64,000 nt of DNA, taken from an uncultured Bacteroidales bacterium. GTDB lineage: Bacteria > Bacteroidota > Bacteroidia > Bacteroidales > Bacteroidaceae. The stretch is taken from contig CACZBC010000001.1 of the NCBI GenBank assembly GCA_902779315.1, positions 1 through 64,000 of the forward strand, given 5' to 3'. Numbering within the stretch: position 1 is the stretch's first letter; the number at the start of each line of letters is the position of its first letter. The notes under the pieces are model-generated. The model had not been told where the DNA came from. It saw only the letters and a program-made list of their open reading frames with translations, and searched no databases. This document shows positions 1 through 64,000 of the stretch, piece by piece. The translations under genes were made by a program, and so were the position numbers.

Positions 1-2
1 AC

Positions 3-473
3 ACGAAGTACTACGACGTCATGCTCGACGGCAAGCAGCTCGATGTCAACAACCTGCCCAACCTGCCTGCTTCGGCTCTGAAGAAGGTGGAGATACAGAT
101 GCGGTCCAAGGGGGAGAAGCTAACTGTCAACCTCATCACCAAGCCCGTTCAGATACCAGCTGGCGTGAAGGGCAACATCAATCCCGAGCTGACCATCTTG
201 CTGACAGGCAAGCCTCCAAAGGATTGCGGCACAAAGACTTCCATCTGGGAAAGGCGAGGCAACTTCGACGGCTTCAGTTGGAAGAACTACACCATCTGCT
301 CGTGGAAGTGGGATGTGGATGACATCAGTGTGCACTTGAAAGAAGTCGCAATTCGCAAAGACCACAGCGTTCGTATCAATGTCTGCAAAGGCGTTCCACA
401 AGAACACATTGAACGCATCAAACGCATCATGAGCGAATGTGGCGTAACAAACTACAGGTTTGTCAAACAATAA
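3..473 (+). CDS. 3' part of unidentified gene
   Basis: The reading frame is open to the left edge (codons before the first ATG at 21 read TKYYDV), so this is the C-terminal part of a longer gene. I do not recognise the family. The start (VMLDGKQLDVNNL...ALKKVEIQM) resembles the 'named plug' loops of M56/TonB-linked sensor proteins, and the last 50 residues (KDHSVRINV...IERIKRIMSECGVTNYRFV) resemble the periplasmic fold of ExbD/TolR proteins. A cytoplasmic function is not excluded. It is followed 40 bp later by a strong terminator, so it is the last gene of its transcript. Confidence 0.55.
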   Translation, partial: TKYYDVMLDGKQLDVNNLPNLPASALKKVEIQMRSKGEKLTVNLITKPVQIPAGVKGNINPELTILLTGKPPKDCGTKTSIWERRGNFDGFSWKNYTICSWKWDVDDISVHLKEVAIRKDHSVRINVCKGVPQEHIERIKRIMSECGVTNYRFVKQ

Positions 474-514
474 ATAAGTTTAAAGGCTAATTAATCAAGA
501 CGGAATTCCAAAGG

Positions 515-549
515 CTCCGATGCACTGTGATAGTGCGTCGGAGTTTTTG
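515..549 (+). terminator. Rho-independent terminator
   Basis: A 12-bp stem (515-526 with 532-543, one G-T pair) around the loop GTGAT is followed by a run of five T. It ends the partial gene at the left edge and faces the convergent gene at 575-3550. Confidence 0.85.
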
Positions 550-574
550 ATGTTTGACCAACTCTGCTTATCTC

Positions 575-3550
575 TTACTTAATCGCAACTTTGCGCTGTC
601 CCCAAATATAAATGCCTTTTTGCTTTGGCTTGCTGCTGAGTTTTCGACCGCTAAGGTCATACCACGTTTTATCTTCGTTCTTGTTTAGGGGAAGTAGTTC
701 TTCTATTCCTGTTGCTGCGTCGTAGGGTCCAAAGAAGAGTAATCCGAAGTTGTCGAAACATGTCCACCATGAAGCTTCGCTCTTAGATGAACGTATGCCT
801 ATCTTTAATGTTGCGGCTTTGGTCAATTCAACAGGGAGTTGGTTTTCATAGCAGCTGTCTGCAAACCATGAGTTGGCTGCCAATGTGTTATTGGGGACAT
901 AAAGTTCGCCTTGCTTTGCGCATGTTCCTTCTTTCTTTTCTACGCATGCGCCATCCCAGATATTCTGAATCGTTATGTAAGATGATTTTCCACCGCCCAT
1001 AGCGTACAATTGAGCTTTGACGAGGTTCTTTCCTTCTGTCCAGTCGGTATATGTTTCTTGATTAGAGCCTGGTCTCTGAAATGCATTAAGTGTCAGCATA
1101 TAATTGCCAACAGGGAGTTGGGCAAGTGTTTGATAGGTGTTGAACGTTGTTTCCGTGAATTCAGCAACACCGTTCTTGATGCTTGTTGGTCCGTCAGTCC
1201 ATCCGTTAGCATCCTCGTCAAATCCCCGGTTTTCTATTAGCCACGATGCTGGTATGGGCTGTGAGGGTGAAATGGGTTGTATGTTTCCAAGATAAGTAAT
1301 GAAAGTGTTTCTGAGTGTTGAAATGGCATTCTCTATGTCATCTGTGCCATAACTGTCTTTCTCACCCTCAATGGTTGCCAATAGGCTTGTCATAGGTTCT
1401 CTTGCTTCCTCTATACTCATTCCTTCCGTAGTGGGTTCGCTGTCCACTTCCATCGACTCTCGAGCCGATGCCAATATGTCGTTCAGTCTGGGCATTGCTT
1501 TTTCTGCACAAAACTGGTCGAAAGCAGTTAGTTCGTCTTCGTTGAGCACCAGCCAATGTTGTTGTGTGTTGTGGTCTGAAGCGTCGAAAGTGGCACCATT
1601 GAATGTTGTCTTGCTCGTGCTGGCCAATGCCTTCTTACCTATTGTGATCCAGTAAGACGACATGTCGAGATTGGCTTTCTTGTAGTTGGATCTCGATGGC
1701 AACAATTGCACGCGTTCGCTTGTGGTAGGCGATGTGCGTAGAACGACTCTAAAACTCTGATTCGTAGCGGACAACAGTTTTCCTGTACCTACATTACGCA
1801 AAGTGTAGTAGGCTGTCTGTGGGTCGTATACTATATTCCAAGCATAGTTATCATCAGCTAAGGCTTTGGCTGCACTTGCAGGCTTATGTGTCAAACTGCC
1901 ACTTTCTGATACGAAGAGAAGCGAAGTTTCGTTACCGTTAGCATCATCGGTCGTTTTGATGTAGTATTTCTTCTCATCTTCTTGAGCAAAAGTATATGAT
2001 GGTGATGCAAACCCGACCGTCGAAGAGCAGACCAGTCCGTCCTGATGCAAGGCGTGGGTAATGAGCACGTTTCCGTAATATAGTAATGTGTTCTCCGGAT
2101 TATAGGTGTCTTCCCACGAGCCGTTGATGCCGTAGTTGGGACCGCTGAACGACGAAATCGGCCACATATGGGTGTTGTCGCCTGTCATATAAGCGCTGTT
2201 GTCCTTGTTTAGGAATCGAATCATTTGTGTAGCTCTCGGTCCGAGCCATCTTCCGCGGTCGCCATCTTCACGATAGTTGCCGTTCCACCAGATGTCGCTT
2301 GTGCCCACACCAACTCCATGATTGGTTTCGTGAAGGATGGTGCCTGTTTGCTGATAGGATTCGTTGGGACCTACGCGCATCCAACCGCCATAAGAGCAGT
2401 CTGCCGTTTGTGTACCCGCGCTGTAATGTACACTCAGGTTAATGCCCTTGACGGACGAGATGTTGTTGTATAGCCACTTTATCTCCTCGACCGCCGAGGC
2501 AATTCGATAGTTTTCTTCTGTGCCGCCGCCATTGTCGTAATCGGCTGTTACTGAGCCTCTTGGTAGAGTCGGTGCCTTTATGATGTCGCCGTATGCCAGT
2601 TTGTATTTGTTAGTCAGAATATATGGACGAACGTAGTACATTGTGCCTGGTTGGAGCTTTTCCATTCGGTATATTTCACCATTTGCAGAAAAGTTCTTTG
2701 TAGAACGATTGTCGAAGATGGTCGGCTCTGGATTTGTGCTCCAACAGAAACCTTTCTCCAAGATTCCTGTCGATGGAGTTGCTGTCATTCGTCCTAGAAG
2801 TATGGTGGAACCTGCTGCTACGAATTTGTTGGTAGATGTGACTCTTGGAGTCGAACCTGTAGAGTTAAGGATACGATAGTTGAGGGTGGCGTCGCTCAGG
2901 TTCTTTGCCAGCAGACCGATGCCCTCGTTGCTGCCACTCTCTATCAAAGCTTTAGCTTCGTTGATAGCGGTAGCCAATACCTCTGCTCCATCACCTTCTC
3001 CTAGCACTTCCTCAGATTCATTGATCAGTTTCTGCAATTCGGTATATTCGGCTTCTATGTTAGTGTCAAGGAGTGTTAGCTTTACGTCGTCTATGGAAGC
3101 CCAGTTCGCATTCGTAGAAGAAACCTTGAATCCGATACGCGTTGTCCCTTGCAATACTGTGAAAGTCAGGCTGTAGTCCTTGCTTTCGGTTACCGTCAAC
3201 TTTTTGTCGTTGGCATAGAGAGTTGCACCTGTGCAAGCAGATACATTACCAGATTGTTGAACATTTTGACATCCTGCCGTCAGCTTATAGGTGCCAGCCG
3301 GCAGATAGAGGTCTTGGCTTATCTCGACATTAGGAATCTTCCCACCGGAAGCCACCCAACGCTCCATATATATCATGCCGTGCTTGCGGCTAAAATGCGA
3401 GTTGGTGACGAAGTAGAAGCCGTTGTTGTCCCATCCGGCAAATCGAGCCTCGAAGTCGGGGTTTTCAATGTAAGTGCTTGTCACGTCTGTATCTGCCTGC
3501 ATGCTAATAGCTATCAGCAGAAAGAAGCAGAAGAAAGTAATTTTTTTCAT
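575..3550 (-). CDS. Secreted multidomain metallopeptidase-like protein
   Basis: 991 residues with an N-terminal signal peptide (MKKITFFCFFLLIAISMQA). Visible parts are a beta-sandwich region at about 25-160, a small helical stretch at about 165-225, a fibronectin-like part at about 235-325, a peptidase-like core around HETNHGVGVG (about 405-415; HExxH-like with Asn in the fourth position), a ricin-like stretch at about 525-670, a second beta-sandwich at about 775-945, and a C-terminal YDLSGRKL...KGIYI tail. The tail is a short version of the sorting tails seen on secreted Prevotella proteins. The substrate is unknown. It starts only 21 bp downstream of the permease gene, so it may be cotranscribed with the Fur/permease pair. 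HETNH is not a perfect HExxH, so activity is uncertain. Confidence 0.7.
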   Translation of the reverse strand: MKKITFFCFFLLIAISMQADTDVTSTYIENPDFEARFAGWDNNGFYFVTNSHFSRKHGMIYMERWVASGGKIPNVEISQDLYLPAGTYKLTAGCQNVQQSGNVSACTGATLYANDKKLTVTESKDYSLTFTVLQGTTRIGFKVSSTNANWASIDDVKLTLLDTNIEAEYTELQKLINESEEVLGEGDGAEVLATAINEAKALIESGSNEGIGLLAKNLSDATLNYRILNSTGSTPRVTSTNKFVAAGSTILLGRMTATPSTGILEKGFCWSTNPEPTIFDNRSTKNFSANGEIYRMEKLQPGTMYYVRPYILTNKYKLAYGDIIKAPTLPRGSVTADYDNGGGTEENYRIASAVEEIKWLYNNISSVKGINLSVHYSAGTQTADCSYGGWMRVGPNESYQQTGTILHETNHGVGVGTSDIWWNGNYREDGDRGRWLGPRATQMIRFLNKDNSAYMTGDNTHMWPISSFSGPNYGINGSWEDTYNPENTLLYYGNVLITHALHQDGLVCSSTVGFASPSYTFAQEDEKKYYIKTTDDANGNETSLLFVSESGSLTHKPASAAKALADDNYAWNIVYDPQTAYYTLRNVGTGKLLSATNQSFRVVLRTSPTTSERVQLLPSRSNYKKANLDMSSYWITIGKKALASTSKTTFNGATFDASDHNTQQHWLVLNEDELTAFDQFCAEKAMPRLNDILASARESMEVDSEPTTEGMSIEEAREPMTSLLATIEGEKDSYGTDDIENAISTLRNTFITYLGNIQPISPSQPIPASWLIENRGFDEDANGWTDGPTSIKNGVAEFTETTFNTYQTLAQLPVGNYMLTLNAFQRPGSNQETYTDWTEGKNLVKAQLYAMGGGKSSYITIQNIWDGACVEKKEGTCAKQGELYVPNNTLAANSWFADSCYENQLPVELTKAATLKIGIRSSKSEASWWTCFDNFGLLFFGPYDAATGIEELLPLNKNEDKTWYDLSGRKLSSKPKQKGIYIWGQRKVAIK

Positions 3551-3571
3551 GAAATATTGTTTATTGTGTGT

Positions 3572-4837
3572 TTACGTCGCTTTGTTTGCTTTAAAGCCGA
3601 TGCTTTCGACGGCTCGCAGCACATCGTCTTCAAGATGGGAGCCAATAATGCTTGCGGTTCCGTCGTGAAGAGAGACTTCCACATGCTCTACGCCTTCTAC
3701 CGCGGCAATGGCTTTCTCCACATTGGCTGCACAATGGCTGCAGTTCATGCCTTCTACATTATAAATAATACACGAGGCAAGTTCTTCATGATGATGGTGG
3801 TGATGCTTCCATGGCCAAAGAGCATGAACCATGAGGGCAAGCAGCAGAGCCGTACAGATATAGGAGAAGATGCTGATGCCTTCTTCGTGGCAGGCAGCTT
3901 CCGTAATGCCGCTTTTTACGGCAAACCATTCTTCTGGCAGAAGATAGTCGATGCCAAGTCCGAAGAGCATAGCTCCGATGATGATAGAGAGAAGATAGAG
4001 CCAAAGGGTACGCTTGCCGAATACTTTACCAATGACAAGCATCGAAGCAGAATTGACGGCTGGACCTGCCATCAGCAACACAAGTCCTGCCCCTGGCGTA
4101 AGGCCCTTAGCCATGAGGGAAACTGCGATGGGAATGCTGCCAGTTGCGCAGACGTACATGGGGATGGCAATGGCAAGCACGATGAGCATGTTGAGCAACT
4201 TATAGTCGTGTAGCGCAGCCAGCCATTCGTTGGGAACAGCAACGGTGATTAGTGCGGCTATGAGTAAACCGACAACGAGCCATTTGCCCACGTCCTCCAT
4301 CATCTCGACAAAAGCGTAGTTGAGAGCTTCCTTTATTTTTTGAAGAATCCCCATCTTTTCTGCCTTAACGTGAGAGCATTCCGAGATGGACGAATCATTG
4401 TCGTGCATCGCTTCATCTTTGTTCGTATACTGATTGACCAACCAACCGCCAAATATAGCTGTAAACAGAGCAGCGAGGGGGCGAACGATTGCAAAGGGAA
4501 GACCCATGAGAGAGTAGGTCGCTGCAATACTGTCAACGCCTGTTTGAGGTGTGGCAATCAGGAAACTGGTGCAAGCCCCGTGGCTGGCACCTTCGCGTCG
4601 AAGGCCTACTGTCGTAGGAATGACACCACATGAACATAGTGGCAGGGGAACACCCAAGGCTGCAGCCTTCATGACACTCTTCATGCCTGGCCTTGCAAGA
4701 TGCTTTGAATAAAGGGTTCGTGGTACGAATACACGCAAAATGCCGGCAATGAAAAAACCCAGAAGAAGGTAGGGAGACATTTCTGCTGTCATCAGCACTA
4801 AAGCATCCCAATATTGTTCAATCCATTCAAATACCAT
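3572..4837 (-). CDS. Metal-efflux permease (ArsP/SO_0444-type) with C-terminal HMA domain
   Basis: 421-residue membrane protein of the permease family once called DUF318. The conserved first-half motif PLPLCSCGVIP is present, and membrane segments cover about residues 10-345. A His-rich linker (six consecutive His) leads to a heavy-metal-associated domain at about 356-421 with GMNCSHC (Cys366, Cys369). This layout matches SO_0444-type Cu/Zn efflux proteins, which move metal ions out of the cytoplasm; the ion here is inferred. It overlaps the upstream Fur-type regulator gene by 11 bp, so the two are translationally coupled and the regulator probably controls this permease. Confidence 0.85.
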   Translation of the reverse strand: MVFEWIEQYWDALVLMTAEMSPYLLLGFFIAGILRVFVPRTLYSKHLARPGMKSVMKAAALGVPLPLCSCGVIPTTVGLRREGASHGACTSFLIATPQTGVDSIAATYSLMGLPFAIVRPLAALFTAIFGGWLVNQYTNKDEAMHDNDSSISECSHVKAEKMGILQKIKEALNYAFVEMMEDVGKWLVVGLLIAALITVAVPNEWLAALHDYKLLNMLIVLAIAIPMYVCATGSIPIAVSLMAKGLTPGAGLVLLMAGPAVNSASMLVIGKVFGKRTLWLYLLSIIIGAMLFGLGIDYLLPEEWFAVKSGITEAACHEEGISIFSYICTALLLALMVHALWPWKHHHHHHEELASCIIYNVEGMNCSHCAANVEKAIAAVEGVEHVEVSLHDGTASIIGSHLEDDVLRAVESIGFKANKAT

Positions 4838-5351
4838 AAGATGTTTTTTTAGTTTTCTGCTGCAAAGGTACGTCGGATTTTGTGCAACTGGGTTGCAAAG
4901 TGCAGTTTATCGGATTGTTTCTTTTTTGGGAAGCGCATTTGGGGCATAGACCTTTAGCCATATAGTTGATGCTTTCAAGGACGTATCCCTGTGGCAGGCT
5001 GACGTTCGGTATCGGAATGTCGTTGATGCAGAATGTGCGGCGGCAACATTCGCAGAAGAAATGAACGTGCTGGTCGTCATCGTGTTCATGTCCGTCGGTG
5101 CTATGACAGATTTCATATCGTACGCCATCGCTCCCGTCTTCAAGAACATGAACCAGGTGATGCTCTCGAAACAATGACAAAACCCTGAATACGCTGGATT
5201 TGTCGAGCGACAGGATTTCGCATTCCAACTCGCTAAGCGACATGGGTTGCTTAGCTTCTGCAAGTGCCCTACACACCAAAATGCGATTGGCCGTTGGCTT
5301 TATTTTGTGCGACTCGAGCAGAGTAGCACACAACTGAGAGTCGTATTTCAT
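4827..5351 (-). CDS. Fur-family metalloregulator
   Basis: 174 residues with an N-terminal winged helix (about 1-80; KPTANRILVCRAL and SSVFRVLSLFREHHLV) and a C-terminal metal-binding half with HEHDDDQHVHF and two cysteine pairs (Cys100/Cys103 and Cys136/Cys139), the structural zinc site of Fur/Zur/PerR proteins. A 30-residue tail after CPKC is unusual for the family. The gene overlaps the efflux permease, which suggests Zur- or Cu-type control of metal export rather than iron; that is inference. Its -7 box (TAACTTTG) lies only 5 bp before the ATG, implying a leaderless or nearly leaderless mRNA. Confidence 0.9.
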   Translation of the reverse strand: MKYDSQLCATLLESHKIKPTANRILVCRALAEAKQPMSLSELECEILSLDKSSVFRVLSLFREHHLVHVLEDGSDGVRYEICHSTDGHEHDDDQHVHFFCECCRRTFCINDIPIPNVSLPQGYVLESINYMAKGLCPKCASQKRNNPINCTLQPSCTKSDVPLQQKTKKTSYGI

Positions 5352-5356
5352 GCTTG

Positions 5357-5364
5357 CAAAGTTA
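5357..5364 (-). promoter_or_regulatory. -7 box of the Fur-type regulator gene
   Basis: TAACTTTG on the minus strand matches the Bacteroidetes TAnnTTTG element. It sits 5 bp upstream of the start codon at 5351. The 88-bp gap to mtnN holds this and the divergent mtnN promoter and is a likely autoregulatory site, although I see no clear dyad operator. Confidence 0.6.
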
Positions 5365-5408
5365 CAAAAAAAAATTAATAATGAGCTATGAATATGAACT
5401 AATTGTTG

Positions 5409-5416
5409 TATCTTTG
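5409..5416 (+). promoter_or_regulatory. -7 box of mtnN
   Basis: TATCTTTG followed by CACC; matches TAnnTTTG. The leader to the ATG at 5440 is about 17-20 nt. Confidence 0.7.
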
Positions 5417-5439
5417 CACCAAAATTATCAATAATAGGT

Positions 5440-6129
5440 ATGCAAAAGACAATAGGAGTGCTGACAGCGATGAGTGTGGAATATAACCAAGTCGCTGGAA
5501 TGCTTCAAGATACAGAGACGGTGTCGTCTGGTCCTCAAGAGTTTCTTGTGGGAAAAGTGGGGGAGAGCAAAGTTATTCTGCTGCAATGTGGTATTGGCAA
5601 GACGAATGCTGCAACGGGTGTGACGAACCTCATTATGACGTTCCACCCTGATTGTATCATCTCGACTGGTGTGGCTGGAGGCATAGACACAAGACTCGAT
5701 GTGATGGATGTCGTTATTGGCAGAGAGGTTTGCTATCACGATGTCTTTTGTGGCGAGGGTTGTGACCCAGGCCAGGTTCAGGGCTTGCCCAGACTCTTTA
5801 GTGGCGACGAACGACTTGTTAAGATTGCAACAACTCTGGAAACTGACGTACACATTGTGCCTGGCTTGATATGTACTGGCGACCAGTTCATCACGAATCG
5901 CGACGAATTGGATGTCATCAAAGAGAAGTATCCGCAAGGCCTTGCCGTTGATATGGAGAGCGCAGCCATTGCCCAGGTCTGCCATCTTTGGAATGTTCCT
6001 TTCCTTAGTTTCCGCATCATCAGCGACACTCCTGGCGTGAAGGCTCATTTCAAGCAGTATCTTAACTTCTGGGACTCGATGGCTGACAAGAGTTTTGCCG
6101 TAACCAAAGAATTCTTGAGCCAAATTTAG
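5440..6129 (+). CDS. mtnN: 5'-methylthioadenosine/S-adenosylhomocysteine nucleosidase
   Basis: 229 residues, the usual length of MtnN/Pfs. It cleaves adenine from methylthioadenosine and S-adenosylhomocysteine in the cytoplasm (methionine salvage, SAM detoxification). Family marks: GVLTAMSVEYNQV at the N terminus with the catalytic Glu (Glu14), CGIGKTNAA, DMESAAIAQ near the purine pocket, and ISDTPG carrying the catalytic Asp. The ATG at 5440 follows a clear promoter. It is followed after 28 bp by an EamA transporter on the same strand, a probable two-gene operon. Confidence 0.93.
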   Translation: MQKTIGVLTAMSVEYNQVAGMLQDTETVSSGPQEFLVGKVGESKVILLQCGIGKTNAATGVTNLIMTFHPDCIISTGVAGGIDTRLDVMDVVIGREVCYHDVFCGEGCDPGQVQGLPRLFSGDERLVKIATTLETDVHIVPGLICTGDQFITNRDELDVIKEKYPQGLAVDMESAAIAQVCHLWNVPFLSFRIISDTPGVKAHFKQYLNFWDSMADKSFAVTKEFLSQI

Positions 6130-6157
6130 TTCAGCCAGACAATATAACTTATCCTGA

Positions 6158-7081
6158 ATGAGAGGCGAGCTTTTGTCACTTCTTGTCGCTGTGATGTGGA
6201 CCTTCACAGCGCTTTTTGCCGAAGTTGCAAGCAAGCGAATGGGTACACTTGTGCTCAATGTCTGGCGAATGTTGCTTACTATCCTTCTGCTTGGCATAGT
6301 GCTTTGGTGGACTTGTGGCAAGCCTTGGCCGCAATATGCCAGCACAGATGTCTGGAAGTGGTTCTTGGCAAGCGGTTTCATGGGTTTCGTCTTTGGCGAC
6401 TATTGCCTGTTCAATGCTTATATTGTGATGGGAAGCCGTTTCGGTCAGCTCTTCATGACACTCGCCAGCCCCTTTGCCGCCATAGCTGCCTGGTTCATGA
6501 TGGGCGAGACGATGAGCCTGCTTGCTCTGCTTGGCATGATTGTCACTTTGAGTGGAATCGGCATCTCCATTATGGGCAAGGACGATGCTGGAGCCAGACA
6601 TCTGAAGCTCCCCAGAAAAGGTGTTTTGCTTGGCATAGGGGCTGGTATGGGACAAGGCATTGGACTCGTTCTCAGCAAGCAAGGACTGATGCACTATGCT
6701 GCCGAGATACCGGCTGAAGCGACGGATGTGGCTGCCATGATGCCTTTCGCTGGCACACAGATACGAGCCATAATGGGACTGATAGGATTCGGAGCGACAC
6801 TTCTCTTCTTGGGGAAATGGAGGAACATGCTTCGCTTCTTCACTGATGTTCGTGGTGCCGCTGCAGCGATGGGAGCCATTCTGCTTGGTCCCTTCTTTGG
6901 TGTCAGCCTCAGTCTGATGGCAGTCGGAATGACAAATACGGGTGTGGCCCAGACCTTGATGTCGCTCACGCCCATCCTCATTCTTTGGCCTTCGCGAATG
7001 ATGTTCGGCACAAAAGTCAGCATGCAAGAAGTGGTAGGAGCCGTCATTGCTGTGACAGGAGCATCACTTTTCTTCCTTTAG
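6158..7081 (+). CDS. EamA/DMT-family transporter
   Basis: 307 residues with about ten hydrophobic segments in two similar halves, the drug/metabolite transporter layout. The first half includes FMGFVFGDYCLFNAYI and the second half LGPFFGVSLSLMAVGMTNTGVAQTL, both typical EamA patterns. The substrate cannot be read from sequence. It lies 28 bp after mtnN without an evident promoter and probably shares its transcript. Confidence 0.85.
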   Translation: MRGELLSLLVAVMWTFTALFAEVASKRMGTLVLNVWRMLLTILLLGIVLWWTCGKPWPQYASTDVWKWFLASGFMGFVFGDYCLFNAYIVMGSRFGQLFMTLASPFAAIAAWFMMGETMSLLALLGMIVTLSGIGISIMGKDDAGARHLKLPRKGVLLGIGAGMGQGIGLVLSKQGLMHYAAEIPAEATDVAAMMPFAGTQIRAIMGLIGFGATLLFLGKWRNMLRFFTDVRGAAAAMGAILLGPFFGVSLSLMAVGMTNTGVAQTLMSLTPILILWPSRMMFGTKVSMQEVVGAVIAVTGASLFFL

Positions 7082-7147
7082 ATTGACGAATAAGGACTTT
7101 TTTATAAATTTCTTATTCTCTTATTTTCTTATTCTCTTATTTTGTTG

Positions 7148-7155
7148 TATCTTTG
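7148..7155 (+). promoter_or_regulatory. -7 box of tRNA-Ser
   Basis: TATCTTTG, 11 bp before the tRNA 5' end, preceded by a pyrimidine-rich stretch of TTATTCTC/TTATTTTC words (about 7108-7144). Confidence 0.7.
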
Positions 7156-7166
7156 CAGCCGCAAAC

Positions 7167-7253
7167 GGAGAGATGCCAGAGTGGTCGAATGGACCGCACT
7201 CGAAATGCGGCGTACTCTTACGGGTACCCTGGGTTCGAATCCCAGTCTCTCCG
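7167..7253 (+). tRNA. tRNA-Ser (CGA)
   Basis: 87-nt cloverleaf. Acceptor stem GGAGAGA/TCTCTCC, discriminator G at 7253, anticodon stem CCGCA/TGCGG with loop CTCGAAA (anticodon CGA), a long variable arm as in serine tRNAs, and T-loop GGTTCGAATCC. No CCA is encoded. It reads UCG codons. Confidence 0.95.
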
Positions 7254-7257
7254 CTCG

Positions 7258-7295
7258 AAAAGGACCGGTTGAGGAATCAATCGGCCTTTTGTTTT
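7258..7295 (+). terminator. Terminator of tRNA-Ser
   Basis: An imperfect 14-bp stem (7258-7272 with 7277-7290, one bulged A) around GGAA ends in a T-rich tail. Confidence 0.75.
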
Positions 7296-7361
7296 ATGGA
7301 AGTGCGTTTCGGAGTGGCTTGTTATGGATGTCAGATTTGTCAGGTTGTCAGATTTCGAGGG

Positions 7362-7456
7362 GCATCAGGAAACGTCCCAAGTGACGTTGCCAAATTACTA
7401 GTGTGACGTTTGCCAACGACACTGCCGATGTTTTGCTTGATGAAAAGTGACGAAAC
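7362..7456 (+). repeat. Array A of the 22-bp intergenic repeat
   Basis: Weakest member of the family. One good unit carries TACTAGTGTGACGTTTGCC (7395-7413) and is flanked by degenerate units at 23-bp spacing (GC at 7389, 7412 and 7435). It lies between the tRNA-Ser terminator and the nuclease gene; the rest of this 280-bp gap holds only a possible weak promoter near 7490. Confidence 0.65.
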
Positions 7457-7536
7457 TTTTCAACGGATTTCTTTGTCATGAGCGAAAAAAACACTAATTT
7501 TACACCTGAAAAGAAACGAAACTAAGACTGACGACT

Positions 7537-8460
7537 ATGAATAAGCGACATTTACTCTTTGCCTTGCTGACTTCGTTCTTGCTGATTTCCAGCAGGATGG
7601 CTTACTCGCAGGCTGAGGGAATGGAGATCCGGATGCTGACCTACAACATTCGTCATGGAGCAGGTATGGACGATGTAGTCGACCTGAACCGACAAGCTGC
7701 TGTGATTCAAGGCACTCAACCCGATGTAGTTGGGCTGCAAGAAGTGGACAGCTGTGTGAAAAGGTCTGGCTATATCCCTGAAGCAAAGATTTTGGGCGAT
7801 GCCCTTGGAATGTACAGCACTTTTGGCGCAGCCATCCCTCTGACTGGAGGCAAATACGGTGTTGCCATCCTCAGCAAGGAACGCCCTTTGTCTGTCCATC
7901 ATCTGCCTTTGCCTGGAGTGGAAAAGAGAACCTTGCTGGTCTGTGAATTCGAGAATTATGTGTTCGCTACAACTCATCTCGACCTCAACGATTCCTGCCG
8001 TTTCGCATCACTCCCCATCATTCTGGAAGAGGCAGCTAGTTGGGAGAAGCCATTCTTCATATGTGGCGATTGGAACGACGAACCAGCGTCGGCGCTCATC
8101 AAGCAGATGAGAAAAGACGGGTTCGTTTTCCTGAACGGCATCACTTCCAGCAGTCTGAATTACACATTCCCTGCTCCCAATCCGAACAAGACGATTGACT
8201 ACATAACGAGCTTCGGCCGAGTCACAAAGTCCACAACGGCTCGCAAAGTCATCAAGGAACCTGAAGCATCCGATCATCGCCCAGTCCTGGTTGGCGTTAC
8301 AATAGAAATGCCGACCTCCATCCAATCTCCATCGACCTCCATCGACGATGCGAAACTCGATGAAATATACGACCTTACGGGTAAAAAGGTTGAAAACGAG
8401 AACTTGTTGCCTGGACTGTATATACAGAAGAATAAGAGGAAGAAGTTCGTTATCCGTTGA
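7537..8460 (+). CDS. Secreted endonuclease/exonuclease/phosphatase-fold hydrolase
   Basis: 307 residues with a signal peptide (ending near SRMAYSQA). The fold marks are LTYNIRHG, GLQEVDS (metal-binding Glu), THLDLN, CGDWND and the final SDHRPV. The family includes nucleases, sphingomyelinases and inositol phosphatases; the substrate is not visible. The last 32 residues (8362-8457) form a tail IYDLTGKKV...GLYIQ...KKFVIR, like two other secreted proteins in the window, suggesting export and surface attachment. Its 3' end overlaps convergent tcdA by 11 bp. Confidence 0.85.
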   Translation: MNKRHLLFALLTSFLLISSRMAYSQAEGMEIRMLTYNIRHGAGMDDVVDLNRQAAVIQGTQPDVVGLQEVDSCVKRSGYIPEAKILGDALGMYSTFGAAIPLTGGKYGVAILSKERPLSVHHLPLPGVEKRTLLVCEFENYVFATTHLDLNDSCRFASLPIILEEAASWEKPFFICGDWNDEPASALIKQMRKDGFVFLNGITSSSLNYTFPAPNPNKTIDYITSFGRVTKSTTARKVIKEPEASDHRPVLVGVTIEMPTSIQSPSTSIDDAKLDEIYDLTGKKVENENLLPGLYIQKNKRKKFVIR

Positions 8461-9181
8461 TGTCTTGGATGACGAGACCAGCCAGAGTCATTCCAAAGAT
8501 GGCTGTGATGTGGGCAAGAGAGCCGTTAGTCTGCACTTTTCGAAAAGTCTGACTGCCGTCTTGAAATGCTTCTCCCAAGTTGGGTAGGGGCTGTTCCTCG
8601 CTATGAACACAGAGGAACTTGCGTTCAGGAAAGAGCTTGTTCCGTCTCATCGACGAACGCATAGCTGCAGCTAGGGGATCGCCTTTGATCTTCCAGAACT
8701 CCGAGACTCTCACTTTCGTAGGGTCAATCCGCAAGGCAGCACCCATAGAAGAGTAGAATTTGGCTTCCGTCTTCGTGGCTTGAAGGATGAGTTCTATCTT
8801 GTCGCGAAGCGAATCGATGGCATCGATAATATAGTCGTAAGTCTCTATCCTGAAGTCGTTTGCGGTTTCTTTGCTGAAGTTTATCTGCAAGGCTCGAATG
8901 TCAGCTTCTGGGTTTATCTCAAGCAAACGGTTTCGCAAAGCCTCAACCTTCGGTTCGCCAATAGTTTTAGTGGTTGCCATGAGTTGTCGATTGCAATTTG
9001 TGATGCAGACCTGATCGCTGTCGACAAGTGTGAGATGCATGATGCCTTCGCGTACAAGACACTCAGCACACCAACTGCCTACACCTCCAAGGCCGAAGAT
9101 GATGACGCGTTTGCTCTGAATACGTTTCATCGTATCCGCTCCAAGCAAAAGCTCTGTTCGATTGAATAAATCTCCAGTCAT
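8450..9181 (-). CDS. tcdA: tRNA threonylcarbamoyladenosine dehydratase
   Basis: 243 residues of the ThiF/MoeB/HesA (E1-like) fold. It has the nucleotide-binding loop GLGGVGSWCAECLVREG, VDSDQVCITNCNRQ and a later SSMGAALRIDPTKVRV. TcdA uses ATP to cyclise t6A37 of tRNAs to ct6A. Spacing of the motifs fits TcdA rather than ThiF or MoeB, which carry zinc CxxC pairs absent here. It stands alone on the minus strand and is convergent with the preceding nuclease gene. Confidence 0.88.
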   Translation of the reverse strand: MTGDLFNRTELLLGADTMKRIQSKRVIIFGLGGVGSWCAECLVREGIMHLTLVDSDQVCITNCNRQLMATTKTIGEPKVEALRNRLLEINPEADIRALQINFSKETANDFRIETYDYIIDAIDSLRDKIELILQATKTEAKFYSSMGAALRIDPTKVRVSEFWKIKGDPLAAAMRSSMRRNKLFPERKFLCVHSEEQPLPNLGEAFQDGSQTFRKVQTNGSLAHITAIFGMTLAGLVIQDING

Positions 9182-9301
9182 TTAACTGAAAAGTTTGAAA
9201 TTCGAGGATAAAGGTACGTTTTTTTTCATAATTAAAAGCCATTTTCACCCTCATTTATGGTTTTTTCGAAACTTTATGCTTTGTTTGTTGATATTTTTGT
9301 G

Positions 9302-9309
9302 TAACTTTG
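9302..9309 (+). promoter_or_regulatory. -7 box of the kduD operon
   Basis: TAACTTTG with a TTTG/TTG (-33) region near 9282-9290. It gives a leader of about 40 nt before the ATG at 9354 and drives kduD, the permease and kduI. Confidence 0.65.
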
Positions 9310-9353
9310 TCTACACGCTTTTGAACATTCAACATTTAATCAATAGAAACAAC

Positions 9354-10154
9354 ATGAGAAACATTTTTTCATTGGAAGGCAAGAATGCCTGGATTACAGG
9401 AGCTTGTTATGGCATTGGTTTCAGCATTGCGAAAGCCTTTGCAGAGGCTGGTATCAAGAACATCATCTTCAACTGTCGCAGCGAAGAAGCTATGCAGCGT
9501 GGTTTGGACAGCTACCATGAGGCTGGCATCGAGAACGTGAAAGGCTATGTTTGTGATGTGACTGACGAGCAGGCAGTGAAAGAACTCGTAGGGAAGATTC
9601 ATGCCGAAGTTGGGCAGATTGACATTCTGGTCAACAATGCAGGCATCATCAAACGTATTCCCATGCACGAGATGAAGCGCGAAGAGTTCCAGCAAGTCAT
9701 TGATATCGATCTTGTTGGGCCGTTCATTTGCTCAGCAGCTGTCGTCCCTGAGATGATGGAGCGCCGCGAAGGAAAGATTATCAACGTCTGCTCGATGATG
9801 TCCGAGCTTGGGCGTGAGACGGTTAGTGCGTATGCTGCTGCCAAAGGCGGCTTGAAGATGCTGACGCGCAACATTTGTTCGGAATACGGCGAATACAACA
9901 TCCAGTGCAATGGTATCGGCCCAGGATATGTTGCTACGCCGCAGACAGCTCCTCTTCGTGAACGCCAGGCTGATGGCAGTCGTCATCCATTCGACTCGTT
10001 CATCTGTGCTAAGACACCTGCAGGACGCTGGCTTAATCCTGAGGAAATAGGCGGTCCTGCTGTGTTCCTGGCCTCGCACGCTTCGGATGCCGTCAATGGT
10101 CATATCCTTTATGTAGACGGTGGTATTCTGGCTTATATTGGGAAGCAACCTTAA
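9354..10154 (+). CDS. kduD: 2-deoxy-D-gluconate 3-dehydrogenase / DKII reductase
   Basis: 266 residues from the ATG at 9354, chosen because MRNIFSLEGKNAWITGA gives the normal SDR N terminus and a promoter lies just upstream; the frame is open further upstream but that part is not SDR-like. Rossmann motif TGACYGIG (15-22), NNAG, catalytic YAAAK and a C-terminal DGGILAYIG. KduD reduces 3-deoxy-D-glycero-2,5-hexodiulosonate to KDG in the cytoplasm, the step after KduI in pectin-derived unsaturated uronate breakdown. It heads an operon with an EIIC-type permease and kduI. Confidence 0.85.
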   Translation: MRNIFSLEGKNAWITGACYGIGFSIAKAFAEAGIKNIIFNCRSEEAMQRGLDSYHEAGIENVKGYVCDVTDEQAVKELVGKIHAEVGQIDILVNNAGIIKRIPMHEMKREEFQQVIDIDLVGPFICSAAVVPEMMERREGKIINVCSMMSELGRETVSAYAAAKGGLKMLTRNICSEYGEYNIQCNGIGPGYVATPQTAPLRERQADGSRHPFDSFICAKTPAGRWLNPEEIGGPAVFLASHASDAVNGHILYVDGGILAYIGKQP

Positions 10155-10179
10155 CATTGATAATTGACAATCGAAGACT

Positions 10180-11550
10180 ATGGAACAGGTGTTCAGTTAT
10201 ATCATCAGTCTTGGGGCGTCGGTCATGATGCCTATCCTCTTTACCATTATTGGTCTCTGCATAGGCATGAAGTTCGGAAAGGCTTTGAAGTCAGGACTCT
10301 ACGTGGGCGTCGGTTTCGTGGGTCTCGGCATTGTGACGGCCCTGCTGACAAACAACTTCGGTACTCCGCTTTCTGAGATTTCAAGTCTGTACGATTTACA
10401 ATTGGGCGTATTCGACATGGGTTGGCCTGCAGCTGCAGCCGTGGCCTACAACACAGCAGTGGGAGCACTTATCATCCCAATCTGCTTGGGCGTGAATTTC
10501 CTGATGCTCATCACGAAAACTACGCGAACTGTGAACATAGACCTATGGAACTATTGGCACTTTGCATTCATCGGAGCTGTGGCGTATTTCGTTATGGGCG
10601 AGAGCTTGGCATGGGGCTATTTTGCCGCAATCGTTTGTTATATCAACACTCTGGTGATGGCTGACCTGACGGCAAGCAAGTTCCAAGGCTATTACGAGGG
10701 CATGGAGGGCATCTCCATTCCGCAGCCTTTCGTGCAGAGCTTCACTCCGTTTGCGATGCTTGCAGGCAAAGGACTAGACCTGATTCCCGGCTTTTCCAAG
10801 CTCGACATCGATGCAGAGGGACTGAAGAAGAAGTTCGGCGTGCTGGGAGAACCGTTGGTGCTGGGTGTAATTGTAGGTGCTTTGATAGGTGTATTGGCAC
10901 AGCTCGACATTAAGAAGGTATTGTTCTTAGGCGTAACAATGGGAGCTGTGATGGAACTCATCCCTCGTATCACGAGATTGTTTATTGACGGTTTGATGCC
11001 CATCTCGGAAAAGACTCAGGAAGTGGTGAAACGGAAGTTTAGTGGAAGAAAGATATATATAGGCATGTCGCCAGCACTCGTAATTGGTCATCCCACAACA
11101 CTTGTCGTCAGTTTGTTGCTCATACCTGTCACATTAGGCATTGCCGTCATCCTGCCTGGCAACGAGTTCTTGCCGTTAGCTTCGCTCGCAGGCTTGTTCT
11201 ATGTGTTTGTGATGGTTCTTCCATATACAAAGGGAAACGTTATAAAGACATTTATTATAGGTTTGATAGCATTGGCTGTCGGACTGTATTTTGTAACAGA
11301 CATGGCTCCGGCCTTTACGCAAGCTGCCCATACTGTATTTGAGCAGACAGGCGACAATGCCGCTAAGATTCCTGAGGGCTTCGAGGCCGGTGCACTCGAC
11401 TTTGCGTCCTCTCTTTTCGGTTGGGTTATTTATAAGTGCGTGAACAATCTGCAATGGATTGGAATGGTAGTATTGACGGCATTTACGCTTGGCATGATGT
11501 ACTACAACCGGCGGTGTATCGTCGCCGATGAAGCGAAAAGCGATAAATAA
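10180..11550 (+). CDS. Orphan PTS EIIC (galactitol GatC-type) permease
   Basis: 456 residues with about 11-12 hydrophobic segments and the look of galactitol-type EIIC: FGKALKSGLYVGVGFVGLG near the N terminus, DMGWPAAAAVAYNT, and GMSPALVIGHPTT in the second half. No EIIA, EIIB, HPr or EI gene is present nearby, and Bacteroidetes as a rule lack a working sugar PTS. Placed between kduD (25 bp upstream) and kduI (24 bp downstream), it is a good candidate for uptake of an unsaturated-uronate derivative by a PTS-independent mechanism. The family call is firm; substrate and energy coupling are inference. Confidence 0.85.
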   Translation: MEQVFSYIISLGASVMMPILFTIIGLCIGMKFGKALKSGLYVGVGFVGLGIVTALLTNNFGTPLSEISSLYDLQLGVFDMGWPAAAAVAYNTAVGALIIPICLGVNFLMLITKTTRTVNIDLWNYWHFAFIGAVAYFVMGESLAWGYFAAIVCYINTLVMADLTASKFQGYYEGMEGISIPQPFVQSFTPFAMLAGKGLDLIPGFSKLDIDAEGLKKKFGVLGEPLVLGVIVGALIGVLAQLDIKKVLFLGVTMGAVMELIPRITRLFIDGLMPISEKTQEVVKRKFSGRKIYIGMSPALVIGHPTTLVVSLLLIPVTLGIAVILPGNEFLPLASLAGLFYVFVMVLPYTKGNVIKTFIIGLIALAVGLYFVTDMAPAFTQAAHTVFEQTGDNAAKIPEGFEAGALDFASSLFGWVIYKCVNNLQWIGMVVLTAFTLGMMYYNRRCIVADEAKSDK

Positions 11551-11574
11551 GAATAACAAAATAACAAAACGACA

Positions 11575-12549
11575 ATGAAGAAAATATTTTTAATCCTGAT
11601 GCTTATGGGAAATCTTACATCTGGTCTCGCCCAGCAAAAGATGACCTTCCAGAAGGCTTGTCATCCCGATGATGTGAAGCACTACGATACTCAGACTCTG
11701 CGCGACCGCTTCGTGATGGAGAAGGTGATGGCAGCTGACGAAATCAATCTGACCTATTCGATGTACGATCGTTTTATTTTCGGAGGAGCAATGCCCGTCA
11801 CGAAGGAGTTGAAGTTGGAAACAGACCCTCAACTCCGTGCTGACTATTTCATGCGTAACCGCGAGTTGGGTATCATCAATACTGGCGGCGAAGGTTCGGT
11901 CATTGTCGACGGCCAGGAATACCCCCTCGGTTATCGTGAGGCCCTCTATGTAGGGCGCGGATGGCTTGGCAAGGACAAGGACGGCAAGGACATCGACTCG
12001 AACAAGGAGGTCATCTTCCGCTCGAAGGATGCCAATAACCCTGCGAAGTTCTACCTGAACTCAGCTACAGCCCATCATCACTACAAGACTCAATGGATTA
12101 CGCTGGATGGCCGCAAGAACGGCAAGATACAGAGCCTCAAGGCTACCGTTACCGGTCCGCTTGGCACCCTGGCCGAGTCGAACCAGCGCACCATCTACCA
12201 GCTCATCGTCAACACCTCGCTCGAGGAAGGTCCCTGTCAGTTGCAGATGGGACTGACCCAACTGCAGGAGGGCAGTGTATGGAACACGATGCCACCTCAC
12301 ACTCATGGTCGTCGCGTAGAAGCCTACTATTACTTCAATGTGCCTGAAGGTCAGACCGTAAGCCACATCATGGGCGAGCCGCAGGAGAGTCGCGTGGTAT
12401 GGCTGCACAACGAGCAAGCCATCATGTCGCCCGAGTGGAGCATCCATTGTGCAAGTGCTACGTACTACTATACCTTTATATGGGGTATGGCAGGAGAGAA
12501 CCTGAACTATAATGACAAAGATGTCATTCAGGTAGGAGACTTAAGATAA
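11575..12549 (+). CDS. kduI: 4-deoxy-L-threo-5-hexosulose-uronate ketol-isomerase with signal peptide
   Basis: 324 residues. From about residue 28 it matches KduI along its full length: [41 protein letters not shown] with the zinc-binding HxH and Glu, WSIHCAS with the last zinc His, and [10 protein letters not shown]. The enzyme converts DKI to DKII. Unlike enterobacterial KduI (about 278 residues, cytoplasmic) it begins with a clear signal peptide, [19 protein letters not shown] then QQ, which predicts a periplasmic enzyme. It is last in the kduD-permease-kduI operon and convergent with DUF2264. Confidence 0.92.
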
Positions 12550-12566
12550 ATCAGGCGACTATTTGG

Positions 12567-13832
12567 TTACCACTTGTCGCGGGTCTGAATATCGTCAGCC
12601 CAGCGATGGTCCTTAGGGAAAGGCTGGCCTCCCCATGCTTTCACCTGTGTCCAAGGTTGCGGTGCATCGGCCCAGAAAGGATGGTCTGCAGGCAGGCCCA
12701 ACGGCATGAACATCATGGAGGTCATGTAGAGCGAGCCGTTGTTTGTGTACCAGTCGGCCACATCGGGCTGTGAGCCGCAGAAGCCGATGGTCAGGAAGCC
12801 GGCATCGTTGAAGTTCTCCTGAACATCAAACATTCGGTGCAGTACCTTAGTCAGAGCGGCACGAACCTGGCCGTTCGCCAACTCGGAAGGCAGTTTCTCG
12901 TACCAAGCCATTAGTGCCAAAGGCTGCAATGCCGCCAAACGGTAAGTGATGGAGCGACCAAAGACGGGGAATGTGCCTTCGGGAGAGATGAAGCGCTCCA
13001 AGATGAGCGCGAACCTCTGTGCACGTTTCAGGGCGCGGTCGTGGTACTTCTGATAGTCCAGACGCGAACTCTTCTTGGAGTCAATCATCGCTTGGAGCGT
13101 CTCGAGATACATGGGATGGAACACGAAGCTCGAGTAGTAGTCGAAGGCAAAGTTCGGGCCGTCGGCATACCAGCCATCGCCTACATACCATTCCTCCACC
13201 TTCCGGCAAGCCATATTGACGCGGTACTCGTCGAACTGAGCACCGGCCTTTGCCAGCAGACTCTCGATGGTTGATGAGAAGAGGAGCCAGTTGGAGTAGG
13301 GCGGGTCAATCTTGCGCAGCGACTGGAACTCCTTGATGTATCGTTGTTTGGTTATCTCATCGAGCGGCATCCACAAGGTGTCCCATGCACGGAGGAACGA
13401 TTCGGCGATGAAGGCAGCATCCACCAGATTCTGTCCCGACTTGCCCCAGCACAGATAGTCGGGCGAAGCAGGATCAACAGCATTTCTGTAGGCTGCCAAT
13501 GCCCACTCCCTTAGCTGCTTGCGTTGCAAGCCTTCGGCTGTTTCATCATCGGGAAGTGTTAGCCAAGGAGCAATGCCAGTCATCAGGCGGCCGAATGTTT
13601 CCATATAGACCACGCTGCGGTCGCGATTGTCGAACGAGGGTGAGAACTCGGTCTTCATGTTCTTCTGCAACTCACCTTTGGCCATGTTCTCGAGAACAGG
13701 CTGAGCCATTTTGTATGCCAATGAGCACCAGTATTCACGGTCGGTCTGCTCTGCCAGTTTCGCTTTCTTGGCAGCTTGCAGGGGTAACAGCAGCGCGAGG
13801 GCTGCTGTCAGTACGAATAGCTTCTTAGTCAT
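12567..13832 (-). CDS. Exported DUF2264 protein
   Basis: 421 residues with a signal peptide (LTAALALLLPLQA). The body has DUF2264 features: FSPSFDNRDRSVVYMETFGR, GKSGQNLVDAAF and GDGWYADGPNFAFDYYSSF. DUF2264 is predicted to be an alpha/alpha-barrel related to glycoside hydrolases and polysaccharide lyases and is often found in pectin and glycosaminoglycan gene clusters. Its start overlaps the stop of the GH105 gene by 4 bp (ATGA), so the two are translationally coupled and probably act on the same uronate-containing glycan in the periplasm. Confidence 0.85.
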   Translation of the reverse strand: MTKKLFVLTAALALLLPLQAAKKAKLAEQTDREYWCSLAYKMAQPVLENMAKGELQKNMKTEFSPSFDNRDRSVVYMETFGRLMTGIAPWLTLPDDETAEGLQRKQLREWALAAYRNAVDPASPDYLCWGKSGQNLVDAAFIAESFLRAWDTLWMPLDEITKQRYIKEFQSLRKIDPPYSNWLLFSSTIESLLAKAGAQFDEYRVNMACRKVEEWYVGDGWYADGPNFAFDYYSSFVFHPMYLETLQAMIDSKKSSRLDYQKYHDRALKRAQRFALILERFISPEGTFPVFGRSITYRLAALQPLALMAWYEKLPSELANGQVRAALTKVLHRMFDVQENFNDAGFLTIGFCGSQPDVADWYTNNGSLYMTSMMFMPLGLPADHPFWADAPQPWTQVKAWGGQPFPKDHRWADDIQTRDKW

Positions 13833-16075
13833 TTTGTTATGTTGTATGTAAGCGGTCGACGCAAGTTATTCATAAAATCATCGATAACAGTCTGCCACTG
13901 AGCCTCGGAGCAGACATCATAAAGGCTCCATGCTGAGCCGAAGTAGTAGGTGTAGGGTGCTCCCTGATAGTGGCTCACGATACCGATTGCGTGGTTCAAC
14001 TCGCCCTTCAGCACCTTGGTCTTGTTCACGCCATTGGGGAACAGCGTTGCCACATAGACTTGTGACTGATGCAGGTCTGGACGGTCGGTCGGGTCGGCAT
14101 AGTGAACATAATTCTTGCCCAGGGCGATTCCCTCGTCGCTATGCAGGACGACACCAGCGACCAAGGCTGTCGGCTGTTCAATGCCGTCGTACCAGACTGT
14201 CATGCGGTTGAAGTGCGAACCTTTGTCCAGACTAATCAGCCGATGCTCGGTGATTCCTTCGGCAGTAGTGCCGTAAGTCAGTTCGGCTGTGAATCTCAGA
14301 GGGCCATTGTCGTGTATCCGACAAGTCTTGTAGCAGTAGGGGAACACCAGCTTTCCGTCGTTCATCAAGGCAGGCGCACCACATCCCAGCGAGGGGCCTA
14401 CGCCATAGACATCCATGCCGTTGCCATGATCCAGGTGAAACGAGGTATTCCGGTTTATCTCGGCAAGTGCCACCTTCTGGCCTGCATTTCGCAGCGAGTC
14501 TTCCTTCTTGTTTCCTTCATGGTCTTTCGTGTAGCGTTCCTCCACTACCAGTTCGGGAGTATTCTTCACCCACACATCGATACCAAACGAGCGTTCACCA
14601 GTCTTCTGTAGGGCCGGACCATAAAGGCGATATGCTGAGCGGTCGTTCTCCCATGCAAGGTCATCTTTGCGGATAGGATAGACCTTGCCTCTTACGTATG
14701 CCTTGGGGTCTGTAGGCTTGCCTTTGCTGATGGTGAATGAAGCTTTTCCGTGAGGATGAACTGACACGAAGAGCAGCAACTTCCCGTCGTAAGTCTTCTG
14801 GTAGTCAACCTCTTGTCCGGCCATGTTCTCTATCACAATCGGCTCGTCGGGACTGACGCCCAATTGCTCGCAAATCTTTTGCATGTCGACTTCTGCCACC
14901 TCTTGTCGTTGCCAGCCACTTTCGTTTTGAAAGGTAAGGGTAAGTCTCTCTGCCTGCAAGTATCTGCAGTATTCACATGCAGCCAGCAGAAAGGCACCTA
15001 CACCGAAGTTAGCTTGGCTGTTTGCATCAACAGTCTGCCCAGGTATGGCTCGTTCGCCGATAGGTTGTACGTAGCCCACCTTACCACTTGTTTGCAGTGC
15101 AACTTCAGAGAGGTAATACCATGCTTTCTCTACGGTTGGGGCGTACATTTTCTTCGGTAGATAACCGTTATTGATACCCCAGAGCAGACCATAGCAGAAA
15201 AATGCCGTGCCAGAGGTCTCGTAGCCAGGAGCATGTTCTGTGTCCATCATCGACCTTGTCCAATGGCCCTGAGGTTGCTGCAGTTCCTTGACAGCCTGAG
15301 CTAGCCTGACGAATTTCTCTGCAAAGAATGGCTGGTGGCTATAGTCCTTAGGCATGTCCTGCAACACTTTGGCTAGGCCTGCAAGTACCCATCCGTCGCC
15401 ACGAGCCCAGAAATCTTTCTTCCCACTGGTTGTAGTGTGCTTAGGGTAGACATACTTCTCATCGCGGAAATAGAGACCAGTTGCATTGTCGAGCATGATA
15501 CTGTCACTGAAGCAAAGATTCTCGTAGAGTTTGTCCAGATACTTTGTGTCGCCTGTGAGGAGATACATCTTCGTCATCACGGGCATCACCATATACAGTG
15601 CATCGGCCCACCACCAATAGTCGTTGGATTTCGAGTCGGCCTCATAGCCCATCACTTCTTTGGCGCGTGCCACTTTCTGCTCGGACTTTTTGTTTGCAGG
15701 ATCGATGTTGTAGAGGTCGATGTATGTTTGGAAACATATTTGCCAGTCGCCAAAGAGTACATAATCCTGTCCTTCACCATACTGTCGGTATTTCCATTTC
15801 TTTGAGTCTGGCTCTGTGGCACCTTTCCAGTGGTTATGTTCAGCCCAACGTATGCTATAGTCCAACATCTTTTGGTCCTTCAGCAACTTATACGCTTCTA
15901 TATTGCCTGTGTGATAAGCCGCTTCGTCCCAAAATGCTCGAACTTCAGCAGGGTTGTTGGCTTGCCAATAGGTGTTTACCTTTCGGATAATGTCCTTTAC
16001 CTCGTCGGTAGTCCATTGTCTAGCCTGTGCGCTCATGGCTGACAGGATTGCCAATAAAAATAGAAATTGTTTCAT
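13829..16075 (-). CDS. GH105 unsaturated rhamnogalacturonyl hydrolase fused to DUF4861
   Basis: 748 residues with a signal peptide (MKQFLFLLAILSAMSAQA). Residues about 25-385 are GH105: NDYWWWADALYMVMPVMTKMY, DFWARGDGWVLAGLAKVL and TSGTAFFCYGLLWGINNGYL, with the catalytic Asp expected in the WADALY region. GH105 enzymes remove the unsaturated uronate from lyase products of rhamnogalacturonan or related glycans. Residues about 460-748 are DUF4861 (KDDLAWENDRSAYRLYGPAL). The released sugar is the substrate for KduI encoded just across the convergent junction. It lies 15 bp downstream of mutS2 and may receive read-through. Confidence 0.9.
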   Translation of the reverse strand: MKQFLFLLAILSAMSAQARQWTTDEVKDIIRKVNTYWQANNPAEVRAFWDEAAYHTGNIEAYKLLKDQKMLDYSIRWAEHNHWKGATEPDSKKWKYRQYGEGQDYVLFGDWQICFQTYIDLYNIDPANKKSEQKVARAKEVMGYEADSKSNDYWWWADALYMVMPVMTKMYLLTGDTKYLDKLYENLCFSDSIMLDNATGLYFRDEKYVYPKHTTTSGKKDFWARGDGWVLAGLAKVLQDMPKDYSHQPFFAEKFVRLAQAVKELQQPQGHWTRSMMDTEHAPGYETSGTAFFCYGLLWGINNGYLPKKMYAPTVEKAWYYLSEVALQTSGKVGYVQPIGERAIPGQTVDANSQANFGVGAFLLAACEYCRYLQAERLTLTFQNESGWQRQEVAEVDMQKICEQLGVSPDEPIVIENMAGQEVDYQKTYDGKLLLFVSVHPHGKASFTISKGKPTDPKAYVRGKVYPIRKDDLAWENDRSAYRLYGPALQKTGERSFGIDVWVKNTPELVVEERYTKDHEGNKKEDSLRNAGQKVALAEINRNTSFHLDHGNGMDVYGVGPSLGCGAPALMNDGKLVFPYCYKTCRIHDNGPLRFTAELTYGTTAEGITEHRLISLDKGSHFNRMTVWYDGIEQPTALVAGVVLHSDEGIALGKNYVHYADPTDRPDLHQSQVYVATLFPNGVNKTKVLKGELNHAIGIVSHYQGAPYTYYFGSAWSLYDVCSEAQWQTVIDDFMNNLRRPLTYNITK

Positions 16076-16090
16076 GGTATGTAAGTTGTT

Positions 16091-18601
16091 TTATTTTCTA
16101 AATTCTACTACTGTTATTCCTGCTCCGCCGAATTGGACATGTTCATCGTGAAAGGATACGATTCCAGGGATGGTGTGCAGGTATTGACGAATGACTTGCC
16201 GAAGTGCTCCTGTTCCTGTGCCATGAAGGATGCGGACACGAGCTGCATTTACAAGCAAAGCATCGTCGATAAAATAGGTGACGGCTTGCAGAGCTTCGTC
16301 TGCTCGCATTCCTCGCACGTCAATCTCTTGCCGAAAATCGAGATGTTTCTGTCTAATGCTATCCTGGGTTTGACGACTCACCACTACAGTCTGCGTTGTT
16401 TCCTGTTTCGTGACCTCTTCTGCCTGTTCCAAACGTTTAAGGTCAACAATAGTTCTCATTACTCCGAAGGTAACTGATGCCTGCTTGCCCTCGATGGCTG
16501 TAATAGTACCTATGGATGTTTGTCCTTTGATACGAACACTGTCTCCAACATTTAATGATTTAGGAGTTTGAGCATTAGAAGTTAGGGGTTGCTTGTTATC
16601 AGATTTCTTTTCTTTTTCTGCTTTCTTTGCCGCTTGTCTTTCTGCATGCCGTTTCCGACGTTCTTCTATTTGTTTGCGCTTCTTCTCGACATAGGCATCC
16701 AGCTCTTCCTGACTCATTTGCTCTACTTCTTCGCGGAAAGTCTGCAGTTGTTGACGTGCTGAACGTGTTCGTTCTTTATCGGCTTGAGCCTCCTTGATTT
16801 CTCGTATAGTGTTTTCTATCTGAGCATTTGCTGCAGCGATAATCTTATCTGCTTCTGCTTTTGCTTCTCGGATGATTTCCTTGCGCTTGCCTCGCAGTTC
16901 CTCAATCTCCTTTTCGTAGTGTTCAATGGTCTGCACCATCTGTTTTTCCTGAGAATGAATGGTTTGTCGCTTGCCCTCCCAATAACGTTTATCGCGAGTA
17001 ATGTCGAGCAGATATTTGTCGGCATTGACGTACTCTCGGCCTACGAGTTCCGTAGCATCTGAAATTACGTCCTCAGGGATGCCAATCTTTCGAGCAATCT
17101 CTACAGCAAAACTGCTGCCTGGGTTGCCTATTTGCAGTTGGAAAAGTGCTGCCATCTTCTGTCTGTCATAAAGCATGGCACCATTTACCACACCTTGCGT
17201 ATCCTCTGCAAAATGCTTGAGGTTCTGGTAGTGTGTTGTGATGACTCCAAAGGCTCCTTTCTCGACGAAGCGCTTCAAAACAGCCTCTGCAATGGCACCA
17301 CCGATTGTGGGTTCTGTGCCACCACCAAATTCATCGATAAGCAAGAGTGAGGAGGGCGTGCAACTGGCCATCATTCTCTTCATGTTGAGAAGGTGGCTGC
17401 TATAGGTACTCAAGTCGTCATCGATACTTTGTTCGTCGCCGATGTCAATGAAGATTTGACTGAAGATGCCTGCCCTCGAACCATCTGCCATTGGAACAGG
17501 AAGGCCACATTGGAGCATGTATTGTAACAATCCAACAGTCTTCAAGCAGACACTTTTGCCGCCAGCATTTGGACCGCTAATGATGAGGATGCGTTGCCGC
17601 TTAGTCAAAGCGATGGTGAGCGGAACAATCTTCGAGCCTTGCTTGCGCAGTTTTGCTTCTAGAAGAGGATGACGCGCATCGAACCAATCGATGAGAGGCG
17701 TGGAATATATCTCAGGAGAAAGACCTCCGATGGCTTTCGTTAGTTGATGTTTGGCAATGAGGAACTCGATGTCTGCAAGGAATTCGAAGCCTCGCAAAAG
17801 CTCCTTTATGTTGGGTCGCAATTGCTCTGTAAATTCGCGAAGGATACGAATGACCTCTCTCTTCTCTTCAGCCTCCAATTCTCGAATGCGGTTATTGGCT
17901 TCCACTACTTCTGCAGGCTCGATGAAGACTGTTTTGCCTGTAGCGCTTTCATCGTGAATGATGCCTTTGATGCGTCTTTTCAGAGCAGGAACAACAGGAA
18001 TCACCAATCGTCCATCTCGCATGGCTGGCGTTACATCTTTCTCAACAAGCCCCTCTGCCTGAGCTGATTTGAGGATGTTCGTTAAAGTCCTGCTTACACT
18101 GCCTTCTGCTTTCTTCAGTTCGTGACGGATGGAGAGAAGGCCTCGGCTTGCTTCGTCCTTGATGCGTCCATACTTGTCGAGAATCTGTTCGAGGCGACGT
18201 GTAACAGTATGGAACGTAAAGACTCCTTCGGCAAGTTTCTCGAGGCCAGGATAAAGAATGCCAGGATGATCATCATCTTGCTTTCTGACAATGTCCACCC
18301 ATGCATGAAGAGTTCGAAGGGTTCGAAGCAGTTCCCCAAGCGTTTGTTCTTCGAGGTAAGTGCCTTCAATACGAATGCGATGGATTTCTTCTCTGAGGTC
18401 GAAGAAGTCTTGCTCTGGTTGTTCTGTGGAGGTCTGGAGAATGTAGCTTAATTCTGCAAGCTGCAGATGAAGGGTTGTGACGGCTTCATGGTCAGCAAGG
18501 AATTGCATAGCATCCACTTTCTCGTGTCCTAGGGGGCTGAGACAATAGCCATGCAGTAAAGCACGAACCTCGTTGAAACCTATCTTCTCCTCGAACGTCA
18601 T
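16091..18601 (-). CDS. mutS2: Endonuclease MutS2
   Basis: 836 residues. It has the MutS-type ATPase with Walker A GPNAGGKS (about 343-350) and Walker B LLLIDEFGGGTEP (about 420), a long coiled-coil region (about 515-650), a KOW/MutS2-type segment around LNVGDSVRIKGQ, and a C-terminal Smr nuclease domain (about 765-836; RVRILHGTGTGALR). MutS2 acts on branched DNA and, in some bacteria, on collided ribosomes. Its ATG overlaps the stop of the S9 peptidase gene by one base (TAATG), which implies translational coupling. Confidence 0.93.
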   Translation of the reverse strand: MTFEEKIGFNEVRALLHGYCLSPLGHEKVDAMQFLADHEAVTTLHLQLAELSYILQTSTEQPEQDFFDLREEIHRIRIEGTYLEEQTLGELLRTLRTLHAWVDIVRKQDDDHPGILYPGLEKLAEGVFTFHTVTRRLEQILDKYGRIKDEASRGLLSIRHELKKAEGSVSRTLTNILKSAQAEGLVEKDVTPAMRDGRLVIPVVPALKRRIKGIIHDESATGKTVFIEPAEVVEANNRIRELEAEEKREVIRILREFTEQLRPNIKELLRGFEFLADIEFLIAKHQLTKAIGGLSPEIYSTPLIDWFDARHPLLEAKLRKQGSKIVPLTIALTKRQRILIISGPNAGGKSVCLKTVGLLQYMLQCGLPVPMADGSRAGIFSQIFIDIGDEQSIDDDLSTYSSHLLNMKRMMASCTPSSLLLIDEFGGGTEPTIGGAIAEAVLKRFVEKGAFGVITTHYQNLKHFAEDTQGVVNGAMLYDRQKMAALFQLQIGNPGSSFAVEIARKIGIPEDVISDATELVGREYVNADKYLLDITRDKRYWEGKRQTIHSQEKQMVQTIEHYEKEIEELRGKRKEIIREAKAEADKIIAAANAQIENTIREIKEAQADKERTRSARQQLQTFREEVEQMSQEELDAYVEKKRKQIEERRKRHAERQAAKKAEKEKKSDNKQPLTSNAQTPKSLNVGDSVRIKGQTSIGTITAIEGKQASVTFGVMRTIVDLKRLEQAEEVTKQETTQTVVVSRQTQDSIRQKHLDFRQEIDVRGMRADEALQAVTYFIDDALLVNAARVRILHGTGTGALRQVIRQYLHTIPGIVSFHDEHVQFGGAGITVVEFRK

Positions 18602-21054
18602 TACTTCAAGTTCTTTTCAGGATACATCGTGTTCCACCAGGTTGGATCGTCTTGCAGCCATTTCGCGAACCAGGCCATGATGCTATCGTGCCAACGGATG
18701 CGTTTGTTGTAGTTCAGGATGTGGTGATTCTCGCCCTCAACAGTGATGAAGGCGCACTCTCTGCCAAGCAATTTGAGGGCTGTGAACATCTGTATGCTCT
18801 CGTTGATAGGCACGTTAGTATCTGCTCCACCATGCATGAAGAGAATGGGCGTGTGCACCTTGTCGGCATTGAAGAGTGGGGCGTGTCCGCTATAGAGTTC
18901 CATGTTGTTCCAGGGGTAAGAATGAGCTGCGGATGTTGTGCTATAGGAATAACCCCAATAACCGTAGCCCCAATAGCTGGCAGGATTGCTGATTCCGGCA
19001 TGACTCATGGCAGCGGCAAAGATGTCTGTTACGGTTTGCAGATACATCGTCATGAAGCCTCCGTAGCTTGCACCCATGCAACCAATCTTGTCGGCCTTTA
19101 CGTAGGGATGTTCCTTGCAGAACTGCTTAGTTCCCTGAACAATGTCGTCAGCCGTATAATCGCCATAGGCATTAACGTGGCGAGAGGCAAACTCCTGGCC
19201 GAAACCGCTGCAACCAGAAGGCTGAATGACATAAACCACATAACCCATCGCTGCCCATTCCTGGAAGTTGTAATAGCTGTCGAGCAATCGTCCTACAGGA
19301 GAGCATCCGCCATAGTAATAAACGAGCATCGGATATTGCTTCGTTTCGTCGAAGAAAGGAGGCAAATAGTAGCAACCATATATTGTGTCGCCTCGCTCAG
19401 CCTTGAAGTTCCAGTCTTGGCATTTCCCAAGCTGAATGTCCTTGAGCCTTGTGGGGTTGAGGTCACAAAGCACGCGTTCCTTGCCTGACTTGAGGTCGCG
19501 CAGCCAACAACGGTCTGTACTCATGCTACTTTCTCCTATATATGCAAGGAGTGGCTTTTCTTCTGCCAAACTGAAGCTGCTATATATATAAGGTTCAGAA
19601 AGTGGTAACATTTCGGCCTTTCCGTCCTTGGGATTGATGCGATAGAGGCTCTTCAGGTCGTGGTTTTCACAAAGTGCATAAATCATGCCGTCCTGCTCTG
19701 ACCATTGATAGGAAGCGACAGAAGGGTCGAAATCGCGAGTCAAGCAACGCACTTCCTTTGTCTCGAGGTTGATGAGGAACAGCTCATATTCATAGCTGCT
19801 GGGTATAACGCCTTTGGGAAGGGTGTTGCCCAAACCATCGAAAGCTTCTGGACTGCCCGTAAGTGCCACATATTTCTCGTCTGGCGAGAAGGTGTATGAG
19901 CCGATGAAACCATCGTGACGAACAAGGGTGTCTGCCTTTCCTGTAGCTGGATCGAGCAGGAGCAGGTCTGTGAATTCGAAGGGGCGTTCCGTCAGTTTTT
20001 CTGTACGAATGGAAACGAGATAGCGGCTTGCATCCTTGTTGGGGATGACATAAACATTGCGAGCGCCTTTGGTGATGGGAGTTGTAATGCCTGTCTCGAT
20101 GTCGTAGAGCGAATAGTTACGACGGTTTCGGTAGCCAGGCTGACGATCATCAGGTTCAAGGATTTGGTGCACGTCCTTGTTCTTCTCTTCTGGAACTTTC
20201 TCGTCGATGGTCACAAGGAAGTGCTTCATGTCATCGGTCAGGTAGGCGTATCCTTTGCCAGTGTATTTGCCGATGAATGTCTTCTCGCCCGTCTTGGGGT
20301 CAACCGTCTCGTAGCATCTTGTGCCCTCTGTTTCGCGATAGCTGCGAAGATAGCGGTCTCCTTTGGGGAGCCAACGCTGGAAACCGTCGAGACTGAACTC
20401 TTTGCCCGTTGCGAGGTCGATGAAGATGTCTTTGCCATCCGTTTCGCCTCCTTTATAAGTGACGTTCTTGTGGATGCGAACGTATTTGCCTGAGCTGGAG
20501 AGCTCTACGCCATTTATGCGTTCACCATGCATCATGTCTGCATTCGTCCAATAGCGTTTGCCTTCTGGATTGATTTCGAGAGCTTGCTCGCTTTCGACGG
20601 AAACACGAAGCGTATCAGCTTTGTCGCCCTTACGGAGTATCTTGATGCTTACTTCATGCCGACCTGGAACAAGTTCGAAGTCGCCCCCCTGCTCATTGCC
20701 GTCTATGTATAGTTTGTGCTTGCTCTCGCACTTCACATTGACCTTGCCCTTTGCAAAGCCAGTGTTCTGGAAGGTGAAGCCTGCCATATAAAGTTGAGGC
20801 TCATCTGTTGGAGGAAGGACAACCTCTTCGACGGATGGTTTGTCTTTCCACATGTCAGTCTTTGCAAAAGCATCCATCAGGACGTTATCCAGGTCGATGC
20901 GATTGCCTTCGCTGTCCAGGCTGTCTGTCATGAATGGCTTGTTCGTAGGGTAGGGACCAACTAGACGAAGGTTTTTGACGTCTGTTGCATTTGCCATTAT
21001 GGGCAAAGCTATGAGGGCGAGTGCTGCCCAAAAGGTTTTAACTTCTCGATACAT
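18601..21054 (-). CDS. Exported S9-family prolyl oligopeptidase-like peptidase
   Basis: 817 residues with a signal peptide (FWAALALIALPIMANA). The N-terminal two thirds form a beta-propeller-like region. The C-terminal third is an alpha/beta hydrolase with nucleophile motif GCMGASYGGFMTMYL, acid motif HGGADTNVPINES and His motif VEGENHHI. It fits periplasmic dipeptidyl/acylaminoacyl peptidases of Bacteroidetes, many of which process peptides for asaccharolytic growth. It overlaps the rel gene by 17 bp and mutS2 by 1 bp, so rel, this peptidase and mutS2 are one transcriptional unit. Confidence 0.9.
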   Translation of the reverse strand: MYREVKTFWAALALIALPIMANATDVKNLRLVGPYPTNKPFMTDSLDSEGNRIDLDNVLMDAFAKTDMWKDKPSVEEVVLPPTDEPQLYMAGFTFQNTGFAKGKVNVKCESKHKLYIDGNEQGGDFELVPGRHEVSIKILRKGDKADTLRVSVESEQALEINPEGKRYWTNADMMHGERINGVELSSSGKYVRIHKNVTYKGGETDGKDIFIDLATGKEFSLDGFQRWLPKGDRYLRSYRETEGTRCYETVDPKTGEKTFIGKYTGKGYAYLTDDMKHFLVTIDEKVPEEKNKDVHQILEPDDRQPGYRNRRNYSLYDIETGITTPITKGARNVYVIPNKDASRYLVSIRTEKLTERPFEFTDLLLLDPATGKADTLVRHDGFIGSYTFSPDEKYVALTGSPEAFDGLGNTLPKGVIPSSYEYELFLINLETKEVRCLTRDFDPSVASYQWSEQDGMIYALCENHDLKSLYRINPKDGKAEMLPLSEPYIYSSFSLAEEKPLLAYIGESSMSTDRCWLRDLKSGKERVLCDLNPTRLKDIQLGKCQDWNFKAERGDTIYGCYYLPPFFDETKQYPMLVYYYGGCSPVGRLLDSYYNFQEWAAMGYVVYVIQPSGCSGFGQEFASRHVNAYGDYTADDIVQGTKQFCKEHPYVKADKIGCMGASYGGFMTMYLQTVTDIFAAAMSHAGISNPASYWGYGYWGYSYSTTSAAHSYPWNNMELYSGHAPLFNADKVHTPILFMHGGADTNVPINESIQMFTALKLLGRECAFITVEGENHHILNYNKRIRWHDSIMAWFAKWLQDDPTWWNTMYPEKNLK

Positions 21055-23257
21055 TCTTTACGCCTTTTACTGTTTTGAGTTTCTTGATGAGTTGTTGCAG
21101 ACGGCTTGTGTCGTCGAGCATGACGGTAAGCGAGCCGTTGAAGAGGCCATCGTGGCTGTCGATACTGATGCTTCGCAGCTGGATTTTCTCTTCCTTGCTT
21201 ATTATATTTGTGATGTTGTTGATGATGCCAATGTCGTCGTTTCCAATGACGCGAAGGGTGATGGGGTATTGGCTGCCACGTTTTCCTGCCCATTTCGCAC
21301 GAACTATTCTGTAGCCGAAACGTTGGCGAAGCTGTGGCGCATTCGGACAGTCTTCTCTGTGAATCTTGATGCCACCTCCGCTTGTGACAAAGCCGAATAC
21401 TGAGTCGCCATATACAGGCTGACAGCATCTGGCCATTTGGAAATCGAGACCTTTCAGATTCTGGTCTATGACGAGGACGTCGCTCTGCTCGATTTGCCGC
21501 TTTGCCTTCTCGTCTTCAGGCATCACGAACTGGTCTGCGCTAAGTGTCGGAGCCTGTTTCTCGGCTTCTCCATGGTCGAAGCGTTGTTGCTGGGCATAGG
21601 CTTCGAGGACTGAGTTCATGTCGAGTTTCCCGTCTGCCAGAGCTGCATAGAAGTCCGTTACGATGCGATATCCGAGTTTCGTCATAGTGTGCATCAGTAC
21701 GGGTTCCTCGTAGTCGAGCTTCTTGTTCTTCATCTTGCGCTCCAACTCCTCTTTTGCCAGGAGTGCCTGACGGCTTTCCATTTCCTTGAGGCTCTGACGC
21801 ACCTTTGCTCTGGCTCGAGTGGTTGTGACGATGCTGAGCCAGTCCTGTTTGGGCGTTTGGTTGCTGCTGGTCAGGATTTCGACTTGGTCTCCGCTTTGCA
21901 GTTTCTGCCTAATAGTGACGTTCTTGCCGCCAATACGGGCTCCTACACATTGGTTGCCTACCTTGGAATGGATGTGATAGGCGAAGTCGAGCACTGTCGC
22001 ACCCATTGGAAGCTTGAAGATGTCGCCTTTTGGTGTAAAGACAAAGACCTCGTCTTCCTTCAGGTCGAGACGGAACTGATCCATGAGTTGGGCATCGTCG
22101 TTCGTTTCGAGAGCGCTACGGACACCTGCCAACCATTCCTCCACACCGCTTTCGCCAGAGCGAATGCCTTTGTAGCGCCAATGTGCAGCCAGTCCGTGCT
22201 CGGCTATGTCGTCCATCCTTTCTGTGCGAATCTGCACTTCCACCCATTTCTGTTCAGGGCCCAGAACGGTGATGTGGAGGCTTTCGTATCCGTTGCTTTT
22301 GGGTACTGAAAGCCAATCGCGCATACGTTTCGGATTGCTCTGATACATGTCTGTGATGATGCTGAACACTTGCCAGCACTCCATCTTCTCGCGTTCCGGA
22401 GGCGATTGCAGGATGATTCGGATGGCAAAGAGGTCGTAGACGCCATCCACATCGACGTGCTGCTTCTGCATTTTCTGCCAGATGGAGTGGATGCTTTTGG
22501 TGCGACCTTTCATGTGGTAGTGCAGTCCTGCCTCCTTCAGCTTCTCGTCGAGGGGCTTCAAGAAGCGTTCGATGTAGGCGTCCCTGCTGCGTTTCGTCTC
22601 GTTCAGCTTCTCCTTTATATGATAGTATGCATCATGCTCGAGGTATTTGAGGCTGAGGTCTTCCAGCTCGCTCTTCAATTTGTAGAGGCCAAGCTTGTGG
22701 GCGAGTGGAGCATAGAGATAAGCGGCTTCCATCGAGACTTTCCTTTGCGCCTCGATGTTTTCGACGTCCTTGATTTGCCGCATCACACAGACGCGATTGG
22801 CAATCATGATGAGGATGACGCGCATGTCCTCGGCAAAAGTGACGAGCAAGCTGCGGAAGTTCTCGCTTCCCACAGTAGCGCTCTTTGTGTAGAGCTCGCG
22901 GATTCGCATCAGTCCATACAGGATGTGAGCCACCTCCTCGCCAAAGTCCCCTCGGATTTCATCGAGCGAAGCAGCTCCGCTTTTCACTATCGACCAGAGC
23001 AGTACGCTGATGACACTTCCCCTGGTCAGACCTATTTCTTCGCCTACGATGAGTGCCGTCTCAGTATCCTTCACGATGGGGTTGATGCCGAAGACGTCCC
23101 TTTGCAGCAGACCTTGTTGGGTTGCTCTGTCCAGATACTTCCTGATCTTCGCCTCGTCACCCTCTTGAACGACATCTGCAGCCATCGCAAAGAGCTGTCT
23201 CTGAACGGCTTCTATGCGACTGCGTTCCTCTTCGGTAAAGAATTTGGCAATCTCCAT
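21038..23257 (-). CDS. rel: RelA/SpoT-family (p)ppGpp synthetase with decayed hydrolase motif
   Basis: 739 residues in normal RSH order: HD region (about 40-195), synthetase (about 240-355; GRTKSIHSIWQKM, YDLFAIRIIL, HGLAAHWRYK), TGS (about 400-460) and C-terminal ACT (about 665-739). The HD hydrolase motif expected as HDxxED near residues 86-94 reads LLWSIVKSG, so the metal ligands are gone. By established RSH knowledge this predicts a synthetase without ppGpp hydrolase activity, as in RelA; a separate SpoT-type enzyme should exist elsewhere in the genome. Confidence 0.9.
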   Translation of the reverse strand: MEIAKFFTEEERSRIEAVQRQLFAMAADVVQEGDEAKIRKYLDRATQQGLLQRDVFGINPIVKDTETALIVGEEIGLTRGSVISVLLWSIVKSGAASLDEIRGDFGEEVAHILYGLMRIRELYTKSATVGSENFRSLLVTFAEDMRVILIMIANRVCVMRQIKDVENIEAQRKVSMEAAYLYAPLAHKLGLYKLKSELEDLSLKYLEHDAYYHIKEKLNETKRSRDAYIERFLKPLDEKLKEAGLHYHMKGRTKSIHSIWQKMQKQHVDVDGVYDLFAIRIILQSPPEREKMECWQVFSIITDMYQSNPKRMRDWLSVPKSNGYESLHITVLGPEQKWVEVQIRTERMDDIAEHGLAAHWRYKGIRSGESGVEEWLAGVRSALETNDDAQLMDQFRLDLKEDEVFVFTPKGDIFKLPMGATVLDFAYHIHSKVGNQCVGARIGGKNVTIRQKLQSGDQVEILTSSNQTPKQDWLSIVTTTRARAKVRQSLKEMESRQALLAKEELERKMKNKKLDYEEPVLMHTMTKLGYRIVTDFYAALADGKLDMNSVLEAYAQQQRFDHGEAEKQAPTLSADQFVMPEDEKAKRQIEQSDVLVIDQNLKGLDFQMARCCQPVYGDSVFGFVTSGGGIKIHREDCPNAPQLRQRFGYRIVRAKWAGKRGSQYPITLRVIGNDDIGIINNITNIISKEEKIQLRSISIDSHDGLFNGSLTVMLDDTSRLQQLIKKLKTVKGVKNVSRS

Positions 23258-23284
23258 TTCCTGCTACATTATATATTTTAAGGA

Positions 23285-23292
23285 CAAAGGTA
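23285..23292 (-). promoter_or_regulatory. -7 box of the rel operon
   Basis: TACCTTTG on the minus strand, about 28 nt upstream of the rel ATG at 23257. Confidence 0.65.
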
Positions 23293-23371
23293 CAAAAAAT
23301 ATTTGAATAATCGAGCGAGCCGCCAGTTTTATTTATGTTAAACTTCTCAAAAAACGTCCCTGGCATAAATG

Positions 23372-23481
23372 GCAAACGACTAGTGTGACGTTTGCGATTT
23401 ACTAGTGTGACGATTGCGATTTACTAGTGTGACGTTTGCATTTGTATAGTGTTACGTTTCTAATCGTATAGTGTTAAGTAT
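23372..23481 (+). repeat. Array B of the 22-bp intergenic repeat (5 units)
   Basis: Five consecutive units of exactly 22 bp, starting at 23372, 23394, 23416, 23438 and 23460. Units 1-3 carry ACTAGTGTGACGTTT or a one-base variant; units 4-5 carry TATAGTGTTA. The array lies in the divergent gap between rel and the first PepSY-like gene. Confidence 0.9.
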
Positions 23482-23590
23482 CGAGGTGTAAAACGTTAAT
23501 AATGCAAAAATCATACGCAATTCTTTGGAGGTTTGCATTTTTCTTCGTTAATTTGCACAGGATTTATTACGGAATTAACGACATGAACCT

Positions 23591-23860
23591 ATGAAGAAGA
23601 TTCAACTTTTACTGGCTATGACTGCCATCTTGTTCCTGGCAACAGGCTGTGATTTTAACCGCAAGAAGATTCTGACCGTAGAGCAGCTCCCAGAAGCGGC
23701 CCAGACCTATATCAAGGAGAATATGCCTGAGGCAAAGGTGCTCTATGTGAAGAAGGAAAGGAAGAATTTCAAGACCTACTACGAAGTCAAGTTCGACAAC
23801 CTGATGGAGCTCGAATTCGACAGTAAGGGCGAGATTTACGACATTGATGTAGACGATTAA
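23591..23860 (+). CDS. PepSY-like (DUF2874) lipoprotein
   Basis: 89 residues. The N terminus (LLLAMTAILFLATGC) is a lipoprotein signal with Cys20 as the anchor. The body holds one PepSY-like unit, LPEAAQTYIKENMPEAKVLYVKKE...YYEVKF...ELEFDSKGEIYDID. Such proteins are common, often tandem, exported Bacteroidetes proteins of unknown role, related to inhibitor-like BLIP folds. It lies 22 bp before a second member of the family. Confidence 0.88.
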   Translation: MKKIQLLLAMTAILFLATGCDFNRKKILTVEQLPEAAQTYIKENMPEAKVLYVKKERKNFKTYYEVKFDNLMELEFDSKGEIYDIDVDD

Positions 23861-23882
23861 TAACCGATAAAACACGACAATT

Positions 23883-24308
23883 ATGAAACAGATGAAGTGT
23901 TTGCTGATGGCACTGATGTGCCTCATTTCGTCGAGCGTAATGGCTGACGATACGCCAATTCCAGTAGAACAACTCCCAGAAGCAGCCAAGACTTTCGTTC
24001 AGACCAATTTCAAGGGTCAGAAGATAGTCTATGCCGAGAAGGACTGGAACTCCTTCGAGTGCCGCCTTGCCGATGGAACCAAGATCGAGTTCACCAAGAA
24101 AGGTGCATGGAAGAAGATTGACCGCAAGGCTGCTGCTGTTCCTGAAGCTATCGTTCCTGCTGCCATCCAGGAGTATGTGAAAGCCAATTTCGAAGGCTGC
24201 ATGGTCACCAAAATCGACAAGGAGCGTTATGGCTACGACATCGAGCTGTCGAACGATATGGACTTGAAGTTCAACTTCCAGGGCGTTCTCATCGGAATGG
24301 ACGACTAA
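23883..24308 (+). CDS. PepSY-like (DUF2874) exported protein, two units
   Basis: 141 residues with a signal peptide (LLMALMCLISSSVMA). It holds two PepSY-like units (about 25-75 and 88-141), each with LPEAA/VPAAI, a central Phe-xx-Lys and a C-terminal aspartate-rich end. Its first unit closely resembles the lipoprotein just upstream, which suggests duplication. It probably shares the transcript and ends at a terminator. The function is unknown. Confidence 0.88.
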   Translation: MKQMKCLLMALMCLISSSVMADDTPIPVEQLPEAAKTFVQTNFKGQKIVYAEKDWNSFECRLADGTKIEFTKKGAWKKIDRKAAAVPEAIVPAAIQEYVKANFEGCMVTKIDKERYGYDIELSNDMDLKFNFQGVLIGMDD

Positions 24309-24333
24309 GCGACGGTTCATCACACAACAAATC

Positions 24334-24365
24334 AGTCCAGTTGGAGTTCCATCTGGACTTTTTTT
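24334..24365 (+). terminator. Terminator of the PepSY-like pair
   Basis: 7-bp stem AGTCCAG/CTGGACT with a 12-nt loop that can extend the pairing (TTGGA/TCCAT), followed by seven T. Confidence 0.85.
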
Positions 24366-24407
24366 ATCTTTTTCTTCATTCTGCATTCTATATTGTTGAA
24401 TTTTTTG

Positions 24408-24415
24408 TAACTTTG
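24408..24415 (+). promoter_or_regulatory. -7 box upstream of the DUF4301 gene
   Basis: TAACTTTG with TTG at 24394-24396. The leader to the ATG at 24486 is about 65 nt and contains a 17-codon open frame beginning 4 nt after the box. Confidence 0.65.
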
Positions 24416-24485
24416 CAGCATGAAACTCCACAAAAACCGTATCGTCGAAGGAGAAAAAGACTTGACCAAATAAAAACGCAAATAT

Positions 24486-26015
24486 ATGTTTAGCAAGGAA
24501 GATCTTCTGCAGATTCAGCAGAAAGGAATGAGTGAAGCGCAGATTGAAGCGCAGTTAGAGTGTTTTCGGAAGGGTTTTGACTTCCTCAAACTGAAGGGTG
24601 CCGCTTCCGTTGGCGAGGGCATCATAGCTCCTTCGGACGATGAGGCGGAAGCCTACATTCAGGCTTGGAACGACTACAAAGTTGAAGGGCACTGCATTAC
24701 CAAGTTTGTGCCTGCAAGTGGTGCTGCAAGCCGTATGTTCAAGAACGTGTTCGAATTTCTGAATGCCGACTACGAAGTGCCCACTACGGACTTCGAGAAG
24801 ATATTCTTCGCCCACATTCACAGCTTCGCTTTCTTCGACGCGCTGAACGATGCATGCTTCCTGAACGAAGGCAAAGGCGTGGATGCGCTCATCGAGGAGG
24901 GCAACTACAAAGCTGTAGCAGAGAATATGCTTGGCGAGGAAGGCTTGAACTATGGCCAGCTTCCAAAGGGCTTGTTGCAGTTCCACGCTTATGACGACTG
25001 TGCCAAGACACCTGTCGAGGAACACCTCACGGAAGCCGCTCTCTACGCAAGCAGCAGGGGAGAGGCGGAAGTTCATTTCACTGTTAGCAGCGAGCACAGA
25101 GAACTCTTCGAGGAACTCCTAGAGCGTGTCGTTCCTGAGGCTCAAGCCAAGCACAAGATCACATACAAGGTGAGCCTGAGCGAACAAAAGCCAAGCACAG
25201 ACACGATAGCTGTGAATATGGACAACACGCCATTCCGCACAGGTGAAGGCAAACTCCTGTTCCGTCCTGGAGGTCATGGTGCACTCATCGAGAACCTCAA
25301 CGACCTCGAGAGCGACATTGTCTTCATCAAGAATATCGATAATGTTGTGCCTGATCGTTTGAAGTCCGATACCGTCTTCTGGAAGCAAGTTATCGCAGGA
25401 GTGCTGGTTCAAGCGCAGAAGAAGGTATTTGGTTTCCTACGTTTGCTCGACAGTGGAAAGTTCAATCACGACGACCTCGAGGACATGATTCGCTTCCTTC
25501 GTCACACCCTTTGCTGTGATGTGCCCAACCTGAAGAACTTGGAGGACACGGAGCTGCACATCCTCCTGAAAGATAAGCTCAACAGGCCCATCCGAGTTTG
25601 TGGAGTTGTGAAGAACGTTGGCGAGCCAGGAGGCGGACCGTTCCTTGCTTACAACCCCGATGGTAGCATTTCGTTGCAAATTTTGGAGAGCAGCCAGATA
25701 GACCAGAACAACCCGGAGTATGTGGAGATGTTCACAAAGGGTACACACTTCAATCCTGTTGACCTTGTTTGTGCCGTTCGCAACTATAAGGGCGAGAAGT
25801 TCAACCTTCCTGACTATGTTGACCCTGCTACGGGCTTCATCTCGTACAAGAGCAAAGATGGAAAGGAATTGAAAGCTTTGGAGCTTCCGGGCCTTTGGAA
25901 TGGGGCAATGAGCGACTGGAACACCATCATGGTCGAGGTGCCCCTGACGACCTTCAACCCCGTGAAGACGGTCAACGATTTGCTTCGTCCCCAGCATCAG
26001 CCCGCTCTCGATTGA
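24486..26015 (+). CDS. DUF4301 family protein
   Basis: 509 residues, no signal peptide. It matches the Bacteroidetes DUF4301 family: ITKFVPASGAASRMFKNVFEFL near residue 80, GLLQFHAYDDCAKTPVEEHL, LFRPGGHGALIENLNDL and VFIKNIDNVVPD. The glycine-rich PASGAASRM loop and the later GGHGALIENL pattern resemble nucleotidyltransferase or UDP-sugar pyrophosphorylase folds, so a sugar-nucleotide role is possible but unproven. It is monocistronic with its own promoter. Confidence 0.85.
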   Translation: MFSKEDLLQIQQKGMSEAQIEAQLECFRKGFDFLKLKGAASVGEGIIAPSDDEAEAYIQAWNDYKVEGHCITKFVPASGAASRMFKNVFEFLNADYEVPTTDFEKIFFAHIHSFAFFDALNDACFLNEGKGVDALIEEGNYKAVAENMLGEEGLNYGQLPKGLLQFHAYDDCAKTPVEEHLTEAALYASSRGEAEVHFTVSSEHRELFEELLERVVPEAQAKHKITYKVSLSEQKPSTDTIAVNMDNTPFRTGEGKLLFRPGGHGALIENLNDLESDIVFIKNIDNVVPDRLKSDTVFWKQVIAGVLVQAQKKVFGFLRLLDSGKFNHDDLEDMIRFLRHTLCCDVPNLKNLEDTELHILLKDKLNRPIRVCGVVKNVGEPGGGPFLAYNPDGSISLQILESSQIDQNNPEYVEMFTKGTHFNPVDLVCAVRNYKGEKFNLPDYVDPATGFISYKSKDGKELKALELPGLWNGAMSDWNTIMVEVPLTTFNPVKTVNDLLRPQHQPALD

Positions 26016-26092
26016 ACATTGCGAAAAGTTAAATAACCTTAAAAGTGGAGCGGCGCGTTATATATTATAATGTGTTGTTCGAGGAATTGTTG

Positions 26093-26100
26093 TATCTTTG
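26093..26100 (+). promoter_or_regulatory. -7 box of rpsA
   Basis: TATCTTTG with CACC after it, identical in layout to the mtnN promoter. The leader is about 60 nt. Confidence 0.75.
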
Positions 26101-26164
26101 CACCCGCTTTTGTGTAAACAAGGGCAGGTGATTATTAACATTATTAACTCTTTAATTAATCTGT

Positions 26165-28066
26165 ATGGCAGATTTGAAAAATGTTGCTCCTCTCCCAGAT
26201 TTCGATTGGGAAGCATTCGAACAGGGTGACAGCAACGCAGGTGTGAGCCGTGAGGCTCAAACAGAGGCCTATGAGGGCTCTCTGAACAAGGTAAGTGACC
26301 ACGATGTAGTCGACGGTACCGTCATTTCCATGAACAAACGTGAGGTGGTGGTTAACATCGGTTTCAAGAGCGATGGTATCATACCTATGAGTGAATTCCG
26401 CTACAATCCCGACCTGAAGGTTGGCGACACTGTAGAGGTTTACATCGAGAACCAGGAAGACAAGAAGGGTCAGCTCATCCTGTCTCACAAGAAAGCACGC
26501 GCATCTCGCTCTTGGGATCGTGTGAACGAGGCTCTCAACAACGAAGAAATCATCAAGGGCTACGTGAAGTGCCGCACTAAGGGCGGTATGATCGTGGACG
26601 TCTTTGGCATCGAGGCTTTCTTGCCCGGCAGCCAGATCGACGTGAAGCCCATTCGCGATTACGACATCTTCGTAGGCAAGACGATGGAGTTCAAGGTTGT
26701 GAAGATCAACCAGGACTACCGCAATGTCGTTGTCAGCCACAAGGCTCTCATCGAAGCAGAGCTGGAGGCACAGAAGAAGGAAATCATCAGCAAGCTCGAG
26801 AAGGGTCAAGTGCTGGAGGGTGTCGTCAAGAACATCACCAACTACGGTGTCTTCATCGACCTTGGTGGCGTGGACGGTCTCATTCACATCACAGACCTCA
26901 GCTGGGGTCGTGTCAGCGATCCGAAGGAGATTGTCGAGCTCGACCAGAAGATCAATGTCGTTATCCTCGACTTCGACGACGAGAAGAAGCGTATTGCTCT
27001 GGGCCTGAAGCAGCTCACTCCTCATCCTTGGGATGCTCTTGATCCCAACCTGAAGGTGGGTGACCACGTGAAGGGCAAGGTTGTCGTGATGGCCGACTAT
27101 GGTGCATTCATCGAGATTGCTCCTGGTGTGGAAGGTCTGATTCACGTCAGCGAAATGTCTTGGAGCCAGCATCTCCGCAGCGCTCAGGACTTCATGAAGG
27201 TGGGCGACGAGGTAGAGGCAGTCATCCTCACTCTGGACCGCGAGGAGCGCAAGATGTCTCTGGGCATCAAGCAGCTCAAGGACGATCCCTGGGAGAACAT
27301 CGAGGAGCGCTATCCCGTTGGCAGCAAGCACACTGCCAAGGTTCGCAACTTCACCAACTTCGGCATCTTCGTTGAGATCGAAGAGGGTGTTGACGGCCTG
27401 ATTCACATCAGCGACCTGAGCTGGACCAAGAAGATCAAGCACCCCAGCGAGTTTACTCAGATTGGTGCTGAGATCGAGGTTTGCGTTCTCGAGATTGACA
27501 AGGCTAACCGTCGTCTCTCTCTCGGCCACAAGCAGCTCGAGGAGAATCCTTGGGACGTATTCGAGACAGTCTTCACTCAGGACAGCATTCACGAGGGTAC
27601 AATCATCGAAATGCTCGACAAGGGTGCAGTCATCCAGCTCGAGTATGGTGTTGAGGGTTTCGCAACTCCCAAGCACCTCGTCAAGGAAGACGGCACACAG
27701 GCTCAGAAGGGCGAGAAGCTGCAGTTCAAGGTGATCGAGTTCAACAAGGACAGCAAGCGCATCATCCTCTCTCACAGCCGCATCTACGAAGATGTTCAGC
27801 GTGCAGAAGCCCGCGAGGCTCGTGAGGCCAAGAAGGCTACTCGCAAGGCAGCCCAGAAGGAAGAGCCCGTAGTTCAGAACCAGGCTGCCAGCACCACGCT
27901 TGGCGACCTCGACGCTCTGGCAGAGCTGAAGGCCAAGATGAGCGAAAGCGCAGAGAAGCCCAAGGCAAAGAAGGCTGCCAAGAAGGTTGAAGAACCCGTG
28001 GCAGAGGAGCCTAAGGCTGAAGAGCCCATAGCAGAGCCTGAAGCAGAAGCAAAGACTGAGGAATAA
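26165..28066 (+). CDS. rpsA: 30S ribosomal protein S1
   Basis: 633 residues with six S1 (OB-fold) repeats. The repeats contain the expected GV(F/V)V/IDLGGVDGLIHITDLSW type cores, for example about residues 215-285, 300-370, 385-460 and 470-540. S1 binds mRNA on the 30S subunit, which matters in Bacteroidetes where Shine-Dalgarno use is weak. The C terminus (about 545-633) is a low-complexity Ala/Lys/Glu tail. It has its own promoter and terminator. A 639-codon open frame on the opposite strand is a codon-bias shadow. Confidence 0.96.
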   Translation: MADLKNVAPLPDFDWEAFEQGDSNAGVSREAQTEAYEGSLNKVSDHDVVDGTVISMNKREVVVNIGFKSDGIIPMSEFRYNPDLKVGDTVEVYIENQEDKKGQLILSHKKARASRSWDRVNEALNNEEIIKGYVKCRTKGGMIVDVFGIEAFLPGSQIDVKPIRDYDIFVGKTMEFKVVKINQDYRNVVVSHKALIEAELEAQKKEIISKLEKGQVLEGVVKNITNYGVFIDLGGVDGLIHITDLSWGRVSDPKEIVELDQKINVVILDFDDEKKRIALGLKQLTPHPWDALDPNLKVGDHVKGKVVVMADYGAFIEIAPGVEGLIHVSEMSWSQHLRSAQDFMKVGDEVEAVILTLDREERKMSLGIKQLKDDPWENIEERYPVGSKHTAKVRNFTNFGIFVEIEEGVDGLIHISDLSWTKKIKHPSEFTQIGAEIEVCVLEIDKANRRLSLGHKQLEENPWDVFETVFTQDSIHEGTIIEMLDKGAVIQLEYGVEGFATPKHLVKEDGTQAQKGEKLQFKVIEFNKDSKRIILSHSRIYEDVQRAEAREAREAKKATRKAAQKEEPVVQNQAASTTLGDLDALAELKAKMSESAEKPKAKKAAKKVEEPVAEEPKAEEPIAEPEAEAKTEE

Positions 28067-28087
28067 AAATTCCAATAACTAACGAAG

Positions 28088-28125
28088 CCCCCGTCCCTCA
28101 CAAAGGGGCGAGGGTTTCTTTTTTT
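28088..28125 (+). terminator. Terminator of rpsA
   Basis: An 11-bp stem (28088-28098 with 28104-28114; one C-A mismatch, one G-T pair) around CACAA, followed by TTTCTTTTTTT. Confidence 0.88.
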
Positions 28126-28134
28126 CCGTCTGTT

Positions 28135-29046
28135 TTGAATTTCGAATTGAACATACTGGGTTGCGGCTCTGCCAAGCCCACCACACGCCACCAGCCCACC
28201 TCGCAAATCCTGAACGTGAGGGGCAAACTCTTCATGATAGATTGTGGCGAGGGCGTGCAGGCTCAGATGCAGAGGATGGGGCTCTCCATGATGAGCGTCG
28301 GCCACATCTTCATCAGCCACAACCATGGCGACCACGTCTTCGGACTGCCTGGACTGATAGGCACGATGGACCTGCTGGGCCGTACTGCCGAGCTCCACAT
28401 ACACGGGCCTCAGCAAGTGGGCGAGCTGCTCCAGTTCCTCATGAGCACTTACTATTCCGAGATTCAGTACAAAGTGCTCTTCCATCCAGTCGATACGCGC
28501 AAGTTCGACCTCGTTTACGAAGACCGCAGCATCACCGTCCACAGCATCCCCCTGCAGCACAGGCTTCCCACCTGCGGCTACCTTTTCCGCGAGAAGCCAA
28601 ACCTGCCGCACATCCGCAGGGAGATGATTGATGCCTATGGCATTCCTGTCAGCCAGATCAATAACATCAAGGCCGGTGCTTCTTGGACGACAGAGGACGG
28701 AACCGTCATCCCTCACGAACGCCTCACCACGCCAGCCACACCTTCGCGTTCATTTGCCTATTGCTCTGATACCGTCTATCTGCCAGAGTTGAAAGACATT
28801 ATTGATGGCGTCGATTTGCTCTATCACGAAGCGACCTATTTCCACGAGCGCGCACTCAGGGCGGAACAGACCATGCACACCACAGCCCTGCAGGCAGCTA
28901 CCTTGGCTCGGGATGCAAGGGTGGGGAAGCTTTGCATAGGCCATTTCAGCGCCTCCATTAAGGACGAAAATGCTCTCCTGAAGGAGGCTCAGAGCGTTTT
29001 CCCCAACACCGTCCTTGCCAACGAAGGGCTTGTCATCAGCATTTGA
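28135..29046 (+). CDS. rnz: Ribonuclease Z
   Basis: 303 residues, the normal length of short-form RNase Z/tRNase Z, a metallo-beta-lactamase-fold enzyme that removes 3' trailers from tRNA precursors. Zinc motif SHNHGDH (residues 61-67), GLPGLIGTMDLLGR, later SDT and a C-terminal HFSASI. The first in-frame codon that yields a full N terminus (MNFELNILGCGSAKP) is TTG at 28135; the next ATG would delete the first beta strands. That TTG is about 10 bp after the T-run of the rpsA terminator, so expression depends on read-through or an unseen promoter. Confidence 0.93.
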   Translation: MNFELNILGCGSAKPTTRHQPTSQILNVRGKLFMIDCGEGVQAQMQRMGLSMMSVGHIFISHNHGDHVFGLPGLIGTMDLLGRTAELHIHGPQQVGELLQFLMSTYYSEIQYKVLFHPVDTRKFDLVYEDRSITVHSIPLQHRLPTCGYLFREKPNLPHIRREMIDAYGIPVSQINNIKAGASWTTEDGTVIPHERLTTPATPSRSFAYCSDTVYLPELKDIIDGVDLLYHEATYFHERALRAEQTMHTTALQAATLARDARVGKLCIGHFSASIKDENALLKEAQSVFPNTVLANEGLVISI

Positions 29047-29060
29047 CTCCCAGCATGATT

Positions 29061-29170
29061 GCCAACGCAGCATGTGAAGATGCCGGGCTTGACGTGTTAC
29101 GATTGCGATTGTATTGTGTTATGCAGGCCTTCGTATAATGTTACGTTCGCATCGTTGACTGGTGTCATCC
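29061..29170 (+). repeat. Array C of the 22-bp intergenic repeat (5 units)
   Basis: Degenerate units begin with GC at 29061, 29082, 29105, 29127 and 29149 (spacing 21, 23, 22, 22). The motif appears as TATTGTGTTA and TATAATGTTACGTTC. It lies just downstream of rnz. Confidence 0.75.
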
Positions 29171-29311
29171 GGATTTTTGAGCTTAGCTCATGCAGCGGAA
29201 ACGGGCCCTGTTTTCGATGCGATGAACTTCAGTTCTAAATCCACTGCAAAGATACAACATTCTCGGTGCGGTTTTCGAATACTCTGGCAACTTTTTCAAA
29301 AAAAAAATTTC

Positions 29312-29472
29312 GCGTCTCAGTGTCTCAGTGTCTCAGTTCGATTTCAAGGGGTGTATGATGGCGAAAAATGAATCTATTATATATATTTATTTTAATAAAT
29401 ATATATAATAGAATTTTCTTTTGGGAATTTGTACGCTTGTTTTTTAACTGAGACGGTGAGACGGTGAGACGG
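29312..29472. repeat. Nested inverted repeat with central perfect palindrome
   Basis: Outer arms are triple 8-bp repeats: GTCTCAGT-type words at 29314-29337 and GAGACGGT-type words at 29450-29472, nearly complementary to each other. Between them lies a 40-bp AT-only-rich palindrome (29373-29412): two perfect 19-bp arms separated by TT. The whole can fold into a long stem on either strand. No coding frame crosses it. Confidence 0.85.
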
Positions 29473-29744
29473 TAGTCCGTCGTGAATTGTGTCTTTTCAG
29501 GAAAAGGCTTGACTCGTTTAAGCCGTTGATTTTTAACACTTGTCTACCCTTACGGAAAAGATTGACTTGCTCACCTGGGTAGAGTTGTCTTCTTTCTCTG
29601 AAGCCCTGAAATTCGAAAACACGATACAATTCAATACCATGAAAATGCCTCCTTTTGCCTCGAAATTGGTTGCCTGCTGCAATTCCTTGGCCTCATGTTA
29701 TGCAAAAATTGCGAAGAAAGCTTTGCCAAATGACAAGAAATACG

Positions 29745-29752
29745 TAATTTTG
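29745..29752 (+). promoter_or_regulatory. -7 box of the repetitive secreted protein gene
   Basis: TAATTTTG with TTTG at 29722-29725 (-33 region). This decides the start at 29777 over an open frame that extends about 240 bp further upstream. Confidence 0.65.
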
Positions 29753-29776
29753 CACTTGAATAACCATATTACGGAC

Positions 29777-31369
29777 ATGAAAACTATCGTTAAAGCCATA
29801 TTCGCTTGCCTCCTGATGCAAGTTGTATTCACCGGTTCGGCATCAGCTCAGGCACTCTACAACAACCCCGATACCATTCAGAAGTACCTGAAGGACCGTA
29901 TCGTCGAAGTGAAAGAACAGTTGAGGGCTACTCGCACCCAACTAAAAGAGGAAGAGAAGAAGCTTCGAACCCTCAATCGCGACCTCGAAAAGTCTCGTAC
30001 GCAGGCTCAAAGGGACAAGGTTAAGCTGAAGGAGGCAAAGCGCAACGGCAAGTTCTATCAGGTGAAGCCCTACATCCCCGAAGAACTTCAGGGCGATGTG
30101 GAAGCCAAGATAAAAGCCGCCAAGGAGGCTAAGGCTGCCAAGGAGCGCGAAATCAAGGCAAAAGAGGCTGAGAAGAAAGCTGAGGCAAAGGCTGCAAAGG
30201 CTGCCAAGAAGCAGGCTGAGCAGGACGAGAAGGACCAGCTGAAGGCTTCGGCAAGGAGCCAGCAGAAACGGGCTCGCCAGAAGAAAGCCGAACAGAAAGC
30301 TCAGGAAAAAGAGAATGAACAAATTGCCAAGCAGGAGGAAGCAGACCTGAAGGATGGCGTTAAGGGCGATAATGTCGAGGAAGGCAACGGCAAGAATGTC
30401 GTCGAAGACAACGGCAAGAAGGTAGAGAAGGACTCTGCAGGAAAGGATAATGGAAAATCCGACGAGAAGAAAGCTTCAGCCAAAGATAAGGAATCGGATG
30501 GAAAAGCTCCAGCCGGCAAAGGCAAGGACGATGTCCTGCCAGACGAAAAGGTTCCTGTAATCCAAGACCAGGGCAAAAACGATGCCAACACTGGCAAAAA
30601 CGATGGAAATCAGGGCAAAAACGATGCCAACACTGGCAAAAACGATGGAAATCAGGGCAAGAATGATGCCAACCAAGGCAAGAGCGGCAAGGATAACGGC
30701 AAAGCCGATGTTGGTAAGGATAACGGCAAAGCCGATGCTGGTAAGGACAATGGCAAAGCCGATGCTGGCAACGATAATGGCAAAGCCGATGTAGGCAAGG
30801 ATAATGGAAAGGCTGATGCCGGCAAGGATAATGGCAAGGCCGATGCCGCTCCGAAGAAAGCCTCCAGCAAGGCTCCTGCAGGCAAAGACAATGGAAAAGC
30901 CTCTTCTGGCAAGGACAATGGCAAAACCGATACAGGTAAGAACAACGGCAAGGGAAAAGAAACCGCTTCCACAAAGGGTAAGGGTAAAACCCAGAAGTCG
31001 GAAAGCGCCTTAGAAAAGGAAGCTGCTGCAAAGGCTGAGAAAGAAGCTGAGAAGAATGCCGAGAAGGCTGAAAAGGAAAAGGAGAAGGCCGTGAAGGCTG
31101 CCGTAAAGGATGCTGAAAAAGCAGCCAAGGAAGCTGAACAGCGCGCCAAGGAATCGGAGGCCAAAGCAAAGGCTATAGAGAAGGAAAAAGAGGATTCTGT
31201 TCCTGAAGTGGAGGGCTCTGCGGAAGAGACAGACGAGGAAGCCGAAGAGGCAAAGCCCAAGAAACGCACCTATACTGTTCGCGCTCAACGCCAGAGAGCC
31301 GCCAAGAAGAGCGGGGAAACCGAAGAGAGCAAGGAGCAGAAGGAAGAAGAACAGAATACCCCAGAATAA
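29777..31369 (+). CDS. Secreted Lys/Ala/Asn-rich repetitive protein
   Basis: 530 residues from the ATG at 29777. A signal peptide (MKTIVKAIFACLLMQVVFTG to about SASAQA) is followed by a coiled-coil-like Lys/Glu/Ala region (about 40-190), then repeats: GKNDANT/GKNDGNQ alternations (about 30585-30675) and about seven copies of the octapeptide GKDNGKAD(V/A) (about 30690-30850), then a second Lys/Ala/Glu helix-rich region and an acidic end. The composition is strongly basic-acidic and it has no cysteines. No family is recognised. It may be a cell-envelope spacer or DNA/polyanion-binding protein. The 24-bp DNA repeat suggests copy-number variation by slippage. Confidence 0.8.
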   Translation: MKTIVKAIFACLLMQVVFTGSASAQALYNNPDTIQKYLKDRIVEVKEQLRATRTQLKEEEKKLRTLNRDLEKSRTQAQRDKVKLKEAKRNGKFYQVKPYIPEELQGDVEAKIKAAKEAKAAKEREIKAKEAEKKAEAKAAKAAKKQAEQDEKDQLKASARSQQKRARQKKAEQKAQEKENEQIAKQEEADLKDGVKGDNVEEGNGKNVVEDNGKKVEKDSAGKDNGKSDEKKASAKDKESDGKAPAGKGKDDVLPDEKVPVIQDQGKNDANTGKNDGNQGKNDANTGKNDGNQGKNDANQGKSGKDNGKADVGKDNGKADAGKDNGKADAGNDNGKADVGKDNGKADAGKDNGKADAAPKKASSKAPAGKDNGKASSGKDNGKTDTGKNNGKGKETASTKGKGKTQKSESALEKEAAAKAEKEAEKNAEKAEKEKEKAVKAAVKDAEKAAKEAEQRAKESEAKAKAIEKEKEDSVPEVEGSAEETDEEAEEAKPKKRTYTVRAQRQRAAKKSGETEESKEQKEEEQNTPE

Positions 31370-31389
31370 GTTAAAGCGAAGCGAAGACT

Positions 31390-32043
31390 ATGCAGAAACT
31401 TGTCATCAAAAAACTGAAAAGAAAGGTTGCTTCGGCAGCCGATATACCTGCTGCAATTCAGGCTGCAGGCATCCAGTATACCTCAGTCGAGAATGTCAAT
31501 TGGCCTGAGAGCTATCCCTACAAGCCAAAGATGGAGTTTGCAGCAGTTCACGACGGTGATGCCCTCCTGCTGCACTATCGTGTCGAGGAGCAAAGCGTCA
31601 GGGCTGTGGCTCGTCAGGACCATGAACACATTTGGGAAGACTCGTGTGCCGAGTTCTTCATCATGCCGGCTGACGACGGCTTCTACTACAATCTGGAATG
31701 CAATTGCACAGGCAAACTCTTGGTTGCAGTAGGCAAAGACCGCACTGAACGCCAACCTGCTCCAATGGAGGTGATGCAGGGTGTTGACCGTTGGGCTTCG
31801 CTTGGTTCAGAGCCCTTCGATGTCCGTCAAGAGCCAACGAAGTGGGAGCTCGCCCTTCGTGTGCCCATCACCACTTTCTTCAAGCACCAGTTCGTCAGCT
31901 TCAATGGTTTGAAGGCAAAGGGCAACGTCTACAAGTGTGGCGACAACCTGCCTGTGCCTCATTTCATCAGTTGGAACCCCATCAAGACAGAGAACCCGGA
32001 CTTCCATCGTCCTGAGTTCTTCGGAGAAATCGTATTCGAATGA
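31390..32043 (+). CDS. CBM9-like carbohydrate-binding family protein
   Basis: 217 residues without a clear signal peptide. It matches the 'carbohydrate-binding family 9-like' proteins of Bacteroidetes: VNWPESYPYKPKMEFAAVHDG, IWEDSCAEFFIMP and the C-terminal HFISWNPIKTENPDFHRPE. The ligand is unknown. It starts 21 bp after the repetitive protein gene and may share its transcript. Some homologues are exported; this one appears not to be. Confidence 0.82.
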   Translation: MQKLVIKKLKRKVASAADIPAAIQAAGIQYTSVENVNWPESYPYKPKMEFAAVHDGDALLLHYRVEEQSVRAVARQDHEHIWEDSCAEFFIMPADDGFYYNLECNCTGKLLVAVGKDRTERQPAPMEVMQGVDRWASLGSEPFDVRQEPTKWELALRVPITTFFKHQFVSFNGLKAKGNVYKCGDNLPVPHFISWNPIKTENPDFHRPEFFGEIVFE

Positions 32044-32110
32044 ACGTTTTCATTAAGCCAAATGACCAGAGCCAGCTCGCTTGAGCTATGGCAAGGCGTG
32101 AAAAAGTCGA

Positions 32111-33019
32111 ATGAAATTCAATCTGAAGCAACGTGTCCTTGCGACCATGAAGTCTCGTGACATAGAGGGCAACTTCGAACTCTACGTCACTCGCACCCCT
32201 GGCTATCTGTGGGCGCTCTTCTTCCGTTGGTTGCATGTCCATCCCATTGTGGTCACCCTGATGAGTATCGTCATCGGATGTGCTTCGGCTTTCTTCTTCG
32301 CTTCCACGGACCTTTGGTACAACATCATCGGAATGCTGCTCCTCGTTTGGGCGAACTGGTACGACTGTGCAGACGGGCAATTGGCTCGAATGACGGGGAA
32401 GACAACGCTCATAGGCAGGGTTCTCGACGGCTTTGGTGGCGAGCTCTGGTTCATCTGCATCTACATCGGCATAGCCATCAGGCTCTATCCCGTTTGGGGC
32501 ATCTGGATTTTCCTCATCATCCTCTGGTCTGGCTTCTATTGCCATTCGCGCCAATGCGGAATTGCCGACTATTATCGAAACATCCACCTCTGGGTGACGC
32601 TGGGTGAGGAAGGCAGCGAACTCGATACAAGTGTTGAGCTGCAAAGGCGAATGGAGAGCCTTCATTGGAACAGAAAGGAGTGGTTCGGGAAGTTCTACCT
32701 CTTCTTCTATGTGCGATACATGCGGACTCAGGAACGGCAAACGCCAGAGTTCCAGTTGCTTCGTCCCTTGATAGAGAAGTTGCCCATCGACGATCCCACT
32801 CGTCAGGAGTTCCGCAGGGAAAGCCTTCCCCTGATGCCGCTATGCAACATCCTGACTTTCGACACACGCGTCATAGTCCTCTTCCTCTCCATGTTCATCG
32901 GACTTCCTTGGGTCTACTTCATCTTCGAGATGACTGTGCTCGAGGGCCTGCGACTCTATACGATTCATCGCCACGAGTCCTTCAGCCATAAGTTGCACCA
33001 AAAACTTTGTGCCATATGA
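32111..33019 (+). CDS. CDP-alcohol phosphatidyltransferase family protein
   Basis: 302 residues with about five membrane segments. The family signature is at 85-110: DCADGQLAR, then G102 and D106. The last Asp of the pattern DxxDG..AR.......G...D...D is Gly110, followed by Glu111. That position is the proposed catalytic base in this family, so activity may be altered or Glu111 may substitute. The enzymes join a CDP-linked group to an alcohol in the membrane. Its stop overlaps the start of the cytidylyltransferase gene (ATGA), which suggests that one gene makes the CDP-linked donor for the other. Confidence 0.82.
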   Translation: MKFNLKQRVLATMKSRDIEGNFELYVTRTPGYLWALFFRWLHVHPIVVTLMSIVIGCASAFFFASTDLWYNIIGMLLLVWANWYDCADGQLARMTGKTTLIGRVLDGFGGELWFICIYIGIAIRLYPVWGIWIFLIILWSGFYCHSRQCGIADYYRNIHLWVTLGEEGSELDTSVELQRRMESLHWNRKEWFGKFYLFFYVRYMRTQERQTPEFQLLRPLIEKLPIDDPTRQEFRRESLPLMPLCNILTFDTRVIVLFLSMFIGLPWVYFIFEMTVLEGLRLYTIHRHESFSHKLHQKLCAI

Positions 33020-33729
33020 AGCAGAGTCATAACATAGCTTTGATCCTGGCAGGAGGGACTGGCGAGCGAATGCGTGCTTCTGTGCCTAAGCAGTTTATGG
33101 AGATAGACGGCGAAACGGTCTTGCTGCACACGATGAAGGCATTCCAGCAACATCCTCTCATCCACGAGATTTATCTTGTCTGCATGCCGGAATGGGAGTC
33201 ATTCGTCAGGAACGAAGCGAAGAAGGGTGGCATAGACAAGCTATGCGGCATCATTCCTGCTGGCGAGAGTTGCTATGCTTCGGCTTGTAACGGCATAGAG
33301 CATTTGGCGAAAACAGTCAAAGAGCCAGATGCCATAGTCCTTGTCCACGATGCCGTTCGTCCACTCATCACGCAGGACATCATCAGTCGCAACATAGCGG
33401 TTTGCCTCACTCACGGCAATGCCATCACAGCCTTGCAGAGCCACGAAGCTTATCTTGTGACGCAGGATGGCAATACTTCCGATGCCTTCAAGCCTCGCGA
33501 GGGTTTGATGCGAGCCCAGACACCTCACACATTCCCGCTCGCCACACTTCGACAGATGATGAAACAGGCTAAGGAGCAAGGCATCAGTAAGTCGCAAAGC
33601 ATCTTCACCTTGGCTGGCGAATTGGGCATTGCGCCCTTGCATATCGCTCAAGGCGACCTGCGTAACTTCAAGATAACCGAGCAATCTGATATCCTCATCT
33701 ATCGTGCCTTGAAGACGATGGAAGAGTGA
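33016..33729 (+). CDS. ispD: IspD-like CTP:alcohol-phosphate cytidylyltransferase
   Basis: 237 residues from the ATG at 33016; an upstream TTG is in frame but the ATG overlaps the previous stop by 4 bp. The motif LILAGGTGERMRASVPKQF is the CTP-binding loop of IspD/TarI enzymes; VHDAVRPLI and RAQTPHTF are also typical. IspD makes CDP-methylerythritol in isoprenoid synthesis. The coupled CDP-alcohol transferase leaves open a second role, such as making a CDP-polyol for a lipid or polymer (TarI-like). If no other ispD exists in the genome, the MEP role is certain. Confidence 0.82.
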   Translation: MKQSHNIALILAGGTGERMRASVPKQFMEIDGETVLLHTMKAFQQHPLIHEIYLVCMPEWESFVRNEAKKGGIDKLCGIIPAGESCYASACNGIEHLAKTVKEPDAIVLVHDAVRPLITQDIISRNIAVCLTHGNAITALQSHEAYLVTQDGNTSDAFKPREGLMRAQTPHTFPLATLRQMMKQAKEQGISKSQSIFTLAGELGIAPLHIAQGDLRNFKITEQSDILIYRALKTMEE

Positions 33730-33771
33730 AATTGCTTCTGGTTCGCACACACTTTGTAAACACTCCGATTT

Positions 33772-35883
33772 ATGAAATATATTTGCAAATCATTCCTGAT
33801 TTCGTCCATAATCTTTTTCGTTCCCCTTTGTCAGGTTTGGGCACATGATTATAACGAACAGGGTATTTGCACTGAGACCGGTTGCACAGATCCATACGAA
33901 CCACCTGTTTTGCAGGAAGGATGGTATTTGCTTTCCAACGCCGGTAATGTGGAATGGTTCTCCGCTCTTGTCAATCAGGGAGGCAATGATGTGAACCTTT
34001 GGGGTAAGATGGTGGCTGATATTGACTTCACAAATGTCGCTCATACCCCAATAGGTGTGGGCGAGGGCACGAAGTTCAATGGCAAGTTCGATGGGCAAGG
34101 CCATCGCATCCTCAACCTCAAACTGCGTACTACGAGCGACCTTCAAGGCTTCTTCGGAGGCTTGCGTGGAGGTGGAACTACAGTACGCAACCTCATCCTC
34201 GACAAGTCGTGTGTCATTAACGGAAAGCAGCGTGTGGGAGGTATTGCTGCCTTTGCACAAACGACTGGCAGCAGCCCTATCATTATAGAGAACTGCATCA
34301 ACGAGGCAAACATCACAGGCTCAAGTACTGGTGTAGGCGGCATTCTTGGTGGCAGCCTCAGTCCTCATCCTGCCATTCATATCCGCAATTGCATCAATAC
34401 AGGAATCGTTCGAGGTTCAGGAGAATCCGCCACTATCGCAGGCTGGTTGGGAGACAATGCTGGCTCGCTTGTCGAGAACTGTTACAATACAGGTCGTCTC
34501 ATGGGCTTGGACAGCAGCAAACGCAATATGGTCCGTCATGGAGGCTCTTCTGCCATACACAACCTCTATGAGCTCTACAACAACTCAACCTACACGCAAG
34601 GCATTAAGAAAGACTGGCTTACATCTTCTCCCATTTCAAGTGGTGAACTTTGTTACTTCCTTTCCAGAGGACAGAATGCAGATGTGTGGCATCAGACAAT
34701 TGGCGAGGACGAATCTCCCTTGCCATTTGGAGAGTCCCTGAATGTGTTCCTCTGCGGAAAAGCCAATTGTGACGGCACTTTGATTGAAGGCGAGTCCTTC
34801 TTCTCTAATGATGATGAAGAAGTGCTTGTGGTTTTAGGACATCAGTTCGAGAAGGGACATTGTGTAGTCTGTGGAGCTCTGCAACCTGATTATGCTTTCC
34901 CGACTCGCAAAGTCTTCCTCATGGCAGGACAGAGCAATGCGGATGGTCGTCCTGCGATAGGAACGATGCCTCAATACATTCAGGATTACGCCAATAACGG
35001 TGGAAGCAAGTTCTGTTATTGGAGTTATGCAAACGGAACTCAGGTTGCTTGGGATATGTTTGGGGGCAAACTTGTGCCCTATATGCCTTATACAGACAAC
35101 AATACGACTTCCCGTTGTGGCTTTGACGGCATTGTCTATCACCTTATAGAGGAGGCTTTGCAAGAACGTTTCTATGTCATTAAGGAGAGTCGGGGCGGGA
35201 CAGCCATAGATACCAGATGTTCCAGTTCTGGCGATTTGTGGTGGAATGCTGCTCCTGGTTGGCTTGCTACTGCTGCTCCAAGAAGTGGTCATTCGTTGGC
35301 TTTGGAGTTTACAGAGAACATCGGACTTTGCATAGACAATGTTCTGTCACAACTGCAGGAAGGCTATGAGATTCAATGCATTATGTGGCATCAAGGTGAA
35401 TCGGACCGCTCGCAAGCAGCCTCTTATCACGACAATCTTCGCCAACTTGTCTCTTACCTGCGTTCATATCTTGTCAGCAAGACTGGAGTTGAACGTTATG
35501 CAACACTCCCATTCATCGCAGGAACCGTGAATCGCAGCAGTACTCAGTACAATGCACAAGTGGAGCAGGCTGTTCTTCAACTGGCAGAGGAAGACGAGAA
35601 CTTCCATGTCGTTGATATGAGCAATTGCAAGCTCGGCTCGGACAATCTGCACTTTGACGCCGCTGGTTGTGTTGATGCTGCCCAGCGAATGTTCGATAAA
35701 CTTATGTCTTTGGGACTTATGGATGATGAAGACCCAACGGGAATCAAAGATGTTCAGGAGCATAAGGGTGCAAGAAGCTCCAGTGGTCAAAGAGAAATCT
35801 ACGATTTGAGTGGTCGTCAAATGGGAAGCGGTAATCTGCGTAGAGGCATTTACATCCAAGGCAACAGGAAACTCGTAAAATAA
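33772..35883 (+). CDS. Secreted GLUG-like/SGNH (CE6-type) carbohydrate esterase
   Basis: 703 residues with a signal peptide (about 1-24). Residues about 45-300 hold GLUG-like beta-helix repeats (VGGIAAFAQ, GVGGILGGS). Residues about 375-650 are an SGNH esterase: FLMAGQSNADGR with the Ser nucleophile, MWHQGESD and a final DNLHFDAAG with Asp/His. This resembles CE6 and sialate O-acetylesterase families that remove acetyl groups from glycans. The C terminus has the YDLSGRQM...GIYIQG tail shared with two other secreted proteins here. The glycan target is not evident. Confidence 0.85.
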   Translation: MKYICKSFLISSIIFFVPLCQVWAHDYNEQGICTETGCTDPYEPPVLQEGWYLLSNAGNVEWFSALVNQGGNDVNLWGKMVADIDFTNVAHTPIGVGEGTKFNGKFDGQGHRILNLKLRTTSDLQGFFGGLRGGGTTVRNLILDKSCVINGKQRVGGIAAFAQTTGSSPIIIENCINEANITGSSTGVGGILGGSLSPHPAIHIRNCINTGIVRGSGESATIAGWLGDNAGSLVENCYNTGRLMGLDSSKRNMVRHGGSSAIHNLYELYNNSTYTQGIKKDWLTSSPISSGELCYFLSRGQNADVWHQTIGEDESPLPFGESLNVFLCGKANCDGTLIEGESFFSNDDEEVLVVLGHQFEKGHCVVCGALQPDYAFPTRKVFLMAGQSNADGRPAIGTMPQYIQDYANNGGSKFCYWSYANGTQVAWDMFGGKLVPYMPYTDNNTTSRCGFDGIVYHLIEEALQERFYVIKESRGGTAIDTRCSSSGDLWWNAAPGWLATAAPRSGHSLALEFTENIGLCIDNVLSQLQEGYEIQCIMWHQGESDRSQAASYHDNLRQLVSYLRSYLVSKTGVERYATLPFIAGTVNRSSTQYNAQVEQAVLQLAEEDENFHVVDMSNCKLGSDNLHFDAAGCVDAAQRMFDKLMSLGLMDDEDPTGIKDVQEHKGARSSSGQREIYDLSGRQMGSGNLRRGIYIQGNRKLVK

Positions 35884-35890
35884 GACAAGA

Positions 35891-36688
35891 ATGATATACT
35901 ACTTCTCAGGAACAGGAAACAGCCTCTATGTCGCTCGACATTTGGCCGATTTGTTAGGTGAGCAACTCTTTCCAATGACTTTGGCTGGTTCAGGAAGCCT
36001 CCCCCAAAGGGAAGGAATGGAGGGGACTGTGATAGGTCTCGTCTTCCCCGTCTATGGTTGGGGCATTCCGAATGTCGTGGAGGAATTTGTCCGCCGTTAT
36101 AAGGCCTCGTTTGAGGGCGCATATTTATATGCCGTCATGACTTGTGGCGACGATATGGGCTATACGGACTGGGTTTTGGAGAAGGCTTTGGGCAGGAAAC
36201 TCGATGCTGCTTTCTCTGTGCTGATGCCGGATGTCTATGTCTGCTTGCCAGGCTTCGATGTGGATAGCAAGGAGGAGTGCAGGGAGAAGCTCGAGAAGGA
36301 GAAAGAGACTGTCCAGCTCATTGCAGAATGCGTGAAAAATCGTCAGGTCGTTCGCCACTTGAAGCGAGGTCCTTTCCCTTGGGCCAAGACCTATATTCTC
36401 AGACCTTTGTTCAACCGTTACTTGGTGACAGACAAGTACTTCCGTGTGGATGCTTCAAGTTGTGTTTCATGCGGAAGATGCCAGAAGATGTGTCCTGTAG
36501 GCAACATAATAATGGGCACTCCCCTAAAGGGGGAGCGGGGAGGGGGCCTTGATGTGCCTCAATGGCAATCGCATTGTGCAGGTTGTCTTGCTTGCTATCA
36601 TGCTTGTCCGCATCATGCCATCAACTTTGGTAAGATGACTCAAAAGAAAGGCCAGTATAACCTACTTAAAATGAAAAACGAAGAGTAA
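35891..36688 (+). CDS. EFR1-type flavodoxin-ferredoxin protein
   Basis: 265 residues. An N-terminal flavodoxin-like fold (YYFSGTGNSLYVARHLA, the FMN phosphate loop) is joined to two 4Fe-4S clusters (CVSCGRCQKMCP and CAGCLACYHACP). It is a cytoplasmic electron carrier or reductase of unknown partner. Two GC-rich palindromic segments lie within it in frame: about 35998-36027 (LPQREGMEG) and about 36514-36548 (TPLKGERGGG). The second sits between the two cluster motifs and lengthens their spacing. It starts 8 bp after the esterase gene. Confidence 0.88.
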   Translation: MIYYFSGTGNSLYVARHLADLLGEQLFPMTLAGSGSLPQREGMEGTVIGLVFPVYGWGIPNVVEEFVRRYKASFEGAYLYAVMTCGDDMGYTDWVLEKALGRKLDAAFSVLMPDVYVCLPGFDVDSKEECREKLEKEKETVQLIAECVKNRQVVRHLKRGPFPWAKTYILRPLFNRYLVTDKYFRVDASSCVSCGRCQKMCPVGNIIMGTPLKGERGGGLDVPQWQSHCAGCLACYHACPHHAINFGKMTQKKGQYNLLKMKNEE

Positions 36689-36691
36689 AAA

Positions 36692-37543
36692 ATGAAGAAT
36701 AATAAACTGCTGAAAAGCCTGATTGCTGTGGTTGTCCTTTTGTTGCTTCTGTTTGCGCAGAAGTATTTCAACCAGAACTCCTCCCGAACCCTCCCAGAAG
36801 AAGAGACTTTATACAATGAGCCTTTCGAAGCGCAAAAGCCGGAAAGCAATCCGAACAATATAATTCTCCCCATTACGGGGAAGATGGAGGGTGTCTTCAT
36901 CGAACACGAAGGTTTCTCCCTGCTTTACGACACCAAGACGATGTGTCCTCGTTGGGTTGCTTGGGAACTGACAGCAGAGGAGACGAGAGGCAGAGTGTCG
37001 CGCGCGGGTGTTGATTTCAAGGAAGATACCAATGTGCCAAAGGAGTATCAAGTCGCTTCTTGGGACTATAATGGAGGCGCGTATGGGCGAGGTCACATGT
37101 GTCCAGCAGGAGACATGAAGTGGAGCAAAGAGGCTATGCAGGATTGTCACTACATGACCAATATCTGCCCTCAGAATGCAGAGCTGAACAAGGTTTGGTG
37201 GGAGCATTTGGAACGCGCTTGTCGCACTTGGGCCAGGCAGGACGGAAGTGTTCAGATCGTGTGTGGTCCAGTCTTTTCCGAGAATCCAAGACATTTCGGA
37301 AAGAAACACAGAATGGCCGTTCCAAAAGGTTTCTACAAGGTTGTCCTCTCGCAGAAGAAGGGTAGGGAGAAGGCTATCGGATTCTACTATACCAACGACG
37401 ATGCCATTCAACCTATGGAAGATGCAGTTCGAAGCGTAGATGATATAGAACGCATGACTGGCATCGATTTCTTCTCCAGCCTTCCAGATGAACAGGAAGA
37501 CAAGCTCGAAGCCATGAGCGACCTCAGGGCTTGGGACAAATAA
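36692..37543 (+). CDS. DNA/RNA non-specific endonuclease (NucA-type)
   Basis: 283 residues with an N-terminal membrane or signal segment (LIAVVVLLLLLFA). The motif YGRGHMCPAGDM contains the catalytic His of the beta-beta-alpha-metal nucleases, followed by NICPQNAELNKVWWEHLE with the metal-binding Asn. Such enzymes degrade extracellular or periplasmic nucleic acid for nutrients. It starts 3 bp after the ferredoxin gene, so the esterase, ferredoxin and nuclease genes look like one transcript. Confidence 0.9.
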   Translation: MKNNKLLKSLIAVVVLLLLLFAQKYFNQNSSRTLPEEETLYNEPFEAQKPESNPNNIILPITGKMEGVFIEHEGFSLLYDTKTMCPRWVAWELTAEETRGRVSRAGVDFKEDTNVPKEYQVASWDYNGGAYGRGHMCPAGDMKWSKEAMQDCHYMTNICPQNAELNKVWWEHLERACRTWARQDGSVQIVCGPVFSENPRHFGKKHRMAVPKGFYKVVLSQKKGREKAIGFYYTNDDAIQPMEDAVRSVDDIERMTGIDFFSSLPDEQEDKLEAMSDLRAWDK

Positions 37544-37557
37544 CCTAAGCCACAATC

Positions 37558-37621
37558 AAAAACATCACACGTGAAGTTTGCGATTTTCACACTTGATGTT
37601 TGCCAACTTCACACGTTAAAT
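37558..37621 (+). repeat. Array D of the 22-bp intergenic repeat
   Basis: Short array (about 3 units) with GC at 37580 and 37602. It uses the variant TTCACACTTGATGTTT/TTCACACGT. It lies between the nuclease gene and the terminator of the SusC operon. Confidence 0.75.
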
Positions 37622-37629
37622 AAAAAAAG

Positions 37630-37662
37630 AGAAAGAGGATGTGCTTGACACATCCTCTTTCT
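37630..37662 (-). terminator. Terminator of the SusC/SusD operon
   Basis: A perfect 14-bp stem (37630-37643 with 37049+600: 37649-37662) around CTTGA. On the minus strand it is followed by CTCTTTTTTTATTT, so it ends the minus-strand operon; the plus-strand side has no T-run. Confidence 0.85.
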
Positions 37663-37677
37663 TAAGATATTAGCCTT

Positions 37678-39612
37678 TTACCAAACCTTCGAGGCGTTCT
37701 TTAGGCCTGACCTCGGCTGGAAGCGCGAAGGCAACTGATAAGGTTTGAACGAGGACTTCATATTGTATTTTTTCTTGAATGCTTTCCTCGGCGCTGCTTC
37801 GGGAGCATCGCCCATGACGAAGGTCTCGGTTATAGGACCGAAGCCCCCTCCTGCTGCGGGGATATAGTATATGCCAGAGAACTCGTAGGTCTTAGTTTCT
37901 TCATCATACTCACCCAGATACTGTGTATATCCAGCATTATAAGCTTCAAGGTCCATGAAGTAAACGTCGCCATAATTCGTTCCTTCGTAAACGTAAGGTT
38001 CGCCCGTATATTGATAGAAGCGAATCTTGCCGTCCTCTGCACTCAACGTGAATTTCAAGCCTTCCTCAGACTTAGCCCAAGGCTTGAGAATGTACTGTTC
38101 TGGCAACTCGTTGCACTGATAGAGTGTAGCATCCGTCGTTCCTTCATAGAAGCTCCCTGCATCTTCAGATAAAGCCTCTACACCATAGGTATAGACACCG
38201 GAACCGAGTTCTGTCCATGTCAGGTTGGCCAGAGTCTCAACGGCTGTACCATACTCCATGTCACCCTTCTTGTTTTGGAAGGTAATCTTCAACTTGATGA
38301 CAGCATCTGTGAAGGAAGAACTACCAGCGCCAATGACACCATAGACATCATCGCCGACAGCTTTGATGCCGAGGTCCTGACTCTCAAGGCCCTCGATAAC
38401 CTTAATCTCTCCGTCGAGCACGCCGAAGATAATGTTCTTACCTTCTGCATAGGGAGCTTCGATGAGATATGGGGTGCCATACAGTTCGGCAAAGCGGTCA
38501 TAGCAACCAGGATTGTCAGCCTCAACATCCTCTTTGGGAACACCCTTATAGAGAGCGACACCATCTTTCGACGTGCCTAACTTCTCAGAAATGAAGGCAC
38601 CGTCGAAGATCTTCTCCCAAGCGAAATCATCGTTAAGAGGAGTGGCAATGTACGGATCGAGATCGGGATTGATGACCAGACAGAAGTTACCACTACTATT
38701 TGAGTCATAAAGACCTAGATTATTATAATTCTCCATGCCCATGAGCAGAGCGTTCTTGGGGAAGGTAATCTTACCATTGGCATACGTACCATAGTTGCCT
38801 TCGATGTAATCATTCTTCTCTTTCTCAATGCCGAGACCTACCATGCTATAGACATACATGAAGCCATAGCCCCAGTCAACACCCAAGTTGCATTTCTTTG
38901 GAATGTACACCTTTTCGGGATCTGTGGCATCAATGAAGATGTAGTAGTCCTGAGACTCGTCCCAGTCGCCTGGGTCGTTCCAAGGATAGTTAGCACCGTA
39001 GGTATTAATTAGGCGGAAATAGCCAGGCATATCGTCACGTTCCTGTACTTTGGTCGGAAAGACTGAATTTCCCACGCCAAAGAAAGTTGTGAGAATATCA
39101 TCGGTGTACATGGCATAGCCCTCGACCTTGTTTCCATCCTCGTCATAGTAGAAACCAACATCGTTCCACTTCACACGAGTTAGTGTCAGGTTGTAAGTGG
39201 CAGCGGAGGAATACTTAGAAACGAATGCGGGATCATCCAACATGATTTGCAAATTGTAGGTAGTACCGACTGCTGCTTGAGGGAAGTTGATAGTAAGAGT
39301 TGCCTCTTCAGCGTTTTCAGCAAATTCTGCCTTACCAACCTCGAAGACTTCATCGGTATTCTTGAGAACCTTGAAGGGAACAGACAAAGCGCCAGCAGCG
39401 TTCCTGCGTTTTACAGTAACGACTACAGTGGTGGGGTCTGCCGGGTCAAGTTCTATCACGGAGTCTGTGATATTGAAGTAGATGTCGGCATAGTCTTTGT
39501 CAGCATCCCAAGTACCACGACCTTCATAATCGTACTCGTCTGAGCAGGATACAGCAGTCAATACCAAAGCACCTGCCAGAAGCGAATAGACATATTTAAA
39601 CATATTCTTCAT
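37678..39612 (-). CDS. SusE/F-like outer-membrane lipoprotein
   Basis: 644 residues. Lipoprotein signal LLAGALVLTAVSC, then an N-terminal Ig-like domain (about 45-150, ending YNLTLTRVKWNDVGFYYDEDG) and a long all-beta body rich in Tyr, Asp and Gly. Position directly after susD, with the lipobox and domain style, fits a surface ligand-binding partner of a SusCD complex. The C-terminal 40 residues are Lys/Arg-rich, which is unusual. The ligand is unknown. Confidence 0.78.
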   Translation of the reverse strand: MKNMFKYVYSLLAGALVLTAVSCSDEYDYEGRGTWDADKDYADIYFNITDSVIELDPADPTTVVVTVKRRNAAGALSVPFKVLKNTDEVFEVGKAEFAENAEEATLTINFPQAAVGTTYNLQIMLDDPAFVSKYSSAATYNLTLTRVKWNDVGFYYDEDGNKVEGYAMYTDDILTTFFGVGNSVFPTKVQERDDMPGYFRLINTYGANYPWNDPGDWDESQDYYIFIDATDPEKVYIPKKCNLGVDWGYGFMYVYSMVGLGIEKEKNDYIEGNYGTYANGKITFPKNALLMGMENYNNLGLYDSNSSGNFCLVINPDLDPYIATPLNDDFAWEKIFDGAFISEKLGTSKDGVALYKGVPKEDVEADNPGCYDRFAELYGTPYLIEAPYAEGKNIIFGVLDGEIKVIEGLESQDLGIKAVGDDVYGVIGAGSSSFTDAVIKLKITFQNKKGDMEYGTAVETLANLTWTELGSGVYTYGVEALSEDAGSFYEGTTDATLYQCNELPEQYILKPWAKSEEGLKFTLSAEDGKIRFYQYTGEPYVYEGTNYGDVYFMDLEAYNAGYTQYLGEYDEETKTYEFSGIYYIPAAGGGFGPITETFVMGDAPEAAPRKAFKKKYNMKSSFKPYQLPSRFQPRSGLKNASKVW

Positions 39613-39648
39613 AATTATTATCTTTTATCTGTTATTAACATGCAATTC

Positions 39649-41283
39649 CTAATTAGCAAAGGTGCCAATGGGAGTAGGACCCATGACAGCCTGAGTCGGA
39701 TCTGGGTTGTTCTTACCCTCCAGTGCAACATTCGACTGCACCTCGGCCTGAGGAATAACCAATGTCCATGTGGGCTTAATACCCTTACAGTTAACTTTGA
39801 ATTCGTCGGTAGGAGCGTTGGTGCCCTCGTAGTTCTGAATCACGTCAGGCTGCAAGCGCTTGGCCGATGGGAATGCCCATCCCTCGCCCCACGACTCGAT
39901 ACGCATCTGGGTGAGCACCTCCAACTGGAAGGCACGTAGGTCTGTTGCGCTAAAGTTGTAGCTGGGATCGCGATAGCTCCTCATGAAACTGTTGAGCAGT
40001 GAAACACCAGCACTAACCCCCTCGGAAGCGCCAACAGCTTCGGCCTGAATCAGGTAGAGTTCCTCTAAACGCATTACGGATACATCAGAAGCACCACCGA
40101 TGCTGTAGGTTTCATAGTCGCCGTTCAGGCAGCGGAACTTGAGGCTGGCATAAGCAGGAGCAGCTTCTACCCAATCCTTGTCGCGACAGGTTCTGTAGTC
40201 TGCATAGTCATATTTCTTGGGGTTCAAGAACCAATTCTTACGATAATCCTTGTCAGACATGTGGTCGTAGAGCGACTTGTCGATACAAGGCTGCGTCAGT
40301 TTAGCATAGCCCCATGCGGCCTCACTAGACAACCATCCTACGTAGTTACACAGGTTGCCCATGTTCTCAGGATCATAGTGAATATACCACAGCCAACTGG
40401 AAACAGCCTTCGAGAAGGCAGAAGTCTCGTCAATCAACTCTTCAGCAGTCATGGGCTTTGCCTTCATATTGGTGGTAGCTTCTTCGATAGCCTTACCTGC
40501 ATACTGGGCAGCTTCAGCATACTTGCCATCGAGCAGATAAACCTTAGCCTTTAGGCCATAGACAACGGCCAAGCTAGGAACCAAGCGATTATTGCTCTTG
40601 TAATCTGTCAGGCACTCCTCGGCCTTGTTGAGGTCGGAGAGGATGAATGCAATCATCTCGTCGTGAGGAACACGTGGGTTGTTCTTTGCCTGCTCTGCAG
40701 TAGTGGTCGGCAGTACGAAAGGCACGGTAAGATTCTTCACAGCTGACACGTCGGTGTAGATATTCTCTACCGGCTCATAGAGCGCCGTAAGTAGATAGTA
40801 CTCGTAAGCCCGACAAGCGTATGCCATGCCTGCATAAACCTTCTGGGCGGGAGCAGCGGTTTCGAGGTCAACCACACCAATGATATCGTTGGCTGACTTG
40901 ATGAATTTATACAACGTAAACCAAGGAATAAAAGAGAAGTCCGTGGTTTCGCCGATGTCTTGAACCGTATTGTAACGGCGATACCAGTCGTAACCTGCGT
41001 TGTCAGGAATACCTGGGTATATGTCGCCCAACAATTCTGTCTGGATAATCATCATTGAAGGCAGAGCCATGTCAATCTCAGTCACCTGATCACCATAGAC
41101 CAAATAGCCCCGTGACATCTGTGAAGATATACCGTTGACAGCACCTTCCAAAGCGCTAGGAGATTCAGAGATCATCTCTGCAGTAGCTGTAGAACTCTCG
41201 GGGATGGTCTCGTCGATACATCCTGTCAGAGCAAAAACTGCAGTCAGAGCCAGCGCTGAATATATTTTATTAATCTTTTTCAT
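39649..41283 (-). CDS. susD: SusD/RagB-family surface lipoprotein
   Basis: 544 residues with lipoprotein signal AVFALTGC. SusD features are the TPR-like helices (RAYEYYLLTALYEPVEN, AEAAQYAGKAIEEA) and a C-terminal RIESWGEGWAFPSAKR segment typical of SusD/RagB C-terminal domains. It caps the SusC channel and binds the ligand at the cell surface. It lies 23 bp after susC and is followed by the lipoprotein. No glycoside hydrolase or lyase gene adjoins the operon, so the ligand could be a peptide or an oligosaccharide degraded by enzymes encoded elsewhere. Confidence 0.93.
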   Translation of the reverse strand: MKKINKIYSALALTAVFALTGCIDETIPESSTATAEMISESPSALEGAVNGISSQMSRGYLVYGDQVTEIDMALPSMMIIQTELLGDIYPGIPDNAGYDWYRRYNTVQDIGETTDFSFIPWFTLYKFIKSANDIIGVVDLETAAPAQKVYAGMAYACRAYEYYLLTALYEPVENIYTDVSAVKNLTVPFVLPTTTAEQAKNNPRVPHDEMIAFILSDLNKAEECLTDYKSNNRLVPSLAVVYGLKAKVYLLDGKYAEAAQYAGKAIEEATTNMKAKPMTAEELIDETSAFSKAVSSWLWYIHYDPENMGNLCNYVGWLSSEAAWGYAKLTQPCIDKSLYDHMSDKDYRKNWFLNPKKYDYADYRTCRDKDWVEAAPAYASLKFRCLNGDYETYSIGGASDVSVMRLEELYLIQAEAVGASEGVSAGVSLLNSFMRSYRDPSYNFSATDLRAFQLEVLTQMRIESWGEGWAFPSAKRLQPDVIQNYEGTNAPTDEFKVNCKGIKPTWTLVIPQAEVQSNVALEGKNNPDPTQAVMGPTPIGTFAN

Positions 41284-41306
41284 ATCTTTACTATTTATTC
41301 TTTAGT

Positions 41307-44300
41307 TTAGAATGTAACCGTAGCACCAATTGAGATGGTTCTCATAGGAGAGTAGCGCGTAGCATTAGTTGTGTTTGTAAACGACTGACGCGGATCAAAG
41401 CCCTTACGCTTAGAGAAGTAAGCAACATTCTCACAAGCGAGATATAGACGCAGCTTCTCAATCAGAGCTTTACGTGTCAGTCTAGCAGGGAAGGTGTAAC
41501 CGAAGTTAATGTTCTCAATGTTCAGGTAACTTGCTGTCGTCAAGAATCGTGACGATGCTGCTCCCGAGTAAAGGTCGTTGAACATGAAGCGAGGAATGCA
41601 TGAAGAAGTATTGGTTGGATTCCATGCATTGAGGATGTCCTCGTGAATCTGATAACCGGCATGGTTAGAGTTCGGTGAAGACATGAATTGTGCATAAGTA
41701 CCGTCATACTGCTTGCCGCCTAACTGATAAGAGAAGTTCATAGAGAAGTCAAAGCCGTAAGCCTCGATCGTGGTACCGAAGCCACCAAATACAGGAGGTA
41801 CTGTGCTCTTCCCTAGCATATAGTAGTCAGCTTCGGAATACGTCTTGGTAGTCTCGCGACCAGTCCAATTTCCATCAGCGTCGAAGGTGTTCTTATACCA
41901 TCTGGGCTGACCGTCTTGGGGGTCAACACCTGCGAAGTCTTTGAAATACCATGTGTAGATAGACTGACCTTCCGTGATATAGAAATTGTAGTCAGGATCT
42001 GCATAACCCTCGTAGGCTTTACCGTCTGTGCCATAGACTTTCGATACCTTCTTGTCGTCAGCCAACTTGGTAATGCGGTTCTTCAGGGTAGAGAAGTTCA
42101 AATGCAAATCCCAGTTGATATTCTTGGTCTTCAGTACATTGTAGTTCAAGTCGAGTTCAAAGCCAGTGTTGTACATGTCACCAACGTTATCGTAGTATCG
42201 TGAATAACCCAGTGAAGGAGCAACAGAGAAAGAGAACAGCATGTCCGAAGTCTTACGATAGTAGTATTCCAACGAACCTGTCAACCTCTTAAACAGACGG
42301 AAATCAAAGCCTGTATTGAAGTTGGTATTAGTTTCCCAAGTGATGCCCTCGGAACCCTTTTCGCTGAATGCAGTGCCGATATTACCAGAAGAGTTGCTGA
42401 TGGTATAGGTGTCTGTGTAGAAATAAGAGTTCAGTTCATCGTCTCTGTAGATATTGTCATTACCTTGAGAACCGATTGAGACCTTGAATTTCAGTTCGTC
42501 AACCCATGAAGCCTTGAACCACTTTTCCTTGTTCATCAGCCAGGCTGCGCCCAACGACCAGAACGTGCCCCAACGATGGTCGGGATGGAAGCGTGAAGAG
42601 GCATCACGACGTATAGAGGCCGAACCGAAATAACGGGTATCGTAGTCATACTGTGCACGTGCAAACCAACCTTCGTTGTTGTAGCGCTCCTTGTAGGAAT
42701 TAGCGCTTTGGCCATCAACGACAGCGCCACCCAATTCCTTGTTGTCCTGAGAGAACATCTTCGATTTGCTGGCATACAGATAAGAGTATGTTCGGTCGAA
42801 ATACTCATGACCTACCATTACGTTCAGATTGTGAACATCCTTAAACGTATGTGTATAGTTCAAAATTTGCTGAGCGTTGTAGTCGTAAGAACGAGTATGA
42901 TATTTTTCAACCGTACCGCCAGTGGTATTAAATTGTCCATAATAAGGATTATAGACGTATGTACTACGAGTCTCGTCGAGGTTTGCAGTAGCATTAGCAG
43001 TAAATACCAAACCAGGCAACAGAGTGATATCGGCAAAGCCATGAGCGCTAAAGGCATTACCCTCATAATTGCGGGTGTTCAGGCGAACATCCTGTACGGG
43101 GTTGGCATCACCAATGAACGGACGTGTCAGTCCTGGGTCATCATAAGTAGAGGTGGGACCTGTACCATAGTCCATAATCTTGTTTCCATACTCGTCAACC
43201 TTGATGTTGCCCTGTCCATCACGTACCCAAATAGGATAGATGGGAGCAATCTGGCTGGTGAAAGCCCATATGTTGCCGGTAGAGGTGCTGGTTCCATTGT
43301 TACCCAAAGAGTTACCATTGAAATGGGTATAAGACATATTAGCACCTACTTTCAGCCACTTCTTGGCCTGATAGTCTGCACGCAGACGACCGGTGAGGCG
43401 CTTTAAGTCAGAATTCGTTGTGATACCCTCATTGTTCAGATAGCCTAAAGAACTGAAGAAATTGGTCTTCTCATTGGAGGCGCTAACAGAGAGGTTATAC
43501 TCTTGGCGAGCACCTGTGCGTGTGCCAACGTCTTCCCAATCATCGGGGGTAACCCAATAGTCGTTGCCATTGTTGTTAACGATACGACCCAGCGTTGCAT
43601 TGGGATTCAACTTACCGTCACGGCCAATGAGGTACTGACCTTCTGGATAAGTCCAGATGTTGTATCCTAAACCACCTTGTGCTGCAGGGCCAAACAAATT
43701 CTCATTAGCCATCTGCCAAGCTTCTACAGCACTATAGCCTTTGTTAAGATAGTAGTCGTTGACTGCTCCATACTGCATCTCGTAGTATTTCTCAGGGCTA
43801 TTAATGGTTTTGTAGTGCTTTAGAGCACGAGTATTCCAACCATATTTGGCATCGAGTGTCACCTTAGCCTCTCCATATTTAGCCTTCTTTGTGGTAATCA
43901 TGATAACGCCATTGGCACCACGAGCACCATACAGAGCATTGGAGGCGGCATCTTTTAAGACTGTCATCGACTCAACATCGTTGGGATTCAGGTTGCTGAT
44001 GTCACCGCTATAAGGTGCTCCGTCAACGATAATCAACGGATCCTTACCGGCATTCAGAGAGCCGAAGCCGCGAATACGGATGGTAGATGTCCGTTCGGGA
44101 GCACCAGATGCCGATGTCAATTGAACGCCTGGAACAGCACCAGCTAGTGCATTCGTAACACTCGTCACCTGAGACTTCGCCAGTTCTTCGGCACCCACCA
44201 CTTTGGCAGAACCCGTAAAAGCCGACTTTTTAGCAGTACCGAAAGCGACGACAATCACTTCGTCCATGGCCTTTGTCTCAGTCTCCATGAGGACTTTCAT

Positions 44301-44564
44301 TCCGTCACGGGCGACAATAGTTGCAGGCTTCATACCCATAAAGCTAAAAGTCAAGTTTTTCTGATTTTCGGGAAGTGTGATTGTAAACTTACCGTCGTCG
44401 TCAGTCAGCACCCCGATGTTGGTATCAGGAACGCGGACGGTGACTCCAATCAGAGGCTCACTCGTCTCAGAATCGACTACAGTACCTGTAATCTGCTTCT
44501 GGGCCAGTGCCATGCTTGCTGTCATCAACATACAAGCTAGGATTGAAAGGAATTTTTTACCCAT
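41307..44564 (-). CDS. susC: SusC/RagA-family TonB-linked outer-membrane transporter
   Basis: 1085 residues. Signal peptide, carboxypeptidase-like N-terminal domain (about 24-95; ITGTVVDSETSEPLIGVTV), TonB box region (MDEVIVVAFGT), plug (about 110-225; TSTIRIRGFGSLNAGKDPLI, NALYGARGANGVI) and a large beta-barrel ending in VTF. It imports ligands captured by SusD using TonB energy. There is no N-terminal secretin or anti-sigma segment, and no ECF sigma gene lies nearby, so regulation is not of the trans-envelope type. A long (about 115 nt) leader precedes it. Confidence 0.95.
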   Translation of the reverse strand: MGKKFLSILACMLMTASMALAQKQITGTVVDSETSEPLIGVTVRVPDTNIGVLTDDDGKFTITLPENQKNLTFSFMGMKPATIVARDGMKVLMETETKAMDEVIVVAFGTAKKSAFTGSAKVVGAEELAKSQVTSVTNALAGAVPGVQLTSASGAPERTSTIRIRGFGSLNAGKDPLIIVDGAPYSGDISNLNPNDVESMTVLKDAASNALYGARGANGVIMITTKKAKYGEAKVTLDAKYGWNTRALKHYKTINSPEKYYEMQYGAVNDYYLNKGYSAVEAWQMANENLFGPAAQGGLGYNIWTYPEGQYLIGRDGKLNPNATLGRIVNNNGNDYWVTPDDWEDVGTRTGARQEYNLSVSASNEKTNFFSSLGYLNNEGITTNSDLKRLTGRLRADYQAKKWLKVGANMSYTHFNGNSLGNNGTSTSTGNIWAFTSQIAPIYPIWVRDGQGNIKVDEYGNKIMDYGTGPTSTYDDPGLTRPFIGDANPVQDVRLNTRNYEGNAFSAHGFADITLLPGLVFTANATANLDETRSTYVYNPYYGQFNTTGGTVEKYHTRSYDYNAQQILNYTHTFKDVHNLNVMVGHEYFDRTYSYLYASKSKMFSQDNKELGGAVVDGQSANSYKERYNNEGWFARAQYDYDTRYFGSASIRRDASSRFHPDHRWGTFWSLGAAWLMNKEKWFKASWVDELKFKVSIGSQGNDNIYRDDELNSYFYTDTYTISNSSGNIGTAFSEKGSEGITWETNTNFNTGFDFRLFKRLTGSLEYYYRKTSDMLFSFSVAPSLGYSRYYDNVGDMYNTGFELDLNYNVLKTKNINWDLHLNFSTLKNRITKLADDKKVSKVYGTDGKAYEGYADPDYNFYITEGQSIYTWYFKDFAGVDPQDGQPRWYKNTFDADGNWTGRETTKTYSEADYYMLGKSTVPPVFGGFGTTIEAYGFDFSMNFSYQLGGKQYDGTYAQFMSSPNSNHAGYQIHEDILNAWNPTNTSSCIPRFMFNDLYSGAASSRFLTTASYLNIENINFGYTFPARLTRKALIEKLRLYLACENVAYFSKRKGFDPRQSFTNTTNATRYSPMRTISIGATVTF

Positions 44565-44679
44565 GTTGTTTTGTTTAAGTAAATAATAATATAATAATGT
44601 AATGTTTTCTGCTTCTTTGCTATAAATGTTGCGCGTTTAAAGCAAGGTCTTTTCTGGTTTAACATTTATTTTATTTGCG

Positions 44680-44687
44680 CAAAATTA
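44680..44687 (-). promoter_or_regulatory. -7 box of the SusC operon
   Basis: TAATTTTG on the minus strand. It gives a 110-115 nt 5' leader for susC. The leader and the 180 bp upstream (to 44870) are AT-rich and hold no reading frame I can support. Confidence 0.6.
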
Positions 44688-44870
44688 CATAAAAATTTCA
44701 AATATGCTATCAAAAACATTAAATATTTTTAAATCTGAATGTCATTTTAACATGAAAAATTCACATTTTTGACCATTTTGAGCAAAAAGTTTCTCTTTTT
44801 GAGGAAAGGGCACTTCCTCTTTTTTTATCTTTTTAACACGGCAAATTGCAAACACGAGGTAAGCGGTTGG

Positions 44871-44980
44871 TAAAATTTAACACGTCAACTTTGCCAACAT
44901 AGCACGTTACGATAGCAAACGTAACACTATACGTTTGCCAACATATAACGTTACGTTTGCGATTTAACTATGTTACGTTT
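44871..44980 (+). repeat. Array E of the 22-bp intergenic repeat (5 units)
   Basis: Units at 44871, 44893, 44915, 44937 and 44959, each exactly 22 bp. The unit at 44915-44938 (with the next GC) is a perfect dyad: GCAAACGTA and TACGTTTGC around ACACTA. It lies upstream of the SusC promoter and downstream of the thioesterase gene. Confidence 0.9.
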
Positions 44981-45017
44981 TCTAACAAATAGGGGGATGC
45001 TCCCTGGTAGAGGGAAG

Positions 45018-45449
45018 CTACTTCTTCAATCCATCGTATTGGCAAATGGCTTGGCGCCAATTGTCTGGGAAAGGCATGGATTTGTGGTTGACCAAGTCGT
45101 AGAGCACCATGACGGAGAGGCAACGGCATTTCACTTCCTGCGTATCCATGTTGATGATGTCCTGTTCCAACTGGAAACTCTTGTTGCCAATCTTCGTGAC
45201 TCTGGTTCTGGCTGCAATGTGTTCGCCAGCCTTGATTTGCGAGAGGAACTCAGCCTCGATCTTCACCACCACAATAGCCACACTTTCCCAATCGACATCT
45301 TTGCAGACAGCAGCAAAATAGTCAGTCTTGGCCGTATCGTAGAACTGGAAATAGATGGTGTTGTTTACGTGCCCAAACTTGTCTACGTCATTGAAACGTA
45401 TCTGGATAGGCAATACATGCCTGAAAACTTTACTTGCTTCTTGTGCCAT
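45018..45449 (-). CDS. Hotdog-fold acyl-CoA thioesterase (YbgC-like)
   Basis: 143 residues, normal for 4HBT/YbgC enzymes. The active-site segment RFNDVDKFGHVNNTIYFQFYDTAK carries the Asp and His pattern of the family. It hydrolyses acyl-CoA or acyl-ACP thioesters in the cytoplasm; the physiological substrate is not evident. It lies 24 bp downstream of the ABC exporter gene on the same strand and is probably cotranscribed. Confidence 0.88.
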   Translation of the reverse strand: MAQEASKVFRHVLPIQIRFNDVDKFGHVNNTIYFQFYDTAKTDYFAAVCKDVDWESVAIVVVKIEAEFLSQIKAGEHIAARTRVTKIGNKSFQLEQDIINMDTQEVKCRCLSVMVLYDLVNHKSMPFPDNWRQAICQYDGLKK

Positions 45450-45473
45450 GATTATCGTTTTTCTGTTATTGTC

Positions 45474-47285
45474 TTAGGCTTGTTTCGCAGATGCTGTAAT
45501 GTTGGCGATCTTGTCGACATTCATGCTGCTTGCACTTGCATCGAATATTTCCTTGTAGAGTCCTCCCTCTCGATAGACTTCTGAAGGCGAACCGGACTGA
45601 ACCACTCGACCTTGCTGGAGCACATAGATTTTGTCAGCATCGATGATTTGGCCGATGTTGTGCGAAATGATGATGACAGTTCGCCCTTTCTTGATGGCAT
45701 CGATGGAAGCCTTGATCTGTTCGGAAGCGATGGCATCGAGGCTGGCTGTCGGTTCGTCGAGGAAGATGATGGGCGGGTTCTTGATGAACATCCTGGCAAT
45801 GGCGATACGTTGTTGTTGTCCTCCACTCAGTTGAAGGGCAGACGTCTCGAAGCCGTGAGGCAACCCGATAATCTGGTCGTAGATGTAGGCTTGGCGTGCT
45901 GCTTGTACCACGTCCTCGTGTGTGGCTTCAGGACAACCATAGCGAATATTCTCCTCGATGCTTCCGTCGAAGATGTGATTCTTCTGCAGTACCAGTCCGA
46001 TATTCTCGCGAAGCCATTGCGTGTCCCATTCTCCAAGCTCGTGTCCGTCGAGCGAGATGCTGCCCTTTTGAGGCTGATAAAACTTGTCGAGCAGGTTTAC
46101 GATGGTGCTCTTTCCTGCGCCACTCAAACCTACAAGAGCAGTTATCTTGCCACTCTCAATATGCATAGAAACATCGAAGAGAGCCTGAGTGCCACCTGGA
46201 TAAGTGAAGTCCACGTTCTGCAGCTCAAAGTCACCCTTCACCTGCTCTGGATGGTGCTTCCCGCTTGGTTCCACCTCTTCATCAGCCTGAAGAATGCCGA
46301 AGAATCCCTCAGCATAGATGAGGGCATCGTTCATATCGTCGTAGATGCGATGCAACTGGCGAATGGGAGCGCTGACATTGGCAAAGAGCATCACATGGTA
46401 CATTATCTTTCCGATGGACATACCTGGATAATCAATCAAGACGAGATAGGCTGTCAGAATGATGATGAGCACAGTTCCGATCTGTTCGAGGAAACTCTTC
46501 AGCCCGTTGAACAGGTAGGCCTGTTTGCGCGTATTCAGTTGAAGGTCTGTCATGCTTTGTTGCAAGGCAGCCTGACGCTCAGCTTCCGTCTTCTCGCGAT
46601 TGAACGACTTGATGACATTGATGCTCTCAATGATGTTGAGTATGCCTTGACTCACAGCCTGATGACCTCCGAAGATGCCCCTTCGCCCTCCCTTCATTCG
46701 AGAGGCTTGGATGTAAGTCACCCAGAAGTAGAGTGGCACGATACACAAGGCAACGAGGCCCACATAGACATTTGCTGCAAACATCAGTCCCAAAGCAAGG
46801 ATGGCACTTGTGAAGAGCGGCAGAATCTCGATAAAGAAGTTGTTCACCGTGTTGCTCATGCTCATGATGCCTCTGTCGATACGCGACTGCAACTTGCCCG
46901 TCTCGTTTCCATCGCTGTTGAAGAAAGCCATGCGGAAAGAGAGGATGCGGTCCACCACTCGAAGCGACATATCACGACTCACCAGGATTCGCATCCTTTC
47001 GCCATAATAACGCTGGCAGAAAGTAACGACGGCGCCGATGACTTCTTTGCCCAAAAGAATGATGGAAATGATGGTCAGAAGCTTGACGGCCTGACTCCAT
47101 TGAAAACCATCTGGTTGCTGCATCATGGCATTGATGGCGTCTACTGCACGATCGAGTACCACAGCATTTACCTGTGCCATCAACGAGCCGACCAGCGTCA
47201 GTATCAACGTTATGACAATCAGCCATTTATAGGGCAGGACAAACGGCAGGATGTTCTTCAGCAGTCCCCAGATATTCATTTTCAT
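45474..47285 (-). CDS. ABC exporter, fused permease and ATPase
   Basis: 603 residues. Six-segment membrane domain (about 1-320) followed by an ATPase (about 350-590) with Walker A GLSGAGKST, signature LSGGQQQR, Walker B IIFLDEPTASLDA and switch His in ISHN. It is a type-IV half-transporter (MsbA/LmrA-like) that probably works as a homodimer; the cargo (lipid, peptide or drug) cannot be read. It has its own promoter and a short leader. Confidence 0.9.
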   Translation of the reverse strand: MKMNIWGLLKNILPFVLPYKWLIVITLILTLVGSLMAQVNAVVLDRAVDAINAMMQQPDGFQWSQAVKLLTIISIILLGKEVIGAVVTFCQRYYGERMRILVSRDMSLRVVDRILSFRMAFFNSDGNETGKLQSRIDRGIMSMSNTVNNFFIEILPLFTSAILALGLMFAANVYVGLVALCIVPLYFWVTYIQASRMKGGRRGIFGGHQAVSQGILNIIESINVIKSFNREKTEAERQAALQQSMTDLQLNTRKQAYLFNGLKSFLEQIGTVLIIILTAYLVLIDYPGMSIGKIMYHVMLFANVSAPIRQLHRIYDDMNDALIYAEGFFGILQADEEVEPSGKHHPEQVKGDFELQNVDFTYPGGTQALFDVSMHIESGKITALVGLSGAGKSTIVNLLDKFYQPQKGSISLDGHELGEWDTQWLRENIGLVLQKNHIFDGSIEENIRYGCPEATHEDVVQAARQAYIYDQIIGLPHGFETSALQLSGGQQQRIAIARMFIKNPPIIFLDEPTASLDAIASEQIKASIDAIKKGRTVIIISHNIGQIIDADKIYVLQQGRVVQSGSPSEVYREGGLYKEIFDASASSMNVDKIANITASAKQA

Positions 47286-47311
47286 ACCGTCAAAGGTTTT
47301 GTTTGATGCTG

Positions 47312-47319
47312 CAAAGGTA
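47312..47319 (-). promoter_or_regulatory. -7 box of the ABC exporter gene
   Basis: TACCTTTG followed by CAGC on the minus strand, about 20-27 nt before the ATG at 47285. Confidence 0.7.
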
Positions 47320-47382
47320 CGAAAAAGTATTTATATAGCGAATCCTTGCAAGGATTTGTTTTCAATATGGGTAAGGATATTT

Positions 47383-47492
47383 GTAAACGACTGCAGTGTC
47401 ATTCGCAAACGTCACACTATACAAATGCAAACGTCACACTATACAAATGCGAACGTAACACTATATGTTTGCCAACGAGGAACGGTATGTTT
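47383..47492 (+). repeat. Array F of the 22-bp intergenic repeat (5 units)
   Basis: Units at 47383, 47405, 47427, 47449 and 47471, each exactly 22 bp. Units 2 and 3 are identical (AAACGTCACACTATAC core). The array lies between the ABC exporter promoter and the end of the HAD gene. Confidence 0.9.
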
Positions 47493-47512
47493 TCTTCCCT
47501 TCCTTCGGTCGT

Positions 47513-48199
47513 TTATAAAAACTCTTTCAGGATGGATTTCAGGTGGCCTTCCTTGTTGATGTCGAGCCAAGTTCCCTGCATTCCTTCCTTCTTCGCGGCT
47601 TCGACATTTATGAGTGTGTCGTCTATGAAGTAACACTTCTCCGCTTGGCATCCAATCGTCTGATTTGCAAAGTGATATATCTCTGCATCCGGTTTAGCTA
47701 AATGCACTTCGTGCGAGACGAAAACATGGTCGAAAAGGTCCTCGCATGTATAACCTTCTTCCATAAAGAAACGTCGCTTGATTTCTTCCCAATGAAGGTC
47801 GTTTGTGTTGGAGAGCAAGTGTGTGTGATAGCCTTTTCGCCTCAGCTCTTTTATCAGGTCCAACCTCCAACGGGGAATCACTCCAATACATGCGTTCCAA
47901 GCCTCTGTCACGTCTTCGCGAGTGATGCCCTCACCACAATGACTCAGCACAAGCGAAAGGAATTGCTCGCTCGTCATCTCGCCAACTTGATAGGCTGTGA
48001 TGGCCTTACTTGCTGAGATGCCTTGACAAACAGTAGAAGCAGCCCCCTTCCCAACCTCCCCCAAAGGGGAGGGGATTTCTGCTTTCACGAAGAACAGTTC
48101 CGGTTTGATTCCCAGACGTTTACACGCTTCTCCTATGCCCTCCATGTTGAGGTCGAGAAGTACGCCTCCAAGGTCGAATATGATATCTGTGACGTTCAT
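47513..48199 (-). CDS. HAD-superfamily (subfamily IA) hydrolase
   Basis: 228 residues. HAD motifs: DLGGVLLDL (motif I; the first Asp is the nucleophile), LLSNTND (II), KPDAEIY (III) and CYFIDDTLIN (IV). It is a probable small-molecule phosphatase. In frame, residues about 41-52 (SPLGEVGKGA) derive from a GC-rich palindrome (48042-48077) and break the usual spacing of the cap domain. It is 7 bp downstream of the PnuT-M64 gene, so it may belong to the thiamine transcript; a role as a thiamine-phosphate phosphatase is only a guess. Confidence 0.88.
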   Translation of the reverse strand: MNVTDIIFDLGGVLLDLNMEGIGEACKRLGIKPELFFVKAEIPSPLGEVGKGAASTVCQGISASKAITAYQVGEMTSEQFLSLVLSHCGEGITREDVTEAWNACIGVIPRWRLDLIKELRRKGYHTHLLSNTNDLHWEEIKRRFFMEEGYTCEDLFDHVFVSHEVHLAKPDAEIYHFANQTIGCQAEKCYFIDDTLINVEAAKKEGMQGTWLDINKEGHLKSILKEFL

Positions 48200-48206
48200 G
48201 TTTTCC

Positions 48207-50072
48207 TTATTTCGTTTGATAATCTATCATTCTGCGGATTGCCCTTTCGCAAACGGGGCAGAAGACTGGAGCCTGATTCACTTTCATGCGGCATTCCTGA
48301 CTCGGCCTGTAAACGCCTTTCGATTGATAGCCTCCTCCTTCATATACGCCAACTTCGGTATAGACGTTATTTCCAGAAGGAATGGTGGGGACTTGCACAT
48401 CCTCGTCCAACATGTCTGCCCATTTGCTTTTGAAGTCAACCAGAGTTGTCAGGTTGGGTTCCCAAGGCTCTGTGTCAGCAGGATACATGGTTTCGTATTG
48501 GTCGTCATAATAGTATTCGTCTGCCAATCCAGCGAAACTGTGCCCAAATTCGTGGACGACTACAGGTTTGTTCTGATTGTTGTGAGCAGCCGACATCAGG
48601 TAACTGTTGTAAATGCCTCCACCTCCGTAATTGTCTGTGTTTGCGAGGATTATGATGTGTTCGTAAGGTATGCCTGCCAGTACGTCATGCAACTTCTTCA
48701 GCCGTAATGTGGTGAGATATCTGTTGCTGTAAAAGGTGTCGAAGCTGCTGCTCAACAGTGTCTCCTTCCAAATGTTCTTGTGTGGGATGCTGACTCCTTG
48801 TTCTTGAGAGGGTAGCATGACTGCTACGAAGTTGAATCTGTCGGACATCGACTTGAAGGGTTCGTGCGCTTTCAAGGCCTCGATACAATCTCTGCAATCT
48901 CGCATGAACACCTTCTTTTCGCGCTTCAAGTATCCTTCTGCAACGAAGACTACATCTATCTTCTCCCTACTGTCGCCAGACTTCTCCAGATACTCCCACT
49001 TTGTGCTTTTGTCTGAAGAGAGAGGTCTTATCAGAATGTCTTGAGGATCAACACGATGTATCATCTCGCCCTTCACTTTGTTGTGCGTGTCTGTCAGGGT
49101 TACTGTGATTTCGACAGGTCGCTTTGGGAAAGGGACAAGGAAAACATTCTCAAAGGATTTCTGAACACGAGTGGCTTCTTCTGTTGTCTGCCACTCTTGG
49201 AAAAGGGTGCTGAAGGAATGGCGATAGATGACTTGACCCGTCTCAGAATCCTTCATGCAGAGTTGTCCTCCACCTAAGAGAAGGAGGCTGTCCAGGTTTG
49301 TTCGTCTGCCAAACCAACCATTCGAGTGCTTCATCTCGTCGAGCGAAATGTGCTGGTTGCGGTTGTCGCCTGAGAAGGTGTAGTCCAACCGCAAAGTCTT
49401 GTCTTGAAACCATTTGTCGAAATCCTGTGCCTGAGCATAGGTGCAGCATAGGCAAAGCAGAATGGAAAGGACTGCCGATTTGGGCATAGATGTTTGTTTC
49501 ATCATTCTTCGCCAACGAAGGTAGCCAAATACGGCTATGACGACATAAAGGCCGTAGAGCGAGGCTTTGAAGGGAATGTCCTTGTGGAAGTAAAGCACGC
49601 AAGTGACGACATCCACTGCAATCCATACGAACCACTGTTCCAGGTACTTATGCGCCAAAGCCCAGATGCCTACGAGCGACAGAGCTGTGGTGAACGAGTC
49701 GGCAATGGGAACTGTGGAGTCGGTGAAGGAAGTGAGCAACCACCAGATGGCGAACCACAAGACAAGGAAAATTGCCGTCCACAATAAGGCAAGAGGCATT
49801 GGGATGTGTGTGATGGGAAGTTCCTCCTTAACTCCTTCTTTATTGGAAAGTGTTTTCCATTTCCAATATCCGTATGCCGTCATTGCCAAATAGTAGAACT
49901 CCATGCCGCAGTCCGCATAAACGCCTTTCTGATAGTAAAGCACGATACCCAGGATTTGCATGACTGCACCTACAGCCCACATCCATATCGAAGCCTTGTA
50001 CTCCAGAAGGATGTAAGCAAGCCCCAGAAGGGTTGTAGTGATGTCGAGCCAATGATTAATCAGGAATTCCAT
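48207..50072 (-). CDS. PnuT-type thiamine transporter fused to M64-family metallopeptidase
   Basis: 621 residues. Residues 1-about 188 are a PnuC/PnuT-type transporter (about seven membrane segments; KASIWMWAVGAVMQILGIVLY, WFVWIAVDVVTCVLYFHKD). At 190-191 come two Met codons followed by a typical signal peptide (SAVLSILLCLCCTYAQAQ) and then a complete secreted M64 (IgA-peptidase-like) protein with HEFGHSFAGLADEY (zinc His507 and His511). No stop separates the parts. Either a true fusion or a second start at 49505/49502 makes a separate peptidase. The upstream TonB receptor carries a TPP riboswitch, which supports thiamine as the transporter substrate. Confidence 0.85.
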   Translation of the reverse strand: MEFLINHWLDITTTLLGLAYILLEYKASIWMWAVGAVMQILGIVLYYQKGVYADCGMEFYYLAMTAYGYWKWKTLSNKEGVKEELPITHIPMPLALLWTAIFLVLWFAIWWLLTSFTDSTVPIADSFTTALSLVGIWALAHKYLEQWFVWIAVDVVTCVLYFHKDIPFKASLYGLYVVIAVFGYLRWRRMMKQTSMPKSAVLSILLCLCCTYAQAQDFDKWFQDKTLRLDYTFSGDNRNQHISLDEMKHSNGWFGRRTNLDSLLLLGGGQLCMKDSETGQVIYRHSFSTLFQEWQTTEEATRVQKSFENVFLVPFPKRPVEITVTLTDTHNKVKGEMIHRVDPQDILIRPLSSDKSTKWEYLEKSGDSREKIDVVFVAEGYLKREKKVFMRDCRDCIEALKAHEPFKSMSDRFNFVAVMLPSQEQGVSIPHKNIWKETLLSSSFDTFYSNRYLTTLRLKKLHDVLAGIPYEHIIILANTDNYGGGGIYNSYLMSAAHNNQNKPVVVHEFGHSFAGLADEYYYDDQYETMYPADTEPWEPNLTTLVDFKSKWADMLDEDVQVPTIPSGNNVYTEVGVYEGGGYQSKGVYRPSQECRMKVNQAPVFCPVCERAIRRMIDYQTK

Positions 50073-50136
50073 CTCTATTTCTTATCTTCTTAATCTCTTA
50101 TTTTCTTATTTTCTTAATTTCCTATTCTCCTATTCT

Positions 50137-52539
50137 TTAGAACCTTAAGGTCACGCTTCCCATTGCTGTGAACCCTGCTGCAGGGATGAAGCCAATCTGA
50201 TAGTAACGGTTCTCGTTGGGGTGTCCGTATTCGTCGCAGATGGTGCTATATACCCAACCGTTCGCTGCATAACGGGCATTGAAGAGGTTCGTGAGGGTGG
50301 TGCCAAAGATGACTTCTCGCAGCCCAGCCCAACGATTGCAGGGTAGGGTATAGGAGAGGTTGAGGTTCGAGGTGGTGAAGGCTGGCAGAGAGCGGTCTTT
50401 GTTCTCTGTGTTGTCGAGGTATTGGCGGCTGACGAAATTCGTGTGCCAAGTTGCCTCGATGCCTTTCCAATGGAAGTTGAGGAAACCATTGAGGAGTACG
50501 GATGGCGAGAAGGCGAGTGTGGAGTTGTCGTAATGTATGGTTCGCCAATCGTCTTCCCAAAAGACGCTTGCTTCTTCATCGAAGTCCAGAATGCGATTCC
50601 TGCTGAGTGCGGCATTGCCTTCGATGGAGAGCCATTTTGTGATGTCGACTCCTGCCGTCAGTTCAATACCCATTCGATAGCTCTTCTTGATGTTTGTGGT
50701 CAACTTCTCGCCGATGTCGCTCTCCATTCCTGTCTGAACGAACTGGTCGTCGTAGTACATGCAATACAGATTTGCTCCTGCATGCCAGTTCGAAGCCGTA
50801 TAGGAGTACCCTGCTTCTGTGTCAAACACACGCTCGGCTTTTGGTGCGGGATAGTGTCCGTTGTCAGTAAAGTTGTTGCGCTCTGGTTCGCGATTGGCGA
50901 TGGCGTGAGAGACGTAAGCCCTGTGCCCGCCTTGATGCCAACTGAGTCCAGCCTTGGGGTTCAGGAAGTGGTAGTGCTTGTCGATATCGAGGTAGTGCTT
51001 GTCGTAGGTGCCGTCATCCTGCATGACGAACTTGTCGTTATATCCGTCGGTACGATAGCCTACGTGACGGTACTGGAGGTCTCCCCAAGCGGTCCAGCCT
51101 TTGCCGATGCGGTAGGAGGCTTTGGCGAAAACGCTATGGTCGTCCTTCGTGGCATCGGAATCGTAGTAGGTGTACTTTCCGCCTTTCAGCACTTCCTTGC
51201 TTATGAAACCTTCCTTTATATAAGTAATGTAGCCGAAGTGGTTGCCCTTGAAGCGCTGGAGAGCCAGCCCGCCAATCACATTCCATCGCCCTTTCTTGTA
51301 GTTGGCGTTCCAAAGCAGGCCGTAGGTGTGTTGTTTCAGCCCTTTCTGCCTCACCACATCGCTCTTCATCTCCTTCCCGTCTGCCCTGAAGTAGTTGAGC
51401 CCAAACTTCTTCGGCAGCTTGTTGTTGGGACGGAACTCTTCGTAGTAGCCGTAGCCGTAGGTGTAGTGAAGCGAAGCGGTTGTGCTCCAGTGCTGGTTGA
51501 TGTCCCAAGCCATCGAGAGGATGTTGTGGTTCTGCTTGAAGTTGTCTGTTGTGCGAGGCCAGAAAGAGCCGTCGCTCATGGCATAGCGTTTTGTGAGGTA
51601 GTTGCCGTTGTCGTCACGGGCGAAGTTGCCATCCTCGTCGTAAGCCAAAGCCTCGTAGAGCGAGTTGAATTTGCCTAAACCTCTGTCGTAGAGGTCTTTG
51701 TAGTCCTTGATGCCAGTCGATACGCCAAAGGTGCCGTCCATGAGGGTGAGGTCGTTGTCGCCAGCCGTAACGCCGTTCCAGGCCTGCCCTGTATGCTCGT
51801 AGTTGCCGATGTTCTTGTATCGAAGCGTGAATCGTGTGTTGGGCATCCATGTGATGCCGCCATAATAGGAGCCTGAGCGTCCGTCTGTTCCATGTAGGAA
51901 TCCGTCGGTTTGCGTCTGGTGCCAAGCTCCGTCAATGACGAGCTGGTTCCACAGAAGTCCCGTAGAGGCTTGCGCGCCATAGTTCATCGTATTGTAGGAG
52001 CCGTACGAGAAGTTGACTTCGCCCTGAGGCTTCAGCGAGGGTTCGGCCATGGAGAGTGCTATTGTGCCGCCAAAGGCTCCGTCGCCATTCGTGCTTGTTC
52101 CAACGCCTCTCTGCACTTGCACGCTGCCCAGCAAAGCCGAATAGCTGTTCATGTTGGCCCAGAAAACGCATTGGTCTTCAGGCGAATTGAGGGGTACGCC
52201 ATCCAGGGTGACATTGATGCGCGAGTCGCCAGCACCTCGGATGCGCATATAAGTCGTTCCTGTACCCAGTCCATTCTCGCCCCAAGCCATGATGCCTGGC
52301 GTCTTTGCCAGCAAGAAGGGCAGTTCTCGGCCAGTCTTGGAGTGTTCCTGCAGTTCCGCCTTCTTGATGTTTGTTACGGCGAATGGCGCATCGTCTTGAG
52401 CGCGTACAGCAGTCACCACAATTTCCTGGATACGCTCTGTTTGCAAGGAGTCGTCTGTAGTCAGCTCCTCAGCTGCGACCGTGCTTCCCATGAGGCCAAA
52501 GAGGCTCAGGGCAATCATTTTTTTTGTTTCTCTTGTCAT
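50137..52539 (-). CDS. TonB-dependent receptor, thiamine (TPP-riboswitch regulated)
   Basis: About 800 residues from the ATG at 52539, chosen because MTRETKKMIALSLFGLMGST gives a signal peptide and the upstream ATG at 52566 lies inside the riboswitch expression platform. TonB box region ERIQEIVVTAVRA, plug (RIRGAGDSRINVTLDGVPLN) and a barrel ending ...VTLRF. By the TPP riboswitch and the downstream PnuT-type transporter, it should import thiamine or its phosphates across the outer membrane. About 65 bp separate it from the PnuT-M64 gene on the same strand. Confidence 0.9.
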   Translation of the reverse strand: MTRETKKMIALSLFGLMGSTVAAEELTTDDSLQTERIQEIVVTAVRAQDDAPFAVTNIKKAELQEHSKTGRELPFLLAKTPGIMAWGENGLGTGTTYMRIRGAGDSRINVTLDGVPLNSPEDQCVFWANMNSYSALLGSVQVQRGVGTSTNGDGAFGGTIALSMAEPSLKPQGEVNFSYGSYNTMNYGAQASTGLLWNQLVIDGAWHQTQTDGFLHGTDGRSGSYYGGITWMPNTRFTLRYKNIGNYEHTGQAWNGVTAGDNDLTLMDGTFGVSTGIKDYKDLYDRGLGKFNSLYEALAYDEDGNFARDDNGNYLTKRYAMSDGSFWPRTTDNFKQNHNILSMAWDINQHWSTTASLHYTYGYGYYEEFRPNNKLPKKFGLNYFRADGKEMKSDVVRQKGLKQHTYGLLWNANYKKGRWNVIGGLALQRFKGNHFGYITYIKEGFISKEVLKGGKYTYYDSDATKDDHSVFAKASYRIGKGWTAWGDLQYRHVGYRTDGYNDKFVMQDDGTYDKHYLDIDKHYHFLNPKAGLSWHQGGHRAYVSHAIANREPERNNFTDNGHYPAPKAERVFDTEAGYSYTASNWHAGANLYCMYYDDQFVQTGMESDIGEKLTTNIKKSYRMGIELTAGVDITKWLSIEGNAALSRNRILDFDEEASVFWEDDWRTIHYDNSTLAFSPSVLLNGFLNFHWKGIEATWHTNFVSRQYLDNTENKDRSLPAFTTSNLNLSYTLPCNRWAGLREVIFGTTLTNLFNARYAANGWVYSTICDEYGHPNENRYYQIGFIPAAGFTAMGSVTLRF

Positions 52540-52543
52540 TTTT

Positions 52544-52577
52544 CCTTTATTATTAAAAGTTAACAATAAAGGGGTGC
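52544..52577 (-). promoter_or_regulatory. Expression platform of the TPP riboswitch
   Basis: On the minus strand CCTTTATT (52565-52572) can pair with AATAAAGG (52544-52551), which lies just before the ATG and includes the AAAGGA-like ribosome site. The same 5' arm overlaps GCACCCC (52571-52577), which can instead pair with GGGGTGC of the aptamer (52675-52681). Confidence 0.6.
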
Positions 52578-52604
52578 AGGTTGCTCCTGCTCAGAAGATT
52601 CCAC

Positions 52605-52689
52605 TTATCATCCCTACGTCGGTATTGTCCGAATCAGGTGAGGAGGGTTTGATCTCAGCCCGCCACTTTGACAGGCACCCCTTGATAAT
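52605..52689 (-). promoter_or_regulatory. TPP riboswitch (THI element)
   Basis: The minus strand carries P1 arms TTATCA (52684-52689) and TGATAA (52605-52610), the conserved GGGGTGCC, GGCTGAGATCAAACCC and ACCTGATTCGGA...GACGTAGGGA segments of TPP aptamers. It stands between promoter and start codon of the TonB receptor gene. Confidence 0.95.
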
Positions 52690-52696
52690 TCGGCTG

Positions 52697-52704
52697 CAAA
52701 GGTA
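52697..52704 (-). promoter_or_regulatory. -7 box of the thiamine receptor operon
   Basis: TACCTTTG followed by CAGCC on the minus strand; transcription would start about at the first base of the aptamer. Confidence 0.75.
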
Positions 52705-52751
52705 CGAAAAAGCGAGCGAAAAACAAAATAATTCTTTATTTTTATTTCCGA
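52699..52751 (-). repeat. Promoter-cassette repeat, copy 1
   Basis: A 53-bp AT-rich sequence running from the TACCTT box upstream through TTTTTCGCTCGC and TATTTTG. It is repeated at 52811-52863 with only two mismatches, and a third, diverged copy precedes the DUF4491 gene. Confidence 0.85.
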
Positions 52752-52810
52752 GCGCAAAAGTAGCTCGACGCTAGTCTTCCGCCTGCGCCTGAGCACCTAC
52801 GGCGCGCAAG

Positions 52811-52863
52811 AAGGTACGAAAAAGCAAGAGAAAAACAAAATAATTCTTTATTTTTATTTCCGA
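52811..52863 (-). repeat. Promoter-cassette repeat, copy 2
   Basis: Same 53 bp as copy 1 with two mismatches, but its -7 box reads TACCTTCT, so this copy is probably a weaker or inactive promoter. The 59 bp between the copies hold no gene. Confidence 0.85.
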
Positions 52864-52874
52864 CCGAAGAATCG

Positions 52875-53159
52875 CTAGCCTTTCTTCGGTTTCTTGGGGA
52901 ACCAGCCTCTTTCCACCCTCTTTCTCTGCTGGAAAAGCTCCAGAATCGACCAGAAACACGAGAAACTGAAGACGCCAAGCAACACCGATATGTAGATGCT
53001 CTCGACAAACAGGGAACCGATGCAGCCGGCAATCCCCAAGACGAGGAAAACGGGCCAGCACTTCACGCCGAAATGGTATTCGCATTTGATGACGATGGGG
53101 TGGAAGACTCCGATGCACAGGAAAGTCCCCAAGCCCAATATGATGCCGTGATAATTCAT
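52875..53159 (-). CDS. DUF4491 small membrane protein
   Basis: 94 residues from the ATG at 53159 (MNYHGIILGLGTFLCIGVFH). It has three hydrophobic segments and ends ELFQQRKRVERGWFPKKPKK, the typical DUF4491 pattern of Bacteroidetes and Firmicutes (FHPIVIKCEYHFG near the N terminus). The longer frame upstream reads through its promoter and is rejected. The function is unknown. It has its own promoter with the repeated cassette. Confidence 0.88.
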   Translation of the reverse strand: MNYHGIILGLGTFLCIGVFHPIVIKCEYHFGVKCWPVFLVLGIAGCIGSLFVESIYISVLLGVFSFSCFWSILELFQQRKRVERGWFPKKPKKG

Positions 53160-53179
53160 CCAATTCCCTTTTTCGGCTG

Positions 53180-53187
53180 CAAAGGTA
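53180..53187 (-). promoter_or_regulatory. -7 box of the DUF4491 gene
   Basis: TACCTTTG with CAGCC after it on the minus strand; the sequence from 53181 to 53229 is a diverged third copy of the promoter cassette. Another TACCTTTG-like box occurs at about 53256. Confidence 0.7.
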
Positions 53188-53351
53188 CGAATAAGAGAGC
53201 GAAATACCAAATTTATTTGAGTATTTCCGAGCGGAAGTACTTTCGACGAAGTCAAAGGTACGAAAATAATTCATAATTCATAGTTCATAATTCATAATTA
53301 TTTCTGAAGAAATCAAGAATTAAGAATTATTCATCGTCCCTCAGTCAGAAT

Positions 53352-53461
53352 GCGAACTTCACGTTTGACGTTTGCAAACGTATAGTGTGACGATGGCGAT
53401 TTACTAGTGCGACGTTTGCATTTAACTAGTGTGACGTTGGCAATTACCTAGTGTGATGATT
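53352..53461 (+). repeat. Array G of the 22-bp intergenic repeat (5 units)
   Basis: Units at 53352, 53374, 53396, 53418 and 53440, each exactly 22 bp. Three carry ACTAGTGTGACG or a close variant. It lies in the large gap between the DUF4491 promoter and the polymerase genes and runs directly into a second, different array. Confidence 0.9.
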
Positions 53462-53463
53462 TT

Positions 53464-53592
53464 GTGATTTTCGCGCGAAAAAAGTTGATTTTCGCACAGA
53501 AAAAAGTGCGTTTTTGCACTGAAAAAGTGTGATTTTCGCACTGGAAAAGTTCTTTTTGCGCAGAGAAAAGTGTCATTTTCGAATGTGACGAT
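53464..53592 (+). repeat. Second array with TTTTCGCAC-type units
   Basis: Six units of 20-22 bp starting with GT at 53464, 53484, 53506, 53527, 53549 and 53570. Each has the pattern GTG/GTT, TTTT, CGCAC-like core and a GAAAAA end. The spacing matches the preceding array although the sequence differs. Confidence 0.8.
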
Positions 53593-53629
53593 GGTGTTTT
53601 ATGACGGGGGTGTGTGATGACAGAATGTT

Positions 53630-53764
53630 AAATGTTGCATGTATATGATACAAAAAACACAGACTGTACCCCCCGGTGTCTATGGTCAATATTATTTATA
53701 ATAATATTGAAGAATAATTCTAGGGTATAGTCCCTTTTAAATGTTGCCGATACATGCAACATTT
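53630..53764. repeat. Three-level nested inverted repeat
   Basis: Outer perfect 15-bp arms AAATGTTGCATGTAT (53630-53644) and its complement (53750-53764); middle arms GACTGTACCC and GGGTATAGTC (about 53672-53681 and 53724-53733, one mismatch); inner perfect 10-bp arms CAATATTATT/AATAATATTG (about 53688-53710). No gene is seen in it. Confidence 0.8.
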
Positions 53765-54011
53765 TACATTTGCCCTGCTTTGTCCACGAAATCCCCCTCG
53801 TTTTCCTGTCTGAAAAGAAATGCCTGTCTTGGCACGAAATCCGGAACCCCCGAAAAACCCCTCTCTTTTGCCTCAGAATCGCTTCAAAATGTCTTCGACG
53901 TGATTTATACCTCCGAGGCAAAAACAGCGCTCTACGATGCCTTAAAACGAGCCGTTAAAATTCTTTGAATTTTATATTACAATCAGTTTGGCGGAATTCG
54001 TGAAGTGAAGG
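53765..54011. other. Gene-free stretch, possible coding remnant
   Basis: No gene supported. A plus-strand open frame ends at 53968 with SLQNVFDVIYTSEAKTALYD and looks somewhat protein-like, but its N terminus lies in the inverted repeat and has no promoter or start context, so it may be a remnant or chance. Confidence 0.4.
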
Positions 54012-54185
54012 TTAATCTGTGTTGTAGTCCTCTATGTGTTCCTGAGCCGTTTCTTCGATGGCTTCTTCGTGGCCAGTCAGGGCTGCAAAAGGGGCGAATT
54101 GAGCAGCTCGCTGAAGCATGGACATCTGCGGATGTTTCTTTGAAACATGATGTGGCAGGTTGATGATATCGTCAAATGCTTTCAT
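54012..54185 (-). CDS. YolD-like partner of a Y-family polymerase
   Basis: 57 residues, read directly from the minus strand: MKAFDDIINLPHHVSKKHPQ, then MSMLQRAAQFAPFAALTGHE and a short acidic end. The DIINLPHHVS...P.MS...RAAQFAPFAALTG pattern is the small protein commonly next to Y-family polymerases in Clostridia (YolD-like). Its start lies 9 bp after the polymerase stop, so it is translated from the same mRNA. It may be a polymerase accessory subunit. Confidence 0.85.
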   Translation of the reverse strand: MKAFDDIINLPHHVSKKHPQMSMLQRAAQFAPFAALTGHEEAIEETAQEHIEDYNTD

Positions 54186-54194
54186 AACTAAGGA

Positions 54195-55607
54195 CTACGC
54201 TTTGTGACCGCCAATTTGTTTGTTTCTCTCTCTCGCCGTTGCGCCTTCGGCATAGCTGGTCCCTTTCAGGATGGCATTCTTGCCAAAACGCTTCTTGATT
54301 TTGATCAGGGCTTCCTGGATTCTGCGCTCTTTCTTCTTGTTTTCCTTCTCTTTGAGGATGGCATCGTAATCGGTGAAAAGGTCGAGCTGAGCAGGGCCGT
54401 TGTCTGCTGCCTCTTGTCTGTTGCCTTCTGCAATGATGTGATTCGTCGATATGTTCAAGCGACGGATTAACAAATCCTTGTTAGCTATTCTGTCGTACAA
54501 CGAGATAACGGCATTGATGATTTCTTTGCTCGAGGAACTGTGGCTGCCCAGATTCGCCGTTCCATGAGCGTGTTTTGGCACAGGTCTGCCGTAATGGTCC
54601 AGCACGACTTCCCCATGATATTTCGATGCGATTTCTGGCCTTGTCAGGCTCTCCCTGTCGTAACTGACGGTCAGGACAAGCTGGTTGGTGACAAGGCGCT
54701 TTTCCACGAGGTCGAGACTGATGGCATCTGCCATTTCCATGACGACATTTCTGGCCTTTTCGAAGGTGTAGGGTTCTGTCAGGACTTGCCCGCTACTCAT
54801 GGAATTCGTCTCTGGTCGGTAGGCTTTGACGAGGTCGATGGTGCAGGGCTCCCACCCCCAAGCATGATCTATGAGCAGCTCGGCATTCACGCCAAAGAGC
54901 TTGTACAGAAGTTCTTCATTGTCAACGGATTGGCGAGCCACTTTCCCCATTGTGTCGAGGCCGTACCTGGCGAGCCTTTCCGCTGTGCCTCGTCCCACAC
55001 GCCAGAAGTCTGTGATGGGGAAGTGGTTCCAGAGCTGCTTCCGATACGCCATTTCGTCGAGCTCGGCAATGCGAACGCCATCCTCGTCTGCGGGCATTTT
55101 CTTCGCCACAATGTCCATCGCGACTTTGGCGAGATACATATTCGTTCCGATGCCTGCAGTAGCTGTGATCCCGGTCTGTTTAAGGACGTCCCGAATCATC
55201 ATGATGGCCAATTCGTGAGCCGTCTTCTTGTAGGTGGCGAGATAATCCGTGACGTCCATGAAGACTTCGTCTATGCTGTAAACGTGAATGTCTTCCGGAG
55301 CGATGTATTTCAGGTAGATATCATAGATTTTGCAGCTCACCTCGATGTATTTCGCCATTCTGGGCGTGGCAATGATGAAATCGACGCCCCGGGCCTTCTG
55401 CTTGACCTCGAAAAGTCTTGCTCGACCTGGGATGCCGAGTTTCTTCAGTGAAGGGGAAACCGCAAGACATATCGTCTTGTCCGTTCTGCTCTCGTCTGCC
55501 ACAACAAGGTTTGCGGCAAGAGGGTCGAGACCTCGTTCCACACATTCCACACTGGCGTAGAACGACTTCAGGTCGATGGCGATATATAGGCGGTTTCCAC
55601 TTTTCAT
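54195..55607 (-). CDS. Y-family DNA polymerase (UmuC/UvrX-like)
   Basis: 470 residues. Palm motifs IAIDLKSFYASVE (Asp12) and YSIDEVFMDV (Asp113, Glu114), a helix-hairpin-helix segment, a little-finger domain and a clamp-binding QLDLF motif near residue 415. It copies damaged DNA. Its shape and the YolD-like neighbour resemble Clostridia enzymes more than Bacteroidetes DinB, which suggests acquisition. The last base of the preceding receptor gene coincides with its first base region (55607), so it is tightly packed downstream of that receptor. Confidence 0.9.
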   Translation of the reverse strand: MKSGNRLYIAIDLKSFYASVECVERGLDPLAANLVVADESRTDKTICLAVSPSLKKLGIPGRARLFEVKQKARGVDFIIATPRMAKYIEVSCKIYDIYLKYIAPEDIHVYSIDEVFMDVTDYLATYKKTAHELAIMMIRDVLKQTGITATAGIGTNMYLAKVAMDIVAKKMPADEDGVRIAELDEMAYRKQLWNHFPITDFWRVGRGTAERLARYGLDTMGKVARQSVDNEELLYKLFGVNAELLIDHAWGWEPCTIDLVKAYRPETNSMSSGQVLTEPYTFEKARNVVMEMADAISLDLVEKRLVTNQLVLTVSYDRESLTRPEIASKYHGEVVLDHYGRPVPKHAHGTANLGSHSSSSKEIINAVISLYDRIANKDLLIRRLNISTNHIIAEGNRQEAADNGPAQLDLFTDYDAILKEKENKKKERRIQEALIKIKKRFGKNAILKGTSYAEGATARERNKQIGGHKA

Positions 55608-57712
55608 TACTTCAGATGAATGTCGATGGGGATGTTGACTTTGACGCAGAAGTTCCTGCCCATAGCCGAGATGCCTTGCCTCCCTGAAATGGCTTCAGTC
55701 TCGACATATTTCAGTCTGGAAAGGTGCGGCTGATAGACTTTGTCGAGGAGGTTCTGGCAGGAGAAGGTGAGCTCGATGCAGTTGTGCCCGAAGATGTGCA
55801 AGTCCATGCCTGCAGAGAGGTTGAAGAGCGTATAGCTTGGGGTAGCCGTCTCAGTACCGTCGAGAGCGTAGAACTTGTCTTGTTTGAGATTGCATTCTGA
55901 ACCAAAGGCAAGGAAAGTACGACGGCAACGGCCTTTTGCGAAGTCTGGGAACTCGTATCGCACATCGCAAGTCCACCTTGGGGCTGGCATCATGGGCAAG
56001 TTCTTGCTCTCTTCAGGCTGGTGAAGTTGGAGGCCTCGAACATAGCTGAAAGCATTCTCGATGTGGAGCGGATTGAAGGGATGGACATCGACAGAAACCT
56101 CTCCACCCATCAGCCTGGCATCTCCCTGACGATATTGGTAGGTTCGGAAGCCGTCAGTTTCGTAGGGAAGACGAGCCAAGAAGATATAGTCGTCAATCCA
56201 ATTGCAGAAGAGTGATGCCTGAAGGTTCACGAAGTGGGATGTGTAGTCCATTCCCAAGTCAATCTGCGTGCTCTTTTCCGCCTTGAGTCCTCCGTTGCCC
56301 AACTCGTATTGTATGCTGCCTTCATGCACGCCATTCGATGAGAGTTCGCTCACTGTGGGAGCTCTGAAACCTCGAGCGGCATTGAGTCGGAGGTTGAGTC
56401 GGTCTGTCACATTCCATACTGCACCCAGGCTCCCAGTAACGCCTGAAAAGTTCTTGCTCAGTTCCTCAAAACGCAGCACTCCATCCTCCAACAGAGAAGA
56501 TGTGTTGAGATGTCTGTTGTCGAAGCGCGCTCCACCAGAGAAGTGCCACTTCTTCCATTCCCATTCTGCCGTAGCAAAGAAGCCGATATCGAAGAGGTGA
56601 TGGTCTGGAATCAGGTATTCTTCGCCCTGATTGACATTCTTTTGCCACATTCCACCAATGCCCGTCGAGAGCTTCCAGTCGTGGGGTAGGGAGTGGAGAT
56701 ACTTGATGTCGTAGTTGACAGTATGCAGCCTCATTGCCAACTCAGGCTCAACCTCCTCCTCGAATTCCCTTCGATAGTTCTGCTGATAACCGATGATGGC
56801 CTTCAAAGTGCCGTCTCCAAAGTACCAGGCATTATCGCTAACGGCCTTAGTATGAAGCACTTTCTGATAGGGCGGCTCTATGCCATAACGCTTTCCGTCG
56901 AAGTCGCTGCCGACAAGTTCACCTTCTGTAATGCCTGGCGTGAAGTTGACTCTTGAGAAGCGAAGCCAGCTGTGTCCCCAATTTCTGTTGATGCCGAGCA
57001 TGCCCTGAACATCGCGTTCCTTGAACCAAGTGCCTGGAACATAACCGTCTGCCTTGTTCTTGTAGGAATGGGCAGCCTTGTCCAGGAAGTGCCAATTCCA
57101 AACGAATCCGTTCAGATTCCCTGCAAAGCCTACATGATAGTCATAGAGTCCGTTGTTCGATTGGTACTGACTGCCCACCTTGACCTGCATCGTGCCCATC
57201 TCCAAAGGGTGTTCTGGATGCAGAATCATCACGCCGGCAATGGCGTCGCTGCCATACATGAGCGAGGCTGGACCTTTCAGAACCTCGACAGAATGGACGC
57301 CTTCCTCGTCCACTTCCAGTCCGTGCTCATCTCCCCATTGCTGCCCTTCCTGACGAATTCCCTGGTCAACAACTACAACCCGATTGTAGCCAAGGCCGCG
57401 AATGACAGGCTTCGAGATGCCGGTTCCTGTGCTTATCTGGGAAAGGCCGGGAAGATAACTTACTGCATCTACCATATTGGTTCCCACGGAGTTATGTAGT
57501 AGTTTTGGTGAGACAACCATGAAGGGCGAAGCCGCATCCTTGAGTCGTTGGATGCCTGCAATACCTTGCACGGTAACTTCGCTCAGGATGGCTTCCTTCA
57601 TCGGACTTATGCTGTCGTCATGGCAATCGCTATGTTCGTGGACATTTTGTGCTGAAATGTGTGGAGAGATTGCCCATAAGCAGACTCCTATATATAAGAT
57701 AATGTGTTTCAT
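55607..57712 (-). CDS. TonB-dependent receptor, ZnuD-like
   Basis: 701 residues from the ATG at 57712 (MKHIILYIGVCLWAISPHIS signal peptide); an upstream in-frame ATG at 57760 would add 16 non-signal residues. The mature start HEHSDCHDDS is His/Cys/Asp-rich, a likely metal-binding lid. Plug motif VIRGLGYNRVVVVDQGIRQEG and SLMYGSDAIAGVMILHPE follow; the barrel ends near VNIPIDIHLK. It resembles the zinc/copper receptor group (ZnuD-like). The upstream Cys/His-rich small protein supports metal uptake. The metal identity is inference. Confidence 0.85.
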   Translation of the reverse strand: MKHIILYIGVCLWAISPHISAQNVHEHSDCHDDSISPMKEAILSEVTVQGIAGIQRLKDAASPFMVVSPKLLHNSVGTNMVDAVSYLPGLSQISTGTGISKPVIRGLGYNRVVVVDQGIRQEGQQWGDEHGLEVDEEGVHSVEVLKGPASLMYGSDAIAGVMILHPEHPLEMGTMQVKVGSQYQSNNGLYDYHVGFAGNLNGFVWNWHFLDKAAHSYKNKADGYVPGTWFKERDVQGMLGINRNWGHSWLRFSRVNFTPGITEGELVGSDFDGKRYGIEPPYQKVLHTKAVSDNAWYFGDGTLKAIIGYQQNYRREFEEEVEPELAMRLHTVNYDIKYLHSLPHDWKLSTGIGGMWQKNVNQGEEYLIPDHHLFDIGFFATAEWEWKKWHFSGGARFDNRHLNTSSLLEDGVLRFEELSKNFSGVTGSLGAVWNVTDRLNLRLNAARGFRAPTVSELSSNGVHEGSIQYELGNGGLKAEKSTQIDLGMDYTSHFVNLQASLFCNWIDDYIFLARLPYETDGFRTYQYRQGDARLMGGEVSVDVHPFNPLHIENAFSYVRGLQLHQPEESKNLPMMPAPRWTCDVRYEFPDFAKGRCRRTFLAFGSECNLKQDKFYALDGTETATPSYTLFNLSAGMDLHIFGHNCIELTFSCQNLLDKVYQPHLSRLKYVETEAISGRQGISAMGRNFCVKVNIPIDIHLK

Positions 57713-57840
57713 TTTGCTTCCATTTAATGCGGATTTCGTGTCCTCCTTCATGCGCAGCACTAAGCGCGACAGTCAGGAAGATTATTTGTTTGCTGGATTT
57801 CTGTTTGAAAAAATTTGGAGAATAATGATGTCTTTGTATT

Positions 57841-58185
57841 TCAAACAGTTGGAGGAGCACGAAGACTGACGAAATCATGCCCGATACGACTGGGAATCTG
57901 GCAGTATTGGACATAAGTGACTTTGCTTTTTGGCTGATAACATAGCAATGGTTTTGTTGCAGTCGAGACATAAGACAATGTCAGTATTTGACACAACAGG
58001 CATTGGTGCGTCCCATCCGAGAACTGCGACAAATGTCCGTGACATTGGTGTTGCACGCATTCTGAACAGGTCGTCTCGCCATATTCGTCTGCATTATGGA
58101 TATGGAGCGACGAGAAGAGGAGCATCGGCAAATATGTCGCCAAAAGCACCCACGCTGCGATATGTCTCTTTGTTATCAGGTTCAC
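57841..58185 (-). CDS. Small Cys/His-rich exported protein (DUF2946-like)
   Basis: 114 residues with one N-terminal hydrophobic segment (AAWVLLATYLPMLLFSSLHIH) followed by a Cys/His cluster: TTCSECVQHQCHGH and HQCLLCQIL. It resembles small DUF2946-type proteins found beside metal TonB receptors. It sits 129 bp upstream of the ZnuD-like receptor on the same strand and is probably cotranscribed. A role in periplasmic metal binding is likely but unproven. Confidence 0.75.
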   Translation of the reverse strand: MNLITKRHIAAWVLLATYLPMLLFSSLHIHNADEYGETTCSECVQHQCHGHLSQFSDGTHQCLLCQILTLSYVSTATKPLLCYQPKSKVTYVQYCQIPSRIGHDFVSLRAPPTV

Positions 58186-58249
58186 AACTGCAAAGTTATG
58201 ACTTCTTTTTTCAAATGAAACTACTTCTTATCCGAAATTCTGAGATGTT

Positions 58250-58882
58250 TTATCCTACGAGTCGCAATATCTGTCTTTCCGTTGCTTCAGGAAGGATTTT
58301 CTTGAACTGCTCGACGAGTTTTTCGAAGGAGGCTTCTGGGGGACAGTCTTTCCTGCAGAAATCCTTTCCACAAAGGGCTTCTGGAGTGTTCAGGAGGGAC
58401 CAGCCCCAGCCATATTCCCTGCCTCGCTTGTCGACGGGATACACGAAATCTTCTGTGACGATATAGGTCGCCATTTCCAACTTGGTGATGTAACCGTCGA
58501 ACTTCGACCTCATTCCCTTTCCGTTGAAGCCGCAGGCCGAACGCAACTCTCTGGTAATCAGGCTCCCAGTAGACCTCAAGGTGTCGAGGATGGTGCCTTC
58601 GATGGAGTCGGGGGAAGGGTGGGGGAATATGCTTCTTCGGTAGTTGCAGAAGTCGGCCCACCATTCCTTGCTGATGAAGCCGGCTTTCTTGTTGAAGAAC
58701 TTTCCGTAGAAGCAGGGCATATCGGTCACAATCTGCCCTTTCCATTTCCATAGCGGCCAATCCCAGCCTCCGTCGTCGAAGACCACATATCGGCAGTCGT
58801 CGTCGACCATCTCTTCGGCCGAGAAGCCTGGGATTCCGCTGTCGAGAAGAGGCAGGAAACCAATCTCGTCGATAAGTTCCAT
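58250..58882 (-). CDS. AlkZ-related winged-helix protein
   Basis: 210 residues from the ATG at 58882 (MELIDEIGFLPLLDSGIPGF). The frame is open upstream but overlaps the rubredoxin gene in another frame, so the shorter start is preferred; a few extra residues from a non-ATG start are possible. Features of AlkZ-related proteins: WPLWKWKGQI, YGKFFNKKAGFISKEWW, ILDTLRSTGSLITRELR and GWGWSLLNTPEALCG. The AlkZ family contains DNA glycosylases for interstrand crosslinks; the activity of this subgroup is not known. It is 31 bp downstream of rubredoxin. Confidence 0.78.
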   Translation of the reverse strand: MELIDEIGFLPLLDSGIPGFSAEEMVDDDCRYVVFDDGGWDWPLWKWKGQIVTDMPCFYGKFFNKKAGFISKEWWADFCNYRRSIFPHPSPDSIEGTILDTLRSTGSLITRELRSACGFNGKGMRSKFDGYITKLEMATYIVTEDFVYPVDKRGREYGWGWSLLNTPEALCGKDFCRKDCPPEASFEKLVEQFKKILPEATERQILRLVG

Positions 58883-58913
58883 CAGCTCTGCTGCAGAGCC
58901 GATGCCGCTTCGT

Positions 58914-59072
58914 TTACTCACTTGCGAACTGGTCTTTGCCAACACCACAAAGCGGGCATTCGAAATCTTCAGGAACTTCTTCCCAAGGTGTGCCGGGAGC
59001 GATGCCCTTTTCGGGTACTCCAACTTCGGGGTCGTATTCCCAACCGCATACTTCACAAACGTACTTTGCCAT
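58914..59072 (-). CDS. Rubredoxin
   Basis: 52 residues read directly from the minus strand: [20 protein letters not shown] and then a [16 protein letters not shown] end. Two CxxC pairs (Cys6/Cys9, Cys39/Cys42) bind one Fe, and the length is standard. It is a small electron carrier, in anaerobes typically for oxygen and peroxide detoxification. It has its own promoter and leads a short operon with the AlkZ-related gene. Confidence 0.95.
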
Positions 59073-59119
59073 AGTTTTTTCTGTTTAGAGGGTTTATAAT
59101 CTTTGTTAACTCTGCTCTG

Positions 59120-59127
59120 CAAAGATA
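59120..59127 (-). promoter_or_regulatory. -7 box of the rubredoxin gene
   Basis: TATCTTTG with CAGA after it on the minus strand, about 47 nt before the ATG. Confidence 0.7.
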
Positions 59128-59222
59128 TGAACTTTTCCCATATCCTGCAAATTCTTCCTACAAAAAAAAACTTAAAAAACGATAGGTCTCCAGCAGTCCT
59201 TGATGACGACAAAGGTGAAGTT

Positions 59223-59355
59223 GCCAATCTTCACGTTAGTCATTTGCAATCTTCACGTTAGTCATTTGCAATCTTCACGTTTGATGTTTGCAATCGTAAC
59301 ACTATGCGTTTGCCGTTTTCACACGTTATATTTGCAATCTTCACTGCCTTCGTTT
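59223..59355 (+). repeat. Array H of the 22-bp intergenic repeat (6 units)
   Basis: Units beginning with GC at 59223 (23 bp), 59246, 59268, 59290, 59312 and 59334 (22 bp each). Most are the TTCACGTTAGTC/TTCACGTTTGAT variant; unit 4 is the classic AACACTATGCGTTT. It lies in the divergent gap between rubredoxin and UpxY. Confidence 0.9.
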
Positions 59356-59440
59356 GCCCTTTTAGGCTCTTTTCTTGTGTTTTTTCACTTTTTCTGCATT
59401 TTCTTTTGCCTTTTATGCCTTGTAATTCATAAATAATGTG

Positions 59441-59448
59441 TACCTTTG
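59441..59448 (+). promoter_or_regulatory. -7 box of the capsule locus (UpxY)
   Basis: TACCTTTG, 13 bp before the ATG at 59462, so the leader is only about 6-8 nt. No invertible-promoter repeats are seen around it. Confidence 0.7.
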
Positions 59449-59461
59449 ACGCACGAAATAC

Positions 59462-60109
59462 ATGTCAGAACCAAATCAATGTATCCTCGAAGGTACGTCA
59501 GGGTTATCCACTGACGGCGGCGGAGCCGTACCCGAAACTGCCCTGGAATCTTCTCTCGAAGGGCTGGAAGCGAAGGATGAAAGGCCTTGGTTTGTGCTCT
59601 GGGTTAACTCGAAAGCAGAGAGGTCGGTTCGCGACAACCTTATCGGGAAAGGCCTTGAAGCATTCGTTCCTGTTAGGCAGGAGATACATACTTGGCGCAG
59701 AGGTGAACGCAGAAAGATTGACAAAGTCCTCATCCCTTCCGTTGTCTTCGTTCGGATGGAACAGTCTGACAGAAGGATTGTGGAAGATTGTCCTGGCGTG
59801 AACGCCATGATGCGCGACCCAGCAAGAAAGCGTGAAGGACTGAGCGGATGGGAGACTCTGGCCCGCGTTTCGAACGACGAGATGCACCTCTTCAAGCAGA
59901 TGCTTGGGATGGAAGAAATGGATGTCCAGTTCGCTTCGGCAGATTACTCGGTTGGCGACTATGTCCGCATCAAAGGCTTTAGCGATTCGAGTGGCAAAGC
60001 GCAGATAGTCCGAATCTTCGGCAACAACAAGACCTATGTGGGCGTTCGCGTCAGTTTTCTGGGTTGTGCCTACATGGAAGTTAAGAAAAGCAGAATTGAG
60101 AAACTGTAG
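59462..60109 (+). CDS. UpxY-type NusG-like antiterminator of a capsule locus
   Basis: 215 residues. After an unusual 40-residue N-terminal extension comes a NusG N-terminal domain (about 41-150; RPWFVLWVNSKAERSVRDNL, KVLIPSVVFVRM) and a KOW domain (about 165-205; DYVRIKGFSDSSGKAQIV). In Bacteroidetes, UpxY proteins are the first gene of capsule/exopolysaccharide operons and prevent premature termination in the long leader or operon. Its position before polysaccharide-type genes fits this. Confidence 0.9.
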   Translation: MSEPNQCILEGTSGLSTDGGGAVPETALESSLEGLEAKDERPWFVLWVNSKAERSVRDNLIGKGLEAFVPVRQEIHTWRRGERRKIDKVLIPSVVFVRMEQSDRRIVEDCPGVNAMMRDPARKREGLSGWETLARVSNDEMHLFKQMLGMEEMDVQFASADYSVGDYVRIKGFSDSSGKAQIVRIFGNNKTYVGVRVSFLGCAYMEVKKSRIEKL

Positions 60110-60115
60110 AATTGC

Positions 60116-61963
60116 ATGATTGAAATACAAGAAAAACAAGACTGTGTGGGATGCAATGCTTGTGGTGACATCTGTGCTCATCATGCAATCTCATTCAAGA
60201 ACGACGAAGAAGGCTTCTGGTATCCACTAGTCGACAAAGAGAAATGCACAGATTGCGGCCTTTGCGAAAAGGTTTGTCCCGTCATCAATATTGGGAAGCT
60301 GAAAAAGAACGACTATTCAGAACCGAAGTGTTTTGCAGCCATACATAAGAACTATGAAGTTCGTTTCGACAGCACTTCAGGAGGGTTGTTCTCCGCTTTC
60401 GCCGAGAAGATGTACAAAGATGGCGGATATGTGGGAGGAGCACTCTACGATGAAAACGGAAACGTAAAGCAGTACATCTCTTCAGATAAGACGGATTTGC
60501 CAAAGCTTCGCAGTTCGAAGTATTCTCAAAGCAACTTCGAAGGCTTCTTCAGCAAAGTGCGGGATTTGCTGAAACAGGGCGAGAAAGTGCTCGTTTGTGG
60601 CGGTCCTTGTCAAATGGCAGCCTTGAGAGCTTTCCTCGGATACAAGGATTACGAGAATCTCCTCATTCTCGACTATGTGTGTCGAGGCATCAATTCTCCT
60701 TTGGTCTCGCGAAAGTACAGAGAATCTCTGGAAGCGGAACATCAGTCGAAAATCGTTTACTCCAAAGCGAAGAACAAAGAGTTCGGATGGCGAAACCTTA
60801 CTGGGAAAACCATATTCGCCAATGGTGACATCGTCTATAAAACAGCAGAAAACAACAGGTTCACACACGGCTATCTCATCACAGGTGCTTTCTGTCGGCC
60901 ATCCTGTTACGATTGCAAGTTCAAAGGCTTCCCTCGCATTGCAGACATTTCCTTGGCAGATTTCTGGGGAATCGAAAAGATAAAAGGTGTAGACCAAAGC
61001 CTGGATGACGACATCGGCACATCTCTTGTCCTCATCAACTCGGAAAAGGGAGAACGTTTCTTTGAAGCAATCAAGCCCAAACTCAAGTTTGTGGAGCTCC
61101 CGTATGAAACTGCTCTGGATGGCAATAAAGCACTTGTCGAGTCACTTCCCAAGCCGAAGATAGACAGAGAGAAGTTCTTCGAAGATGTCAACGCAATGAC
61201 CTTCGACAAATTAGCAGACAAATACTTCCCCGACCCCAGAAACTATCAGCATACCTTAAAAGGTCGCCTCAAGAATATATACAGGGTATTCAGGAGGGCA
61301 ATGTTCGAGCCTTCACTTTGGGCAATCAAGCCCAAATTGCAGTTCTTCAAGTATAATTTCTTCCGAAAGAACATTCAAACCAGCATCCCCAATCTGGCTT
61401 ATTTCCGTCCTTCCACTTATTCCGTCATAGATATCAGCAAGTCTGCTAAGGTCGTGCTGAAGGCTCCTTTCTCCATAGGAAACAAACACATAAAAGGTTC
61501 CCGTTTGGAAACGCGATTGATGATTCAAGATGGCGCTCATGTCGAGATAGGCTCAAGGTTTGGCATAATGTCTGGAGGTGATGTCGAAATATTCAAGAAC
61601 GCCACATTCAAAGTGGCAGAAGCGGATTTTACAACACAGGGAGGCTCCAACATCAACTTGACTCTCATCTGCGGAAACAGAATAGAAATCGGATATCATG
61701 TCATGATGGGACGCAACGTGACAATCCGAGACAATAATGGAGGACACTATCTTTCTGTGCAAGGATACAAAGAGTCGCAACCAGTCAAGATAGGCAATCA
61801 TGTATGGCTTTGCGAAGGATGTACCATAATGCCCGGAGCAAAGATAGGCGATGGAGCCATTATTGGTGCGGGTTCTGTTGTATACGGAAAGATTCCGCCA
61901 AACTGTTTGGCTTCGGGAAATCCTGCCCGAGTCATTCAGACAGAAACATATTGGAAATACTAA
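60116..61963 (+). CDS. FrhB-like iron-sulfur oxidoreductase fused to hexapeptide acyltransferase
   Basis: 615 residues. N-terminal 2x[4Fe-4S] ferredoxin (CVGCNACGDIC near 10-20, CTDCGLCEKVC near 44-54), then an FrhB/FdhB-like domain (about 75-370; GGLFSAFAEKM, CGGPCQMAALRAFL, DISLADFWGI). From about 440 to 612 is a left-handed beta-helix acyltransferase (GNHVWLCEGCTIMPGAKIG, PPNCLASGNPARVI). FrhB-like proteins are common in capsule loci, where the reaction is generally unproven, and the two parts are usually separate genes. The start is 6 bp after UpxY. Confidence 0.88.
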   Translation: MIEIQEKQDCVGCNACGDICAHHAISFKNDEEGFWYPLVDKEKCTDCGLCEKVCPVINIGKLKKNDYSEPKCFAAIHKNYEVRFDSTSGGLFSAFAEKMYKDGGYVGGALYDENGNVKQYISSDKTDLPKLRSSKYSQSNFEGFFSKVRDLLKQGEKVLVCGGPCQMAALRAFLGYKDYENLLILDYVCRGINSPLVSRKYRESLEAEHQSKIVYSKAKNKEFGWRNLTGKTIFANGDIVYKTAENNRFTHGYLITGAFCRPSCYDCKFKGFPRIADISLADFWGIEKIKGVDQSLDDDIGTSLVLINSEKGERFFEAIKPKLKFVELPYETALDGNKALVESLPKPKIDREKFFEDVNAMTFDKLADKYFPDPRNYQHTLKGRLKNIYRVFRRAMFEPSLWAIKPKLQFFKYNFFRKNIQTSIPNLAYFRPSTYSVIDISKSAKVVLKAPFSIGNKHIKGSRLETRLMIQDGAHVEIGSRFGIMSGGDVEIFKNATFKVAEADFTTQGGSNINLTLICGNRIEIGYHVMMGRNVTIRDNNGGHYLSVQGYKESQPVKIGNHVWLCEGCTIMPGAKIGDGAIIGAGSVVYGKIPPNCLASGNPARVIQTETYWKY

Positions 61964-61996
61964 ACAAAAAAATACTAATCGATCAAAACTATAACT

Positions 61997-62227
61997 ATGG
62001 AATTAAAAGACTTTATTGAGAATTTTGCAGCACAGTTTGACGACACAGATCAGAGCGAATTCACTCCGGAAACAGAGTTCAAAGCACTCGACGAATGGTC
62101 TTCTTTAACAGCATTAAGCATTATTGCAATGGTCGATGAAGAGTACGATGTTGCTCTCAAAGGCGATGATGTCAAGAAAGCTGAGACAATAGAAGATTTG
62201 TTCAATACCGTTAAGTCAAAGCTTTAA
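61997..62227 (+). CDS. Acyl carrier protein (capsule-locus type)
   Basis: 76 residues with the four-helix ACP pattern. The attachment site is Ser36 in EWSSLTALSII, replacing the usual DSL by SSL, as in ACPs of Bacteroidetes polysaccharide loci. It carries an acyl chain on 4'-phosphopantetheine for the downstream KAS III and SDR. Its stop overlaps the KAS III start (TAATG). Confidence 0.92.
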   Translation: MELKDFIENFAAQFDDTDQSEFTPETEFKALDEWSSLTALSIIAMVDEEYDVALKGDDVKKAETIEDLFNTVKSKL

Positions 62228-63297
62228 TGGCCTTTCTCGAATTCAAGAACGTCAGGATTGCTGGTGTCAGTGCCGGCGTTCCCAAATCTGTCTTTTGCAA
62301 TCTCGACATAAAGGACATGTCGAGCGAATACGATGCAGCTTCCTTCGTTGAAACGACAGGAGTGAAAGAGCGTCGTATCGATGAACGCATGACGACTAGC
62401 GACCTTTGTGTTCCTGCAGCAGAAAAGTTGATAGCAGACTTGTCTTGGGAAAAGTCAGAGATAGATGCTCTGATTTTTGTTTCTCAAACCACAGACTATT
62501 ATCTTCCAGCCACAGCATGCATCGTGCAAGAACGACTCGGTCTTTCCAGAGAATGTTATGCGACAGATGTGGTGATAGGCTGTTCCGGATGGGTTTATGG
62601 AATGAGCATCGTTGCAAGCCTCTTGGCAAATGGTTCCATCAAGAAAGCCCTTCTGATGGCAGGAGATGCAAAACGACATGTTCCAACCAACGATCCTTTG
62701 TTCGGTTTTGCTGGAACAGTCACAGCTCTCGAATACAAAGAAGGTGCAGCAGGGTTTAAGTTCCACTTTGGCACAGATGGCAGCGGTTACGATGCAATCA
62801 TCATTCCCGATGGAGGATGTCGCAATCAGATATCGGACAAGAGTTTCAAAATAGAAGAGACAGGAGAAGGTGGCAGAGCAACAAATCGTCTGCAGACTAG
62901 GATGAAGGGAATGGATGTGTTCTCCTTTGGTATCACCACAGCCCCCAAATCAATTAAACGTCTTGCAGAGCATTTCGGCTTTGATTATCTTGATATGGAC
63001 TATTATGTGTTCCATCAGGCCAATATGAAGATGAACAACCTAATTGTCAAGAAGTTGAAGCTCGATCCGGATAAAGTGCCTTCGTGCATGTACGAATTCG
63101 GCAACACCTCTTCTGCAAGTATTCCACTTACGATTGTAACCCAACTCAAGGGCAAGTGCGAGAGCAAACCCTCAAAGTTCCTTTGCTGTGGCTTTGGCGT
63201 AGGTTTGTCATGGGGAACTGTTGTTTTCGAGGCAGAAGACATGGTAATATCAGATCTTGTAGAGGTTGACGAAATGGAGGACAGAGAATGGGTGTGA
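62227..63297 (+). CDS. Ketoacyl-ACP synthase III-family enzyme
   Basis: 356 residues of the FabH-like thiolase fold. Catalytic Cys119 (DVVIGCSGWVYG), His in VFHQANMKMNN and Asn in FGNTSSASIPL. It condenses or transfers an acyl group with the adjacent ACP. Location in a polysaccharide locus suggests a dedicated acyl building block or acyl transfer rather than fatty-acid initiation. It overlaps the SDR gene by 10 bp. Confidence 0.92.
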   Translation: MAFLEFKNVRIAGVSAGVPKSVFCNLDIKDMSSEYDAASFVETTGVKERRIDERMTTSDLCVPAAEKLIADLSWEKSEIDALIFVSQTTDYYLPATACIVQERLGLSRECYATDVVIGCSGWVYGMSIVASLLANGSIKKALLMAGDAKRHVPTNDPLFGFAGTVTALEYKEGAAGFKFHFGTDGSGYDAIIIPDGGCRNQISDKSFKIEETGEGGRATNRLQTRMKGMDVFSFGITTAPKSIKRLAEHFGFDYLDMDYYVFHQANMKMNNLIVKKLKLDPDKVPSCMYEFGNTSSASIPLTIVTQLKGKCESKPSKFLCCGFGVGLSWGTVVFEAEDMVISDLVEVDEMEDREWV

Positions 63298-64000
63298 ACT
63301 ATAATCCCTTTTCTTTGGAGGGGAAGACAATCCTTGTTACCGGAGCATCGTCTGGAATAGGTCAGGCTTGTGCAGTCGAGGCATCCAAGATGGGTGCAAA
63401 CGTCATTGTCTGTGGCAGGAATCAGGAAAGGCTGGCTCAAACAATGGCACTGATGGAAGGCACGGGCAATACTTCCTTCGAAGGCGATTTGCTTGATCAG
63501 GAAGTAATAGAAAGACTTGTTGCAGAAGTTCCTCCTCTTGACGGAGTGGTTCTCTCGGCAGGAAGAGGTCTGACCCTTCCTATAAAGTTCAGCACAAGAG
63601 AGAAGTTCGATGACATCTTCAACATCAACTTCTTTTCTCCGGTTGAGTTGTTGAGACTCCTGACCAAGAAAAAGAAACTCAACCAGAACTGTTCTGTCGT
63701 GATGATTGTCTCAATTGGTGGCAATTACATCCATTCTGTGGGCAATTCCATTTACGGGACATCCAAAGCGGCCTTGAAGTCGATGGTGAATTTCGCGGCA
63801 ATGGAGCTGGCTCCTCAAAAGATTAGAGTCAACGGCATTTGTCCCGGGATGGTAAATACTCCGTTAATCAACAGAGGGACATTGACCGAGGAACAGTTCA
63901 AGGCCGATATGGAACGGTATCCTCTGAAGCGATATGGCGAACCGAACGACATCGCTTATGGTGCAGTATATCTGTTGTCCGATGCATCTTCTTGGGTTAC
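63288..64000 (+). CDS. SDR oxidoreductase (FabG-like), cut by the window end
   Basis: 237 codons visible from the ATG at 63288; the 3' end lies outside. Rossmann motif VTGASSGIG, catalytic Tyr/Lys in YGTSKAALK and the PG motif in NGICPGMVNTP. It probably reduces a 3-ketoacyl-ACP made by the KAS III. The start overlaps the KAS III stop region. Confidence 0.9.
   Translation, partial: MGVNYNPFSLEGKTILVTGASSGIGQACAVEASKMGANVIVCGRNQERLAQTMALMEGTGNTSFEGDLLDQEVIERLVAEVPPLDGVVLSAGRGLTLPIKFSTREKFDDIFNINFFSPVELLRLLTKKKKLNQNCSVVMIVSIGGNYIHSVGNSIYGTSKAALKSMVNFAAMELAPQKIRVNGICPGMVNTPLINRGTLTEEQFKADMERYPLKRYGEPNDIAYGAVYLLSDASSWV

Follow-up and report, generated by a model that had tools for sequence, protein, structure and literature searches.

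Eight 22-bp-periodic arrays in the window

The window analyzed here, a 64,000-nucleotide stretch from an uncultured Bacteroidales bacterium, holds eight intergenic arrays of a degenerate unit that recurs every 22 bp. Three units lie at 7368..7433 (+ strand) after tRNA-Ser, with one strong core at 7399-7413 (score 45.8). Five units at 23372..23481 (+) lie between two divergent genes, one RelA/SpoT-like and the other at 23591, and four degenerate units at 29061..29148 (+) form the weakest array of the eight (score 31.2). Three units of CACACGTG type at 37558..37623 (-) lie in a convergent gap, with about two additional units at the orthologous place in G112. Two further arrays each have five units, the first of them weak: one at 44871..44980 (-), where G112 and G132 have an array at the same place, and one at 47383..47492 (-), in a gap 22 bp longer than that of G132; no array was detected in the corresponding gap in G027 or G005. 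The remaining two arrays have five units at 53352..53461 (+) and six, mostly of non-core types, at 59224..59355 (-) in a divergent gap.

These are the same eight loci described in the sequence-only reading of the window, and they were recovered by a position matrix built from 322 units outside it and scored as three in-phase units. Their scores range from 31 to 98, with the loci at 7.4, 29.1, and 37.6 kb the weakest, and all exceed 6.9, the maximum over 20 Markov-simulated windows. Because one strong unit suffices, the scan likewise yields eight loci at spacings of 17-27, making it proof of the loci and a non-discriminating control for the spacing. The sequence-only reading also counted one array of six units, as we do, and five of five units, where we find four with weak edge units included; the edge unit at 44.9 and that at 47.4 score about zero, so this count depends on where the edge is placed.

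The observation of 22-bp arrays is confirmed, and the arrays are found well beyond the window. The source genome (G000) spans 2.83 Mb at about 84% completeness, and four of its contigs (C1-C4, 433 kb) served as an unselected sample. The core TAGTGTKACGTTTGC, with at most one mismatch, has 465 matches in the genome versus 1 for the reversed pattern. Contigs C1-C4 contain 39 lag-22 arrays versus 0-3 at every other lag from 15 to 30, and core pairs less than 200 bp apart (at most two mismatches, 433 kb) are separated by 22, 44, 66, 88, 110, or 132 bp, with a single exception at 31. Among 112 intergenic arrays of this genome, the period is 22 in 71, 44 in 10, and 66 in 5. Arrays comprise three to eleven units, and the density of 39 per 433 kb would amount to about 250 per genome if even. 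A loose pattern was used solely for finding arrays; its reversed control also matched in many genomes (283 vs 266 in G000) because arrays contain both words.

Placement and unit structure

As the sequence-only reading stated, all eight arrays lie between predicted genes, and in 793 kb of sequence not one of 85 arrays is more than half inside a predicted gene, gene calls being those of our own simple gene finder (a hexamer script) or ORF masks. Also directly observed is a preference for gene 3' ends (median 27 bp). The claim that arrays follow no single gene orientation holds for the eight loci and fails in the larger sample, in which array gaps, not filtered by length, are convergent in 19 cases, tandem in 52, and divergent in 11, versus 33, 140, and 62 among comparison gaps of at least 100 bp.

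The step between units is strict. In a set of 9 arrays and 32 units with GGTTAACC sites from G012 and G024, a chain search that permitted steps of 18-26 bp returned exactly 22 bp in 23/23 cases, as it was in 63/63 in G000. Between GGTTAACC sites the linker is constant in length and variable in sequence, its columns carrying 0.3-1.1 bit versus a maximum of 2.0 in the core; at the 7 variable columns neighboring units resemble each other only slightly more than random pairs do (0.45 vs 0.37). For G000 core units, identity between adjacent units is 0.831 (n=194), compared with 0.730 for non-adjacent pairs within one array (n=288) and 0.747 for pairs from different arrays. The arrays are not internally homogeneous: only adjacent units are more alike than the pool, where a minisatellite grown by local slippage would be expected to have units more alike within an array than between arrays. 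Identity to the consensus rises from 0.39 one unit outside the array to 0.63, 0.77, 0.84, and 0.86 towards its center, a gradient that is partly by construction because a weak frame score set the array ends. Among 24 indel events, three were 1 bp long, eight 2 bp, and seven 22 bp; small indels in and beside arrays show no clear depletion relative to other intergenic DNA.

The consensus is dyad-symmetric in three of four species sets chosen post hoc (p 0.0055, p 0.001, and 0/2000 shuffles; p 0.32 in G021). An earlier per-array palindrome test was mixed, with p <= 0.05 in 16 of 57 arrays, some of them counted twice because some loci overlap. The unit that dominates in G000 lacks palindromic symmetry. 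Arm pairs mostly lack covariation, apart from a single pair in G000 and the junction pairs in G002; a dyad consensus whose paired positions seldom covary is what half-sites would give and hairpins would not. Site-specific inversion of single units was considered and is unsupported, since core pairs 22 bp apart are never opposite in orientation (at most two mismatches).

Distribution across the genus and at orthologous gene ends

The arrays are carried by a genus whose close relatives are known from ruminant guts. They form a genus-wide class that is new here, with period 22 in 31 of 70 intergenic arrays from unselected congener stretches and in 4 of 39 from other families of the order, two of the 4 in G060. 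Array motifs are lineage-specific, and the 22-bp period is common to species with unrelated motifs: beside the 465 core matches of G000 there are 265 in G132, 220 in G112, 8 in G005, and none in G008 or G027. G054, of another family, has a local 23-bp array whose motif gives 5 matches in that genome. Sampling of stretches varied: L068-L098 were taken for holding the tandem core, most of L119-L138 of G000 were picked around matches, L139-L155 were mostly picked around pattern matches, and L159-L178 and L199-L218 were picked regardless of matches.

Array places are partly common to species of different motif. Where the first species has an array at an orthologous gene end, so does the second in 8/30 cases, versus 5/173 where the first has none (p 7e-5), or 8/27 versus 2/37 when gaps are at least 100 bp in both (p 0.013); pairs in this test are not all independent, since some genes recur, and gaps were measured between genes of at least 300 nt only. 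With longer gaps, where samples are small, the effect weakens, gap-matched sharing over all stretches giving p 0.046 at 100 bp or more, 0.17 at 150 or more, and 0.59 at 200 or more, and the unselected stretches alone giving p 0.27 to 0.52. Same-motif relatives keep the array at 13 of 14 orthologous ends, a figure biased upward because most loci were fetched for holding arrays. Length differences of 22 or 44 bp, with edge units conserved, are common between orthologous arrays; together with the likeness of adjacent units, they show that tandem duplication also occurs. One array, at site A, is inverted between species, and the aligned ortholog pairs revealed no clean empty site.

Possible nature of the arrays and comparison with known systems

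We favor a reading of the arrays as DNA-level lattices of sites for a putative, probably dimeric DNA-binding protein, to which we give close to an even chance of being right. Each unit would be contacted by the protein, probably as a dimer, and because 22 bp is about two helical turns, the bound molecules would sit on one face of the helix, where they might contact each other cooperatively. The arrays would be retained in intergenic DNA, mostly directly 3' of gene stops, with a site sequence particular to each lineage and a spacing common to species; their role may be to organize the nucleoid or to block transcription at gene ends, though this is a guess. The 22-bp periods, fixed linkers, heterogeneity, dyads, lack of strand bias, and sharing of sites at orthologous genes support a lattice, and a step common to species while the sequence differs suggests docking for such a protein, not ordinary repeats. 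Same-face binding, as proposed earlier, is the best-supported reading among the tests, with the protein itself still putative. Against a lattice stand the likeness of adjacent units and the 22- or 44-bp differences between orthologous arrays, small indels that are no clear rarity at arrays, the non-palindromic G000 unit, the post hoc choice of the dyad sets and the mixed per-array test, the weakening of shared positions under gap matching, and arrays that fold a little better than their shuffled versions. The quick motif turnover (465/265/220 vs 8/0/0) would be unexpected if the sites served a conserved regulator. A possible but rather unlikely extension is that the pitch and some places are inherited, while the recognized sequence is swapped genome-wide in each lineage alongside the specificity of an abundant, cooperative DNA-binding protein. 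If true, this would be a previously undescribed bacterial system of chromosome organization or gene-end insulation. A spacing common across species despite differing sequence is unusual for bacterial dispersed repeats and makes a testable claim, that a lineage-specific protein should read the sequence and the 22-bp step should matter. Should a protein bind, the genus would supply many natural cases in which both site and reader were replaced, useful for learning how a genome-wide DNA-binding specificity can change; should none bind, the arrays would exemplify satellite-like turnover in bacteria, at dispersed loci and with edges preserved.

The main rival to the lattice, plausible though on balance doubtful, is a selfish or neutral satellite-like repeat, in which slippage or unequal exchange, combined with exchange between loci, would yield a lineage consensus, the unit length would descend from an ancestral array, and arrays would survive only where harmless, after genes. 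The edge-to-center gradient (partly by construction), the copy-number differences at orthologous sites with conserved edges, the likeness of adjacent units, and lineage-wide motif turnover all fit this account, but within an array non-adjacent units are no closer in sequence than units from separate arrays, linkers vary in sequence at constant length, and the same period recurs across unrelated motifs. That the arrays are transcribed RNA elements of the 3' UTR, or terminators, seems very improbable. Arrays do lie directly after stop codons and fold a little better than shuffled sequence (median z -2.15, below -2 in 53%; 45 of 91 arrays), but the core runs sense to transcription in 21 cases and antisense in 23, arm mismatches show no G-T excess (G-T 180 vs A-C 199), the sense strand has no advantage, folding better in 28/54, and terminator-like hairpins are equally common with arrays (17/81) and without (34/127). 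With arm pairs mostly lacking covariation and no Rfam match at the window arrays or the five loci searched, the structured RNA that had been suggested is unsupported, and hairpins or terminators are partly refuted by strand neutrality, the scarcity of compensatory pairing, and equal terminator frequency.

A transposon-derived element (a MITE, or BrickBuilt-like) spread to intergenic sites would explain the dispersed, intergenic arrays and the inversion at site A, and the layout resembles BrickBuilt of Porphyromonas gingivalis (PMC4596501), but we consider such an origin improbable. Terminal repeats of BrickBuilt type, like GAGACCTTTGCA, number 8 near 91 arrays versus 13.2 at random places, and the window shows no excess (8 vs 7.35 expected). 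Direct repeats of at least 6 bp across the array occur in 11/91 versus 13.7 with shuffled partners, and none reach 8 bp. The retention among same-motif relatives, biased upward as it is, and the lack of clean empty sites among aligned pairs also count against it, and the decayed mobile element of the sequence-only reading finds neither terminal inverted repeats nor target duplications around the 91 arrays. REP/REPIN-type palindromes moved by a RAYT transposase, likewise extragenic, lineage-specific, and often palindromic, are extremely improbable and were rejected on the absence of Y1_Tnp (PF01797) matches in G000 (about 84% complete); none were present in 17 of the 23 same-genus genomes searched, G000 included. 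Tn7/Mu-type ends are arrays of 22-bp transposase sites. The TnsB/MuA-type domain PF09299 matched in 0/41 genomes, but the 14 control genomes were silent too, so this result speaks only weakly against such an origin. HTH_Tnp_1_2 (PF13022) was absent from G000, the sole genome searched, and a phage origin was rejected after the tandem pattern gave 0 in viral_contigs.

Operator and iteron arrays are helically phased direct repeats at about two turns, with dyad sites and a variable linker of fixed length. The 22-bp arrays share the two-turn repeats, the dyad-symmetric sites, and the variable linker of constant length, but they occur genome-wide, not at one origin or promoter, and their protein is putative. 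Eukaryotic satellite DNA has conserved or older edges, a uniform center, and a lineage-specific consensus through the edge effect and concerted evolution, and the 22-bp arrays resemble it in their edges, center, and consensus. These, however, have three to eleven units each, lie at scattered gene ends in bacteria and, neighbors excepted, are no more alike internally than the genome-wide pool. The mutual replacement of centromere satellites and their proteins can be likened to the exchange of site and reader proposed here. REP and BIME sequences, whose REP hairpins have a GTAG/GGAG foot, are many short dyad elements after genes, as are the arrays, which differ in being strict 22-bp direct repeats, with core pairs at 22 bp not opposite in orientation and no RAYT gene found. 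Although the sequence-only reading named no Bacteroidetes element of this form, BrickBuilt, a 23-nt intergenic array of P. gingivalis, is a relative of sorts. It consists of dispersed intergenic tandem arrays in the Bacteroidales, with a 23-nt unit, 19 copies per genome, and a unit number that varies between strains at one locus; its leader and tail are unique and bear IS5-like terminal repeats, and it has been reported in P. gingivalis and P. gulae (PMC4596501). The 22-bp arrays resemble it as dispersed intergenic tandem arrays of a short unit in Bacteroidales (0/85 mostly within a gene) whose unit number varies at a given locus, but they have a 22-bp unit, lack such ends, are denser (39 per 433 kb), and carry unrelated motifs in many species.

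Intergenic 22-bp arrays in the window and its source genome

The sequence-only reading had placed arrays of units recurring every 22 bp at eight intergenic loci of the window (7.4, 23.4, 29.1, 37.6, 44.9, 47.4, 53.4 and 59.3 kb), and all eight were borne out by gap reading, by Tandem Repeats Finder and by an independent profile scan. With a profile matrix trained on 322 units, all from outside the window, exactly eight loci exceeded the maximum of 20 simulated windows; in window order they hold 3, 5, 4, 3, 5, 5, 5 and 6 units, weak edge units counted. The core, TAGTGTKACGTTTGC, occurs 465 times across the source genome (G000) with at most one mismatch, and the backwards-read control once. Across four unselected contigs (C1-C4; 432,732 bases), lag 22 gave 39 arrays and every other lag from 15 to 30 gave zero to three. 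By extrapolation, given even density, about 250 arrays would be expected in this 2.83-Mb genome, which is about 84% complete and, like the other genomes, a draft assembly in many contigs.

Units in G000 share a frame of GC plus 20 bases, most commonly GC[G/A]ATTTACTAGTGTGACGTTT; others keep the frame with cores such as CACGTG, AACGTG and AACACTATAC. Arrays comprise 3 to 11 units (mean 5.8). Consensus identity rises from edge to center (0.63, 0.77, 0.84, 0.86) and is 0.39 one unit beyond the edge, a gradient that is partly by construction, since array ends were defined by weak frame score. The step was 22 bp in 354 of 364 cases, a count biased by the detection of arrays via lag 22.

None of 85 arrays in 793 kb of G000 lay more than half inside a gene predicted by our own calls. 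The 82 arrays with both neighbors known occupy 52 tandem, 19 convergent and 11 divergent gaps; the background of gaps of at least 100 bp comprises 140, 33 and 62, respectively. Arrays lie a median of 27 bp from a gene 3' end, compared with 155 bp from a 5' end. Terminator-like hairpins occur at similar rates where an array is present (17/81) and where there is none (34/127).

Lineage-specific motifs and occurrence across the genus

Array motifs vary from one lineage to the next: AWKGGTTAASCWTT in both G012 and G024, GTCCATAGCGGGAC in G021, CTCCCCTAGGGGAG in G002, ATGACCGGTCAT in G016 and GAGTCCATGTGCGTGGACTC in G029, all congeners, each being the common motif of genomes in which some arrays lack it. 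A two-unit GGTTAACC pattern matched 85 times in G012 and 78 times in G024, counted on both strands so that some places of this palindromic site count twice, and was absent from ten other genomes and from the reversed control; with steps of 22-25 bp permitted, all but one of the matches listed had 22. The G000 core matched 265 times in G132, 220 in G112, eight in G005 and twice in G094, with none in G008, G027, G076 or G035. Nucleotide identity to the window region, in the best pieces, is 90% for G112, 89% for G008, 87% for G132 and 83% for G027 and G005. The tandem core is also present in three deposited ruminant MAGs, "Bacteroidaceae bacterium" RGIG9745, RGIG10220 and RGIG7250.

A loose TTTGC triplet pattern led to arrays of other sequence in many congeners; it matched in 106 of 121 genomes, in many of them only a few times and not always at an array, and the reversed control matched too. 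A further sample took congener stretches without regard to pattern matches (748 kb from 39 of 40, one being dropped as mostly N). In it, 31 of 70 intergenic tandem arrays had period 22, the runner-up being period 23 with five, and intergenic arrays of 22 or 44 bp were present in 13 of the 19 readable genomes. The 706 kb sampled from other families of the same order yielded 39 arrays, four with period 22 and five with period 23. Outside the genus, we observed a 22-bp array, TAGCAGGGTTACAAATCCGCGC, at 10709-10807 of stretch L158 (G060), and two 23-bp arrays with the common motif CTCACAAGTTTGTCA at 8227-8303 and 9626-9762 of stretch L194 (G054), a motif with only five matches within the G054 genome.

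Orthologous positions and the nature of the arrays

Between G000 and its closest relatives array places coincide, with edge units that align and inner units that are replaced. Most length differences between orthologous gaps are 0, 22 or 44 bp; rarer ones are 2 or 3, 29, 50 and, once, 242 bp, with large differences where the gap is replaced. The array is inverted between species at one aligned place (site A) and absent from G000, in a rearranged gap, at another (site B); none was found at the 47.4-kb place in G027 and G005. Same-motif relatives had an array at 13 of 14 gene ends bearing one in G000 versus 2 of 29 other ends, most of these loci having been fetched for their arrays. For species with different motifs, sharing at orthologous ends with versus without an array was 6/21 versus 2/105; all reciprocal pairs gave 8/30 versus 5/173 (p 7e-5), and gaps of at least 100 bp only gave 8/27 versus 2/37 (p 0.013). 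A separate gap-restricted test of all stretches gave p 0.046, 0.17 and 0.59 for gaps of at least 100, 150 and 200 bp, and unselected stretches alone gave no significance. Because the restricted tests weaken with gap length and in unselected stretches, sharing of array positions between species is supported but not strong.

We tentatively favor, at a nearly even chance, arrays that serve as a lattice for a putative DNA-binding protein, in which each site would be kept in step individually, unlike a minisatellite that merely copies itself. A satellite-like repeat is a somewhat doubtful alternative, one that agrees with the greater likeness of adjacent units (identity 0.831), with the 22-bp gains and losses and with the fast turnover of motifs. 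Four results favor in-step sites over such a repeat, and it is these, set against those three points, that decide our preference. Linkers in G012 and G024 vary in sequence, yet the step was 22 bp in 23 of 23 cases with 18-26 allowed, the next site nearest 22 being chosen among several possible. Non-adjacent units of the same array are no more alike (0.730) than units of different arrays (0.747). Of four sets, selected after the lineage motifs had been seen, three have a dyad-symmetric species consensus, most pairs being without covariation of partners, and no feature tested showed a preference for the transcribed strand.

Underwound cellular DNA has nearer 11 bp per turn. A 22-bp step would span two helical turns; for relaxed DNA, PMC3795714 cites a value of about 10.6 bp per turn.

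Neighboring window features and known repeats

A second array, AT-rich and of period ~22/21 (TTTTCGCACAGAAAAAAGTG), occupies 53462-53990 together with some 400 bp that come after it. The array part is found again in two further stretches (L119 and L054), and pieces of the rest, at 80-91% identity, in five other stretches of the source genome; because of this recurrence, it is probably a separate dispersed element. Nearby are a short dispersed repeat rich in TAATTCATAATTC (53163-53330), with matches in 11 of 41 stretches of the genome (window counted) and in relatives, and a TPP riboswitch on the minus strand (52594-52692). Octamer repeats GTCTCAGT and TGAGACGG, oppositely oriented, are separated by about 110 bp at 29313-29473, and a 609-aa ORF (29540-31369) with no Pfam match contains tandem repeats of 21, 27 and 42 bp in its coding sequence (30567-30846).

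Searches of open-licence papers for repeats of this type in Prevotella, Bacteroidetes, Bacteroidales or bacteria in general brought up none with a title or abstract describing such arrays. The repeats of P. gingivalis are the subject of PMC5771137, going by part of that paper. Judging from portions of PMC4596501, the nearest known element to the arrays is BrickBuilt, a MITE of P. gingivalis; according to that paper, strain W83 had been noted to carry tandem repeats of 22, 23 and 41 nt.
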